Below are positions 1-64,000 of a stretch of DNA of 64,000 bases, piece after piece. The position numbers and the translations under genes were made by a program. The stretch is from Pleodorina starrii (taxonomy: Eukaryota; Chlorophyta; Chlorophyceae; Chlamydomonadales; Volvocaceae). Under the pieces are notes generated by a model. It was not told where the DNA came from. It was given only the letters and a program-made list of their open reading frames with translations, and did no database searches. How positions within the stretch are numbered: position 1 is the stretch's first letter; each line of letters begins with the position of its first letter. The stretch is taken from positions 434,001-498,000 of the forward strand of contig BRXU01000037.1 in the NCBI GenBank assembly GCA_030267565.1, read 5' to 3'.

Positions 1-1085
1 ATGCAGGGCCCCCCCCCCTCGAGCCTCATGCTGCATGCTCGAGGGGCACCTGCCCACACTTGACCGCTCCAGATGATCGGCGGGTGGTTGGTGGTTGTCG
101 TTACTGTCGTTATCATCGGAGGCACTTGTGGCGCAACTACCGTAAATGAGGGGGCTGGGCGCCCCACGTTTCTTCTCCCCGCTGCGGCTTCCGCCTTCCT
201 TCCCCCTTTCTTATGTGAGAAAGATGAGCAGAGCAGCGGCTTACCCCCCGCCGCCGAGCGCCGGCACCGCGGCACCTTCCTGCCGCCGCCTCTCCCCTCC
301 CTCCTCCCTCCCTTTCCCCCCCCCGCCAGGAGACGCGCTCCGAAGCCCCTCCCCTCTTTTCCGGGGCCGACAACTCGCTGCCAGTAAAAACACCCTTGAC
401 CCTACTCGGCCGCAGGACACTACCTGAACCGCGTCTTCTCTATCCGAGCACCATTACTACCGTACCCCATATCCCCATGGCGGATCCTTAAGTCTTACCA
501 CCCAATGTTGTACCACCCAATGTCTTACCACCTAATGGCCCCGGTCCACCGCCTCGCGGCGCGACCCCACAGGACAACGACGAAACGTCTCTGCCTGCAC
601 ACAAATGGATGCCGACCTACCTGCCGTGCCGTTACCACACGTCGTCAGATACATGCCCCTCCGATTCAACCCTTCGCGGGGTATGAAGCCCCCGCCCCCC
701 ACCTGCACTACCAATACCTCACTAGCCCAGTTGCCCACACCAGCCCATCCACCTCATGCAGCCCAGCCCACGCCGCAACCCGGCGGCGCTTCCTCGCACG
801 TAAGGCCCTCCTCCCCCGTCGGTGCCCCAGTCGCACATGCCAGCATACGCCTGTGGTATCCGCAGGCTGATGTGCCCTCCGTCCTCAAGAGGGCGCGCAC
901 AAACACAAACCACCCGGCGGGGGAGGACCGCAGCCGCCCGCGGCCGACCCGTGGGTCAGCCCATACACCGCCTCCCCTTCCCTCTCCCACGACCTCCCCC
1001 TTCCTACCCCGAAAGCAAGTCGGGGAAGCTCCTGGGGGAGCTACTGGGGTTTTACCACTGCAGTACGACTACCACGGCAGTGCTG
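1..1085. other. 3' flank of the SEC23-like gene, no gene seen
   Basis: This stretch lies downstream of the minus-strand SEC23-like stop codon and should hold its 3' UTR. No convincing exon is seen on either strand, and no TGTAA signal was found in the minus orientation. A small perfect inverted repeat lies near 17-48, with a 10-bp stem around CCCCTCGAGC. Three imperfect copies of a 15-16-base unit (TACCACCCAATG core) lie at about 497-538. Confidence 0.5.
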
Positions 1086-4000
1086 CTACGACGTCGCCGC
1101 CGCCGCGGCGGTGGGGAAGGGCAGCACGTTCACCCCGCGACACCACTCCACGAAGCTCGCCGCCGCTGCCGCCGCCTGCTTGGCCTGCGCCGCCGGCAGA
1201 CCCGCCGCCGCCGCCGCCGCGCCGCCCTCCCTGAGCTGCTTCGACAGTTGCGCCGCCACCGCCTGCCCCAGCTGCTGCAGCTGCGGATGCTGCAGCGACT
1301 GTTCGGCGTAGGCGTCCCGATGCACCGGGATCAGTCGGGCAGCCAGAGACCCGACGCCGGCCTGCGCGCCCGGCGCCAGGACCACCGACGGCACCGGGAA
1401 GCGACCCACGCCGCCGGAGGCGGCGGCGGCGGCGGCGGTCAACGACGACGACGCCACCGCCTGCAGCGCCGCGGCGAGCAGCGCCGGCGACAGCTCGCCG
1501 CCGGCGGCGGCGGCGGCGTCGCCGTTGTGGCCGTGCCCCGGCTCCTCCGTCGGGCTGACCAGTACGGCAGTCCCGACGTCGAGCAGCAGCGGCGCCGTGC
1601 GCGCCATCACCGCCGCCAGGCTCACGCACGGCAGCGCCACGAGCTGCGGCGGCGGCGCCGCCGCCGCCGCCGCGTCAGCGCCGCCGCCGCCACCGCTGGC
1701 TGCCGGCGGCAGTACCGCGTAGAGCTTGGGCGCCATGGCGCGGTACGCGTCCACCCAGGCGGCTCGCAGCAGGGCGTTGAATCCGGAAAGGCGCGCGTCG
1801 CTGTCCCACAGGCCGTGCGCGGCCGCGGCCGAGGCGGCCGAGGCTGCGAACAAGGTACCCGGCGGCGGCGGCTTGGGCGGCCCCAGCAGCGGGCCCCGCT
1901 GGAAGTGGTACAACGCGTACGCCAGCGGCATCAGCTCGGGGGGCCACTGCCAAGCCTTGCGGGCGCCGATGCCCAGCACGCCGCGGCGGGCCTGGATGGG
2001 GTGGGGATTTGAGGGGTTTGGGGTTGTGGGGTATGAGGGGTTGTGGGGTATGAGGGGTTGTGGGGTTTGAGGGGTTGTAGGGTTTGAGGGGTTGTGTTCT
2101 GGGGAGGGCGAACTGGGGCAGTGGTACTGGATTGGAGGTTGGGGGCGCGGGTGGACGTTTTGCACGTTGTCATCATGTCATGGTTTCGGGGAGCTGGCCG
2201 TACCTGGGACGTGACGTCATCCGCCGCCGCGCCGTGACACATAACCCCCTCAGCCACACTCCTCTGCCTTGCTCCCTTCGCCTTAGTCTGTCAGCCTATC
2301 CGCTCCTGTCCCTTCGGATTATCCACACCCCCACACACGCACCCAGCCCCGCACCCCGGTCCTCCCGACCCCGCAACAACCCCCCCCCCACACACACACA
2401 CACAGCCCCCTCCCAGAGTCCCAGTCCCCCCCAGCCCACCTGCACCTCCTGTCCGCAGCGAGAGGCCACCAGCCCCAGTTGGGCCGCCACTGCGTACCGC
2501 ACCTCCTCAGCCTTGCGAGCGTCCCTGAGCACACCCAAGGGGGGGGAGAGGGTTGAAGAGTGAATTTGAAGAGTGAATTTGCAAGGGGGGGCCGAATCCG
2601 CGGCGAGGCGAGGAGACGGGGGGGGGGCCAGGAAGGGGTGAGGCGAGGAGACGAGGGCGCGCTATCACGGCCAGGGGTAAAAAGAATATACCAGGCCAGG
2701 GGTAGGGCCCGCCCCTAGGGTGGATCTAGTTGGCAGACACGCCACATGCGGGCGGGCAGGCAGGTGCACCCGCCGGAGGAGTTCACGTCCAGGGAGGGAG
2801 GGCGCTGTGGAGGGCACTGCGGACGGCAGGTGGGGCCACAGGCCCACACGCCCCGATAAGCTTTTCCCTTAAGCACCTTTTCCGTTCCCAGCTCCCCACG
2901 CCCCCAGCCCTGGTTCCGTTCGGCTTCTTCTCTATTACCCCAGCAGCCCCAGCCCCAGCCCAACCCTGCCCCTCACCTGAACGCCGCCGCCTTCTTGGCC
3001 TCCAGCACCGCCCGCTTGCCCAGCAGCGCCGCCGCCGCCGTGGGGTTGACGGAGCGCAGGAACTCGCCCCGGCTCTCCACCACCGCCAGCCGCCGGGTCA
3101 CCACACGGACCACCCGGCAGCGAGCCACCGGGTCCAGCCAGTGCAGCGCAACCTGGGGGAGCGGGGCGGGGGGGGGCGGCAGGGGGGAGGGGAGCGGGGG
3201 TCATCCACGTTTAGCCCCGAGCCCGTAAACGGTAGGGGGAGGGGGGGGGAGCGGGGGAGCGGGGGTTATCCACGTAGCCCGGAGCGGGGGCGGGGGTTAT
3301 CCACGTATAGCCCGGAGCGGGGGCGGGGGGCGGGGGAGCGGGGGGAGCAGGTGACGGAGAGGGAGGGGGGGTTGGGAGGGAGGGAGGGAGGGAGGGAGGG
3401 AGGGAGGGAGGGAGGGAGGCGGTTGAGGGGGTCAGGGGTGGAAGGAGGGAGGCAGGGAGGCGGGGAGGCAAGGAGGCGGGGGGGGGCGACAAGGGGAAGG
3501 GGGCAGAACAATGGTGGAGCGCGGAGTCGAGACAGCGCCGCGCGACGCCCGCCATCACCACCGTCACCATCACCACCACCAGCACTACCACCGTCACCGC
3601 ATAACTCGCCTGCAGCAGCACCGACGGCACATCGTCCAGGTCGCGAGTGACCTCCAGTCTCAGGGAGGCGCAGCGACCCGCCTCCAGCGCCGCCACACCG
3701 CAGGCAGACGGGGAGAGACGGTAGGGACCGCCACCGCCACCGCCACCACCACCGCCGCCACCGCTGCTGCCGCCGCTGTTGCCCGCTGCAGCGGTGCCGG
3801 ACGCGGCTGGCGACGGCGCTGCCGTGCCGGGGGCGGCGGTGGCGGCAGCCGCCGCGGGCACCGCCGCGGGGCCCGTCTCCAGGTCGACCTGCGGTCGTAG
3901 GTCGGCGGTCGGGTCGTGTGCAGAGAGGGTCAATATTTCAGGCGGGAAACGGCCATGAGCGCCATGAGCGCCCATTAGTGCTGTTGGCGCCGTCAAGAGC

Positions 4001-5300
4001 CATTAGCGCGCGGTTGCTGGACAAAGGCCCCGGGAGGACACGCCCCGCCTGAGTGTCGGTCGGCGCCTGCGCTGCCTGCGCTGCCTGAGCTCCGAGCTTC
4101 GCGCTTCGTGCCCAGAGAAATTCAATGGCAAAGTGGATGACGGGAGAAAAGGGAAGACACGACGCGTCCGGAGAGGAGTGCAGTGGAGTGGATAGGCGAA
4201 GGGGCAGGGAGTGCTGACGGGCGGGTGGGTGGGTGGGTGGGTGGGTGGGTGGGCGGGCGGGCGGGCGGAGCGTGGCCGCCATGGGGCCCCCGTGAGGGGG
4301 AGGGGGCACACACGAACGCAAACACAGCAGGCCCGGAGGACATGTCAAGTACACACACGCACACACATACACACGCGCGCGTGTGTCCCCGCAGTCACAC
4401 CCCCCCGTAACGCCCCCACCCTTGGCCGCGCCGCGACCGAGCCAACCCCCACCGTCATCACCCTTCTGGTGCCGTACTTTAATGGGCTCCTCTTGCGGGC
4501 CCATCGAAGCACCAGCACCACCTCCCCCCATTTTCCTTAACAACCTGTACAACAACGCTTCTCCACTATGTCTGTCTGTCTGTCTGTCTGTCTGTCAGCC
4601 CCTGTCAGCCCCTGTCAGCCCCTGGTGCCTATCTGGACTGTCGTACTATAACCCCCCTCGCCCCCTTCCCCCCTCCACGCACCACGTCGCCTCCGTCCCA
4701 TCGCTGCACTACCTTCTTCACTACTCCCCACCCACCGCCCCCCCAAACCCCCACCCACCCAAACCCCCCCGACCCCCCCTACCCACCTGCACGGGTTCCA
4801 GCGGCCCCAGCCACTGCACCAGCCTCAGCCCCTCCGAGCAGTAGCAGTCCAACCTCCCCTCCAAACCGAACCGACGAACCAGCGCCGCAGACAGCTGCCG
4901 AGACAGCAACACACCCACGAAACCGCCGCCACCGCCACCACCCCTAGCACCCACAGCACCGCCGCTAGTCAACGCGGCTCCACCCGCCGTCTGGGGCGCT
5001 GCGCCGTCTCCGTCCTGCGGTGTCTGCCCGGATGCGGATGGCGGCGTGGTGGGGGTGGTGGGTGGTGATGATGGCGAGGGCGATGAAAGGGAGTGGTGGT
5101 GGGGGTGGGGGTAGTGGTGGGGGTGGTGCGGGGCGGGCTGCTGGGTCATGAGCTCCCCTCCGGCGCTGCCGTGCGCGATGGAGGTAAGAAGCCGGGCGTT
5201 GATGCCGGTGGAGCCGCCTGGAGAGGGAGGGGGAGGGGGGGAGAGGGGGGTGAGGGGGGGGTGAGGGGGGGGTGAGGGTGAGGGTGAGGGTGAGGGGGGG

Positions 5301-5391
<91 letters not shown>

Positions 5392-5392
5392 G

Positions 5393-5429
<37 letters not shown>

Positions 5430-5623
5430 GGTGAGGGTGAGGGGGTGAGGGTGAGGGGGGTGAGGGGGAGGGGGAGGGAGGGTGAGGGGTGAGGGAGGGG
5501 GGTGAGGGGGAGGGGGAGGGAGGGGGAGGGGGGGAGAGGGGGGTGAGGGGGGGGTGAGGGTGAGGGTGAGGGTGAGGGTGACGGTGTGGGTGAGGGGGTG
5601 AGGGTGAGGGTGAGGGTGAGGGG

Positions 5624-5654
<31 letters not shown>

Positions 5655-5894
5655 GGAGGGGGAGGGTGAGGGGGAGGGAGGGGGAGGGGTGAGGGAGGGG
5701 GGTAAGGGGGAGGGGGAGGGAGGGGGAGGGGGAGAGGGGGGGTGGGGGGGGGGGGTGAGGGTGAGGGGGGTGAGGGGGAGGGGGGTGAGGGGGAGGGGGT
5801 GAGGGGGAGGTGAGGGTGAGGGGGAGGGGGTGAGGGTGAGGGGGGTGAGGGGGAGGGGGAGGGAGGGGAAGGGGTGAGGGAGGGGGGTGAGGGG

Positions 5895-5929
<35 letters not shown>

Positions 5930-8900
5930 GGTGGTGAGGGTGAGGGGGAGGTGAGGGTGAGGGGGGTGAGGGGGAGGTGAGGGGGTGGTGAGGGTGAGGG
6001 GGAGGGGAGGGAGGGTGAGGGTGAGGGGGTGGGTGAGGGTGTGGGTGAGGGTGAGGGGGAGGGGGTGGTGAGGGTAAGGGGGAGGTGAGGGGGGGTGAGG
6101 GTGAGGGTGAGGGGGAGGTGAGGGTGAGGGAGGGGGTGAGGGGGAGGTGAGGGGGAGGTGAGGGAGGGTGAGGGTGAGGGAGGGGGTGAGGGAGGGGTAA
6201 TAAGAACGGCCCGGGGCGAGGGAGGGGGTGAGGGAGGGCGTGAGGGGCGGTGAGGGCCAGGGAGGACGGGAGGTGGAGGGACAGCGGGTGGGGGGGGGGG
6301 GCAGGGTTGGAAGGAAAAGGCGTGAGTGGGGCAGAGGGGGAGGAGGCGCAGGCCACAAGGAGGCGGTGGCTTGGCGGGGCCTTCGTGGGGTGTGGTTTGG
6401 AGCGATAGGGAGTTTAGGGGGTTCCAAGGCTGGTTGGGGTGGCACGACGGCCGACTGGCTGGCTGGCCGACCAGAAAGAGAGAGGGGCTGCAGGCAGACG
6501 GCGGACATTGCCCGGAGGGGAGGGGGGGTCAGGGAGTGATACGCTCCATTATATAACATGAGACACTGCGGGAGGAAGGGGGCGCGGAGGGGGGGGCTCA
6601 GGCGGCACTGTCCAACACGCCATGTCCGTCCACTCAGCGCAACGGCGGCTGTCACAGCAGCAGCAGCAGCAGCAGCAGCAATAAAGAAGCGATAGCGCAG
6701 CGGAGGGACGTGGGCGGCTGTTACAGTGGGGTAGCGGTCCAAAATGCCGGGCAGCAGCCCTGCGCGTGTCCTTGCCGCGCTCTCCTCCAACACCCTCTTG
6801 TGTCCCCTTGGCCCCCTGTGCACCCCTGCCAACCTTGGCCCCCTGCACCCCTGCCCACCTGTCCCCCTGCACCCCTGCCCACCTGTCCCCCTGCCCCCCG
6901 GACACCCCAACCCACCCCACCCCGCCCCAGCAGCGCACTACTCACTCGTGAAAATGTCCACCGCCACGCCAATCTTGGCTGCCATGGCCCCCAGGGCCAC
7001 ACCCACGTCCAGGGCGGCGGCCAGGGACCGGGCCTCGGGGCTGCGGCCCTTCTCAGGGACGGCCTGCGCGGGGGGGTAAGCGGTTGATCGGTTGGACGTT
7101 GGTGGTCGGTTGGTTGGTTGGTTGGAGGGGACATGGGCTGCGTTCGGACTAGCGCGCCTTGCCGTTGATGAGGGGTTACGTTTGAGGGGCGCCGCGAACC
7201 GACCAAACGGCGCACCGCATCCGAATCCGAACCGCAGCCAATCCAACCCAATCCAACCCATCTCTCGAGCCGGTGTACCCTCCTATTTAGAAAAGGCGCC
7301 CAGGGCCCATCCCCTCCGTAAACCATCAGGGAGGCTGCGGAGACAAACCGCATGCCGCCCAGCCCGTCCCCCGCAACCAACACCACCGCCAACCAACCGC
7401 CGCGGACTCACCCAACTGCCCAACCAACCCACCAACCAACCACCCCATCCACCTGATCCAACAGCTCCAGGGGCACCGCGCCCGGCCCGCGGGTCGCCGG
7501 ACCGCCCGCCAGAACCACGACCCGGCTGCCGTACAGGTTGTGGTGACGTGTCAGGTCCAGGGCGGCATGTGCTGCGATGAGGCGGAGGGCCGCCTCCACC
7601 GCCGAGCAAAGGCACCTGGCGGCGATTGAGTGCGTGAGTGCGTGAGTGCGTGAGTGCGTGAGTGCGTGAGTGAGTGAGAGAGAGTGAGTGTGTGTGTATG
7701 TGTGAGAGAGAGAGGCCTGATTGGAATGTCCTTCTCTCTCCCATTTCCCCCCCTCCCGCCCCCCCGTTTCATTCTTGCAGCAAATTCACTCTTCAAACCC
7801 CCTCCGCCTCGCCCCCCCCCATCCCACCTGGCCCTCGCCCTGGGTGGCTGCACATCCGACTGCACCGTCCGCAGACTGGCCAGTATCTTGGGCAGCTCCG
7901 ACCCACACGACCCCAGCTCCGAAACCAACGCGCCACCACCACCGCCGCCCGCCTCCCAACCGCCACCGGCGCGCCTGGCCGCCGTGGCGGCGCAGTGCCG
8001 ATCCAGCAGCTGCTGTACGGCAGACTGGAGGTCCAGGGGGGTCGAGGAAGAGGAGAGCGGCGGAGCCGTGCCGGCGCCGCCGGCGCCGCCGGCGGCAGGA
8101 GCTGTGGCGGTTGGCAGCACGTGGCTGCAGCGCTGCGCGCCGAGGTTGTGTACGGCAACGCAGCCGTCAAAGGTAATGAGGGAGACCAGGGTGTTGGGGG
8201 GCAGGGGCAGGCCCAGGCCTAGACCCAGGCCGCTGCCGCCGCTGCTGCTGCTGCTGCCGCTGGTGGTGGTGGTGGTGGTTAGGAGGGCGAGCAGTGCCTC
8301 CCGTACTGCCTGCAGGTCCCCCGGCTCCAGGGTGGTGTCCACTGCAAACACCAGGTGGTGGTGGTGGTGGTGGTGGTGGTGGTGGCCGGGGCCAGAGGAG
8401 GAGGAGGGCGGGGGTGGTGGCAGGGCGGGGGCCAGGGGGCCGGAGGGCGGCAGTGGGGCCACGTACTCCACCGCCTCGGAACACAGCTCGGGGAGGGCCT
8501 ACGTGGGGGGTGTGGGGGGAGGGCGAGGGGGGAAGGCGAGAGGGCGGATGGGGTCGTTCAAGGGGGCCGGCGGGGGGTTGGGGGGGAGGGTCTCAGGGCG
8601 AGGGTGTAGGGTACCAGTACCAGTACGAAGCCCCCTTATCCCCACTCTCATCCCTCCGCCTCTTGTCTTCCCTGTCCCTACGTCTTGCAGCCTAGGGAGG
8701 GAGCTCCCCGCCTCACTCGGCCCCGCACTTCCCGCCCCCCCCTCCCCCGCCGCGTCGCCGCCGTTAGTTTTGGGTTCCACGTATTCCTTCGTGTCTTTCA
8801 TTCCCTCAGGCTGACATTCGTTCCCGACCACTAACACTTTTTGCTTCGGATCCGCTGCTTCCTGCTGCTTTCCCTTTTCTTGCAGGTGAGCAAGCCATCG

Positions 8901-11816
8901 TTCCTTTTGTGATGTCCGGGCTGTGTGTCTGTGTTGGTCTCGTGCTGTCGTGTGCCGGTCCGTCTGGGGTTGGTCGGCGTCGACGCGGCCGCGCGCTCGT
9001 TTTATTTCTGCTGGAAATATCAGGTAATCCTCAGGTAATATCCCAGGTAACTGCGTTGCGTTCCCTCGCCCCGGGCCGTTTCAATTACCCCCACCACCAC
9101 CCTCTGCCTCCCCGCCTCCCAGCTCTCACCGCCACGTCCGTTGCACCCCCTAGTTGGTCCTTGTGGATGTTGACTCCCCCGCACATGTTGCACTTCCACA
9201 CGCCCTTGGGTAGGTTGGTCTGGGGGGGGGCAGGGCAGGGAGGGCGGGGAGGGCAGGTTGGTCTGGGGGTAAAAAGAAGATACGGCAGCGGAGACGGAGA
9301 CTCAGGCAGGCAGGCAGGGCGGGAGGGCGGGAGGGCAGGTTGGTCTGGGGGCAGGCAGGGCGGGAGGGAGGGAGGGGCCAGGCGCAGGGGACGCGTGCCA
9401 AGGAGGGAGGAGGAAGAGGAGGCGAAGGAGCACAGCAGCTGGGCAGAGCGCCGGATTTGCGGATTGAAGCGACAGCGGCAGCGGCGGGGAGGACGGTGGA
9501 TGGGCGGTGAGGCCTGGAGCTTCATTCGGTAACAAGCTTTGCCTGCTGCGCAGCCAAGCGAGGCTTCCTGCGCCGCTCAAAGACCCGGTCTGGGCCTGGC
9601 CACCTCAATTACTCCGCGGCTGCGCTTCTTCTCTCCTTAACCCCCCTTCCCTTCCCCCTCCCCCCTTGCTCCACCTGTCCCCTGCCCTGGCCCTCGAGCG
9701 TCGGCAGGAGGAAGGACTGACCGCTGCCACAGCCCCAGCCGCCGCCGCCGCCGCAGCCCCAGCCGCAGCCCCAACCCCAGCCACGGCCGCAGCCACAGCC
9801 CCAGCCGCCACCGCAGCGCGTGGCCGGCGCCTGCAAGCGCGGCGCTGTCTCGGACCCGGCCGCCTTCAGCTTCCCCCCTTCCCCCTCGTTCCCCATCCCC
9901 CGCCCCAAACCCCCACCGCCGTCTCCGTCCCCCCATTGCGGTACCTCCTTCATTACCCGCCCCCCAGCCGCCTACATCTACCAGAGCCACCCCCGAGACA
10001 CCCCCGCCCAAACGAACCCAACGAACCCCAGAACCCGCAGTCCCCCGACCCGCAATCCCCTCTGCCTACCCTCTTTACAACCCGCCAGCCCAAGCCACCC
10101 GCAGCCGCTCTCCCCTCACCCTCACCCTCCCCCTCGCCCTCCCCCTTACCTTGCAGTACACGTTCAGGAATGCTGAGCAGCCGTTGCACCTCAGCGGCTG
10201 GCGGCATGCTGCTGGCACCTGGGGCAGGCGGAGGGCGCTGCTGGGCTGCAAGTCCAGGTGGGCGCCTAGGGGCACTCCGCAGGTGTTGGCGAAGCCGCGC
10301 TGGTTGACAACCTGGGAGGGAGGGAGGGAGGGAGCAACGGAGGGAGGGAGCAACGGAGGGAGGGAGGGAGCAACGGGAGAGGGACGGAGGCAGCGGAGGG
10401 ACGGAGGCGAGGGGGGGAGGAGGGGGGATTGTGATAAGTGCCATGCAATGCGAAGTTGAGGGGGGGAGGTGGAAATGGGCGGGCGAGCAGGGTGCGGATA
10501 TGGGAGGAATCGCCTTCAGGTGTGCCTGGCGACAGCCCACGCCGCTCATCTGGTAACGCCCCCCACCCCGGGATCTGGGCCGTGTCGATGTTGTGGCCAC
10601 CTTTCATTTACTGTTGGACATCGTTGATTTCAATTATTGTAGGACATCAATGATGGCTCCATTCTGGATTCTGGTTGGTTCATATCTTTAGGAGGGGGTT
10701 GAACAGGTCATTCCGCCGCACTTAAGGAGCCGAGTCAACGTCGGCTAACGGACGCAGCCGGCGGATGGAGGACGCGGGGAAGGGAGGACGCGGGGGAGGG
10801 AGGGAGGTAAGGGGGGAAAGGGAGGGAGGGAGGGAGCGGGGGAATGAGAGTGAAATGCGCCATTGGTGAGGTGCAAGGGGGTTGTTGTCTTGGGAGTGCA
10901 ATGCGAAGTTGGTTCGGGTCGCCGCAACCAGCCCCTGAATCACCCAATGAAGTCAAGATGTAGGCAAGGCCAGATCATAAAACCAAAATATTCGCTGTGG
11001 GAAAAATGCGGAACCAGTAGTCACAATTAATCCTTCGAAGTCCCTGTCTCCCGATAGCTTCCGGGGGATAAGAAAGATGCTACCAGGGAAGGGGGAGGGA
11101 AGCGGAGAGGGAGCGGTTTTTGGGTTTTGTTCAGTTCAGTGGTTTGTTGCGGGGGGGTGTTGAAGGAGTCCTACAAGAGAGGAAATGTGTCTTTGGTGGG
11201 AGCGGACTGTGACCGGGCGCCAGGAGGGGGTAAGGTGGGGGATTTGCTGGAGATATCATGGGGGTTATGAAACAGGAAGCTTGCTTAGAGGCCGTGCTGC
11301 CAAAGGCTGAGGTTGCGCTGAGCGGAGGAGGAGGTGGCGGCGTGAGAGCCCGAGTAGGGAGAGGAACGGTACAGGAAAGCGAGGACAGGGGCGGGGATGA
11401 GCCATGGCTGCACGTGCGTAGGGGCTTGTTAGGAACAGCGGGCTGCGCATTAAATAACGGCCACGTGTGCATGCACTTGCAGGTACATATATTGTATTTA
11501 CACTGACGACTATGGCCTTCACCGCTTGCGTGTTCCATGCCCGCTGATCACACAACAGCAACACACCTTCACGGAACTTGAAGCAAGCCGCAAACCCACG
11601 TATCACTATCAACGCCTACGGCTATGCAACTGACATCCGGAAGACCCAACTTACGCAGCTAGACACCAGCGTAAGGACATGGTCCGCAGGTGCAACAGTC
11701 ACGGCAGGCTGCGCGGGCGACGACGCCATAGCCGTTTGTTCTTTCGGAAATGGGACACGTTGATCCGGTCTAGCCACTGGAGGGGCCTCGCTGACGGCAG
11801 GAGGAGGAGTGGTCAT
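1086..11816 (-). CDS. SEC23-like COPII coat protein, 11 exons, 1084 aa
   Basis: Exons in transcript order: 11816-11655, 10311-10150, 9219-9130, 8498-7828, 7615-7453, 7063-6946, 5217-4787, 3888-3598, 3152-2977, 2524-2440, 1991-1086. They sum to 3255 nt with every phase matching. The start ATG is 11816-11814 and exon 1 ends at a perfect GTAAGT donor. A Sec23/24 zinc finger (C96, C99, C118, C121) is split over exons 2 and 3. The trunk begins in exon 4 (AVDTTL, SLITFDG) after a run of ten His. The beta-sandwich is in exons 7-8, the helical region in exons 9-11, and the gelsolin-like end in exon 11 (FQRGPLLG, ARLIPVHRDAY, EWCRGVNVLPFP). From memory, the ending best matches the plant SEC23-like subgroup typified by Arabidopsis AT4G01810 rather than canonical Sec23. 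Family role: inner COPII coat at ER exit sites. Alanine- and glycine-rich inserts are common. Confidence 0.85.
2001..2097. repeat. GGGGTTGTG-type minisatellite in the last SEC23-like intron
   Basis: Roughly 17-base imperfect units built on GAGGGGTTGTGGGGT lie just inside the 3' splice site of the final intron (1992-2439, transcript on the minus strand). Confidence 0.8.
5222..6240. repeat. About 1 kb (GGGTGA)n satellite inside an intron
   Basis: Near-continuous GGGTGA units, interrupted by runs of GGGGGA and GGGGG, fill most of the intron between SEC23-like exons 6 and 7 (5218-6945). The transcript reads it as (TCACCC)n. A long Pro/Ser/Thr frame on the minus strand through this tract is only a translation of the repeat; coding resumes at 5217. 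The G-rich strand has obvious quadruplex potential. Confidence 0.95.
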
Positions 11817-12270
11817 GCTAACTTGCTCTTGGTCGAGAGCAATACACCCTTCAAGTACAAAGGAGGGTAATTTCTTAAATATACATTACATTGAAACGCA
11901 TTGTTAAAATGTGTCGTTGAGCACGAAGCTCCGTGCTAGCTTCCAAAAGGCTATTTGAAGTTACCAGGTAAACTGCTGGTGTATGCAAGCCTGATGGATC
12001 AGCATAAGTTCAACGATAGCCTTCGAATAGAATCGGTCCTTGACCGTGCATTCTCGGAAACGTGTAGGGTAAGTACGGCACAAGCGGTCGTCGAAACTTT
12101 CCCCCTCTCTCCTTCAGTAGGGTCTCCACATTGAGGCCTACAAGAGGCATACACGACTAGGTTAACACTCTGATATCTCATTGCTGAATTGTAACGGCAA
12201 AGATACATTGCCTTACGTGAAGGTAGACACAGATCTTCTATTGGACTGTGCGACCCTACCCGCGACCACA
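11817..12270. promoter_or_regulatory. Bidirectional promoter region, SEC23-like / DDI1
   Basis: The two predicted start codons are 454 bp apart and face away from each other, so both promoters and 5' UTRs must lie here or overlap. Base composition is clearly more AT-rich than the genes on either side. No convincing TATA box or initiator could be fixed. Confidence 0.55.
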
Positions 12271-15200
12271 ATGCAAATCACCGTGACCACGCCAGACGGG
12301 GAGCACGTCTTCCCAATTGAGGTGCGGCAGGGCTCGACCTGGGCCCCGCGCGTCCGACTGCCGCTCTTTCGGTTGGTCTCGCGCATGGAGAACCCTCGGT
12401 GGAGCGCTGCAGACAGCTGCGTAATAGCCCATGCGTACCAGCTACTCATGCTTCCGGCGAACAGCTCTTGGCTCAGTTGCCACGTAGGTCGACGCCGGAA
12501 CTTCTTTCGCGGACATCAAGGCAATCTGCGAGGTGGAGACTGGCGTGCCGTCGGCCTCATTTGTCCTTGTCCACAACAACCGACCGATCCTGGACAGGTC
12601 AGGACACTCCGAATGTGCTTCGATGTGGACCTCTCGGCTCCGAGAACCGCGTATGCGACTATGATTGTATTCTGGGGGGAAGAGAGGCCGGGGGGGGGGG
12701 TTCGCAGGTGTCTCGCATGAAGTTCCCAAACGGTTGTTGCCCTTGCGCCGTCTACCAAACTTGTGATTCCCGGCCATCTTTCACACCACCTCATCTGGGT
12801 TCCTTCGGCCAAGGCCTTTCGGTCCCTCCGCAGCCCCCATCCCCGCACATCTCACCGTCGTTCGTCCGCCGCTTTGCCGGCCGCACCCGCCCTTCCCCCC
12901 CTTCCCCCTTTTCCCCTTCTCCCCCCCCCCCAGCCTCAACCACACACCGCTCTCACACCCATCCGCCTACCCGTCGCTGCGCTATCAGTTTTCTTACCCC
13001 CGCTTTCCCTCCCCTACGTTCCGTAACTATCGGGCGGCAGAGATTTGACTCGGTCGTACAGGACGCCAACAGCACGTCTTACTTGTTACAGCCCTTCTAC
13101 TTATCTCTCTGGACTGCTCAACAAATGGGCTACATGGTTTCCCTTCTGTTATCTTTTTGTTACCTGGCGGCAGCCAACCGATCCGATTTCGCATTGCACA
13201 TACACAACACCCCCCACCCCCACTCCCCATACACACACCTGTCCTCTCCCCTAACCTTCTTCCCCCCGCCCTTCCCAGTGTCTTATGTTATATAATGGAG
13301 CACATCCCCCCCTTCCTCCCCCTCCGGCCTATACGTGGATAACCCCTCCCTCCCCCGCCGGCCCCGCTGCACCGCAAGCAGCCAAACGCCCGCCACTGCC
13401 GGCGTGCAGCCCGGCGACATGATCATTCTGGTGCAACCAGCCCAGCTGGCCCAAGCAGCCGCGCAGCAGCAGCAGCAGCAGCAACGTCGCGGCGCAGGCG
13501 CAGGCGCAGCAGGTGCCGCCCGCGGCGGCGGCGGCGGCGGCGGCTCTCCGCTGCTGGAGCGCCAGGCCGATGGCAGCCTGAAGAACCCCGCTGCCGCCAT
13601 TCAGGAGCTCAAAGGGAATCGGGAGATGATGGACGCGTTCCGGGTGCAGGCGCCGCGGCTGTACGACGCGATCATGGCGGATGACGTGGCGGCACTGCAG
13701 GAGGAACTGCGGCGGGCGCACAAGTGAGCTGCGGGAGGGGGGGAGAGGGTTGCTAGGAGGGGGGTGCTGGGTGGGGGTGCTGGATGGGGGGTGCGGGAGG
13801 GGGGGAGTGCGGGAGGGGGGGGTGCTGAAGGGGGGGTGCGGGAGGGACGGAGTGCGGGAGGGGGGGAGTGCGGGAGGGGGGGAGTGCGGGAGGGACGGAG
13901 TGCGGGAGGGACGGAGTGCGGGAGGGGGGGGTCAGGGAGGGATATGCTCCATTATATAACATGAATTACTGCGGACGTTGTTGACCTAGCTGCTGCGGAC
14001 GATAAGCCTCCGTGACTGCAAATATAAACCCACCCGTCCCGATACGTTACCGAGGAGGGGGTGCTGGATGGGGGGGTGCTGGATGTGTGTCTTATGTGCA
14101 GTGCGACGGGGCAGTGCAGTGCAATGCGGCGAGGCGAGGTGAGGCCAGCCATGGCGATAGAAAGCGGGGGGAGGGGGGTGTGCATGCAGATATGAGGGGC
14201 AGGGGAGCTGAGGCAGGTGTGTATGTATGTGTGAGGGGGAGGGGGTGGAGGGTACGGGGAAAGGGGACGTAGGTTTAAGAGTGCGGTGCGATTGTTGGTA
14301 CTGCGACGGGTGGCAGCAACCAGAGCCGCCGCCTACATGTGGCTGAACCATACAGCGGGCGGGGGAGGCAGCAACCAGAGCCGCCTGCAGGACGACGTAC
14401 CAGGGGAAGGGGAGGGGGCAGGGAGGGAAAGAGCGGGGCCAAGCAGAGGAGGGAGGGAAGTCGAAGGGGGTCAAGGGGGGTTCGAGGAATGGGAACCGCA
14501 GCGCTGGAATGGTGGAGGGGGGGGCGGGTGTGCTGGAAAAAAGGGGGAGCCGGGCGTGAGGGTTGGGCTCAGGGAAGGGGGGAGGTTGGGGGGGTTCGGG
14601 CTAGGACAGAGGCCGAAAAGCGGGGAGGACAAGGAGGGGGGAGACGGGGACTGCCCCGCTGACACAACGCCGCGGCGGGTGGGCATTGGTGGTCCTGCCC
14701 TCAATCCCCGCCCCCCACACTGCCTTAGAACTCCCGAACTCCGTAAACAAAAACCCATTCTCCTCCTTATCCCCCCTCCTTGTCTTGCGCTCTTTCCGCT
14801 TGATCGGGTGGCTGCATCCAGTAACCAACTTCGCATTGCACGTTTACGCACATGCACTTTTGCACACCCCATCATCCTTCCCCTGATCTGATCCCCTGAT
14901 CTGATCCCCTGATCTGATCCCCTGATCTGATCCCCTGATCTGCTCCCCTGATCTGCTCCCCTGATCTGCTCCCCTGATCTGCTCCCCTGATCTGATCCCC
15001 TGATCTGATCCCCTGATCTGATCCCCTGATCTGATCCCCTGATCTGATCCCCTGATCTGATCCCCTGATCTGATCCCCTGATCTGATCCCCTGATCTGAT
15101 CCCCTGATCTGATCCCCTGATCTGATCCCCTGATCTGATCCCCTGATCTGATCCCCTGATCCGCTCCGCTGTGCTGTGCTCCCCTCCGCTGTGCTCCCCT

Positions 15201-18200
15201 GCCTCAGGGCCCAGCACCAGCACAATGAGGAGCTGGAGGCGCTGTATCGGATGCAGGAGGAGGACCCATTCAACCCAGAGCTGCAGGTGGGGGGGTGGGG
15301 GGGGTATGGGTGTGCATGTGTATGGGTATGGGTGTGGCGGGGGGGTGAGGGGGGTGAGGGCATTCCCCGGGGGGGGCAGGATAGGCCGCAGCCAGCCCCG
15401 GGGGGGGGACTACCGAAGGGAAGTACGTAATACGTGCGTAACGGGTGGCGGGGGGTGAGGGCATTCCGGGGGGGGCAGATAGGCCGCCACCACAGCCCGG
15501 GAAGTACGTAGCGCAGTCGGAGGTCTTTCCGGGGATGTGATTGTGGATGTGGGGGAGTGTGCCCCGGGAGCCGGGGTGTGGGGGGGCCCGAGGGAGAGAG
15601 GGAGAGAGGGAGGGAGGGAGGGCGCGAGGGAGGGAGGTTGAGAGGGAGGTAAAAAGAAAATACCGCAGCGGAGGGAGGGAGGGAGGGGCGGGCCTCGCGC
15701 TTCCCTACTGTGGCCGCGACGGACGCCCGACCGGCGCGAACGATCCATCCCCCACCCACCGCTCGTCACTCATCCGCCATCAGCCCTGTCTGGATATGCT
15801 GGTGACCTATCCAGGGGGGGGGCGCTGGTCGCTGCAACCGGATCCAGATCCAGATCCAACGACACGTTCCACCTTACGAACTTTTTAAACCTTGTAAACC
15901 TCATAAACCCTCTGATAAAACCTCTGATCCCTCCAAACCCGCCAGGCCAAGATTGAGGATGCTATTCGCAAAAAGAACATCGACGAGAACTACGAGGCGG
16001 CGATGGAGCACAACCCGGAGGTGGGTGAGAAGGGAGGGAGGGAGGAGGGGCGGAAGGGGGAGAAAGAGGGGCGGAAGGGGGCGGGAGAGGGGCGGAAAGG
16101 GGGTCAGGGAGTGATATGGAGGTGGGCGGCACGGGGGAGGGAGGGAGAGGGGAGGAGGGGCGTGAAGAGGGGCGGAGTGTGGCTCGAGCGTGGGGTCGCG
16201 GGCGGGGGGGTGCTTGGGGGTGTTTGGAGGGGGATATGGCATCGTGTCATGTCGTTCCCCGAGCGGCTGAGGGGCGAGCTCGATCTGTGCGGTGGAGGGC
16301 CGATGGGTTCGATGGGGTTTAGGAGGGGGGGAGGAGGGGAGGAGGGAGGAGATGGCTATTATGGGTTTGGGGGCGGCGTGACACGTTTGTTTTTTGAGGG
16401 GGGGGCGGGCCATACGCCATCCGCCCTACCCACCTCATAACTCCATTTCCGTTTACCGTACACACACATGTTCTACGGCTTTCCACTCCCCACTCCCCTT
16501 CCCTTTACCCGCTCCCCGTACCCAACTACCCACCCCAGAACTTCATTTCCGTACACATGTTGTACGTCGAGATGGAGGTCAACGGCGTTCACGTCAAGGC
16601 CTTCATCGATAGCGGTGCTCAGATGACCATCATGACGGCGCCCTTTGCGGAGAAGTGCCACCTCACCCGACTGCTGGACGAGCGGTTCAGGGGTACGGCG
16701 GTGGGGGTGGGCTCGTCCAAGATCCTGGGCAAGGTGCACCAGGTGAGACAAAGTCACCGGGGGGGAGGAGGGGAGGGGGGGAGGGGGAGGGGGGAGGGAA
16801 GCACGGGGGAGGGGGGAGGTAAGCACGGGGGAGGGGGAAGGGAAGCACGGGGGAGGGGGGGTAGAGAAGCCCGGAGGGGGCGAGAGAAGCTGGGGGGAGG
16901 GGAAACATGTGTAGCAGGGGTGTAAGAGAAGCAGGGAAGGAAGCAGGGGGGGAGAATGAGAAGCAGGGGGGAGAAAGAGAAGCAGGGGGGGAGGAAGAGG
17001 AGGAAGGAAGGGAGGAAGGGAGGGAGAGGTGGGGAGAAGGGGAAGTGAGATTGGTCGGTCATTCGTTACCGGTACACATCCCCCCACCCACACATAAACA
17101 CACATCGATACACAACCCATACACACACCCCATACGCATATCACTCCCTGAACCCCATACGCACACCCCATACACACACTCCATACACACACCCCACACA
17201 CACACCCCACACACACACCCCACACACACACCCCACACACCTTCACACTCTATAAAGGAGCACATCACACCCACACACCCCCACACTCTCCCCCGCCCTC
17301 CCTCCCTCCCGCCCGCCCGCCCCCTCCTGCTTCAGGCCAAGATGAAGGTGGGTGACCAGGTGGTGACCTCCTCCATAACGGTGTTGGAACAGAAGACCGG
17401 TCCGCAGTTCATTTTCGGACTGGACATGTTGAGGAGACACCAGTGCTGCATTGACCTGGTGAGGGGGGGAGTGGAGGGGGTTGAAGGGGGAGGAGGAGGG
17501 GGAGGAGGAGGGGGAGGGGGTGGATGAGGGGGAGGGGGGAGGGGGGTGATGAGGTGGAGAGGGGCGGGGGAGGAGGGGGGCGGGGAGGAGGAGGGGGGGA
17601 AGGGCAAAGGGGGAAGGGGACCGAAAGCGGTGGGGTTGAGGAGGAGGGTGAGGGGGAGGGCGGTGGGCGCGAAACGGCAGCTACGCGCTCCCCCTCCTCT
17701 CCGGGGCCCCCTCCGCTTCACCCAATCAAAAAGCGCCCCGCGCCCCGCCGCCCCCCCCCCCCTTCCCTCTCTCGCTCCTTTCCCCCTCCCCCCGCCCGCT
17801 GGCCACCCGCCCTCCTCCCCCCTGTAAATTGCTACTTCAAACGCTTCCCACCTTTGTTTACATCCCGCACCCTCCCCAGTCGTCTCCGTCCCTCCGCTGC
17901 GGTATCGCCTTTAGTTACCCCCCTCCTTATCCCCCACCCCCCACCCCCCCTCCCACACACACACACACAAACAACACACAAACAACACACAACCCCCGAT
18001 CCCGTCCCCCCACCCTCCGGCGTTCGCTAACGCCGTCTCCGTCTCCGCTGCGGTATCATTTTTTACCCCCCACCCGCCCCCCCCCACCTGCTGCTACTGC
18101 TGCTGCTGCTCAGGCCAAGGGTGTGTTGCGCATCGGCTCCTGTGGAGTGGATCTGCCCTTCCTGGCTGAGGGCCAGATCCCGACCGACTTCTCGGCACAC

Positions 18201-19322
18201 GTGGAGGACGTGAGCGAGGCGGAGGCCAATCGAAGAATGGAGTCGGGTGCGCAACCTCCGAGTACCCGACCGATGGGGGTGGTGGGGGCGGGCCTGGGGG
18301 GGAAGGGAGGGTGAAGGGTGCGCGTGGAGGGGAAGGGAAAGGAAGAGAAGAGAGGGAGTCAGGGGCTTTTCTTTTCCCTTGCACCGCTCCTTACCGCTCC
18401 GTTACGCTCCTCCGCCTTGCCCGTGGAAGGGCAGGGATGAGGAGAGAGAGAGAGAGAATCGGACTTCCCATTTTCCTCCCACCGCTCCTCCGCCTTGCCT
18501 TGCCTGCCCCGCTGCGTTGCCTTGCCTGCCCCGCTGCGTTGCCTTGCCTGCCCCGCTGCGTTGCCTTGCCTGCCTCGCTGCGGTTGCGTTGCGTTGCGGT
18601 GTTGCGGTCTTGGTCCGGAGACTGAGCTTTGAGAGCGCGGGGTCACGGAGAGACGAATGAGCAGCAGGGTTTTAAGGTTTTAGGTTTTTAGGCAACACGT
18701 TTCACCCCACAGGACCCCAAAGGTTCACCGGAACGGTTGAGTGGCGGCGCAACTGGGGGCCGGGGCTCGGGGGTGGGGTGTGGTAAGCATGCGGTCACGG
18801 AGCCGTACAGAGAGCGCGGCCTGCGCTGGGGCGGCTCCGGAGCCTGTTTTGCACTTTTTGCGTTTATTTTCATAATACCGTAAAGCCCTTTCTGCAGAGG
18901 ATGCAGAAAGGGCCACACCGTGTCAGCGCGATCCCGCGCGATCCGCGGAGAGTCTACTGCCATTATACTCCATTCCCATCCGCATCCAAACCCCCTCACC
19001 TCACCCCCCCCCACCCGCAACCGAAACCGCAACTAAAACCACAACCTTAACCGCAACTAAAACCGCAACCGCAGATGCGGCGGCGGGGCGGGACAAGATG
19101 GACACCGACGCTGGACCCTCGGCCGCGCCCGCCCCGGCACCAGCGCCCGCGCCTGCGCCCGCCCCGGCGCCGGCTCCAGGCCCTGTGGCGGATGGCGGCG
19201 GCGATGAGGCCAAGCTGTCACAGCTGATGGCTCTGGGTGCGGACCGAGCCACGGCGGTTCAGGCGCTGCGGGCGGCCAACGGACAGGTGGACATGGCCGC
19301 GAGCCTGCTGTTCGACATGTGA
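12271..19322 (+). CDS. DDI1: DDI1-type ubiquitin shuttle aspartic protease, 9 exons, 455 aa
   Basis: Exons: 12271-12321, 12488-12597, 13379-13723, 15208-15286, 15946-16020, 16539-16742, 17336-17458, 18114-18246, 19075-19322. They sum to 1368 nt and all phases match. Exon 3 could instead start at 13382, one codon shorter. Domains in order: N-terminal ubiquitin-like domain (MQITVTTPDGEHVF, VETGVPSASFVL); a glutamine- and glycine-rich linker; the DDI helical region (NPAAAIQELKGN); a retropepsin-like domain with the catalytic motif FIDSGAQ, Asp about 244; its second half FGLDMLRRHQC in exon 7; an alanine-proline linker; and a C-terminal UBA (QLMALGADRATAVQALRAANG). The family delivers ubiquitinated substrates to the proteasome and cleaves polyubiquitinated proteins. 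All expected parts are present and the catalytic triad D-S-G is intact. Confidence 0.93.
14884..15162. repeat. 13-bp tandem repeat (CTGATCTGATCCC)n in DDI1 intron 3
   Basis: About 21 nearly identical 13-base units, a few with CTGCTCCCC in place of CTGATCCCC. The array ends 46 bases before the acceptor of exon 4. There are no unique spacers, so it is a minisatellite rather than a CRISPR array. Confidence 0.95.
18493..18580. repeat. 22-bp tandem repeat in DDI1 intron 8
   Basis: About four copies of a unit centred on GCCTTGCCTGCCCCGCTGCG lie in the last DDI1 intron. Confidence 0.8.
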
Positions 19323-19755
19323 GGGGGGGTGAGGTGAGGTGGGGTGGGGTGGGGTGAGGGGGCGTGTGGGTGGGTGGGCGTGTGAGTAGTGTGGTGGTGG
19401 TCTGGGTTTGCTGTGGCTGATGGCTGTTGTTAGGCTGGGCTGTAGGCAACCGCGGAAGAGGAGGAGGAGGAGGAGGAGGAGGAGGAGGTGAAGGACAGGG
19501 GCGAGGAGGGCCTTCGCAGCGCCGCGCGCGCAGTCGCGAGGGGGTTGGGTTTCCAGGAATGGCGCCGCGCGCGCAGTGCCCAGTATCCCGTGTCCTGTGC
19601 AACGGCACGGCGCGGTGGACGTTGGGGTGTGGGGATGTGGGAGAGGGGCGACAGGGGCTATGCGCGCTGGCGTAGGGGGCCCGGAGAGGCGACGCAGCGG
19701 CAGAGGCAGAGGCGAAGCGCGGTTAGTGAGGTGGGGGTGTGTATGTAGAAGGAAA

Positions 19756-19760
19756 TGTAA
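19756..19760 (+). terminator. TGTAA poly(A) signal for DDI1
   Basis: TGTAA is the usual green-algal near-upstream poly(A) signal. This copy is about 435 bases after the DDI1 stop codon, a normal 3' UTR length for such algae. Cleavage would be expected 10-20 bases downstream. Confidence 0.55.
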
Positions 19761-21679
19761 GCACAGGTGGAGTGGGGTGGAGTGGAATGGCTTGGGATTG
19801 GATGTGAGGCGCGAACGAACTCTTAACACAATCACATTACAGCAAGGTACGACAGTGGCAGATGGCGACGGACGGCGCAGGGGCGTTTTTACCTCTTTTG
19901 TCACACATGCATGACGTTGAGGCTTGACACAGTACCGATGCAGTACGACGGCAGTACGATGACATTGTCGGTCGGTCGGACCGTCCGGGTCTGGGCGAGT
20001 TTCCTACCGGTCAACTGAACTAACGGTACATATACGGGTCAACGACCCACAGCGAGGAGGAGGAGTACCGGTAATGACCATGTACGCATGACCATGTACG
20101 ATATGACCATGTACGGTATGACCATGTACGGCAGCAATATCCATGGTGCTCTCTTTCAGCGCCGGCCAGCCAGCTCCTAGAGACCCAAGACGGAGCTCCC
20201 CCGTGGTGCCCCCAACCGCCAACCGATCCACAAACACGCATTCAAGAGTACTGCAATATCGGTATCTCAGTACGGTACGGAGCGCGAAAGTTCCCCCGGC
20301 CCCCACCCCAACGCAATGTTGGGGTCCGTCAGTTACGTGTCAATCAGTCAGTCAGTCCTCCAATCCCATGAGAATCGGATCTACGGGACAAACGGCACGA
20401 CGCCGCTTCACATGCACACGTGCATTCGCCCCTGCCCCCTGCATCCCCCATCCCAAAACACACATACACACGCACGTGTGTGGTTTCCGTGCGCTTGCGC
20501 TCCGTCATCCCGTAACGGAGTCCCCTGTTTGCCTGCTCGCCTGTTTGCGAAGTGGCCCGCAGAGCTCGCCCGACACCCCTCCAGTCCCTCGAGGCTTTCC
20601 CCGCGCTTTGCATGCGGCACACACTACACATGCATGCGGCACACACGGGACCACACACGGGCCTGACGAAAGCCCAGATCCATTAAACCGCTGCTGCTGA
20701 AGGCGCTGATGCTGCCGATGATGCTGATGCTGGTGCTGCTGATGCTGATGCCACCGCTGCTGATGCCGCTGCAACCGGCAGTTGGCCAGTGACATAGCCG
20801 CCAGCCACTTCCTGGTATGGCCGGTCCCGGAACCGGCCCCAAGAGGCCCCGAGATGTGCCCGAAGCGCCGCCCAACCGCCGTTTCTGCGCTGCATCCTGG
20901 GTGGCTGGGTGGGTAGGTGGGTGCCATGTGGCTATGCACGGCCGCGCCGACATGCCAGCCCCGACAGCCGCCGCAGAGGAGCAGCAGGACGGCAGGCGCG
21001 GAGGCAAGAGGCACAAGGCCCGCTCGGCGGTCAGGAAGGAAGGAAGGAAGGCCCCCATCGGCGGCACCGGGTCGTGTACAAACCCCCAAACCCACCCGCG
21101 TCGCGCCCCCCGCAGATGAATCGGGCGCCCCCGACAAACAGCGCCCGAGGAAACACAGCCGCCCACAAGGCCCCCACAAGTCCCCCTGCCACCCACACAG
21201 GGTTTACCCGCCTCTTGCTCAGAGGTCAAACCAGCACCATGGGAGGGCATACCAGCACCATGCATGCATGCACGCACGCACGCTACCCCACTGCCGAATT
21301 TCCTATGTCCTCCAATTCCATCTCCACCCACGAGCCCGTCAACCAACCGGGGTCGGGGCTGGGGTTGGGGGCCGGCGAGCGCTGTTTGGTCAGTCGAGAG
21401 GGGCGGGTGGCGGGAGAGCAAACAGACAGCAGCCCCTGCATGGCCCACGTCCCCGTCCTCCTCCTGCCGCCACCCCTCCTCCTCCTCCCCTCCTCCTCCT
21501 CCTCCTTCTCCCCTCTCCTCCGCGCCCCCCCTCCTCCTCCTCCTCCTCCTCCTCCTCCGCGTCCGTCTCTTCCTCTCTCTCACGTCACCGTCACCGTCAC
21601 GCCTCACGTCTACCTTGCTGCACCGTCGCGTCGCGTCTCGTCTACTTGCGTCACCGTCACGTGCTCACGCCTCACGTCT
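19761..21679. other. Convergent intergenic / 3' UTR region DDI1-MAM33
   Basis: No exon is recognised. The region should hold the MAM33 3' UTR (minus strand), though no TGTAA was found in that orientation. Four copies of a unit around ATGACCATGTACG lie at about 20076-20131. A CTG/ATG-type trinucleotide-rich tract lies at 20690-20775, and CTC-rich tracts at 21460-21560. Several long overlapping frames here are low-complexity. Confidence 0.5.
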
Positions 21680-23465
21680 CTACTTGCTGACAAACTTCTC
21701 CACCGAGTCCAGCCAGGACTGGTACTCCCGCTGCTCCTTGTCGTAGATGAGGAAGCGGAGGTACTCGCCCAGCTCCGAGGTGACACCGCGCTCCTCCAGG
21801 AACGTAGCGAAGTGGCGCTGAGGGGGGGTTATCCACGTATAGGCCGGGGGGGGGGGCGCAGGGGGATTTAGGGTAGACGGGTGGAGGGGGTGGTCGCGGG
21901 CAGGAGGGTGCAGAGGGCGCGTCGATTTTCGGAGGAGGATGACGAGCGGGTGGGTGGGTGTGAGAAAGAAGACACCGCAGCGAAGCGGGCGGTGGGTGCG
22001 GGCGGTCGCGTATCTTACCCGGAGTGCCGAAGAAAAGGGAGGAGCGGATGACGGGCTGTGGGCTGGTGTGTGTCTAGTGGGTTGGGAAGGCGGTGGAGAA
22101 AGGTGGACTATGGACTGCTGTGGGGCTGTGGGATCCTCGCGGCGCAATGCCGCGCTTGCACCGGCAGGTGGCCCCTCCGCGTCCAGAACCCAGATCCCAG
22201 ATCCCATATGGGCCATATCCCTTTAAACCACCCATCAAACAACCCCCACACACACATCCCTCCCCCCAGCACGCCCCCACAAGCCACGTCCCCCCCCTAC
22301 ACACAGAGGTGTCGCGGCTCCCGCAGGTTATCACCGTTAGGTATCACCCGTTAGGTATCACCGTTAGGTATCACCGTTAGGTATCACCCGTTAGGTATCA
22401 CCCGTTAGGTATCACCCGTTAGGTATCACCCGTTAGGTATTACCCGTTAGGTATCACCCGTTAGGTATCACCCGTTAGGTATCACCCGTTAGGTATCACC
22501 CGTTAGGTATCACCGTTAGGTATCACCCGTTAGGTATCACCGTTAGGTATCACCCGTTAGGCATGTTGGCATTGAAATGTAACACCGGTATGTTGTGATT
22601 AAGATCAGTATTGCTGGGTCCGTCCGCCCGTCGCCAACGTCGCCTCCGTTCCACCGCTGCGGTTTCACCCACCATCTGATGACATCTCCCAGCTAACAGC
22701 CAACAGGCTCCGGAACCTCCTAACCTCCGCTCCGAATCCCCCCCTCTCTCGCAAACCCTCCCGCTCCGAAACCCCCCCACCCCGAGCTCCGAAACCCCCG
22801 AAACTCGTACGGGGGTACGTGCTGACCTGCAGCGAGTCGTCCAACTCGTCGAATACGGGCCCCGAGTACATGCTCTCCGACGCCAGTCCCTCCTTGGGCT
22901 CCAGGCTCACGTGGTTAATGACCACAGAGCTGCCGTCGCTCTCGCACTCGAACAGAAGAACCTTGCCCTCCTTGGCCACCGAGACGTTGAAGGCGACGGT
23001 GGTGATGCCCTCCTCGTCGGCGCCCTCGTCGCCCTCATACTGCGGCGAGGGCTGGTTATTGACGTGCAGGTCAACAGAGATCTCCTCGTTCTTGAAGGAG
23101 CGGGTGAGGGTGAGGAGCGTGTCACCCGGCGCCTCGGTGAGCTTGAAGGGCGCGGGAGGGCCGCCCGCGACCTGCTCCGAGCGCACGTAGTTCTTCTTCT
23201 CGTAATCCAGCTCCTCGCGAAGCAGGCTGCCCAGGCCGCTGCTGGTGTTTTGGAGCGGAGCGCTGGTGGTGAGAGCGCGAGAGAAGGCCGCGGAGGCTGC
23301 GCGCAGCAGCAGCGGCGCGGCTTGATGGTGATGAAGATGCGATACTTGCTGCGCCGCCGAGGCGATCAGCGCGCCGGCTGCCTGCTGGCCCTTGCAGGCC
23401 GCGGGAGACTGCTGCTGCGCAAGCAGGTTGAGGATGCCGCGGGCGAGGCGCTGACGGGCTGCCAT
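21680..23465 (-). CDS. MAM33/p32 (C1QBP) family mitochondrial matrix protein, 2 exons, 258 aa
   Basis: Exon 1 is 23465-22827 (213 codons) and exon 2 is 21817-21680 (45 codons plus TAG), joined in phase 0. An in-frame ATG lies further upstream, but 23465 is preferred because MAARQRLARGILNLLAQQQ is a typical Arg-rich, acid-free mitochondrial presequence. The mature part matches the acidic MAM33 family: LREELDYEKKNY, an acidic loop (YEGDEGADEEG), and a C-terminal domain with YSGPVFDELDDSLQ joined to RHFATFLEERG and DKEQREYQSWL. Members form doughnut-shaped acidic trimers in the matrix linked to ribosome and oxidative-phosphorylation maintenance. The single 1009-bp intron holds a large minisatellite and three module copies. 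Confidence 0.92.
21823..21848 (-). repeat. Intron module A, acceptor-side copy, MAM33
   Basis: A copy of the TATCCACGTATAGGCCGG module lies 5 bases from the MAM33 3' splice site. On the transcript strand it reads as the acceptor-side (reverse-complement) form. Module B copies in the same intron lie near 21959-21990 (acceptor form) and 22648-22672 (donor form, closer to the donor at 22826). Confidence 0.8.
22326..22566. repeat. 13/14-bp minisatellite (GTTAGGTATCACCC)n in the MAM33 intron
   Basis: About 17 units of GTTAGGTATCACC or GTTAGGTATCACCC. The unit switches irregularly between 13 and 14 bases through presence or absence of one C. Confidence 0.95.
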
Positions 23466-23931
23466 CGTGATGGCGTGCGAGAGGAAGGATCTAGTAGTGA
23501 AGAGTTGCGCCGGAAATGCGATACCGGAACGGCAAGATCGCTTCAAGTGCACAGCCTGGAATTTGTGAATCTGCAAGACGCATATGCATCACGCAAGTTT
23601 CAACCCAAATAGCTTAACGTAAACTTCCGGTTTCGGAACTGAAGCCGTACATGCCAACCACGGCCTTCACACTCTAATTCGCTCGACGAGTTAGCAGTCG
23701 AAAACGTTGAAGTTGTTGCTAACATTGAGACTTGTTGGTTTGACGCGTTGCGGGCATTTCCGCGAGGTGGTGTGCCCTGGGCCGCGTTGCAGCGTCGCCT
23801 TCTTGTGCAGTAATTGCCACATTGTCATCCACTACAGGTCTTTGCTGACAAGGTACAAAGCATCGGATACTAGGCACTAGTCACGATAGGGCTCGCCTCA
23901 ACGCATCGAAGCTAGAACCTAGAAGTAAAGG
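23466..23931. promoter_or_regulatory. Bidirectional promoter region, MAM33 / 91-aa gene
   Basis: A 466-bp gap between two divergent predicted start codons, lower in GC than the flanking genes and free of simple repeats. No core promoter element could be assigned. Confidence 0.45.
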
Positions 23932-25192
23932 ATGCTGCCAGTACGCGACGAGCCGCAACATCGGTCGGTGGTGCGGCAATTCCCGGCAGACGCTTTTCCC
24001 AAAAAGAACCACCTGCGAGGGAGCGAGTGTAAGGTGCGGCCCGACTACGATGATCCCCCGCCAAAAAGGACGGTGCCCACGCCAAAGCTGGAGGCACTCA
24101 GAGGGCTTGAGACGCACTTCATAAAGACGCGAAAGGTGTGTGTGCGTGCGAGCGCGCATTGTTGGACCACGTTGTTCCCGTTGTGTACGCACAGCACAGC
24201 ACGCTGTCCTTAGGCTGTAACCTCATTTTGCGCCGGAGCTTCCAGCCCCCCGTGCGTCGGCCGAGGCAGGGAGGCTGTAGAGTCTAGAATTTTGCGGCTA
24301 AACCATATTGTTTTTACTACTTGTTTTTACTACTTGTTTTTACTTACTTGTTTTACCTTCCCCCTCACGCGGCGAACCCACTCCAAGTGGAAAACGAGGG
24401 GCCTGTGGTTGCGATTCCGCGTTGCGCCATCCTGCCACGACATGGCATGACGTGACATACCGTGCCAATGCTCCTACGAACCTGCACGGGCTCTGTGCCG
24501 CGGGCTCCGTGCCAACGCCCACGCAACCTTCCCTGGAGCTGACCCGACCCCCAAACGAGCCCCACTTCCCTCTCTTTTGAGGACATCTTTGGTTATCTTG
24601 GTGCCTGGCAGCTGACAGCAACAAGTACCGATATTGCACTTGTTATATTATACAGTCTCCCCACCCCCCTCGGGCTCCGGCCTACACGTGGATAGCTGGA
24701 TACCCCGCCCTCCGATTCTTCTGCTACGTTACCGTGCACGGGCTCCGGCCTACACGTGGATACGGTACCCCGCCCCCTTTGCCCCCGGCCTATCCGTGGA
24801 TACTCCCCGCCCCCTCTTGTCACGCTTACATCATTGCAAGACGCCGTAAGGGGCCGCTCGCTGTAACGCTCACTGTAACGCACGCACGCACGCATCCTCC
24901 TCGCTCCGCGCCCACTCTTCTCCCTCAAGACCTACACCCACGCATGTCGCCCCACCTTGTCGCCCCACCTGTCGCTAACGCCGTCTCCTCTTCCTCCCCC
25001 GCTGCGATATTTTCTTTTTACCACCCACTTGTCACTTGTCGTCCCGCCATCCACGCCTGTCGCCCCTCCATCCACGCCTGTCGCCCCTCCATCCACGCCT
25101 GGCCCACGCCCTTCACGTAGGCGGCGGAGTCGCTGAAGAGCCGCCAGAACACAAGTTCACTATACACGCCCGGCAAGGGCTGGGGCGGCTGA
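23932..25192 (+). CDS. Predicted small protein of 91 aa, 2 exons, function unknown
   Basis: Exon 1 is 23932-24135 (68 codons) and ends at a GTGTGT donor after a Lys/Pro-rich sequence (YDDPPPKRTVPTPKLEAL, THFIKTRK). Exon 2 is 25121-25192, joined in phase 0 after a CGTAG acceptor, and reads AAESLKSRQNTSSLYTPGKG followed by WGG and TGA. The main support for the link is that the 985-bp intron between them carries three module A copies and one module B copy, all in the acceptor-side orientation expected for a plus-strand gene. The protein is basic, proline-rich and lacks membrane segments. I do not recognise the family. The reverse strand of exon 2 is also open, so strand is not certain. Confidence 0.5.
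24669..24807 (+). repeat. Three intron module A copies, acceptor-side form
   Basis: Copies of GGCTCCGGCCTAYACGTGGA lie at about 24669-24694, 24736-24766 and 24783-24807 (the third diverged). A module B copy (CGCTGCGATATTTTC) follows at 24996-25022. All four share the same orientation, and the intron's proposed acceptor is at 25120. Confidence 0.75.
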
Positions 25193-28100
25193 GGGCCACA
25201 TCCCGCATCCCCTGAGGGCCACCCACCCGGGACGTACCTGCTGGGGCCACGGCTTTGCATACCAGATACCGTTGAGCGGTGATACCTCCCCCCCGTGGTG
25301 GTGCGAGCTGCGAGGAGCCAGCGAGACACCGTAAAGTAACGTAACGTGCAGCTACTCTTTTCCTCCAGGGAGGGTGGTTCCGCGCCCCTCCCCTCCATGT
25401 TTTAGGGATTTCTTGTCCCATCGCGTTGCGGGTTTCGCGTTGCGGACGTTGAGGACGCAGACGGCTGCAGACGGGGTTGTTTTGCTTTGCTTTGGGTTGC
25501 TTTGCTGTTTGTTGGGCAGCAGCAGCAGCGGCAGCAGCGGCAGCGTTCCGTCCATGTGGTGGTGTCAGTGGGTACTGAGTTGGGTTGGATTTCACTCTTA
25601 TCTGACTCTGATGTCTATGATCTGACTTTGGCTCTGATGTCTGATCAGATTCTTGTGGGTCGGACTCGGGGAGCTGGCTTGTTGACTCGGACGAAGTAGA
25701 CTTAGGGCTCGGAAGTGGGCGTGCCTAAAGGACTTTGCAATTGGATTGAGCCGCCGGCGGTTGGATTGGGCGTTGTACTGTTGGTCGTTGGGAAGTTGGT
25801 TCTGGTTGGTTGCTACCTTGCTTGCTGCCGCCGTAGGTTCGCAGCAGTACGGTGCTCGCCTACCCACCGCAGATGCTTGCAAGTATGTGATGAGCTGATG
25901 ACACGGCGCTGTGTACGACAACGACGGAGATTGCGTTGTGCTTTCTCGTACACATGACGCCGCCTTGCACGCGGACACGGGGACACCTTTGCAGCGCGCG
26001 GTGCACTGTTATAGTGAGAGCTCTAAATGGCAGTTGGTACGACGTTGGTACGACGGAGTCGACCATCAGCATAGTTTTAAGAACGGCAGTTGTGGTTGTT
26101 GTTGCTCCCAAGGGGGGGGGCTCCCAGATCCAGATCCAGAAAGGGATCCGATCCACCGGCAGCGCATTGCCGCTGCCGACCACAATTACTGTGTTGTTGA
26201 GTGCGGGTTTCGTCAAATGGACGCGATGGAGATGATTTATGGCTGCATTGTGCTGTACTGCGTGTTTCGGAGCGTTTCGGAGCGGGTTTCGGAGTGGCGG
26301 TTTGACGGCGGCGGATGTGGACTGGGCCTCGTTTGGGGAACGAGGAACCCCCCTGGGATGTGTGGCGGCTCCAGGTTGGTTACTTAGCAGTTGATTGATT
26401 TCAGTTATCAGTTGGTGGTCCAATGGGTTTCCAGATGAAAGAAAGAGACTCTGTTGGAAGTGGCAGCCCTGCCTGGAGTGGTGATGGGTGCTGGTGATGG
26501 GTGATGGTGGGTGACGTCGACATCCACTGTTGATTTCACCGGTACCGGTGGTATCAAGGGTTAAAGGGTTTATACGGTTGTAGGGTTTTAGGGGGGCAGC
26601 GAAGGGTGCAGGGGGGCAGCGAAGCAGCTGGTCGCAGTCGTTGCGGCGCAATCGGCGACACAGCAGCAATACCGAAGATAGAGCGGAATACCGAAAATAT
26701 TCCTTGGATGGGGTGCTTGCGTGTGTATGTGTGTGCGTAGGTCTACGGGCAGCCGACCTGACAAGTGGGTGCGTAGCGAAGAAAACTTGCCGTCTGTACT
26801 GCGGTTTGTATTGCGGTTTGTACTGCGGTTGTGCTGCGGTTTGTATTGCATCTGGCCGTTGCATGGGACGATGCATTCGGAGCGCTGTCCTGTCTTTTTG
26901 ACCTGGGGACAGGAATGCTAATGAAGGGAATGAATGAATTTTTGTTTCATGTGCCAACTACGTAGTTGTATACGCTACGGAAAGAATGTTGTGCCGTTGT
27001 CGGTTGTTGGTGGTTGCAAGCGGGCAACGGGAGAGGGCGACGAAGCGCAATCACCAGTCAGCTGATGACGGGGAAAGCGGTTGGGACGATGTACGTCAGG
27101 ATGTCGCCGTACATGCTTCTTAAGACCACGACGGGACTGCCAAACACGGCGCAATACACCTCATGTCACGGTGGAGAGCTGATGTACAATGTACCGCTGC
27201 CGTACCAACCACCAGCCCCACGACTGACCTCACCCCTTTCGCCCGCCGTCTCAACCGCAGCGCACACTCGTACACTCGTACCTCCTATTGCTGCCGCAGC
27301 AGTTGCCTCCAGAGTCGTACAGTTGCCGCCAGAGTAGGTACATAGGTATACTAGGTAGGTAGGCGCCGGACGAGCATCCCACGCACGGCCGGCCGCGCAT
27401 CGTCACCACCGAGGGACACTGATGCCAATGAGTCTGCGCCGGACGGGAGGGCCGACGGAGGACAGGTTTCGGAGCTGCAGCGGCGGAGTTATCCGTCGGA
27501 AGCCCACCGACGCGACTGAGAGGAGACGCGGAAGGCCTGGCGGGCGGGAAGGGCGGGCGGGCGGTTAGGGGGTCGTTAAGGCCGTTAAGGCTGTCGTAGG
27601 GCCTCTGGAGCGAGGTATGCGGAAGGGGAACGCGCGCCTGGAGAACTCCGCAACCGACAACTACTAACAAACTATTACTATCACTATTACAGTACATGTG
27701 GCCCTGGCCCGTGGCCCTAAAGCATCTGGGGCTTTCGGAGTCAGACGAGTGCGATAGGCGTGGAGGTTCGTGTTGGAACTTGGAAGCGGGCAAAGCGATG
27801 CCAACAGCGGGCCACGAACGCAGCGACGTGGGGTGTTAATGGAATGGACGCTATGACGGCCAGTCGCCATTCTTCGGGGTCAGCTAATATGGTTCACTAT
27901 AAGAAGGAAATGTTGCGAAGCGAAGCGAAACAACAATCAGCGACTCTGGGGGTTGGTCCGGTCAGACAGCTCCGGCTTGGCTTCGCTCGTGTCAACCGAC
28001 CTGGATGTCGCCGCCGGCAGCGCCCGCATCAGCCTCCTTGCCTCGTCAGACTATCCGTGCAACGGCCGCAGCGTTCGGCATGCGTACAACAGAACGTTGC

Positions 28101-28912
28101 AACACAACGCATGAACTATCCCCTGCCTTACCCTCCCATCCCCTCCCATCCCCTCCCGATCCGTCCCGATCCGTCCTGACCCGTCCCGACCGGTCCCGAC
28201 CCGTCCCGACCTGTCCCGTCCCGACCCGTCCCGACCTGTCCCGACCCGTCCCGACCCGTCCCATCCCCTTCGATCCCCTCCCATCCCCTCCCATGCCCTC
28301 CCATCCCCTCCTATCTCCTCCCAACCCCTCCCATCCCCTCCCATGCCCTATCATCCCCTCCCATCCCCTCCCATCCCCTCCCATCCCCTTCCATCCCCTC
28401 CCATCCCCTCCTATCCCCTCCCATCCCCTCCCATCCCCTCCCATCCCCTCAGATCCCCTCCTGGTGACACGTCGAGAAAAGAAAGCATGCATTTCGTCGA
28501 AACTTGACCGGGTTCCGCATGGATATGCTATATGTTGAGCACGTTAATGCGTCAAAGCTTCTTTCCAGGAGTTCAGTTTTGGTCTTTACCTGCGGCGTGG
28601 GCGGGCCTTCACTGGGAGTGACCCATGGGTCAGGTTACAGAATGTCGCGTGGAAACATACTATCCTTCCCCAGCCTTGGAACTACACAACGATCGGGGCA
28701 ACGAGCAAGCATGGCACGCGTCAAAACAGAATCACCCTGCCGGATGTAGTGGTACACCAGCACCATACCCGTACCACCCGTACCTTTGCAGGGATCCTTT
28801 TGTACGGGTATTTTAATTGCCACTACGTTTCGGCAACACATTGACAGACGAAATAAATATGCAATAGAAGTAAGCACCCCTGCCTCTCCATGGGCCGCAA
28901 CGCGTCCTAAGT
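25193..28912. other. Intergenic region, no gene recognised
   Basis: No frame here shows a recognisable domain. Present are a short run of TACTGCGGTTTG-like units near 26796-26860, a trinucleotide CAG-rich tract near 25518-25545, and a pentanucleotide/decanucleotide satellite at 28128-28460. Composition is mixed, with AT-richer patches around 25560-26100 and 26380-26480. Confidence 0.5.
28128..28460. repeat. CCCATCCCCT / GACCCGTCCC satellite
   Basis: A 10-base periodic tract. CCGTCCCGAC units lie in the middle (about 28160-28260) and CCCATCCCCT units on both sides. A Pro/Ser/His reading frame runs through it purely because of the repeat. Confidence 0.95.
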
Positions 28913-29653
28913 TCACGCCATGCGGAAGCCCAGCGTGGGGGCAGCCGCACAGCCCCACAGCCAGGGGGGTGGCAGCGGGAAGCCGGTGTTGGGGCGATCC
29001 GGCTGCATCGGGTCGAGGAAGTTGCCCAGGCCCAGCTTGCCGATGTCGTGACACCGAAACGCCATCTGCAACAGCAGGGGTGCACACCGGTGCCCCCGCC
29101 TGCAGCCCTTGGGGGGCGCTTCCTCGTGCGCGGCACGAGGGGTCGCACACGCGGGTTGGTGTCCGCCCTGGTTGTGGAAGGCGCCATGGCCTTGACCCAG
29201 CGACACAAAACCGGCCGCTCCTGGACAGCTGCATAAGACACACAAGAGGTCCCACAAGAACAGCACCTGCTCCAGGGAGCACGTGGCCTGGGCCACCGCG
29301 CCCCACAAGTAGGCCACCAGGTCACCATGTAGATAAGTACCGGGTGTACAGTCCGCCCACGTCCGACCGCGCCCGCAGCGAGTGAGCCAGTCTGGAAATT
29401 CGGTGGTCGAAGCGTCCTGCCGATTCACGGTCTTCCCCGACAGATCCCCCAGGAGCACCTGGTTGACGACCGCCAGCCCATGCTGGTAAACCGAGGGGTT
29501 ACGGTCGGCGAAGAGAGACGGGCCGAGGACCAGCGGCAACGGTGGGTGAGAGGCGCGGCGCCTCGCGCCACCCAATCGCCTAACCCCGCCTCGCACCTGG
29601 CCAGCGGTCGAACAAGACCGTACTGTATCGGGCGCAACTATTTCGGAACACAA
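28913..29653 (-). CDS. Unassigned open reading frame, possibly exonic
   Basis: A 246-codon open frame on the minus strand without simple-sequence composition. It contains hydrophobic stretches (LEQVLFLWDLLCVLCSC) and a non-repetitive middle part (VYQHGLAVVNQVLLGDLSG). It ends at TGA at 28913. No family is recognised and no modules or convincing splice sites mark its limits, so it may be a coding exon, an old transposon remnant or chance. Its first codon is not an obvious start. Confidence 0.2.
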   Translation of the reverse strand: MCSEIVAPDTVRSCSTAGQVRGGVRRLGGARRRASHPPLPLVLGPSLFADRNPSVYQHGLAVVNQVLLGDLSGKTVNRQDASTTEFPDWLTRCGRGRTWADCTPGTYLHGDLVAYLWGAVAQATCSLEQVLFLWDLLCVLCSCPGAAGFVSLGQGHGAFHNQGGHQPACATPRAAHEEAPPKGCRRGHRCAPLLLQMAFRCHDIGKLGLGNFLDPMQPDRPNTGFPLPPPWLWGCAAAPTLGFRMA

Positions 29654-30456
29654 GCGGCTCAGTTCATTAAGCCTTGCTTAATTGCCACGCACCGTTCGCA
29701 CTTCAGATCATCCCCTGCGTCACTGTGCTCGCGACTGAGGTCCTCTGAGGTATACTTGCGTATGCTTGCCGAAAGGTACGGATTGTCCCCAGGAGTGGAG
29801 CGCGCATTCTCCATTTGCACAGGAAGCCTTTTTAAAATGTCGTCATGTATGCCATGTTTATCGTTTTGTGTTCCCTTGAGTTTTGCCTCGTCCCGCCTTT
29901 CATTAGCGGCACATCGTGAAATGCGGCGCGTTTTTCATTAATATTAAGCACTCTGCGCAATTTCCATTTGGTCATAAATAGAATTGTGAGACATGCAGTA
30001 ATTGGCAAGATTGGATCTCTCACTTTTCTCACTAGAAGCCTCCCCCCACCGATTCTGAACCCTTACTCTTGGCGTTTGACAACATATAGCGCTTCTATTA
30101 TATTGGATTTTGATTTGCATCCCATCAAATCAATTGTAGACCTTGCTTCGCTTCATGGTGACGTGAACTGATGTCGGCTTGGAACCAGCACAACCTTGAA
30201 GCGCTTTCACACTTGCGGCGTGTTATAGCTGTTTTGAGAACCGCCAAACCTACCTAGGAAAGATCATCCCACGGAACCCGCTCCCGGTGGAGCCTAGACA
30301 AAGGGGTTGGTGTTAGCCGGGCAGGGGGCCGACGGCGCGATGAAGTTCACGCCGACACCACCACCGCGGCTGGATATACGAAAAGTTCGGTGCATCCCGG
30401 TCGGGTCGCTGTGCTGGGCCGGCAGCGCACTTCTCCCTTTTCAGACATAGGTAGCC

Positions 30457-30708
30457 GGCACTAGTTGACATTTCCCCTCACCCACCGCCAATCATCCGCA
30501 GCAACCGTCTAGAGACGACATTGCGTCAGGTCAGGGGCATCACGCCTGCCTCAAGCTCCAGATTTAGAGCGAGGACCTTTGCTGATGTCTGTCAGGATCG
30601 AACCCACGAGCACAGCTTCCACTGTGATTCCCCGCCTAGAGCGGGGTTCTAGGGTCCGAGTCTCAATACCATTTGTAACGTATGGCAAAGGCACTAGTTG
30701 ACATTTCC
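30457..30708. mobile_element. Short retroposon-like insertion with 19-bp target duplication
   Basis: An exact 19-bp direct repeat (GGCACTAGTTGACATTTCC) lies at 30457-30475 and 30690-30708, bounding a 214-bp insert (30476-30689). The insert holds a GC-rich hairpin (CCCCGC/GCGGGG) at 30636-30655, a TGTAA at 30674-30678 near the plus-strand 3' end, and a tRNA B-box-like GGGTTCGATCC read on the minus strand at 30605-30595. Long target duplications of this kind are produced by target-primed reverse transcription, so a SINE-like origin is likely. A full tRNA fold or a clear A box was not found. Confidence 0.55.
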
Positions 30709-32170
30709 GGATACCTCCCAGACGTTACACCTGCCTTCGGGCCGCCGTGGAGATGCCGCCCGAGTGGAGTGGCCGACCGACCGTCCCGCATGATCGGATC
30801 GCCCTCTCACCGGCATGAGCAGCTTGCTTCCTCAAGTAGGTGGTTTCAGTGGCCGCCGTTTCAGTGACAACGTGGCGCAACGTGCGACGGCGGAAAAGCT
30901 CGCCGGCCCTCCCCCTGGGTGTCTGAGAGGGGTCGCCGATGCCCCTGGGCGCCGAAGAGGGTTCGCCAATGCTCCTGGGTGCCTGAACAGGGGTCGCGAG
31001 TGTGGGCGCTTGGGCAGCAGCTTGCAGGTGCCCAGGCTGCACGGCGCCTCGGCAAAACAGTTCCTTTAGGTTTCCTTCGTGGAAGTTTCCTCTCAAGCCG
31101 TGGGCGCCCTCCCGTCGTGTTCGATTGGGGTTCGCATCAAGCGGCAGCCAGGGGCGCGTGCGGCCCTGTCCACTGGCCTCTTCAGGCGCTGCCCCGCGGT
31201 CTTGCTGCCCTGCAAAAGCTTGGCCACCGGTTGGTATGGGCGGATGTGCTCCTGCCGGACCCCTGCTGCTGCGGGCGGGTGTGTTTTGTGTCCTGCGGCA
31301 AGTGGGTCGCGGGGTCCCAGCCCTGCAGCCCTGCAGGGAGCACCCTCCCTCCGCCCCGACACCCGGGGCACCCGCCATGGCCTTGCTGCAGCACCTCATT
31401 CACGTCTTCGGATCTTCGTTGGGGCCAGTGCGGTGCCTTGTTTCTGTAACGAGCAAGCCGTAGTCCGCGGGTCGTAGTTCGTTGGGTCGCGCATCACAGG
31501 TTCCCCAGGCGAAGGCGCGTGTGACGGCGGCGGGCGAGTTTATCGGCTGCTGGCACGGCTGCCTGCCTGCAGATTGGGTTGGGGGGGCATTGAACGATTC
31601 CCGTGCGCGACTGGCGGCATGCAGCCGTAGCACCGCGTGGAACTGGACTGTCGTCTCTCCCCGTAGCGGTGGGAAGGTTGACAGCGTGTGGCATGTACCG
31701 TCGCGAGTACTTATGGCGCAGAAAACACTCGAAAAAGCAGGACCTTTGCCCGCCGGCCACGCGCGACTGCATTAGCCGAGCAACATAGGCGCAAAGCAAA
31801 ACGAGGCAAAATTTTGCATGCACTCTTCCCTTTGCGCCACGTGATCCGCGGAGACGCCGTGGCCAGAAGAAACATGCGGCCCGGCAGAACGGCATCCCCT
31901 GCAAAGCACAATTCTCGGGCAGCCCAGATAACAGCACTGTAAATTAACACAAGACAACATGTTTTGTGCTCAGTCTCTCGAGTTCCAAACAGCGCCGAAA
32001 GCTCCGGGAGATTCCGAGACTCTCAACACTGTCAAAAGCAACAGCCTGCTGCCGGCCCGATAATGAAAACGAATTTCCCAGAACAAAGGTTAAAACCCCA
32101 TTACATGCTATTATGCTTTTACGTGTCTATCCTCGCTTGCCGTACGGCGCAACAGCGTTGCGTCGAACGA
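30709..32170. other. Intergenic region, no gene recognised
   Basis: Frames up to about 220 codons occur on both strands without recognisable domains. About three degenerate 30-base units (CCTGGGTGTCTGAGAGGGGT type) lie at 30911-31000. The part after about 31680 is AT-richer. Confidence 0.4.
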
Positions 32171-32178
32171 AGGCCGTT
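32171..32178. repeat. Target-site duplication, left copy (AGGCCGTT)
   Basis: The same eight bases lie immediately after the (ATC)8 tail of LINE B at 47039-47046. They therefore bracket the LINE A plus LINE B composite. Confidence 0.6.
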
Positions 32179-33015
32179 TTCGTCATGAGATCCGTTTGGC
32201 TTTGGAATCGGATCTGCAGGCAGACGGTTGGGGCTCCAAGGTCATTCGGGTTCTGAACCTCTTAGGGCACGACTGGGGCGAAGAAGCGGCGGCGGGTAAC
32301 ACGGACACTAGGGTTAGGCGTTTTTCGGCGTGCAGGCTTGACGTTGAGGCGCTGATGGACACCCTCAGGGGTCGCGTCAACGACGATTGGGGCAGTGATA
32401 GGTTGGCTGTGGACCCGGGCACTTTCGTTTCGGACGGCAGGAAGCCTGGTGTTAAGATGTGCCGTTACAAGCACTGGATGGGGTTACCGAAGCAGTTCGA
32501 GGGGTACATCCCGCCTGCGCACCACCGTTCCTTACTTCGTTTTCGTTTGTGTGTGTCTGACTTAGCGATTAATAGCGAGAGCAGCAGGTCTAGGGAGCTT
32601 CGTGTGTGTAAGGCGTGTCGCTCTAATGGTGCTGTGGAGGATGAGAAGCATTTTCTGCTGGAGTGCTCTGCGCTTGCGTCTGCGCGGCAGAGGCTTTGGG
32701 ATTTGGGTGTGCCCGTTGGTGCGTGTGTTAACGATGTCATGCAAGTTGACGACCAGCGTGGTCTTGCGAGTGCTATTTTCGAAATGTTCCGCTTACGGCG
32801 AGAATGCATCTCTGCGTAAAGTTGTGCTTGGCATCTATCTTTCAAGTTATGCCATTCGTCTGTGCTTCTCCTGTATCCTGACGTTACATCGCTTCTTTGG
32901 TTACTGTTTCTCTTGTTTTCGTATGCTTTTCTGCGTGGCTGAAGCGGTTCATGAGCCTCCGGGTTCGTTTGAGCCGTACGAGCTCGTTGAAGCTTGTAAC
33001 ATCATCATCATCATC
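32179..33015 (+). mobile_element. LINE fragment A, 5'-truncated, with (ATC)5 tail
   Basis: Only the last part of the reverse-transcriptase protein and the 3' UTR remain. The protein end and 3' UTR (CATGAGCCTCC, then AGCTTGTAAC) match those of LINE B downstream. The tail at 33001-33015 is five ATC units directly after TGTAAC, instead of poly(A). The clade was not determined; a C-terminal zinc knuckle and trinucleotide tail fit L1/I-like algal LINEs. Confidence 0.85.
32181..32819 (+). pseudogene. 3' fragment of the LINE reverse-transcriptase ORF (copy A)
   Basis: An open frame aligned by eye to LINE B over its whole length, including the shared FVSDGRKPGVKM block, the CRYKHWMG block and HHRSLLRFRL. 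A C-terminal zinc knuckle (CKAC, then GAVEDEKHFLLEC) sits near the end. The reverse-transcriptase catalytic core is missing because of 5' truncation, so the copy is not autonomous. The two copies clearly differ at many residues, so they are separate older lineages and not a recent duplication. Confidence 0.8.
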
Positions 33016-35197
33016 GGCTATGCTGCAGCAGAAGGCCAACATGCGAGCTGAAGGTGCTTTAGATGACGCTGAGTCAAAGGCCGAGTTTAGTAGGCTCCGC
33101 ACACGATATCAGCGGCTGCGGCGGGATGCGAAGGAGGCTTTCCGAGTGCAACACTTCGAATCTTTGGTGGATGAATGCAACAGCAACCCGAGGGCCCTGT
33201 GGTCACGGCTCGGCGACTCTGATGTTTCTGCTTGTCCGATAGAGGATATGGATGCGTGGCGCACTCATTTTGATAACTTGTTTAATGGGGAGTCGAATGC
33301 GACTGATGTTGAAAGGGCAAAAGTTATGCTGTGCCAGCTTAACTATCAGGTTTTGCAGGATGGTAACGACTGGGTCAAGTCAGACAGTTTCAAGGCGCGC
33401 GCAGACTCTGCTGCGGGCATTTCTGCACCTTTTTCTTGTGAGGAGGTTTGTCAAGCTATCAAACGGTTGCGGAACAATAAATCTTGTGGCCCCGGCAAAA
33501 TTCCAGCTGAGTGTCTTAAGCGTGCGACGCGCATGGTCGAGAGGAAGGAGGTTAATGTGACTGCGCCGCTTCTGCGGGTTCTTTTTGAGCACATTCGTTC
33601 CACAGGGGATTTCCCCAGTCAGTTCATTAGCTCTGTACTAACGCCTATCCATAAAAAGGGTGACGTTATGGACATGAGTAACTATCGAGGTCTTGCGGTG
33701 GGCGGAGTTTTGGCTAAGCTGTACGCGTTCTTGCTTGAGAACCGTCTTAACGGCTGGAGTGAGAATTGCGGCGCGCGTTCACCGTATCAGGGGGGGTTTC
33801 GTAGGAAGCGAGGCACGGTTCATAATATATTCGCGCTGCGACACCTATTAGATTCTCATCGGCGGGCAGGTGGGGCTATCAATCATCCACTCTTCGTTTG
33901 CCAGATCGATTTCGAAAAGGCTTTTGACAGGGTTCCCCGTGACTTGCTTTGGTTGCGATTGGAGGAGCGTGGGCTTAGCCCTGAAGCACTGAAAGCCATT
34001 AAAGCCTGCTACGATAAGGTCACCCTTAAGCTGCGCGTTAACGGCGCAACGGGTTGCCCCTTCGAGTCTTCCCAGGGAGTCAAGCAAGGGTGCCCGCTTA
34101 GCCCCACGTTGTATGGCATTTTTGGAGAGAGCTTTGCGGATTTTATCGACGTCTTGGACAGGGATCGCCCCTCGTTCATGTACGCGAACAAGTGTCCTTG
34201 TGCAGATGGTTTTAGGATTCCCTTACTGCTGTACGCAGATGATCTTAGTTTGTTTGCACGCTCAAGGGCGCGTCTGGAACGGTTGCTACAGATGCTTGGG
34301 TTATGGTGTGCGACCTTTGGTATGCGGGTGAATGTTAAGAAAACAGAAATTTTAGGCGTACACGCCAACCCGCGCATTCGAGAAGTGATGGGTTTAGGGC
34401 CTCCGTTCGTCATGTCTAGCTGGGAGAACGGTCAGTGGGCCTCTAAGCCTATCGATTGGGTGGGACGTGCGCGGTATCTGGGGATCCACTACGGACCAGA
34501 TTTGCCTTTCGTGTCATGCACTGACGAGCTTTTTTCGGCAGGGCAACGTGCCATTTTCTCTTTAATAAATAAGCTGCGACGGCAGGGGCTTCTTCTTCCC
34601 GGGGTAGGGCTAAAATGCTTTAATGCACAGATCCGGCCAATCCTCTCTTACGGGGCTCAAGTTTGGGCTCCAGATCTTCTTGTTCAGATCCTGGAGGCAG
34701 ACGAATCGCGGACTTGCCTGTTTGACAGGGCTGTTGCCGATCGGATGGTAGGGCTTCAGCTCTCGTATTTACGTGCCTTAGCGTGTGTTAAAACTGCCAC
34801 CACCGCGTTGGTGTTTCGGGAATTTGGCCAACACCCCCTTCATTTGTTTTGGGCGAGGCTCATCTTTCGTTTTTGGAATAAGTTGGTGGAGTCCGAGAGT
34901 TCTATTTACCATCATGTTTTTAGAGAAGAGCTACGTTTCGCCTTAATGGGAGACGGCCTTCATGATTCGTGGGGTGCGAAGGTTCTAAGGGTGCTTCGGG
35001 CGCTGGGGTACGACGTGGATAGTGTGACTGGGAGTTTGGATACCGAGAGCAAGGTGGATGCTTTGTCTTCTCATAAGTTGGATATTCCTTGGCTGCTTGG
35101 TGAGCTTAAGGATAGGCTGGATGCGGGCTGGGCTAATGAGCGTCTCACCGTAAATCCTCGCGACTTTGTTTCTGATAACCGTCGGCCGGGGGTAAAG

Positions 35198-35201
35198 ATG
35201 T
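35198..35201. repeat. Gypsy target-site duplication, left (ATGT)
   Basis: ATGT precedes the 5' LTR and recurs at 46527-46530 after the 3' LTR. Removing one copy and the element restores the LINE codons Lys-Met-Cys-Arg. Confidence 0.9.
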
Positions 35202-35703
35202 TGTCACGCCATCTCGTGTGATTGCCATAAAACGTGGAGATACTGAGAACAGTTGCCTGATTAGTAAGAACCGTTGTCGGTTAGTTAGGAGCCGTTGGGT
35301 GTGGCCCCTTCGGATCAGCTTCCGTGCACCGTTTCCGTGCGACGACAGAGTCGTCGACACTTTGTTGTTATTACATTTATTTGTTGGCATTATACGGGGC
35401 CCCGACTGAGCAAGAAGCAATACAGTGCGGGTTCCCCTGGAGGTACGAAAAGTGCATTGCGCGGGCTTGATATAGTCCGGCGGCCGTGCGAGACACCTTA
35501 TCTGTGTCTCGCACTTTGCAGTGTTAAGACTCTAAGTAGCAAACAGTCACAGATCCGCGATTGACAGACCGCGTGACGCAGTCTTTGTAAGTTCTTTCGG
35601 TGATCCGTTTCGGTAATCCGTCCTCTGAGGAGGACATCGTGCCCAGGTCGCCCTAGGAGAGAGCTGCGTAGCTCGTCTCCCGAAGGCGCGTGCTCTTCCG
35701 TCA
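35202..35703 (+). repeat. 5' LTR of the Gypsy element
   Basis: 502 bp. A TATA-like GATATAG lies at 35469-35475. An 11-bp-stem hairpin (GTGCGAGACAC, loop 7) lies at 35486-35514. A TGTAA poly(A) signal lies at 35586-35590. If transcription starts about 28 bases after the TATA, near 35500, then U3 is about 298 bp, R about 100 bp and U5 about 100 bp. Confidence 0.95.
35469..35500 (+). promoter_or_regulatory. LTR core promoter: TATA-like box and inferred transcript start
   Basis: GATATAG at 35469-35475 is followed after about 25-30 bases by position 35500, where a 15-base stretch complementary to the primer-binding site begins. The start position is inferred from that spacing and not measured. 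Confidence 0.5.
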
Positions 35704-35718
35704 GTGCGAGACACAGAT
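35704..35718 (+). other. Probable self-complementary primer-binding site
   Basis: GTGCGAGACACAGAT directly follows the 5' LTR. It does not resemble the usual 3' ends of tRNAs. It is a perfect 15-base reverse complement of LTR positions 35500-35514 (ATCTGTGTCTCGCAC), which is where the transcript is inferred to begin. This is the arrangement of self-primed Gypsy elements such as Tf1. Confidence 0.6.
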
Positions 35719-35825
35719 TTCTGTCGCCCGCAGGATCTGTCGCCGACATTGTCGGCCGTCTTCACCTCCTTCGGGTCAAGCCCGTTTCAGATAGTAATTC
35801 CGAATTACGTTTATTCAAGAAGTGA

Positions 35826-36140
35826 GTCCTCGCGTCAAGCGCGACAGCCGCCATCAGTCGGGCCCAAGGCCCTCGCATGTGCGGTTAGCCGGAGTCAAGT
35901 ACCTCGCCGTCCGCTTCGCGTCAGGCCCAAGGCCTGCTGTTTTCCTCTGCTATATCGTCGGGGTCAAGCCCTGCATCAGAGTCCTCGCGTCAAGCGCGAC
36001 AGCCGTCATTAGTCGGGCCCAAGGCCCCTGCATGTGCGGTTAGCCGGAGTCAAGCTCTCCCTCGTCCGCTTCGCGTCACCCTCAAGACCTGCAGTTCTTT
36101 TCTTTTTCTTCTATCTTCCATCGGTCCCCAGGACCTCTCC
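35826..36140 (+). repeat. 155-bp direct repeat in the Gypsy leader, two copies
   Basis: A unit starting GTCCTCGCGTCAAGCGCGAC begins at 35826 and again at 35981, with shared TGCGGTTAGCCGGAGTCAAG blocks. The copies diverge towards the 3' end. Confidence 0.85.
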
Positions 36141-36157
36141 TTGCACCTCCGTCTGCA

Positions 36158-36514
36158 GTGTCCAACTTACTGAAGGAGTCGAGATCGCTCGACCAGATTC
36201 TGCGCGACCGTGGAGCTTCCACGCCGGCGGAGAAGCGTCGGCGGGACTCGTCACGTGAGCGCGCCCCGCGCGAGGAGTTGACCCGCGCCCCGTTGCGGCC
36301 AAGCCGCACGAGGGCTTTCGAGAAGCCGTCCTTTGAGGTCAACAGCGACCACGTTATAGTCTACGGTTGCCCCATTCACGGGGAGAACACCCACCTAATT
36401 CACCAGTGTGAGGTTTTGCGGGATCAAGCCGCCCTCGTCCAGCTGCGGCGGCGGCCCCTCAACCTAGACAACCTGCAGCTGCCGTGGTGGCCCACCGGCC
36501 CGACACCGCAGTAG
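36158..36514 (+). CDS. Upstream zinc-knuckle ORF of the Gypsy element, about 118 codons
   Basis: The frame has no in-frame ATG near its 5' end and begins just after a polypyrimidine stretch ending CTGCAG at 36157, which looks like a 3' splice site. It may therefore be reached by splicing or a non-AUG start. The protein has a charged N-terminal half (RRRDSSRERAPREE) and one C-x2-H-x4-H-x4-C knuckle (CPIHGENTHLIHQC). The same knuckle spacing recurs in the gag part of the main ORF. It could be an accessory nucleic-acid-binding protein or a duplicated, displaced gag piece. It ends TAG at 36512-36514. Confidence 0.5.
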   Translation: MSNLLKESRSLDQILRDRGASTPAEKRRRDSSRERAPREELTRAPLRPSRTRAFEKPSFEVNSDHVIVYGCPIHGENTHLIHQCEVLRDQAALVQLRRRPLNLDNLQLPWWPTGPTPQ

Positions 36515-36560
36515 ATTGTGCGAGCCCCAAGGGTTCGGTTGGTCTTTCGAGTCTCATCGT

Positions 36561-36770
36561 CGTTGAGGCTCAAGGCCTTTGTTGTGGGTGGCTCAAGGCC
36601 CCTGCACGTCATCTGTTCGAGGCGTTCTGGTTTGATTGTTTTTCGAGGCTCAAGGCCTTTGTTGTGGGTGGCCCCAGGCCCCTGCACGTCTTCCGTTTGC
36701 GGCGTTCTGGTTCGTTCGTGTTTCGGGGCTCAAGGTCCCTGGTGTTGGTGGCTCAAGGCCCCACCCGTGC
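36561..36770 (+). repeat. 80-bp tandem repeat in the Gypsy leader, about 2.6 copies
   Basis: A unit built on GAGGCTCAAGGCCTTTGTTG recurs with an 80-base period (CAAGG at 36571, 36651 and 36731). Confidence 0.85.
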
Positions 36771-37409
36771 TGTGTGAGGAATTAAGAGCCCCAGGCTCGG
36801 CTGGTTGCGCTGGCGGACGACCAAGACCCTCTTGTAAATCGTGTACACGTTCGGTCGCCTGTCCGTCCTGAGCCTCGACTCCAACCTGCGCCGTCCAATC
36901 AGCAGCTTCCGCCGCGTCCAATCAGTGAGCGGGAGGGTCGGGGCAGAGTTACAAGGAGTCAGTCAGGGGCGGGCAATCTCCTGCAGCTCGGGGATCGAGG
37001 GCAGGCAGAAGAGCAGCAGTCCGGGCAAGCGGGCGTTCAGGCCCTGCCTAGGAGGGCACGTGCTCAAGGGGTTCTCGCTTCTCTTCTGCGCGGTGCGGCA
37101 GGCGCCCTTTCGCCTCAGCGAGGATCTGGGTCACGTGCGCACTCGCGCGCAGACAGCTTAGAAAGCGGAGAGCTTCCTGATCTAGCCAACAACCCGTTGC
37201 ACCTGCTGGGGGTGGGTGACAGTGAGTCTGACGCCGAGAGCCAGCAAGGGGAGAACGCGAGCGCGCAGGCAGCAGCACACCAGCCGCTGCTTGGCTTAGG
37301 AGCAGCACCCGTCGCACCAGGCCATCTCCCGGCTGCCGGTCCGCCTCCTCCTCCCCTGTACGTTGGTCCGCCTCAGGCAGTAAACCCTGCGTACGACTCA
37401 GACGACGAC

Positions 37410-40400
37410 ATGGACGAGCACTCAACGTCCACCTCGGCTCGGGACTTCTGGCCCATGGAACCGTGGAGCCATCAGTCGCTCCCGGCCATGCGGCGCTTCA
37501 TGAACAACCTAGTTATGCAGGCGAGCAGACAGCAGCGCTGCTCGCTTACGCTGATTGATGCCGAGTCCATGATGTACTTCCTCAACCAGGCACCGAGGCT
37601 CACATCGCGGTTCGAGCACTACCACAAAGATATCAAGGACACCCTGATTGAGAAGGCCACCGCGTGGCTGCGGTCCAAGCCCGGTCAAGCCGGCGCGACC
37701 CTGTACGGCCACCTGCTGGCCGAGTACTACATGGAGCAGCTGCAGCATCACTTCGAGCCGGAGAAGAAGGGCGAGTATCGGCAGCGCTACGCCAAGTTGG
37801 TTCAGGCCAACGTGGCGCCAACGGCCTACCTGCAGGAGGCGCTGAGCTACAAGCCGTACCTTGGCATCAGCGACCTCGAGTTCGCAACCAACTGGGTGCA
37901 GCGGCTCGACCCAACGATCAACGACCGTGTCCTGTCCAAGTGGGGCCTGGTCACGCAAGAGGACTGGTTCGGACGCCTCAGTGAGATCGCTGCGGATGCG
38001 GAGACAGCTTGGAACAACCAGCGGTTTGCCGCCGCCTCTGCCGTCTCCACGCAGCCCGCCGTGTCGCCGGCAACCGGCCAGCCCTCTTCGTCGTCGGCGG
38101 CAGCATCGCAACCGCCCAAGGCGGCGCGGCCCAGCAGCAGCGTCAGCGCGCTCCCGGAACAGAGCGCCAGCTCCAGCGCCGGTGCCAGCGCCAGCACAGG
38201 CTCCTCCAAGTCGTCGCGTGCCAAGTACTACTGCAGCACTCACGGCTGGGGCGGTCACACCACGGAGCAGTGCCGGCGCGGTCAAGCCGCGCTGGCCTCG
38301 GCGAGTGCGGCGCCCGGCGCAGATCAGCTCAAGGGGCTGATTGAACAATTTTTGGCAGCGACTGGGCAAGGGCCCACAGGGGCCGCCGCTGTGACCACTC
38401 CGGCGCCCACCACCAAGTGGCAGGCGGACCGCGCCAAGCGCCCGGGACAGCAGCAGTCCGCTCAGCAGCAGCAGGGAGCAGGCGGAGGCGCGGGTGAGTC
38501 GCGCCCGCGCTGCGACTACTGCTCGCGGCTCCACGCCGGCGTGTGCTTCATCCGCAACCCGGAGCTGGCGCCGCCCAACTACCGGGCACCATCGGGCGTT
38601 CTGCAGGCCGCGTTTGACAACAACCTGCAGGCGTACCGCGCGCGGCAGCCGGCCCAGCCTGCGCAACCCGCCCAGCCGGCCCAGCCGGCCCAACCGGTGC
38701 AGCCGCCGGCGGTGGCGGCGACGGCGCAGGTCTTTGACGCCTACGGAGAGGAACTTTACGCGCCGGCTCACCCGGCGCTCATCACGTGCCACGGAGCGAT
38801 CTGCTGTGGGCAGCAGGTGGCCGGCGGCGTGAGCCTCGAGGGCTCAGGAGCAGCCTGCGCCACGCTCAAGCAGCAGCAGGTGCCGGTCAGTTTCACGCCG
38901 GCGCCCATCCCGGAGATCAGATTCACCGCACCCAAGGCGCGGCCAAAGCCAGCGACAGCCACCGAGGGAGGTGGTGACCGGCTGACCGGCAAGATCACGC
39001 TGGAGATCCCCTTCCCGCTGGACTACGGCCAAGATTTCACGGTCCGGCTGCGAGCCATGATGTCCGCGCTCGGCCTGTCCGAGGGCGCCGACGCGGCGCC
39101 AACCGAGTCTCTTGAGGAGCCGGCGGCGGGTGCAAGCAGCAGCAGCGGCAGCCAGCAGGTGGCCCAGCCGCAGCCCGCTACCCAGAGCAGCGGCGCCGAG
39201 GCGCCCACGGCAGCGGCAGCCGCCACGTCGGTTGACCCGGCGGTGCAACACCGCGCGGCTAACGGTGTCAAATACTACGTCTGCGGCGACCCCCAGGGGC
39301 CCTTCGTCACCATCAGCAGCCTGGCACCGGAGCGCAAGCAGCAACTTCTGGCGGCCAACGCGGAGGCGCGGAGCTACTTTGGCTCTGAGCCCCACATGTT
39401 TTACTACACCGACGGCAGCATTGGAGTGGCAGCCAACAGCAGCAGCAGCAGCAGCAGCATGCTTTGCCACCCGCAGAGCCTGCGGGATCACAGCGCCACC
39501 ATCAACCTCATCACCGAAGCGATGGTGGAGGCGCACGGGCTGCCCGTGCGGCCAACGTCCAGGCAGCTGGCGACGGGAGCAGTCAAGGTGGCGGTGACGC
39601 ACGAGCTGGTGCACGAGCAGCTCAGCGTGTGCCTGCTGCCGGGGTCGCGACACGCGGTGCGTGTGCCCATGACGCCCACGCTGGTCGTCCCAAGAACGCA
39701 TCTGTTCGACTTCCTGATCTCGAATCCGCAAATGCAAGCTGTCGCGGACTTCGTCACTACGTATCCGTCGCCGCAGCTGCACTTCAGGCCAAACCTGCTG
39801 GAGCACCCGGACCTGCTGGTAACCGTTCCCATGCGCAACGCACCAGGCGTGCGCCCGGCTTTCGTCAATTGCTCCGCTGCCTGCTGCACCAGCTTCTGCT
39901 CGGCGACCGACACGAAGCTGGGGGGGGGATGCAACAGCAGTCAGCAGCACAGCGGCAGCCCGGACAGCGGCAGCACGGCCGACGGCAGCGGGCCGCCCGG
40001 CGTCGCGGGCGCTCCATCGCCCTGTTCCGGTTCGGAGCCCCAGGCTCCGCGCGTCAGCGCCAGCTCGGCCAACGGCAGCGGGTCGCCAGGCGCCCAGGGC
40101 GCTCCCTCGCCCCAGGCTCCGGCCGACGGCAGCGATCACCAGCCCAGCGGATTCCTGAGCAGCCTCACCAGGCCCGTCGCGTGGGCCAACAGCAAGGTGC
40201 TCAAGGGCGCTGAGGTACTCTACGGGCAACTGAGCAAGGCGGAGGTGGTGTACAGTGAGCCCGAGCGCCCGAGGCGCGAGGGCAAGCGCAAGAAGCGCGT
40301 CACGCGGCAGCCGACCACCATCGTGAGCGCCAAACGCACGTGGACAGCGTGGCTCTCGCTCTTCATCGTCGCGGCGCTCCTGGTCGCATTCTCAGCGGGC

Positions 40401-43400
40401 GTCGGGGCCACGGGAGGCTCCCACTGCGGCGAGGTAGGGCTCCAGGCCATGCGGCAGATAGGGGCAGTTGGCGTCGCCTTGAAAGGCGCGAATGTCAGCT
40501 TTGCGGAAGCGCAGTCCGACCCGTCTCACCCGTGCGGCGCGGGCCAAGCCAGCGCGTTAGCCGCGGTTGACAGCTACTCTTTTGATGGGCGTATGGCGGC
40601 GACTGCTCATGAGTTCTACGAAAAGGACGCGGATGGCGGCTGGATCTGGGGCAACGCGCGCGACTTCGACCCTGCGCTCAAGGCGCGGCTTCAGGCGGTG
40701 GTCCGCGACCGCAAGGGCTCGGCTTTTGCTTACAGCATGGATGAATTGCCAGGCTACAGCGGTGATCTGGGGCCGTTCCGGCTCAATCTGACCGCCACCA
40801 AGCCTGTCGTGCAGTCCCCGCGCCGCTACAGCCCCAAGGAGACTGAGATCATTCGTGAGAAGACTGCCGAGCTGCTCAAGCCCGGCATTTGCGTTGAGTG
40901 GACGGGTCCTACACTTGCTGCGGTCAACCCCGTCATCGCCGCCAAGAAGGACGAGGCTTCAGGCCTCTGGACCGCCGCGCGTATGGCCCAGGACTATCGG
41001 CCTGTCAACAAGGTGACGGAGCCGGACAAGTACGGCCTGCATCGTCCGGAGGACATCTTTCAACGGGTAGGGAAGGCCCGTTTCTTCTCCAAGCTGGACA
41101 TGCGGCAAGGCTTCCTGCAGATTCCTGTCCATCCCGATGATCAGGGCAAGACGGCGTTTTGGTGCGGCAACCGCCTAATCGCCTACACCCGCATGCCCTA
41201 CGGTCTTAAGAACGCGTCCGCGGCCTTCCAGCGACGTATGGACTACGAGCTGCGCAAGGGGGGGGTGGATCAGTGGGCCGTTGCTTTTATTGATGATGTT
41301 TTGATCGCCACCGACACTGCTGAGGAGCACGTGGAGGCGGTCGCTCGTGTGCTGGATGTGCTCAACGCGTGTGGGCTCCGCGCTCACCCGGACAAGTCCA
41401 TCTTCGGCGCCGACGTCGTGGAGTATTTGGGTCACAATTTGTCTTCGTTTGGCATTTCGCCGCATCACGCCAAGGTCGCTGCGATCCTTGCGCTGCCTCC
41501 GCCCAAGAACGTCTCGGAGCTGCGCACCCAGCTTGGTTTCATCAACTACTACCGCTGCTACATCCCGCGGATGAGCGAGCTGGCCGCGCCCCTCAACCAC
41601 CTGCTCAAGGCGGGTGTCCCCTGGAGGTGGGGTGCGGAGCAGGAACAGGCGCACGCGTCTCTCAAGGAGATCATCTCGCGCCCGGACGTTGTTCTGCGTC
41701 GCATCGACTACAGCAAGCCGTTGGTTCTACACACCGACTTCTCCAATCGCGGCATCGCAGCGGTGCTGGGTCAGCTGGACGACAACGGCAACGAGTACAT
41801 GTGCGCGAGCATCAGCCGTTCGCTGAACAAGCATGAGGCGAATTACAGTTCGTACAAGGGCGAGATGTTGGCGGCCGTGTGGGCGATGAAGATGTTCCGG
41901 CATCACCTGATAGGTGCCGACAAGCCCTTCAGGTTGGTCACTGATCATCAGCCGCTGCTGTACCTGATGAGCTCCGAGGGCTTGACGGGTCAGTACGCGC
42001 GCTTCGCTCTGGTACTCCAAGAGTACAACTTCACCGTCGAGCATCGCCCCGGTGTGCTGCATCAGAACGCGGACGTGCTGTCACGCAACCCCGTCGCCAG
42101 CGCCGTGGATGATTCCGGCGCCCGCATCGACGATGATCCCGCCGAGACCGCCGTCACCCCTGCTATCCTGGCGTCAAGCGCCAAGTCTTGCGAGGTTCTC
42201 AGCGTCGCGCTTCTGTCGGCCCCAAGGGTCGCTCCCTTCTGCGAGGATTTTCTGCCGTCTCCCGAGGAGATGGCGTTTGGCTGGAATGGCTGGGCTTACG
42301 AGGCGGCGTTCCCACCGCCCAGCGATCCGGCGGAGGACGTACAGGCTGAGCGAGACGGTCTGCGCAGCGTGGCCCGAGAGTGGAACGCCACGCGCAAACG
42401 TCGCTGTCAAGCAGCGGCGGGCTCGGCGCGCTCCGGGTCCCCATCACCGTCAGCGGCAGCTGCAGCCCAGTGGTATGATCAGGCCATGCGGGAGGGTGTG
42501 GTTGTGTATGAGCCGCTGGGCGGATTGGCGTCAGGGCTCGAGGCCTGCCTCCGCAGCGGCGTGCCAGTGCGGTCCTATTTGTATTCTGACGTCAGCGAGC
42601 AGGCTCGAGGCCTGGCGCTGCGCCGTTTCCAGCAGCTGTCGGATCGTCACGGAGACCTTTTTCCGCCAACAGCCTGGGGCTCCGCGCTCATCGGTCTTCC
42701 GCAAGACGTGACCAAGGTCACCGCAGCCGAGCTGCGCGCAGCGATTCCCGACAGCCTTCCGGTGCTTATCATTGCTTATTGGGAGCCGGACGTCGTCAGG
42801 GCTCAGCAGGCCGTGTTGCGAATTGTCAGCAGTGCTCAGAGCGCCCTAGGCGCCGAACGTGTGAGATTTTGTTGCGGTGCAGCCGTCAGGGTGGGTCCAG
42901 CCCCCCCGCAGGAGCAGCCGCGCTCAGATAGCTTGGTGTGCGAGGCATGGGGCAACCCCGTGCTTGTTGACGCGGCCCGCCTGGGGTCGGGCGTCCATCA
43001 GCTGTATCGGACCTGGAGCAACTTGACGGACATGGAGCTGCTGAGGGAGACTCTGTCAGTCGCCACCCGCCCAGCGGGCCCCAGCGTTCAGCAACGTCTT
43101 CTGCCCGGCCGAGCGGCACCAGTGGCGCAGCAGCAGCTGCGGCCGCCCTTCTATGCGTCCGAGGCGCAGGGGCAGCCAGTCAATGCAGTCATGCACGCCG
43201 CCGTTTCAGCGGATTCAACCGGGGCTGCGCCAAGTGCAGCCTGCCCTGTCAGGGATGGCGCTTCCAGTGTCTACACTTCGCTCAAGCTCGAGGAGAGTGA
43301 GGTGCTGTTGGGATTTCTTCAGGGCTCAACCGAGTCGCCTCGTGTCAGCGACCAGCAGCGCCGAGCGCTGCTGGCTAGCGCAACTGATGTGTGTTACTTG

Positions 43401-45875
43401 TCTAGTGTCATCATGGTGGGCAAGGTGCTTGCGGCGGAGGCAACCTCCGCCCTCCCTGCGCACATTGCTGCAGTCAACGTCAGCGCCCCGCAGCCGGGCG
43501 CCAGCTTCTGTTCAGCTCTTTCTCAGCGCGGTCAAGCCGTGCCCAACGAGTTCGTCGTCTTCGCCACGGGCGCGCTTGATCCTGAAGGTGGCGCCGATGC
43601 AGGCCCTGGCTCGGAGCCGTGGGCCGACCAGAATCTGCTTACCCTGCTTCAGACCGGACAGCTGCCCCAAGGGCTCTCGGAGGCCGAGGTGAAGCGCGTC
43701 AAGCGGCGCTCGCAACGGTACCGGTGGCAGGGTGAGCAGCTTTACGTGATGGGTCTCGATGGCCGCACCCGAATCGTTCCGCGCCCCGCCGAGCGGGGTG
43801 AGCTGGTGCTGAAAATGCATGAGCAGTCAGGCCATTGGGGCGTCAAGCGCACCGTGGCTCTTCTTCTTCATACCTACTGGTGGCGGGGCATCAACAACGA
43901 CGTCGCCGAGACGGTGAGGCACTGCGCCGCGTGCAGTCGCGTGAGGGCAACCTTCACTGCGCGGTCCGGCGTGCTCAACCCGTTGCCCATCGGCGGACTC
44001 TTCTACCGGTGGGGCGTGGATCTCTGTGGTCCGTTCAACACGACTGCCCAAGGCAGCCGTTACGTCATGGTGTGTGTGGAGCATTTTAGTAAGTTTGTGG
44101 TTCTGGTTCCTTTGCCTAGCAAGCATGCGACGGAGACAGCCTTCGCCTTTCGTCAGCACATTTTGGGCCGCTACGGCGCGTGCGCGGAGGTCTGTACGGA
44201 TCAGGGCAGCGAGTGGAAGGGTGAGTTTGCCAGCTGCCTTCAAGAGGCGCTTATCGATCACCGGCAGACATCAGCCAACCACCCCCAGGCCAACGGGCTG
44301 AGCGAGCGCGCGGTTCGTTCGGTCAAGGAGGCGCTCACCAAGATGGCCAACGCCAGCGGCAGCTACGCCAACTGGGATGAGCAGCTGCCGTCCATCATGC
44401 TTGGCTACAACTGCTCCGTGCAGGATTCCACCAAGCTGTGCCCTTACACCATCGTGCATGCGGTTGACCCAGTCATTCCGCCAGCAATAAAGGACAGGTT
44501 CAGCCCCGACCTCAATCTGGACAACCCCGAGGAGGTCGCCAGGTCAGTTCTGGTCAGGGCAGCCGCCGTTCGGAAGCATATGGCTATTGCGGGAGGCAAC
44601 CTCTCCGTGGCCCAGCACCGTGATCGCCTTCACTACGCGCGCCTGCGCGGCGGAGGCTTTGATCCCACTTTGCGCAAGGTCGACATTGGTGACTACGTGT
44701 ACTACCGCAACACTACCGCCCGCAGCAGCTTGGAGGCCGACGCCCGGCCCGAGATCCTGCGTGTGGTGGAGACGCGCCCCTCAGGGGTGGTCGTGCTGGA
44801 GGGCAAGTGCGGCGGGCGTCTGACCGCCCACGTCACTCACGTGGCTCCGTGCCATCTGCCCATCACCGACGAGCAAGTTGATCCGCGGTTGGCCAAGCCG
44901 CCGCTTACCCTGGCCTGCGAGGTTTGCCGTATGCCCGACTCCGAGGAGTGGATGCTGCTGTGCGACTCGTGCGGCACGGGTTGGCACACGTACTGCTTGA
45001 GGCCGCCGCTGGAAGGGGTCCCCGAGGGAACCTGGATCTGCGGCCACTGTCAACGCAAGGGTATCACCAAGCAGCAGGTGGAGGCTCGCGGCGCGCAACG
45101 CGCCACTTCATCGCTGCAGCCCCCGCCCTCTCTCGCTAAGCTTCAGGGTGCTTTTGCCATGCGGGCGCACCGGCGCGGACGCTCGCGCAGCAAGGCGGAG
45201 GCGGGCGTGGTCATGTACGCCGGTAAGATACGCAACGTGCATCATTTTGCCATAGAGTATCCCGACAAGACGTCCGAGCTCGTGAGCCTCAAGGACTTGC
45301 GGCCTCGTCTCGTCGTGCCTGGCGCCCAGGAGCCCGCAGCAGCAGCGTCGGCCGTGCAGCAGGCGCCGCCCGTAGTCATCGATGCTCAGCTGGCGGCAAC
45401 CGCCAGCGAGTGCGCAGCGCTCGCCGAGGTGCTGGATCTCGGCAGCGCGCTCAGTGTCTTCGCGCCCGTGGGACTCAGCGAGCAGACCGCGGGATGGGTA
45501 CGACAACAGGGCTGCGTCTTGCGCCGCGGCGCAACGGGGGCCGGCCCAGCCGCCCTAACCGCGGGAGAGCTGGTGCGCGCGCGCGAGAACGGGGTTGATG
45601 TAGGAGTATTGATGGTGGAGAATGTGGTCTCTGATGTAGGTTCAGTGCTTGAGTTGGCGGCAGCGCACGCCCGCGAGGCGGCGGTGGCGCGTGTTCCGCG
45701 TGAGTATCTGTGGAGCGCCGGGGAGGCGCGCCTGCGCTGGCTCCGAGCCCGGCAGGCCGAAGGGCGTTTGATGATAGTGCCGTGCGCTACCTGCATCTGG
45801 TTGGTGTTGTTTGCGAGCGGCAAGCGCCGCCAGGGGTTCATCAAGCGCACCGTCGCACCCATGCCCGTCTTCTGA
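37410..45875 (+). CDS. Gypsy gag-pol polyprotein, 2821 aa from first ATG
   Basis: The frame is open from 36786. The first in-frame ATG is 37410, used here; the true start may be upstream by splicing or a non-AUG codon. Order, numbered from 37410: gag region with a CHHC knuckle (C275-C288) and a second knuckle from C368; protease-like DHSATINLI (D693); a membrane-type helix about 980-1003; reverse transcriptase with FIDD (D1295, D1296); RNase H (D1443, YKGEM, TDHQPL, NADVLSR); a DNA cytosine-methyltransferase-like region about 1695-1875; integrase with an H2C2 finger and D2204, D2264, E2299; a C4HC3 PHD finger 2503-2547; a short chromo/Tudor-like stretch (YAGKIRNVHHFAIEYPDK); and an unrecognised C-terminal domain. 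Gag and pol share one frame, so the Gag:Pol ratio is not set by frameshifting at a gag-pol border. Confidence 0.93.
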   Translation: MDEHSTSTSARDFWPMEPWSHQSLPAMRRFMNNLVMQASRQQRCSLTLIDAESMMYFLNQAPRLTSRFEHYHKDIKDTLIEKATAWLRSKPGQAGATLYGHLLAEYYMEQLQHHFEPEKKGEYRQRYAKLVQANVAPTAYLQEALSYKPYLGISDLEFATNWVQRLDPTINDRVLSKWGLVTQEDWFGRLSEIAADAETAWNNQRFAAASAVSTQPAVSPATGQPSSSSAAASQPPKAARPSSSVSALPEQSASSSAGASASTGSSKSSRAKYYCSTHGWGGHTTEQCRRGQAALASASAAPGADQLKGLIEQFLAATGQGPTGAAAVTTPAPTTKWQADRAKRPGQQQSAQQQQGAGGGAGESRPRCDYCSRLHAGVCFIRNPELAPPNYRAPSGVLQAAFDNNLQAYRARQPAQPAQPAQPAQPAQPVQPPAVAATAQVFDAYGEELYAPAHPALITCHGAICCGQQVAGGVSLEGSGAACATLKQQQVPVSFTPAPIPEIRFTAPKARPKPATATEGGGDRLTGKITLEIPFPLDYGQDFTVRLRAMMSALGLSEGADAAPTESLEEPAAGASSSSGSQQVAQPQPATQSSGAEAPTAAAAATSVDPAVQHRAANGVKYYVCGDPQGPFVTISSLAPERKQQLLAANAEARSYFGSEPHMFYYTDGSIGVAANSSSSSSSMLCHPQSLRDHSATINLITEAMVEAHGLPVRPTSRQLATGAVKVAVTHELVHEQLSVCLLPGSRHAVRVPMTPTLVVPRTHLFDFLISNPQMQAVADFVTTYPSPQLHFRPNLLEHPDLLVTVPMRNAPGVRPAFVNCSAACCTSFCSATDTKLGGGCNSSQQHSGSPDSGSTADGSGPPGVAGAPSPCSGSEPQAPRVSASSANGSGSPGAQGAPSPQAPADGSDHQPSGFLSSLTRPVAWANSKVLKGAEVLYGQLSKAEVVYSEPERPRREGKRKKRVTRQPTTIVSAKRTWTAWLSLFIVAALLVAFSAGVGATGGSHCGEVGLQAMRQIGAVGVALKGANVSFAEAQSDPSHPCGAGQASALAAVDSYSFDGRMAATAHEFYEKDADGGWIWGNARDFDPALKARLQAVVRDRKGSAFAYSMDELPGYSGDLGPFRLNLTATKPVVQSPRRYSPKETEIIREKTAELLKPGICVEWTGPTLAAVNPVIAAKKDEASGLWTAARMAQDYRPVNKVTEPDKYGLHRPEDIFQRVGKARFFSKLDMRQGFLQIPVHPDDQGKTAFWCGNRLIAYTRMPYGLKNASAAFQRRMDYELRKGGVDQWAVAFIDDVLIATDTAEEHVEAVARVLDVLNACGLRAHPDKSIFGADVVEYLGHNLSSFGISPHHAKVAAILALPPPKNVSELRTQLGFINYYRCYIPRMSELAAPLNHLLKAGVPWRWGAEQEQAHASLKEIISRPDVVLRRIDYSKPLVLHTDFSNRGIAAVLGQLDDNGNEYMCASISRSLNKHEANYSSYKGEMLAAVWAMKMFRHHLIGADKPFRLVTDHQPLLYLMSSEGLTGQYARFALVLQEYNFTVEHRPGVLHQNADVLSRNPVASAVDDSGARIDDDPAETAVTPAILASSAKSCEVLSVALLSAPRVAPFCEDFLPSPEEMAFGWNGWAYEAAFPPPSDPAEDVQAERDGLRSVAREWNATRKRRCQAAAGSARSGSPSPSAAAAAQWYDQAMREGVVVYEPLGGLASGLEACLRSGVPVRSYLYSDVSEQARGLALRRFQQLSDRHGDLFPPTAWGSALIGLPQDVTKVTAAELRAAIPDSLPVLIIAYWEPDVVRAQQAVLRIVSSAQSALGAERVRFCCGAAVRVGPAPPQEQPRSDSLVCEAWGNPVLVDAARLGSGVHQLYRTWSNLTDMELLRETLSVATRPAGPSVQQRLLPGRAAPVAQQQLRPPFYASEAQGQPVNAVMHAAVSADSTGAAPSAACPVRDGASSVYTSLKLEESEVLLGFLQGSTESPRVSDQQRRALLASATDVCYLSSVIMVGKVLAAEATSALPAHIAAVNVSAPQPGASFCSALSQRGQAVPNEFVVFATGALDPEGGADAGPGSEPWADQNLLTLLQTGQLPQGLSEAEVKRVKRRSQRYRWQGEQLYVMGLDGRTRIVPRPAERGELVLKMHEQSGHWGVKRTVALLLHTYWWRGINNDVAETVRHCAACSRVRATFTARSGVLNPLPIGGLFYRWGVDLCGPFNTTAQGSRYVMVCVEHFSKFVVLVPLPSKHATETAFAFRQHILGRYGACAEVCTDQGSEWKGEFASCLQEALIDHRQTSANHPQANGLSERAVRSVKEALTKMANASGSYANWDEQLPSIMLGYNCSVQDSTKLCPYTIVHAVDPVIPPAIKDRFSPDLNLDNPEEVARSVLVRAAAVRKHMAIAGGNLSVAQHRDRLHYARLRGGGFDPTLRKVDIGDYVYYRNTTARSSLEADARPEILRVVETRPSGVVVLEGKCGGRLTAHVTHVAPCHLPITDEQVDPRLAKPPLTLACEVCRMPDSEEWMLLCDSCGTGWHTYCLRPPLEGVPEGTWICGHCQRKGITKQQVEARGAQRATSSLQPPPSLAKLQGAFAMRAHRRGRSRSKAEAGVVMYAGKIRNVHHFAIEYPDKTSELVSLKDLRPRLVVPGAQEPAAAASAVQQAPPVVIDAQLAATASECAALAEVLDLGSALSVFAPVGLSEQTAGWVRQQGCVLRRGATGAGPAALTAGELVRARENGVDVGVLMVENVVSDVGSVLELAAAHAREAAVARVPREYLWSAGEARLRWLRARQAEGRLMIVPCATCIWLVLFASGKRRQGFIKRTVAPMPVF

Positions 45876-46024
45876 GGAGCATCCCGTTTGTCTGAACTGA
45901 GCATTTGTTGCCGTGCCACGACACATGCCTGGCAGCCAGCACTCTTCCAGCGGCTTCGTGCTGGGGGGGGGATTGCCAGTTAGCCACATCAGCTGGTCGA
46001 CGGCACCTTAGCTGGCGTGACAGC
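45876..46024 (+). other. Gypsy 3' internal region with junction palindrome
   Basis: No purine-rich polypurine tract touches the 3' LTR. The only G-run (45963-45971) is more than 50 bases away. Instead, a perfect 20-bp palindrome, GGCGTGACAGCTGTCACGCC (46014-46033), spans the internal/LTR border, using the first nine LTR bases as one arm. Confidence 0.75.
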
Positions 46025-46526
46025 TGTCACGCCATCTCGTGTGATTGCCATAAAACGTGGAGATACTGAGAACAGTTGCCTGATTAGTAAGAACCGTTGT
46101 CGGTTAGTTAGGAGCCGTTGGGTGTGGCCCCTTCGGATCAGCTTCCGTGCACCGTTTCCGTGCGACGACAGAGTCGTCGACACTTTGTTGTTATTACATT
46201 TATTTGTTGGCATTATACGGGGCCCCGACTGAGCAAGAAGCAATACAGTGCGGGTTCCCCTGGAGGTACGAAAAGTGCATTGCGCGGGCTTGATATAGTC
46301 CGGCGGCCGTGCGAGACACCTTATCTGTGTCTCGCACTTTGCAGTGTTAAGACTCTAAGTAGCAAACAGTCACAGATCCGCGATTGACAGACCGCGTGAC
46401 GCAGTCTTTGTAAGTTCTTTCGGTGATCCGTTTCGGTAATCCGTCCTCTGAGGAGGACATCGTGCCCAGGTCGCCCTAGGAGAGAGCTGCGTAGCTCGTC
46501 TCCCGAAGGCGCGTGCTCTTCCGTCA
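46025..46526 (+). repeat. 3' LTR of the Gypsy element
   Basis: 502 bp, apparently identical to the 5' LTR. It is followed by the ATGT target duplication (46527-46530) and the resumed LINE B frame. Confidence 0.95.
46409..46413 (+). terminator. TGTAA poly(A) signal in the 3' LTR
   Basis: TGTAA lies about 87 bases after the position matching the inferred transcript start, as expected for the end of R. Confidence 0.5.
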
Positions 46527-47038
46527 ATGTGTCGGTATGAGCACTGGATGGGCGACCCCAGCCATCTCAAGACGTACATCCCCTCCAGTCATCATCGGAG
46601 TTTGATTCGTTTCCGCCTTTGCTGTTGGGCGATTGAGGTTAACCGTCCGAATGGTAGAACGAGAGCGGATCGTGTTTGCCCTATGTGTAGTACCGGTGCG
46701 GTTGAAGACGAGTACCACGTTTTTCTGGAGTGTCCTGCTTATGAAGGCATTCGCCAGAATTTGCAGTTATCGGACGCGTTGCCTAATGGTAATATGTGCG
46801 CTGTCATGACACTAGGAGATCAGCGTTTGATTGCTAAAGCGCTCCACGAGATGCGTCGGTTACGAAGTCTGAGTACCGGCATACCAGTTTAACTTGGTTG
46901 CTTGATAAATATTTCTTTATGTTTCCTTTCTTGATTTCTATCTAGTTTTATCGGGTTCTAGTGGTCCATGAGCCTCCTGGCTCGTCTGGGCCTTACGAGC
47001 TCAAAGCTTGTAACATCATCATCATCATCATCATCATC

Positions 47039-47712
47039 AGGCCGTTACAGTTTCCTGAGAGGCTGAGAGGATACATAAAAGTAAATTATGGTTTAAGTTG
47101 GGCAATAACTGTACCGGGGGGCGGGAGAGACGTCTGCGTCATCGTTACGGAAGGTACGGACGTGAGTTTGCACAGCCCCCTCAATATATTGAAGGCAAGC
47201 TCAGCAAGCGCTAAAGCTTCATGCCGATTGTCCTCTTGGCCCTGTGACCCTCACTGCATTATTCTTTATTAATTATCATCAAAAAGCAGAGCAGCCTGCT
47301 CTATCATTAAGTCACATATCGGTGCCTCCAATTTGTCTTTGCGCGCTGGTTGTGGGACACCCTAGTTAGGATTACGTCAATTCTCTTGCCAACAAGTATC
47401 GCATGGCCTGTCTTGGCAGCATGGCCTATCGAACCGTCCAATTTCCGAACTGTTCAACAGCTGGGGTTCAGCATGCGCGGCGACCTTGTGCGCTGCCAGC
47501 TGTACTACCGAGCCGTAGGACGCCGCGTATCGGTGCCTTGAGGGGGCAGCGCTTTCCTTGGTGAGATTGTCGTGTCGGGCGTGCATTCATGCGCACCCAA
47601 ACGCTTCGCCGCTGGGGGGCATCGAACCCATGAACTAACAACGCTTGCCTTTATTGTTACGTTTGTTCCGAAAGCTACAACTTATTCAGGCAGTCAACCA
47701 ACGTTGACCTTC
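47039..47712. other. Intergenic gap between the LINE nest and the SulP gene
   Basis: The right target duplication AGGCCGTT occupies 47039-47046. The remainder is comparatively AT-rich and holds no recognised exon. A tRNA B-box-like GGTTCGATGCC read on the minus strand lies near 47619-47629 without a matching A box. The SulP gene promoter should lie in the last few hundred bases. Confidence 0.5.
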
Positions 47713-50700
47713 ATGCCGCCTTTTGCCACTCGCTCCCGACGCATTCCCTCTTGCAGTCAGCGACGCCTAACAGCTCGTGTACAAGCGATGCAGGCGGCTC
47801 AGGCGGTCGGTGGCTTGATCCACGTCTCGGGTATGGCCGGGTTCCCGCGTGTCCTAGGGTTTACCGATGGGACGTGCGCACCTTCGCCCTCTCAGTCGAT
47901 GAGCGGGAATCATAGGCTTACTTTCGTCGACTGCTGCAAGGAATGCCTAGCAGAAATCTCAGGTATCTGGCCAGTTCATTCCAGTTTGTTGGCGCCGCCC
48001 TGCACGGCGGCCAAAGGGCTGCAACGGGCTGCAAAGCCAAAACAATCTGGAACTGCATAGGGGGGCGTACATGGTGATAATTGGCTCCTTTCTAAGTCAG
48101 CGGGGCGTATGTTGCTGTTATTTGCGTTGGACTAGCGCCGGCACAACGCTTCCGACTTCGTTAATCAGGCGCTTACGGAGACGCTTGAGCGGTTGGAGCA
48201 GCTGAATCCCCCTCTGTGATGTTTGCATTCGTGCCCGTCCGGCAGAGACCTGGATTATGGCGGGCTCAGCGGCCCTGGCGCTGTCGATACCTGTTGCGTT
48301 CGGAGCTGTACGGCAGGGCAGGTACGATAATACGGCTCACCTCTTCAGGCATCCGTGTTTCGCCCGCCAGCGTGCATTGGTGTGCCATCGTGGCAGCATG
48401 ATGTGTCGTTATTTGAAATTCTCGAACGGAGTCCTGCGCCCATCATCATCATCATCATCATCGTGTTGCTCGCTGACCCAGATCGACTGCGACACCTCGA
48501 GGCGCACCCCCAAACAACCCTCTGGAACGTCCGCAACAGTCATCGCAAGATCCCACTGCCCCAGCAGTAATGCAAGCAAGCGGCATGCTCGGTGCAGCAA
48601 CGGCCGGCCGCTCTGAGCGCTCTCATTGCCCTCCTCGTCGCCCTCCATGCACCTGCACATGCACGCCCTTTCGAGGGCGTCAATCATTGGCCAGCGCGCG
48701 CCGGCTCGAACAACGCCCCGCGCACGGCTGTCCTCACGACCATGCCTCCTCTTTCCACTTGCGAACTAAGTGGCTGAAAAAATCACGCTTCGAAACCCTT
48801 AATCCCGGCCGGTGCAGGGTTCAAAGCGTCAGCCCCGGGGATGCGTTGGTTCTGCTCAAGACCGGGGGCAATGTCAAGCTGGTGGACGTGCGCTCCAGGG
48901 TGGGTTCAGGCTGAATGGCTCCTGCTGTCCTGCAGCAATTGTGGACTGGTGGCTGGTTGGGCGGATGCCATGGCGGCTTTCTCGATGCTTGACTGATTAC
49001 ACGGATTGGATGAAACGATCCAACGGACTCGGGGCGGTGCATGGAAGTTACACAGCGGAACGAGAGAAGCTGCTGCAGCTAGGCCAGAACCCAGATCACC
49101 CATCTGCCCATCTGGGTCGACTCAGAAGCCAGCTGGGTCGGCTTCTGGGTCGTCTGGTCGTCTGATCACCCATCTGGGTCGACCCCGAAAGCCCGCCATC
49201 TCAAATTCTCAACCCATATCCATTCCGATTCGATCCCCCGAAAGGAACTGCGACCCGATCTGATCTGGGTTGTCGCCTTTTCGCGGCCGCTTTTGGCGCG
49301 CCAGGTGGCTTGGCAGCCGCCCGCTCATTTTTCCCTGGTTTCGGGGCTCTGCGACTGGGCCGGCGTTGCGACCCCCCGATCTCCGCTTCTCCTGTTCGTC
49401 CTGCGCCTTCTCGCCGCTTCCCTCCCTCCGCAGCTCGAGGTCAAGATCGAGGGCCTGCCGCTGAAGCGCAACGCGCGCAAGGCCAACGTCATCCACGCGC
49501 CGTTCAACGAGGTAGGTAACGACAGTGCGGACCGGGCGGTTGGTACCGTACAGGCGGAAGGGCAAGAGCGCACTGAAATGCAAGTTTTGGGTCATCCATG
49601 CGCTGAGGCTTCGAGTTTGGGATCCATCTATCCATTCGTCCTTTTGGCCCACTTGATGCCGCCTCTGTGAGGCACTCAAGCGCCAAAGCTTAAAACACTA
49701 TAGGTCGATAGGTGCAGCTCCCCCATGACCACAGCTCCCCCCGCTGCTCCCTCCCGCGGCGATCATGATCCTTTACACTCCGCCTTCCGGGCACCTGTGC
49801 GCGCCCTCACCACCCGCGGGCACCCGCGGATATCTCCATTGCTCACTTACATCCCCCTCCATCACCTCCTTTCCCTCCTCCGGCTGCCCCTGCTGCTGCT
49901 GCCGTAATGCGGCACGCCATCGCGGTCACCGCCGCCGCCACCTCCGTTCGTGCTGCCCCGCCCCGCCCCCGCCCCGCGGCTGCTCCGCCGCCTGCATCGT
50001 CTCCGTTGTTCCGTTGCCGCAGCTCCGGGGCGGCAAGCTGCAGCCCAGTCCCTCCTTCCTGGATGACATCCTGTTCGCGCCGGGGGTCAACCACGAGACC
50101 ACCTTCATCGTGCTCAGCTCGTAAGTGCACGGCGGGCGAGGGCTGGGCGGGCGAGGGCTGGGGGCTTCGCTTGTGTGTGGTGGGTCAAGGGTGTTGGCCG
50201 TCGCCCCCAATCCCTAGCTCACCCTCCTCCCACAACATGCTATCAGAGAGGCAGGCAAACTGCGCTTCCGCCCTGTGTGTATGTGTATGGGCGTACCACC
50301 GACTGCCGTACTGCTGCCCCGCCGCACTGGCGCCCTTTTTGCCCGTTTACTTCCGGTGTCCGCGTTCCCCTTGCGGGGTCGCTCGCCGCACTGTTGTCGG
50401 GACCTGCGCGGGGACTGACGACCCGACCTGACCCGACCCCGCCCACTCGGTCCTCTCCCCGTCTCCCGGCCGGCTGTCTGGCTGTCTTGCAGTCGTGGCA
50501 GCGAGACCTGCCGCCGAGCCGCCAAGGCCATCTCCTCGCTGAGCGACCGCCACGACATCTACACGGTGGAGGGCGGCTTCCGGGCCTGGCAGGTGGGTTG
50601 GGTCACTCGCTGGTGCAGCCGCTGGGTCGCTTGGCCTGGCAGGTGGGTTACTCGAGCATCTGCGTGGGCTGGCAGGTGGGTCGGCTGACGCAGACTCCGG

Positions 50701-53700
50701 TTCGGGTTGGCGCAGACTCCGGTTGGGGTCGGCGCCCTTCAGCGGCCCGGGGTGGTTTCAGGGTTGGGGAGGTGGCTGCTGAAGGCTGCAGCAGAGGATG
50801 CCCCTCTCTCCCCCCCACACACACTTTAGAGTCGAGGTCGGCGCTGGGGGTAAAAAGGACGAAACCGCAGCGTCGTAGCGGAGAAGGCGACGTTGGCGCC
50901 CCGGGTGGGATGGGGAGTCTCGTAGACCCCGGTGTTTCAGGAGATCATCCAATGGCCGCCGTGCCGTCCCGCCAGGCTGACATCCCCCACCCTCCCTCAT
51001 TGATATATTAAGGAGCATATCACTGCCTGACCCTCCGCCCTCCTTCAGGCCATCGGTCTGGACATCGCCGTGCCATCCCGCCACGCTGACAACCCCCACC
51101 CCTCCCCTCGCCCTCCCTCAGGCCATCGGTCTAGACACCGAGTCTGCCGCCAACATGTCGGGCGCCGCGGGGGAGGAGGGCTCAGCGGACGACGAGGACT
51201 ACTACGGCGACCTGTACGACAGGGCGGCGGCGGGCTCGGGGCGGCGCGGCGTTGAGGAGGTGTTCCTGGACTCGGCCCTGGACTCGGGGCGGGGCCTGCT
51301 GGGACTGCTGCTGCGGGTGCCGTTCAAACCCAAGTTGCTCGAGGTGCTGAAGCAAGGTACGGCAGGGTGGGTGCGCGGCTGGTGGGCTGGGAAAAACGGC
51401 CCGGGGCGAGGGAACGCAACACGCAGTTACCTGGGAACTTACCTGATGATTACCTGGTGGGCTGGATGGCTGGGTGGGCCCAGGGGGTAAAAGGTACGAG
51501 CCGTAGTGGTGGTGACAAGAGGCGACGACGGTGCAATAGGACCCAGCAATGCTTCATCAAACGCACGTACCTGTAATAACCCCGGGGGGTCCGGTGGCTG
51601 AGCAGCTACGCCTTGAATCTTCCGTCTGGCATTGCTCCCCCCCTGGAGCGCCCTTGCAGCCTTGCTTGTAAGTTGCGTTCGCTCCCAGTCCCGTCCCTTG
51701 CGCTCCGCTGCCATCGCAAACGTCCGCTGCCTTGCCGGGCATACGGTCCTATGCGCGAGGCGCGACGCGACCGCATTGCCAACCACTCCCCCCCGGCTCC
51801 CCGCCTGTTCCTTCACTGCGATTTCTTCGTCTCCATTTCCCGGCCCGCTGCCCGTTCCCTGCCTCCGCTGTCCGCTCCACCACCTGAATCAGGCTACACG
51901 GCGGACGACCTGCGTCGCGATGTGCTGGCCGGTGTGGTGGTGGGCGTCATCGCTCTGGCACTGGGCATGGCGCTGGGCATCGCGTCGGACAGCACTCCCG
52001 CCATCGGGTGAGGGGGTTATCCACGTATAGGCCGGAGCCCGTGAGGGGGGGGGTGAAGAGAGAGCGTCGAGGGACAAGGCGAGGCGAGGCGGGGGGCTGA
52101 TAAAGAAGATACCGCAGCGATGGGACGGGGGGTTGAGCGGGTGGAACGATACAGCCGAAACCGCAGCGATGGGTGTGCGATGGGCGGGTGATGGGGTGTG
52201 ATTTTCGAGGAAAGACAGCGCCCTTGTGGTTAGGGCGCTGTGTCTCGTGCGTGTGTGGGCGCTTTTTGATGTCCCGGAAGAAAAGCCACCCGTAAGCTGC
52301 CCCAAGCGGAGGATCGCGGGGAAGGCTCTTCCTTCTGAAAGGATGTCCCAGGCTCCCAGCCCAGGATGGCTCGCTGGGGTACGACTCTTCGCCGCTCCCC
52401 AGACGACACCAAACCCACTTCGCCGCAATTCTTTTTTTTTATCCCCCCCAACAGCGTCCGTAGTGTCCCACGGTTATATAAACGAGCATATCACTCCTTA
52501 CCCCCACCCCCCGGTTATATAATGGAGCATATCACTCCCTGAACCCTCCCCCCCACGGCCACGGGCTCCGGCCTATACGTGGATAATCCTCCCCCCCGGC
52601 CGCGCTGCACCACCCCTGCACCTGCACCTCCCATCTCCCCCATCCCATCCCCCCCATCCCATCTCCCCCATCCCATCCCCCCCATCCCATCTCCCCCATC
52701 CCATCCCCCCCATCCCATCTCCCCCATTCCATCCCCCCCATCCCACCTCCCCCATCCCATCTCCCCCATCCCATCCCCCCCATCCCACCTCCCCCATCCC
52801 ACCTCCCCCATCCCACCTCCCCCATCCCATCTCCCCCATCCCACCCCATCCCATCTTTTTATATAAAGGAGCATATCACTCCCTGATCCCCCATCCCATC
52901 TCCCCCAGGGTGTACACCGTGGTGGTGGGCGGTCTGCTGGCCTCGGCCCTGTCGGGCTCGCGTGTCACGGTGGTGGGCCCCACCGCCGCCTTCATCCCCA
53001 TCGTGGCGGGCGTGGCGCACGCGCACGGGCCCGCTGGCCTGGTGGCGTGCACCGGCCTGGCGGGGCTCATGCTGCTGGCCATGGGCGCAACCGGCATGGG
53101 CGGTATCATTCGGTGGGTGGGCGGGGGCCTGGGGGCTGGGGCGCGGGCTGGGCTGGGCTGGGCTGAAGAAGGCCATGCGTGGCTGGGTGACGCGTGACGA
53201 AGCGTGGATGGAGGGGCCTTCAGGGAATGTATATGACGCAGCGCATGGGGGGCGGCAAGGGGTGCATTACGGTGCGCAGGAAACGAATGTAGTAGCGGGC
53301 GGCCGGGCGCGGAAGAGACTGGAGCGGAGGGCTGTTGCGGAGGAGGTTGTAGCGCGTGGGAAGCTCCTTTCGCAGCCGCTTCCCTCAAAAAACCCTCACT
53401 CAGCCTCAACCCGCATCGCTCCGCATCGTTCCGCGTTGTTCTCCCCCTCGCGGGCCACGGATGAGGGCTGTCACCTGCACTAGCTGCAGGCCTGAAAGGC
53501 AGGCCTTGTCGCGCTCGCTGAACGTGTCGTGCCGTATGCCCCCCGTGCCGCTCCTCGCCGCACGCAGCTACGTGCCCAAGCCCGTCGTCACCGGCTTCAC
53601 CGCGGGTATCGCCACCTACATCTTTGGGACGCAGGTGAGAGCCGCACCCAGCGAACTCCACCCACCCGCACCCCGCCCCTCTTAACGCCGTCTCCGGTTC

Positions 53701-54354
53701 GCTGCGGTATTTCCTTTTTACCCCGCCCACCCGACACCCGCACCCCGAACTCCACCCACCCGCGAACTCCACCCACTCGACACCCCCACCCCGCCCGTCC
53801 GCACCCCCGCCCATCGCGCTTGTTGGCAAGCCACCGTATGTGCGGAAAAACAGACAGCCAAAGCAGACAGGCAAGGCAAACAGGCGCGCGTGACAGGCGT
53901 GTTTTCATCTACGGTACATGCGGCAGCTTGCCCCACAGCCCCACGCCTACCCGATCCCGACCCAACGCCCACCCTGACCCCACAATCCTGACGTGTGCGT
54001 ATCCCCTCACGTGTGCCCTCAACACCAGATCAAGGACTTTCTGGGTCTGGGTGCTCCCGGGCGGCTGCCGGAGGGGGTGCCGGTGCCCACCGAGTTCCTG
54101 GAGAAGGTGGTCTACCTGGGTGAGCACTGCCGTACATGGGCTGCAGGGTAGGCCTGTAGCAATAATAGGTAGCAGTCGGGCTGGGTTTAAGACCCTGAAC
54201 AACCCTGACCCGGTCTTGTTCCCTCTCTTTATCTGTCATATCAGCACTTATTTGATTTTGTGATGCCTCTGCCCGGATTTGCTTGCGGCGCCTCTGTCCC
54301 ATCGCTGCGATTTCATCTTTACTACTACCCCCCGCCTCGCCTCGCCTTGCCCCT

Positions 54355-54394
<40 letters not shown>

Positions 54395-57300
54395 CCTCCT
54401 CTCAGGCAGCCACCTGGACGCGGCGCACGTGCCCTCGGTGGCCATGGCCCTGGGCTGCCTGGTGCTCATCAAGACGTGGCCCAAGGAGTGGGCAAAGGTG
54501 GGTGCGCCATAGCGAGCGGCTGACAGCGCAAGAGAGGCGGCGAGCGAAAAATTTAAGGATGGGACAGGAATGGGACAGGACGAGCGGACAGGAATGGGAC
54601 GGACGTCCCGTGTCATCTGTCATGCCGTGTCGTGTCGTGTTAGAACTTAGGAAATGCAAGGCCAGGGTGCCGAACGCCCGCAGCAGCAGCAGCAGCAGCT
54701 GGCCGCTCGAGCGCCAGGCACGCGATGCGGCCGCATCCTCAGGCAGGCAGGCAGGCAGGCGTGAGCGCAGCGCCCGTCTCGCACGCCCCTGCCCTGCGCC
54801 TTTCTCCTCCTTAAGCGCCCCAGCCGCGCCCCAGCCGCGGACGCGGACGCAGATTTAGACGCAGGGTCCCCGCATTAGGTACCTCTTTTTCGCCGCGCCT
54901 CCACGCTCCAGTGCAGCCCTCTTTGTCATCCAAACCACGCACGGTGTCCCACCGCGGACGGCCCCCTTGCCTTCCTCCCGCCCGTCTCGCCTCTCGCCCT
55001 CTCTGCCTCCCAGTCTCCCCAACATCGCCACCCAAACCTCGCTGCGGGTCCATTTTTATACATGAACATGAAACCCTCCCCTCGCTCGCGGTAGAAGCAT
55101 GCTCAACAACGTCCGCAGGGGCTATCAAGGAGCACGGAGCAAGGAGCAAGGCGCAAGGAGCAAGGAGCTTACCACTCCCTGACCCCTCGCTCGCCTCTCC
55201 TCCCCTCGCTTCGCAGGTTGTCCCCACGCCCATCGTGGCCATCGTCGCCGGCACGCTAGGTCTGCAGCTGCTGCAGCTGGCCAACCCGGGGATGGAGCTG
55301 GGCATCGAGACCATAGGGACGCACTTCGGGGCGGGCGCCATCCCGAGATCGCTGCCGACGCTGCAGTGGCCGCAGGGCCTCAGGTGCGCGCGTGCGTTTG
55401 GGGGTGCGCGCGAGTGGGAGGATGGGGGGGACGGTGAGGGGGCGATGGTGATGATGAGGGGCGAGGGCGAGTGCTGCCAGTGCTGCGTTGCCCGGCGTAT
55501 GGGCAAAGTGGCAAAGCGCTCTCACAACTCACATGGTCCTGGACTCCTGCTCCACCTGGCGCTCGCACGACCCGCTTATCCCCGCCTGCCCTCTCGCTGC
55601 CAGTGCTGCGTTGCCCGGCGTATGGGCAAAGTGGCAAAGCGCTCTCACAACTCACATGGTCCTGGACTCCTGCTCCACCTGGCGCTCGCACGACCCGCTT
55701 ATCCCCGCCTGCCCTGCCGTGCCCTGACCTGCCCTGTCTGCTGCATCTCACTCGCAGCAAAGCCTGCGTCCTGGCGTCGGTCATGAACTCATGATGCAGC
55801 GCCTCGCACGTGCCTCCGCCCTCCCGTCGCCGCCTGTCTGCCCTGCCTGTCCCCTCCCTCCTTTTTCATCTCTCCTCTCCGCTCCTGCTCCGCGTTGCCT
55901 TGGCCCCTTCCCCGTTCACTTCCCCGCCTGTCCGATCTGCCCGTGTACCGTATCCATCTTCCTGAACACCCACCCAACCACCCGCCCACCATCTTCACTG
56001 ACATCCACACACACACCCATCCACCCACCTGCCATGCGTGCTTCCACCCATCCACCCACACACACACCCATCCACACACCTGCCATGTGTGCTTCCCCCC
56101 CCCCGTTCACGGGCTCCGGCCTATACGTGGATAACCCCCCCCACCCCACCGCCCGCCCTCCAGCGCCTCCGACATTCCCGGCCTGCTGTACCCCGCCGCC
56201 ACCATCGCCATGCTCGCCGCCATCGAGTCGCTGCTGTGCGCCCGGGTGGCGGACACCATGATCGGCGACAAACACGACTCGAACACCGAGCTCATATCCC
56301 AGGTGTGGGTGGGTGTTGGTGGGGGGGTTATCCACGTATAGGCCGGAGCCCGTGAACGGTATCGAAACAGAAGAATCCGTCCTGTCTGCAAAAGAAAAAA
56401 CGAGGTAAACTTGCAAACAGCAAGGGCGTTACATGCAAACCGAGATATTGTAGCGAGTCCGAGTTGAGCCGCCGCCGCGGGGGGGAGGAGCAACCGGGCA
56501 GGGAGGGAGGATGTGTGCGGAGGGGCGGTGGGTGACGTGGGCAGGAAAGGCCGGCGGCGACGCGGGTGCCCTGCCGTGTTTGGGGTTGTGGATCTGGGGT
56601 GCGCGTGCCTAGCGCCATCCGCCGGCTCGCCTCCTTGCTCCGTCTTACGTGACCCTCCGTACAAAAATGCCGTACCTACGCGTGCGTGGCTGGACTCACA
56701 CATCTGCGCCGCTCGCTGCCTCCCGCGCTTTCGGCACCACTCAGCTGCGATTCCTATTCCATATCCCTCGCCGCCGTACCGTCGTTGCGTGGCTTGTTCT
56801 CTTCTGCATTGGCGGCGCTGCCCCTGCCCCTGCCGTCGCAGGGCATCGCAAACCTGGGCTGCGCCGCCTTCGGCTGCCTGCCCGCCACGGGCGCCCTGGC
56901 CCGCACCGCCGCCAACATCCGCGCCGGCGGGCGCTCGCCCGTGTCGGGTCTGGTGCACGCGGTGACGGTGGCCGCGGTCATCCTGGCCGCCGCCCCCGCC
57001 GCCGAGTACATCCCGCTGCCGGCGCTGAGTGCGGTGCTGGTGGTGGTGGCTCTCAACATGGGCGAGTGGCACAACTTCCAGCAGCTGCCAAAGTGTGAGC
57101 ACGTGTGTGCGTGTGTGTGTGTGTGAGCACGTGTGCATGTGGGTGGTGGTGGTGGTGGTGGTTAGCAGGGGGGTTTATCCACGTGAAGGCCGGAGCCCGT
57201 AAACGGTTCAAGTAACAGAAGAAGTGGGGGTTAATGACACAAGATACCGCAGCGAAGCAGGTGATGGGGGAGGGTGGTGGGTGGGTGGTGAACCTTAGGG

Positions 57301-60300
57301 ATAATCTTCAAAGGCAGGCCAGCCAAGCGCTCGGCACTAGGTGTGTGTGGGGGGGGTAGGGGGATGTTGGGTCGAGGAGAGAGAGCGTATGACAGTCCAG
57401 AGAGGCGAGCTGATACGGTAGGCTGACAGATGCAATGGGGAAACGTCCTGAAGTACGAACCGCAGGTCAGGAAGGGAAGCGACGCTGGCCAACGGGCCAA
57501 CGGGCCAAGCAACACGTCTTGAAGTTACCTGTGACCTTACCGAGATTGTGGGGTGGTGGGGGTTGTGGGATCGTGGGGCTGGGGCTGTGGTTTATCCGGG
57601 AGTAATACCGGTAGGTACGCAGGGGCCCTCAAGAGGCCCCGCTTCCGTCCCCCTTTCCTTCCTTCCGTCCTTCCGAGCGGCCTGCAGTCCCCCGCGGACA
57701 CTTAACGCGCGGCGTTGAAGAGTTGCGACGGGTAATGCGGAGGCCGGAATGACACGTGTTTCTAGCTGCTGCTGTTGCTGTTGCTGCTGGTACTGCTGCT
57801 ACTGCTGCTGCACCACAACCTGGGTCCGTCGATGCGCTCGTCTCTCGGTTGCGTTGCCTGCTGCAGCAACCGCCTGCAGCAGGCAACGCCCACTTTCCCT
57901 CTCACGACCCCTCCGCCGGCCCTCAAACCCTAAAACCCCTAAAACCCACAGGGCCCCAGAACGACGCGCACCTCTTCCTCATCGCGTTCAGTCTCACGGT
58001 GCTCCAGGTACGACACATGTGTGTGCGTGTGGCGCGGGCGGGCGGGTCCGTGGGCTGTGCCGCTGCTGCTTCTCCTGCAATTGCTCTTGCTTCGCCAGCA
58101 ACGCTTCAAAAGCAAGCTCACGTGAGCGCGGGGGCCGGTATCTGGCACAAGGGGGCGGTTCCAGGAGGCTGGATGGCGTCACTAACAACGCCCGCATCCC
58201 AGCTCTTTTGAGTATCGCACCCCTACACGGACTCGAGCCCAACGAAGCCCTGCCGGCCTCCGCCTCTCTTCCCTCTTTTTCATCTATCGTATCTCCATCT
58301 ACCCCCGGACAGGACGTGGCGGTGGCGGTGGCGTTCGGCATGGTGATTGCTCTAGCGGTGTTCGTGCAGGTGAGCGGGGGGCGGCCCGGATGGGGCGGGT
58401 GTGGGGACGGGTGGACGGGGCGGATGGGTGGACGGATGGAGGGGAGATGGGCAGATGGGGGCGTTGGGCGGGGTTGGGGCGGATGCCGATGCGCTGCGGG
58501 CTGACTGCGGGGCAGGGCAGGGGTGCCGCGCACTGGGAATGTCATCTCTCCCGTGCGCGCACTCGTGCACGTTCCGTTGCTTACTTCTCCAGGCGTTTCC
58601 TGGTCGCTGCTGGCGGCAACCCCCCTAAACGCATTGCACTCTTGGACCCTAATCGAAGATGCAACTAGGGTTTTCAGGGTTTCAACAACCCTGAAAACCC
58701 TAAAATCATAAAAACCCTGAAATCCTGAAATCTCCGAAATCTGGCCAAGCCAAGGACCACAGCATTATGCCAGGACACGACCCAAGATTCAACCTTGCCC
58801 CCATCCTTGAATACGGTGACCGCAGGACGTTTCGGCAACCATGTACGTCCGGGCGCTGCCGCCGCGGTCCGTCGTAACGCCGCCGTACCTCGACCCAGCC
58901 GCAGCGTTCGACGTCGACGTCGACGCCAACGAGCCGTACCGCCGCCGCGACGCCGCCGCGGCCCTGGCCGCCCGCCGGGCCAGCAGCGGCGAGGAGGAGG
59001 AGGAGGTGGAGGGGCCGATGCCGTCTGCCGCGGCGGCAGCGGGCGGCGGCGGCGGCGCGGGTCTGTTGGCGGGTTTGCCGCTGGGCTGCGTCGTGCCGGC
59101 GGGCACGGTGTACGTCGAGGTACGGCAGTGCAATGCAGTACAGTGGCGTAATGTGATCTGCGAGGTGTTGGGCAGCAGGGGCGCAGGGAAGGCCGAACGG
59201 GCGGTCCGGTCCTGTCCGGCCTCCGGCGGTTGTTTCGCGGCCCTTGGCGGCCAATGAGGTAGTACTCCTGCTCTCCTGGCCGCCTTCCTGCACTGCTGAC
59301 GCTGACGCAACGCAGTGCGTTCCGCCAAATGTCTCCTCCTGACTTGCATTCCAGCTTCCGCATTCCATATCCTGTCCTAATCCGCTTGCTGCTTCCGTCA
59401 TTCCTCACCCGCCTGCGCCTGCGCCTCCGCGTCCGCCTGCGGCTTCGCAGGTCACCGGCTCACTGCTGTTCGGAGCGGGCGAGGTGCTGGAGCGCGTGGT
59501 GGAGACGGAGGGCCAGGCCGCCAACCCCGGCGTCGATCAGGAGCCGGTGCAGGTGGGCGGGGAGGGCGGAGGGCGGGGGGTAAAAAGAAAATACCGCAGC
59601 GGAGACGGAGACGGCGGGGGGCAGGGGGCAGGGGGCGGGGGGCGTACGTCCTCCTGGCTCTGCTTGGTCGACGGCCAACGGCCAGCGGTCCCGGTCATCG
59701 TGCGAGCGCTCCCCATCCGAGCACCTCGACACGTGAAAGGGTGAAACCCGAGCCTCTTCCGCCTTCCCATCCCTCCCGCCTTCTCTCCCGACCCGCCTTG
59801 CCCTTTCCCGCTCGCTGCGGCCTGACTTTGCTTTTCCCCTTCGCCCCCTTCGCTCTCCATCCATCCATCCATCCATCCACCCACCCATCCATTCACATCA
59901 TCCCTTGTTATACCGTATAAAGGAGCATATCACTGACCTGTCCCCTGTCCCCTCCCAACAACACCCACACCCACATCCACATCCACATCCACACATGCTT
60001 GCTTGCCTGCCCGCAGGTGCTCGTGCTGAACATGTCCCACGTGAGCGTGGTGGACGTCAGCGGTCTGGAACTGCTGGAGGAGGTTCACCGCCGACTGGAG
60101 CAGGCGGGCAAGACGCTGGTGCTGTGCGGCCTGACGCGGCAGCCGCTGAGGATGATGGCGCGGGCGGGCTTCCTGGACGAGGCGGGCAGGGAGAACGTGT
60201 GCCGCAGCGTGGATGCGGCGTTTGCGCGCGCCACCGCCATCGTAACTGCGGCCAACCGCGCCAAACAGCAGCAGGAGGCGGCGGCGGCGGCGGCGCGTTC

Positions 60301-60667
60301 CGCCGCCGCCGCGCATCGCCACCGCGCCGGCGGACGGCGGCCTACAGCAGGTGCCGTCACCGACGCCACGGCTGGCAAAGGCGCCGGCTTCGTTGACGGT
60401 TACGAGGGTACCGCTACGGGCTCGGAGGATCTGGATGAGCTGTGGGCGGCGGCGGCGGTGCCCCCCGACGTCAGCTTCCAGGCGTCGTCAGGCCGCCTGG
60501 GCAGCGACGGCTACGCCGCCATCAGCGTCGGCGCCGGTGCCAGCGGCGGCGGGAGCGCCGCCAGCTCGCCGCGGCGTGGCAGCGGCGGCGGCAGTAGCAG
60601 TGGCGGCGCCGGCGGCGGCAGCATGGAGAGCGACCTGTTTGGCCAGGAGCGCGGCGGCTCGGCGTGA
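47713..60667 (+). CDS. Rhodanese-SulP-STAS fusion: putative organellar anion transporter, 20 exons, 1024 aa
   Basis: Exons: 47713-47830, 48246-48321, 48818-48899, 49434-49511, 50023-50120, 50493-50592, 51122-51356, 51893-52007, 52909-53112, 53568-53634, 54029-54119, 54406-54497, 55217-55383, 56164-56302, 56842-57094, 57952-58007, 58313-58369, 58826-59119, 59451-59552, 60017-60667. All phases match (3075 nt). The exon 1 donor is the least certain choice. The N-terminus is transit-peptide-like ([19 protein letters not shown]), followed by one helix ([20 protein letters not shown]). A rhodanese-like domain (about 65-187) has VKLVDVRS and GGFRAWQ, but its loop reads VLSSRGSETC where an active-site Cys normally stands. 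Then comes a bacterial-type SulP transporter (about 265-680: [40 protein letters not shown]) and a STAS domain (about 755-870) with a long Ala/Gly/Ser tail. SulP proteins carry sulfate, bicarbonate or related anions; the substrate here is unknown. Confidence 0.87.
50949..51140 (+). repeat. Duplicated acceptor region before SulP exon 7
   Basis: A segment containing GCCGTGCC(G/A)TCCCGCCA and CATCCCCCACCC/CAACCCCCACCC occurs twice (about 50959 and 51069). CAGGCCATCGGTCTRGACA also occurs twice (51047 and 51120). Both copies carry a usable AG. The second is chosen because the first would continue into a non-homologous tail before the second. Confidence 0.7.
52012..52044 (+). repeat. Intron module A, donor-side copy (SulP intron 8)
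   Basis: TATCCACGTATAGGCCGGAG begins a few bases after the GTGAGG donor at 52008. Its reverse complement is present later in the same intron at 52558-52588, so the two ends of this 901-bp intron can pair over about 27 bases. Module B copies in donor form follow at about 52098-52122 and 52147-52170. Confidence 0.9.
52512..52588 (+). repeat. Intron modules C and A, acceptor-side copies (SulP intron 8)
   Basis: Module C (ATAATGGAGCATATCACTCC) lies at 52512-52545, with a diverged copy just before it at 52472-52498 and another at 52856-52890 just before the acceptor. Module A in reverse-complement form (GGCTCCGGCCTATACGTGGA) lies at 52558-52588. Confidence 0.9.
52613..52850. repeat. CCATCCCATCTCCCC minisatellite in SulP intron 8
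   Basis: A roughly 14-15-base unit, CCATCCCATCTCCCC or CCATCCCACCTCCCC, repeated about 15 times between acceptor-side modules A and C. Confidence 0.93.
55472..55723. repeat. 126-bp tandem duplication in SulP intron 13
   Basis: Two nearly identical copies of a unit starting GCTGCCAGTGCTGCGTTGCC at 55472 and 55598. The intron is spliced from 55384 to 56163, so the duplication is non-coding. Frames through it ([17 protein letters not shown]) repeat exactly and are shadows. Confidence 0.92.
56101..56140 (+). repeat. Intron module A, acceptor-side copy (SulP intron 13)
   Basis: The full-length reverse-complement form, including the CCGTTCACGGGCTCC extension, ends 23 bases before the exon at 56164. 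Confidence 0.9.
56321..56360 (+). repeat. Intron module A, donor-side copy (SulP intron 14)
   Basis: The exact reverse complement of the copy at 56101-56140 lies 18 bases after the exon ending at 56302. The two copies face each other across that exon. Confidence 0.9.
57170..57256 (+). repeat. Intron modules A and B, donor-side copies (SulP intron 15)
   Basis: A diverged module A (TATCCACGTGAAGGCCGGAG) lies at about 57170-57208 and module B (AAGATACCGCAGCGAAG) at about 57230-57256, both in donor form. Confidence 0.8.
59579..59612 (+). repeat. Intron module B, donor-side copy (SulP intron 19)
   Basis: A best-conserved copy of GGTAAAAAGAAAATACCGCA followed by GCGGAGACGG, starting 26 bases after the donor. 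A near-identical copy is in DDI1 intron 4 at 15649-15680. Module C in acceptor form closes this intron at about 59908-59938. Confidence 0.88.
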
Positions 60668-63101
60668 GGGTGAAGGGCGGCTGGGGACCGTGGTTTGGGC
60701 TGGGATGGGAACATGGGATGGGGGGAGGGACATGAGATGGCGGCGGGGAGGTCAGCGGCCTTCCACGGCGCTTCTGGCTGCCCTCACACCCCTCGCACCC
60801 CTCAACACCCCTCACACCCCTCACACCCCTCGGCCCCTGACCCGGCGCGTGCACGGCTAGGGTTGCACGGTGTAGGGGCTTGCTTTACTTTCGGCAGCAG
60901 GTAGGGGCTGGTTTGCGGGTGTGGATGCCCAGGGAGGGGGGCTAGCCTACCCGTTCAGCCGCCGCCCCTCTGGCCGTATGGTGCTCAGGAATGACGAAAG
61001 TTGGTAGGCGGCTGGCGGAATCTTGTGGAATCTTGTGGAATCTTTTGTGAATCCTTATGGATCCTATGAGGATCTTATGGAGGTTGAAGAAGAGGCTCGG
61101 CGGAGATGCGGGCCGGGCTGGCAGGGCCAGGCCTGGCGGAGTCGCCGGTGTGCGCTGAGTTCCCCAGAATGGGTTTGGGGGGCGGGGTGGATGTGGTGCA
61201 ATTTCGCGTGGTGCAGAGCGCAGAAGTGCTCGGGAGTGGTACGGAAATGGTACGGTCTTCGTATATTGTAGGTGCGCTCCTTTGTGTGTGTGGGTCAACT
61301 GCTGGGGAGCGGAGCGGATGCGGCTGCCGCCAATGCGCGTGGGAGTGGTGCGTGCGGGTGCGTGATCTCGCTTGGGAGAAAAACAGTCGATGTGCCGGGG
61401 ATGGGCCCGCCCCTCCCCCTCCCGCCCCGTCTACTCCCGCGATCCTTCAGCGGCATAGTGCCTCGCTTTTCTTTTTCTTTGCGTGCTTGCGATGCGCGTT
61501 CCGTGATGTCGTTTGTCGAACCACAAAAGGGAAAGCGCGATTGGCCCATCGCACGTGTGCGCGGTTACCGTATCGTTTGTGTTCATCTGAAGCACCACTC
61601 CCTTGGTGCAATCTGCTGTGTCCTCTCCTCCTGAGGTGCTGTCCGACGCCGGTCCAAAGTATGGCCGCGTTGCCGTGCCGGTATTGCAATGGAGTGGAAG
61701 GAAGGGGCGCGGTTAGGGGAGCGGTAGGGCAGGGTTACGACGGACCCCGCATGTCTTGCGCTGTGTCTGTAGCCCTGCCATTAGCACGCGTGCGCGTGAT
61801 CATGAGCGCGGCGACGTGCGGGCACAAAAGTGGTGTCTGTTGTGGTGTTGCTTGTCCTTGTCGCGTGTGGCTCTCTGAATGAATGACGCGTGCGGCACTG
61901 AAACGATACCTGTGAACTGAAGGAATGATAGCAAGAAGAGAGGTGACCGGCCTTTGGTGCGCGTGAGAGCTTGCGCCTGGCGTCGTAGCTGGGAGAAAAG
62001 AAAGAAGAAATGCGCTAATGCACGCCAGGTTGGTTGATTCACACGCATGGGCTGGTCGGATGTCATTCCTTCGTCAAGTACTTGGGCTCCTCCTTGTAGC
62101 GGACGATTTGAAGGGGTGCCGCGCGCGTGACGGGTTGCGTGCATACCAGATGGGGTACGGCAGCCACACAACTGCAATGGTATGGAGGTGGTATCGATGT
62201 GAGGTTTGGAGGAGCAACTAAGGCGCGAGATTTTTGCATGGGCGTCGTGGGCCCTCATGGGCGTCCGATCGTCTATATCTGTTTGAATTGGCGGGAGGAA
62301 TGACGGCCAAGTGGCGGGCGAAGAATGGAGGGGGCGAGCCGGTGTTTGATTGAACGACTTGGCCGATCCGGTTGTGTTTATTGTCATCTGAATTATGACG
62401 TGTGCGATTATTCTGTCGGGACGGCATCGTCGCCCTCAGCGGTTCTTGTGGCTGGCGTAGGGCGGGCGTCATGTCCTGGTGTTGACCTAACATTTCGTCG
62501 CCCAGGCCCCTGGCGAGCGCATTGACGCCCGGCACCGGCTCCTCGGACACATTGCTCTGACAAAAAGCACAATAATTATACACGGCCCAAAATTATTTAT
62601 TTGTTTGTGCGTCTTTCCGCGACTGTCAACTCTTGTGCCGTCTTTTCCACGGTACCGTAACACTTTTCTCATTCTTAAATGCCTTCCTGCAGGAGTCTGG
62701 CCCACGTTAGCTGCGCGCACGATCGCGAATTATGTTCAGTCAAGCCAACCATCATTTATAAATGTTTAAATGACAGCTGGTCCTGAGAGGTAGGGTCCGA
62801 ACGTGTCCTACGAATCCGACTGTGGAGTATTTATTACCAGCGCCCGCCCAACATTTGCACTGTGGCAAGCATTGTTTCACGTTATCTGATGAAAATCCGA
62901 ACTTGATGTTTTGGGTGCGGCATCAAATCCCTAGCGTTCAGCCCGATGACCCTTGCCGATGACCCCTTGCGGCGAGAGCCCGAAATCGCAACCGCGCAAT
63001 TGGCTGGCCCTGGCTGGCTAAATAACTAGCAGTTGTATCTTGTATGCATACACAAAGCCATAAATCCCCAAATTAACTGCATTGCAGAACTGACATGCTT
63101 A
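60668..63101. other. 3' UTR and intergenic DNA downstream of the SulP gene
   Basis: No exon recognised. A short CACCCCTCACACCCCT run lies near 60790-60830. No TGTAA was found in the first 2 kb. From about 61450 onward the sequence is less repetitive and lower in GC, with frames up to about 258 codons (61106-61882) that show no domain. Confidence 0.45.
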
Positions 63102-63103
63102 TA

Positions 63104-63436
63104 CCGTAGTGCTACTTAGATTTCGTGACACAAATTTCGTGATGGCATCGCGAAATCGTATCACGTAACAATTCCAGCACGTAGGCTAGCTCTTGAGGTC
63201 GTTGAAATTCAGCGTGAGCGGCGAGAGGCAGAGGCCAGTCTTCGCGTTCCCACGCTGTGCCGGCTGCGGGCAGCCCGTATTTTGCTGCGGCAGTCTTGGG
63301 GCGTCACGAACTATTGTTGCATAATGGCAGATTCCCTCGGACCCCTTCACGAAACTTAAAAATCACGTAAATATTTCAGGTGTTTTTCGACCATCTTCGC
63401 GAATTTTTCAATCACGAAATCTAAGTAGCACTACGG
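63104..63436. mobile_element. MITE with 25-bp perfect terminal inverted repeats and TA target duplication
   Basis: The ends CCGTAGTGCTACTTAGATTT (continuing CGTGA) at 63104-63128 and its exact reverse complement at 63412-63436 are each flanked by TA (63102-63103 and 63437-63438). The 333-bp interior is non-coding and AT-rich, with sub-terminal CGTGA/TCACG motifs (for example 63153-63172 and 63361-63368). TA duplication and no coding capacity indicate a Tc1/mariner-type non-autonomous element. Confidence 0.9.
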
Positions 63437-64000
63437 TAACAAGCGACCCTTGGCATATTCCGTCCTGTTGCTGTGCGAGTGTGCGAGACCTGCTACGTTC
63501 TGAGGGTACCCCCGGGGGTCGGACTCGGTAATCGTAAAAAGGGAGCGCGGCACGGGTCGCGCGAGCGCGTCACGGGTCTCCTTGGTTGTTTCGCTCATCT
63601 AAAGGCTTTGGCGGCAAATCCGATAGGCGGTCACGTCAATTTGAATGACAGAACCATCAACTCACAGGGCGCCTTTCGTCCATCCAAACTGGGCTATCGC
63701 CAATCCCTGATAAGGAAAGCGGATTCAATGTGCTGTGTCCTGGCCGGCTGGCCGCTAAATACAAGCGACTTCTAGTTGTGTCACCTGCAGCGAGCCATAC
63801 ATTGGCTTGACCCGCAACAGTCCGCAACTGATGATTTTCGGCCAGACTTCCTAAGACTTGCGCCCGCCCTGTCGTACTGTGGGCCCAAGTAGGCCAAAGC
63901 GGGCAGCCCGTTGCGTTCGTAGAGTCAGACATGTGGCTTGCAGCTACCTGGCAGGTGTGGTGCGCCCACCTCGGTACGGCTTCTTACCTAGTACCTATAT
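63437..64000. other. Intergenic sequence to the window end
   Basis: No gene, tRNA or repeat was recognised. Frames up to 100 codons occur on both strands without recognisable motifs. Confidence 0.45.

Follow-up and report, generated by a model that had tools for sequence, protein, structure and literature searches.

Non-LTR retrotransposons that target microsatellites were reportedly described by Kojima and Fujiwara in 2004. From the related alga Chlamydomonas, the excerpt of PMC3747384 considered here gives SINEX-1 to -6_CR as SINEs paired with RandI/Dualen or L1 LINEs, lists (ATT)n, (CTTT)n or (A)n as SINE ends, and enters SINEX-3, -5, and -6 as tRNA-derived and the others as of unknown origin. 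The intron modules of the volvocine alga Pleodorina starrii described in the following are likewise short, non-autonomous, and constant at the 3' end, but compared with the SINEs in that excerpt their constant ends vary by family and mostly lie against C's, and no tRNA-like head was found in the module copies examined. With the microsatellite-targeting non-LTR retrotransposons, as far as the excerpt of PMC4640811 describes them, they share a simple-sequence target, whereas the modules hit C/G tracts, largely in introns, are non-autonomous, and in sampled copies mostly measure less than 60 nt. As with introners in the excerpt of PMC9860276, they are repeated elements in algal introns near splice sites, but the introns tested here showed neither boundary duplication nor two complementary ends. 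Among the matches listed for open-licence PMC texts, we found no report of C-tract retroposons in volvocine introns. Based on the analysis below, the modules are probably copies, cut short at the 5' end, from several families of short non-autonomous SINE-like retroposons; they usually lie with their 3' end against a C-run and are likely oriented by the strand of that run and not by transcription itself.

The window, i.e., the whole stretch of 64,000 nucleotides analysed (contig BRXU01000037.1, positions 434,001 to 498,000), had been described in an initial annotation as carrying five recurring motifs, A to E. We recovered A, B, C, and E, while D turned out to be a different, rarer sequence. 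The proposed count of 13 A copies held, with 12 at no more than four mismatches and one internally deleted copy near 3270. Genome-wide counts, which cover A, B, and C (136 Mb, at most three mismatches), gave 3770, 2606, and 1945 copies, respectively, against 2, 4, and 0 for the reversed patterns, while E was counted in samples. D is represented by three exact copies in the window, and the 18-mer around it had 104 matches genome-wide at two mismatches (control 5). A C-run directly follows none of the three window copies, and D is outside the C-run class of modules. The copies in the window are as follows.

52017..52037 (-): A, donor form, its constant end 10 bases inside SulP intron 52008-52908; flanked on both sides by donor string GTGAGGGGG (repeat score 6.1, below the counting threshold)
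52566..52586 (+): A, acceptor form; shares its intron with the copy at 52017
56114..56134 (+): A, acceptor form; constant end 30 bases upstream of the 3' splice site of intron 55384-56163
56328..56348 (-): A, donor form, retained length 146 nt; constant end 26 bases past the 5' splice site of intron 56303-56841, whose exon join matches a Tetrabaena protein apart from a single gapped residue where the exons meet
57175..57195 (-): A, donor form; constant end 73 bases past the 5' splice site of intron 57103-57765
21829..21849 (-): A, acceptor form; constant end 12 bases upstream of the 3' splice site of MAM33 intron 21818-22826, whose exon join fits a P. starrii protein of 100% identity
13322..13342 (+): A, acceptor form; before a DDI1-like exon (start about 13382 by sequence), intergenic in the gene model
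3297..3317 (-): A, acceptor form; within predicted intron 3153-3558 of the SEC23-like gene, with further A copies, diverged or deleted, at 3201 and near 3270
24675..24803 (+): A three times over in the same orientation (24675, 24743, 24783); probably intergenic 5' of MAM33, exceptions to the position rule under the gene model
59579..59598 (-): B, donor form; constant end 26 bases past the 5' splice site of intron 59553-60016
53703..53722 (+): B, acceptor form close to the donor, in a locally C-rich flank (skew 0.41)
18049..18068 (+): B, acceptor form, five mismatches, outside the 73 copies counted below; intron 17459-18113
15648..15667 (-): B, donor form lying a little closer to the acceptor (exception); within intron 15287-15945
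9268..9287 (-): B, acceptor form lying closer to the donor (exception); stretch of about 59 nt flanked by 23-bp direct repeats CCCCCAGACCAACCTGCCCTCCC
2676..2695 (-): B, acceptor form, four mismatches; predicted intron 2525-2976
25003..25022 (+): B, next to the triple A and probably intergenic
52478..52538 (+): two C copies, acceptor form (52478, 52519); intron 52008-52908
52863..52882 (+): C, acceptor form; 26 bases upstream of the 3' splice site
59917..59936 (+): C, acceptor form; within intron 59553-60016
51007..51026 (+): C, acceptor form; within predicted intron 50676-51121
17252..17271 (+): C, acceptor form; within intron 16743-17335
13292..13311 (+): C, three mismatches; directly upstream of A 13322 in the same orientation
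13936..13955 (-): C, donor form; within intron 13724-15207
6533..6552 (-): C, acceptor form lying closer to the donor (exception); within predicted intron 4999-6945
2552..2582 (-): E, two copies that overlap, acceptor form; within predicted intron 2525-2976
7780..7797 (+): E, donor form; within predicted intron 7616-7827
10444..10458 (-): D, exact copy; further exact copies at 10897 and 14826
13724..19074 (+): DDI1-like host gene; six introns, 13724-15207 to 18247-19074, all with a G-rich 5' end and a C-rich 3' end

In sampled copies, one end was constant and the other was cut at variable points. A 536-bp query of family A gave 40 scored copies (the best of 992 candidates), all of which started at query positions 1-15, while their far ends lay before position 500 in 11 cases and no more than six bases from the query end in 29. 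Non-self matches started at query 104-124 in 25 of 34 cases, 18 of them at position 119, and this clustering defines a common 5' end and thus a unit of 601 bp shared by the longest copies. The median length of 58 sampled A copies was 34 nt; 47 measured no more than 60 nt and nine at least 300 nt, in a sample that includes six loci fetched for their long copies (L051-L056). A constant 3' end with variable 5' truncation, as in SINEs, was established for A by alignment, and for B, C, and E the constant end was judged by eye on few copies. In sense orientation, A ends in ...CGTGGATAA, B in ...TTTTTACC, C in ...CACTCCCTGA, and E in ...CTTCAAA. The units are also SINE-like in being short and having no reverse transcriptase of their own, with a full length of 601 bp in an estimate that covers A alone. 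Long copies revealed no tRNA-like head in five loci searched with ARAGORN, where a degenerate promoter could remain, and no match to Rfam families in three loci.

The donor and acceptor forms are reverse-complementary, which is what would be expected if they were the two ends of one inverted-repeat DNA transposon; the initial annotation had considered remnants of inverted-repeat elements. However, each copy has one constant end, the far end being a variable truncation instead of a second complementary constant end, and both A forms occurred together in only one of 35 complete A-bearing introns (a second case, at L033, is an intron cut by the locus end). We therefore give next to no credence to this origin. 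Two complementary constant ends per copy, as in MITEs, were not found.

With respect to the flanks, CCCC directly followed the A 3' end in 877 of 1181 exact ends genome-wide and was missing from the other 304; among sampled copies, 53 of 58 had at least four C's in the first six bases past the end. For B and C, a run of at least four C's within 10 bases was present in 6 of 15 and 9 of 14 copies, respectively. The 5' junction of truncated A copies lay in a C-rich flank in 40 of 55 cases, and short copies were often joined to runs on both sides. A plain-match search for flanking direct repeats did not separate A copies from shuffles (at least eight matching bases in 9 of 59, shuffled mean 4.8, maximum 11; at least ten in 4 of 59, shuffled mean 1.05, maximum 4). 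Using a score devised after that result, which weights C matches down, 9 of 59 A copies scored at least 8 (permuted mean 0.3, maximum 3; 500 permutations), two to three of the nine (3297, L005, perhaps 24762) belonging to A copies arranged in tandem or nested. Among B, C, and E copies, 8 of 35 scored at least 10 (permuted mean 0.48, maximum 3; 200 permutations), including one case spanning neighbouring C copies (52497) and one beside a minisatellite (52882). Target-site duplications of variable length, again a SINE-like feature, are in this way present above permutations in a minority, and 50 of 59 A and 27 of 35 B, C, and E copies showed no clear duplication. Direct repeats of 15-16 bp surround A copies of 23, 48, and 49 nt.

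Alternatively, breaks at G/C runs might have been mended with short pieces of abundant RNA or DNA joined by microhomology, with no dedicated retroposon machinery. The very short length of most sampled A copies, their C-rich 5' junctions, and the joining of short copies to runs on both sides are all compatible with such repair capture, but one fixed 3' end per family in aligned copies, the common 601-bp full length, and the repeats around the three short copies point to target-primed insertion, so that we regard it as unlikely. The earlier suggestion of mobile elements colonising introns is supported by the constant 3' end, the variable 5' truncation, and the flanking duplications in a minority of copies.

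The mirror-image G/C skew of the introns is present without modules as well. Among 120 predicted introns lacking A, B, C, and E, the donor side had more G than C in 99 and the acceptor side more C than G in 111; the G excess spans roughly the first 150 nt and the C excess roughly the last 150 nt, and all eight introns with protein-supported exon joins showed the same pattern.

Within introns, the initial annotation had placed donor forms towards the 5' and acceptor forms towards the 3' splice site. Tested on those introns of a self-trained gene model whose two ends were both visible (the duplicate locus L032 being dropped), which are predictions except where checked against proteins, this position rule was kept by 62 of 73 pooled copies (P 6e-9) and was significant alone for A only (39 of 43, Fisher 1.2e-7). 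E kept it in 5 of 5 (P 0.10) and C in 10 of 12 (P 0.25), whereas B, said to follow it with few exceptions like C, did so weakly (8 of 13, P 0.59); the exception recognised at 53692, the acceptor-form B at 53703..53722, does sit near a donor. The claim that orientation follows transcription needs rewording, as intronic copies comprised 54 sense and 31 antisense (P 0.017), with both orientations present. Of 73 intronic copies, 71, among them all 11 exceptions to the position rule, had the constant end pointing along the locally C-rich strand. Where an intron held at least two modules, these had a single orientation or ran from donor forms to acceptor forms in 13 of 14 cases (shuffles 0.7%). The initial annotation would have been refuted by copies equally common in intergenic DNA; in a 173-kb gene-model sample, 34 copies were intronic, two intergenic, and none exonic. 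Per C/G run, the difference between introns and intergenic DNA was not significant (P 0.15). Region labels are uncertain both ways: an exon begins shortly after the "intergenic" copies 13292 and 13322, and some of the very long predicted introns with copies may be intergenic.

Some copies lie only 10-30 bases from splice sites, and the donor string flanking the copy at 52017 on both sides could suggest that, as introners, the elements made the introns now holding them. Across 51 module-bearing introns, however, the donor and acceptor boundaries were no more alike (4.20) than permuted pairs (4.17), showing no duplication there; moreover, the A median of 34 nt compares with an intron median of 621 nt, and module-free introns have the same skew. 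Intron creation by the modules is accordingly very improbable.

The complementary composition of G-rich starts and C-rich ends also fits the proposal that modules and G/C runs were selected to pair and join intron ends for splicing, and own ends did beat swapped ends in 83 of 130 introns (P 1e-5; predicted duplex energy -83.9 for own and -77.9 for swapped ends). Since letter-shuffled own ends keep nearly the same energy (-81.7), this pairing is almost wholly a matter of base composition, and a module and its own complement rarely share an intron. Selection for end pairing is hence highly doubtful. As a separate candidate, a branch-point role was considered, as the ends of A, B, and C with the first C read TNAC; module-free introns gave no clear branch-point peak, and E does not fit, so this candidate was discarded.

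In regard to a partner for the putative SINE-like retroposons, an APE-type endonuclease match occurs in many long, LINE-like open frames of the genome (Exo_endo_phos, 150 scored of 385 candidates), including frames of about 1543, 1589, 1263, and 3200 aa. The RVT_1 profile (150 scored of 1045 candidates) gave match lengths that look like those of LTR-element reverse transcriptases. Exo_endo_phos_2 had one match and GIY-YIG five weak ones; Penelope-like elements are present in green algae.

Insertion at C-tracts could proceed as follows. A LINE endonuclease would likely nick a C/G run on its G strand and so provide a G-ended primer, from which the RNA would be reverse-transcribed beginning at its fixed 3' end, with synthesis mostly halting within 20-60 nt, a range taken from the lengths of A, with the enzymology conjectural. 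Copies this short are unusual for LINE-driven insertion. The cDNA end would then rejoin at upstream C's, as the C-rich 5' junctions suggest, and a staggered cut would yield the direct repeats beginning in the C-run that are seen in a minority of copies. Because introns are G-rich at the start and C-rich at the end, donor-side copies would come to lie antisense and acceptor-side copies sense. Each insertion would moreover re-create its own target, because the duplication copies the C-run, and could lead to the stacking in one orientation that is observed and to intron growth.

Altogether, the initial annotation was partly confirmed in its observation and partly supported in its interpretation. 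More tentatively, and as a possibility we rate clearly below an even chance, C-tract retroposons that copy their tract and breed new targets may act as a self-renewing ratchet of intron growth, with the long, mirror-skewed introns of volvocine algae being largely their sediment. Our reading links a C-tract target preference with intron architecture and offers target-duplicating insertion as a concrete and testable driver. An apparent rule that orientation follows transcription can come from the target strand alone, which calls for caution in taking intron motifs for splicing signals.

Pfam assigned host genes for four of the six predicted proteins in the window (C37:434001–498000):

SEC23/24 trunk protein, minus strand
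DDI1-like aspartyl protease with UBA, plus strand
MAM33, minus strand
SulP sulfate transporter with STAS, plus strand

The MAM33 prediction (316 aa) contained a 258-aa stretch 100% identical to a Pleodorina starrii protein over its length, a comparison that omits the first 58 residues, mostly a doubtful upstream exon; the next-best matches were Volvox proteins (76–80%). The window also harbors an LTR retrotransposon (35202–46324), likely a recent insertion, with two 100% identical direct repeats of 300 nt (35202–35501 and 46025–46324) and a 3029-aa open frame between them (36786–45872).

Scanning of the assembly (136 Mb, 95 contigs) at up to three mismatches resulted in 3770 matches for the short repeat family A, 2606 for B, and 1945 for C, compared to 2, 4, and 0, respectively, for the reversed patterns. 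The 13 copies of A counted in the window by the initial annotation were recovered, 12 of them at up to four mismatches and the thirteenth as a deleted copy near 3270, and B, C, and E were found there as well. The fifth proposed motif, D, turned out to be unlike the other modules: the 18-mer surrounding it had 104 matches in the genome at two mismatches (control 5), and a C-run directly followed none of its three copies in the window. Other repeats were also observed. Six copies of A on contig C2 (3657577–3657799) are spaced by exactly 40 bp, indicating an A copy absorbed into a tandem repeat. On contig C1 (1–200000, loci L009–L028), possibly a subtelomeric repeat block, 16-mers like CCCTTTGAAGGCCTCA occurred at tens of spaced places, counted over a sample of this region plus the window. 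Minisatellites of 14, 13, and 14 nt lie in or adjoining introns of the window (22321–22564, 14801–15242, and 52573–52889, respectively).

Lining up 52 copies of A, two of which, L001 and L019, denote a single locus, revealed one common end, mostly with a G-run before it in donor orientation, and another end cut at variable points, usually followed by a further run. For long copies, the alignment extended across hundreds of bases. With a 536-bp query, all 40 scored copies (of 992 candidates) started at query positions 1–15, and 11 of the 40 matches ended before position 500. For the sequence upstream of the longest copies, the start fell at query positions 104–124 in 25 of 34 other matches and at one identical base in 18; from this common start, full-length A amounts to 601 bp. 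In the opposite reading direction, A has a fixed 3' end and is truncated from the 5' side. No more than 60 nt were retained in 47 of 58 sampled copies, the sample having been picked by a 20-mer, to which copies below 18 nt are invisible, and including six loci fetched for their long copies. Judged by eye, B, C, and E (15, 14, and 6 copies) revealed an A-like layout.

The 3' end of A was followed by at least four C within the next six bases in 53 of 58 sampled copies, and genome-wide CCCC stood after 877 of 1181 exact A ends. B and C were less strict, with a run of at least four C within 10 bases in 6 of 15 and 9 of 14 copies, respectively. A plain-match test for flanking repeats of at least eight bases did not separate A (9/59) from shuffled flanks (mean 4.8, maximum 11), since C-runs match by themselves. 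When C matches were given lower weight, repeats flanked 9 of 59 A copies, two or three of these being tandem or nested, compared to 0.3 expected (maximum 3; 500 permutations). For B, C, and E, the same test gave 8 of 35 compared to 0.48 (maximum 3; 200 permutations), including one case spanning adjacent C copies and one adjoining a minisatellite. Among the clear cases were the following:

L033, 48-nt A copy, flanking repeat of 16 bp
L047, 49-nt A copy, flanking repeat of 15 bp
L054, 23-nt A copy in a C-rich stretch, flanking repeat of 16 bp
Window 9268, B copy, flanking repeat of 23 bp

Because such repeats occur at very short copies, some of these look like independent insertions.

Introns were taken from a self-trained two-strand gene model (184 introns, 40–6000 nt), whose splice profiles cover no more than positions −3 to +6 around the donor and −4 to +2 around the acceptor; donors were mostly GTGGG, GTGAG, and GTGCG, acceptors GCAG, CCAG, and TCAG. 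Predicted introns of 160 nt or more (172) had a G-rich start, with G at 0.447 and C at 0.191 over the first 100 bases, and a C-rich end, with G at 0.181 and C at 0.443 over the last 100. Among the 120 of these lacking A, B, C, and E, G exceeded C on the donor side in 99 and C exceeded G on the acceptor side in 111, which argues against recognisable copies as the sole source of the skew. Exon joins were compared with database proteins that are themselves predictions: those of the DDI1-like gene lay in an unbroken alignment to a Gonium protein (77% identity), that of MAM33 fell within the stretch exactly matching the P. starrii protein, and that of SulP intron 56303–56841 fitted a Tetrabaena protein apart from one gapped residue. 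All eight introns with joins supported in this way were skewed at both ends. The median intron length was 621 nt with copies and 382 nt without, many of the former coming from loci fetched for A; this is consistent with growth and also with the larger target offered by long introns.

According to the initial annotation, module orientation follows transcription, donor-form copies lying near the 5' splice site and their reverse complement, the acceptor form, often near the 3' splice site. This position rule held for 62 of 73 copies in complete predicted introns (duplicate locus dropped; copies stacked within one intron are non-independent), namely A 39/43, C 10/12, E 5/5, and B 8/13, of which only A was significant alone. 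A local rule, by which the constant end is directed along whichever strand is C-rich, covered 71 of 73, including all 11 exceptions; C-richness was taken 60–160 bases upstream and 12–112 downstream of the 3' end, windows that take in part of the element for long copies. Four exceptions share a predicted intron of 5.4 kb upstream of MAM33; as the preceding exon is where the P. starrii protein begins, this intron is probably intergenic DNA. Eight of nine copies labelled intergenic also obeyed the local rule, three weakly (skew 0.04–0.08), and one was slightly negative. With respect to the transcript, both orientations were present (54 sense, 31 antisense, P 0.017). The sense bias was stronger in family C than in A or B (sense in 12/13, P 0.003; sampled loci), and this sense bias is left unexplained by a C-run target.

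By gene-model label, 34 intronic, 2 intergenic, and 0 exonic copies were counted in 173 kb (window, flanks, and C1:100001–200000, LTR element masked). Per C/G run of at least five, introns (34/686) and intergenic DNA (2/122) did not differ significantly in this sample (P 0.15), while exons (0/108) differed from introns (P 0.0095). Location labels err both ways: the two intergenic copies (13292, 13322) are found just ahead of an exon of the DDI1-like gene, and part of the very long predicted introns may in fact be intergenic DNA.

The meanings suggested for the modules by the initial annotation were put to the test. In 51 module-bearing introns, the donor boundary resembled the acceptor boundary no more than in permuted pairs (4.20 vs. 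4.17), and judged by this test the modules differ from introners as described in PMC9860276. Remnants of an inverted-repeat element were likewise rejected, both forms of A occurring together in just 1 of the 35 complete introns that contain A; one further such intron (L033) is cut by the locus end. Regarding selected pairing of intron ends, energies in 130 introns were −83.9 kcal/mol for own, −77.9 for swapped, and −81.7 for letter-shuffled own ends, so that composition accounts for nearly the whole effect.

The modules are best explained by target-primed reverse transcription, with a LINE endonuclease as the presumed nicking enzyme. Such an enzyme would nick a G-run, from which reverse transcription would start and presumably stop early, the new end then joining at C's. 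If the duplication copies the C-run, each insertion would enable the next beside it. The order of modules was as run-copying predicts in 13 of 14 multi-module introns, a set that takes in cut introns and two of great length (reached by 0.7% of shuffles), and at locus L054 three A copies and a C copy follow one another in a single orientation. An APE-type endonuclease profile found matches in many long open frames of the genome, 150 of 385 candidates being scored. Two regions, C9:836042–859088 and C11:251943–274989, each hold four open frames with an endonuclease (1543 aa in three cases, 817 aa in one) at shared spacings of 7392, 7398, and 7483 bases; these are either LINE-like units arranged head to tail or a single array that the assembly contains twice. 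Chlamydomonas SINEs as listed in PMC3747384 carry 3' repeats different from those of the modules. As to a pol III head, long copies gave no ARAGORN hit at five loci and no Rfam hit at three. A resembles a SINE in its size, its constant 3' end, its truncation and, for a minority of copies, its duplications; overall, the modules behave as would a SINE whose target is simple sequence.
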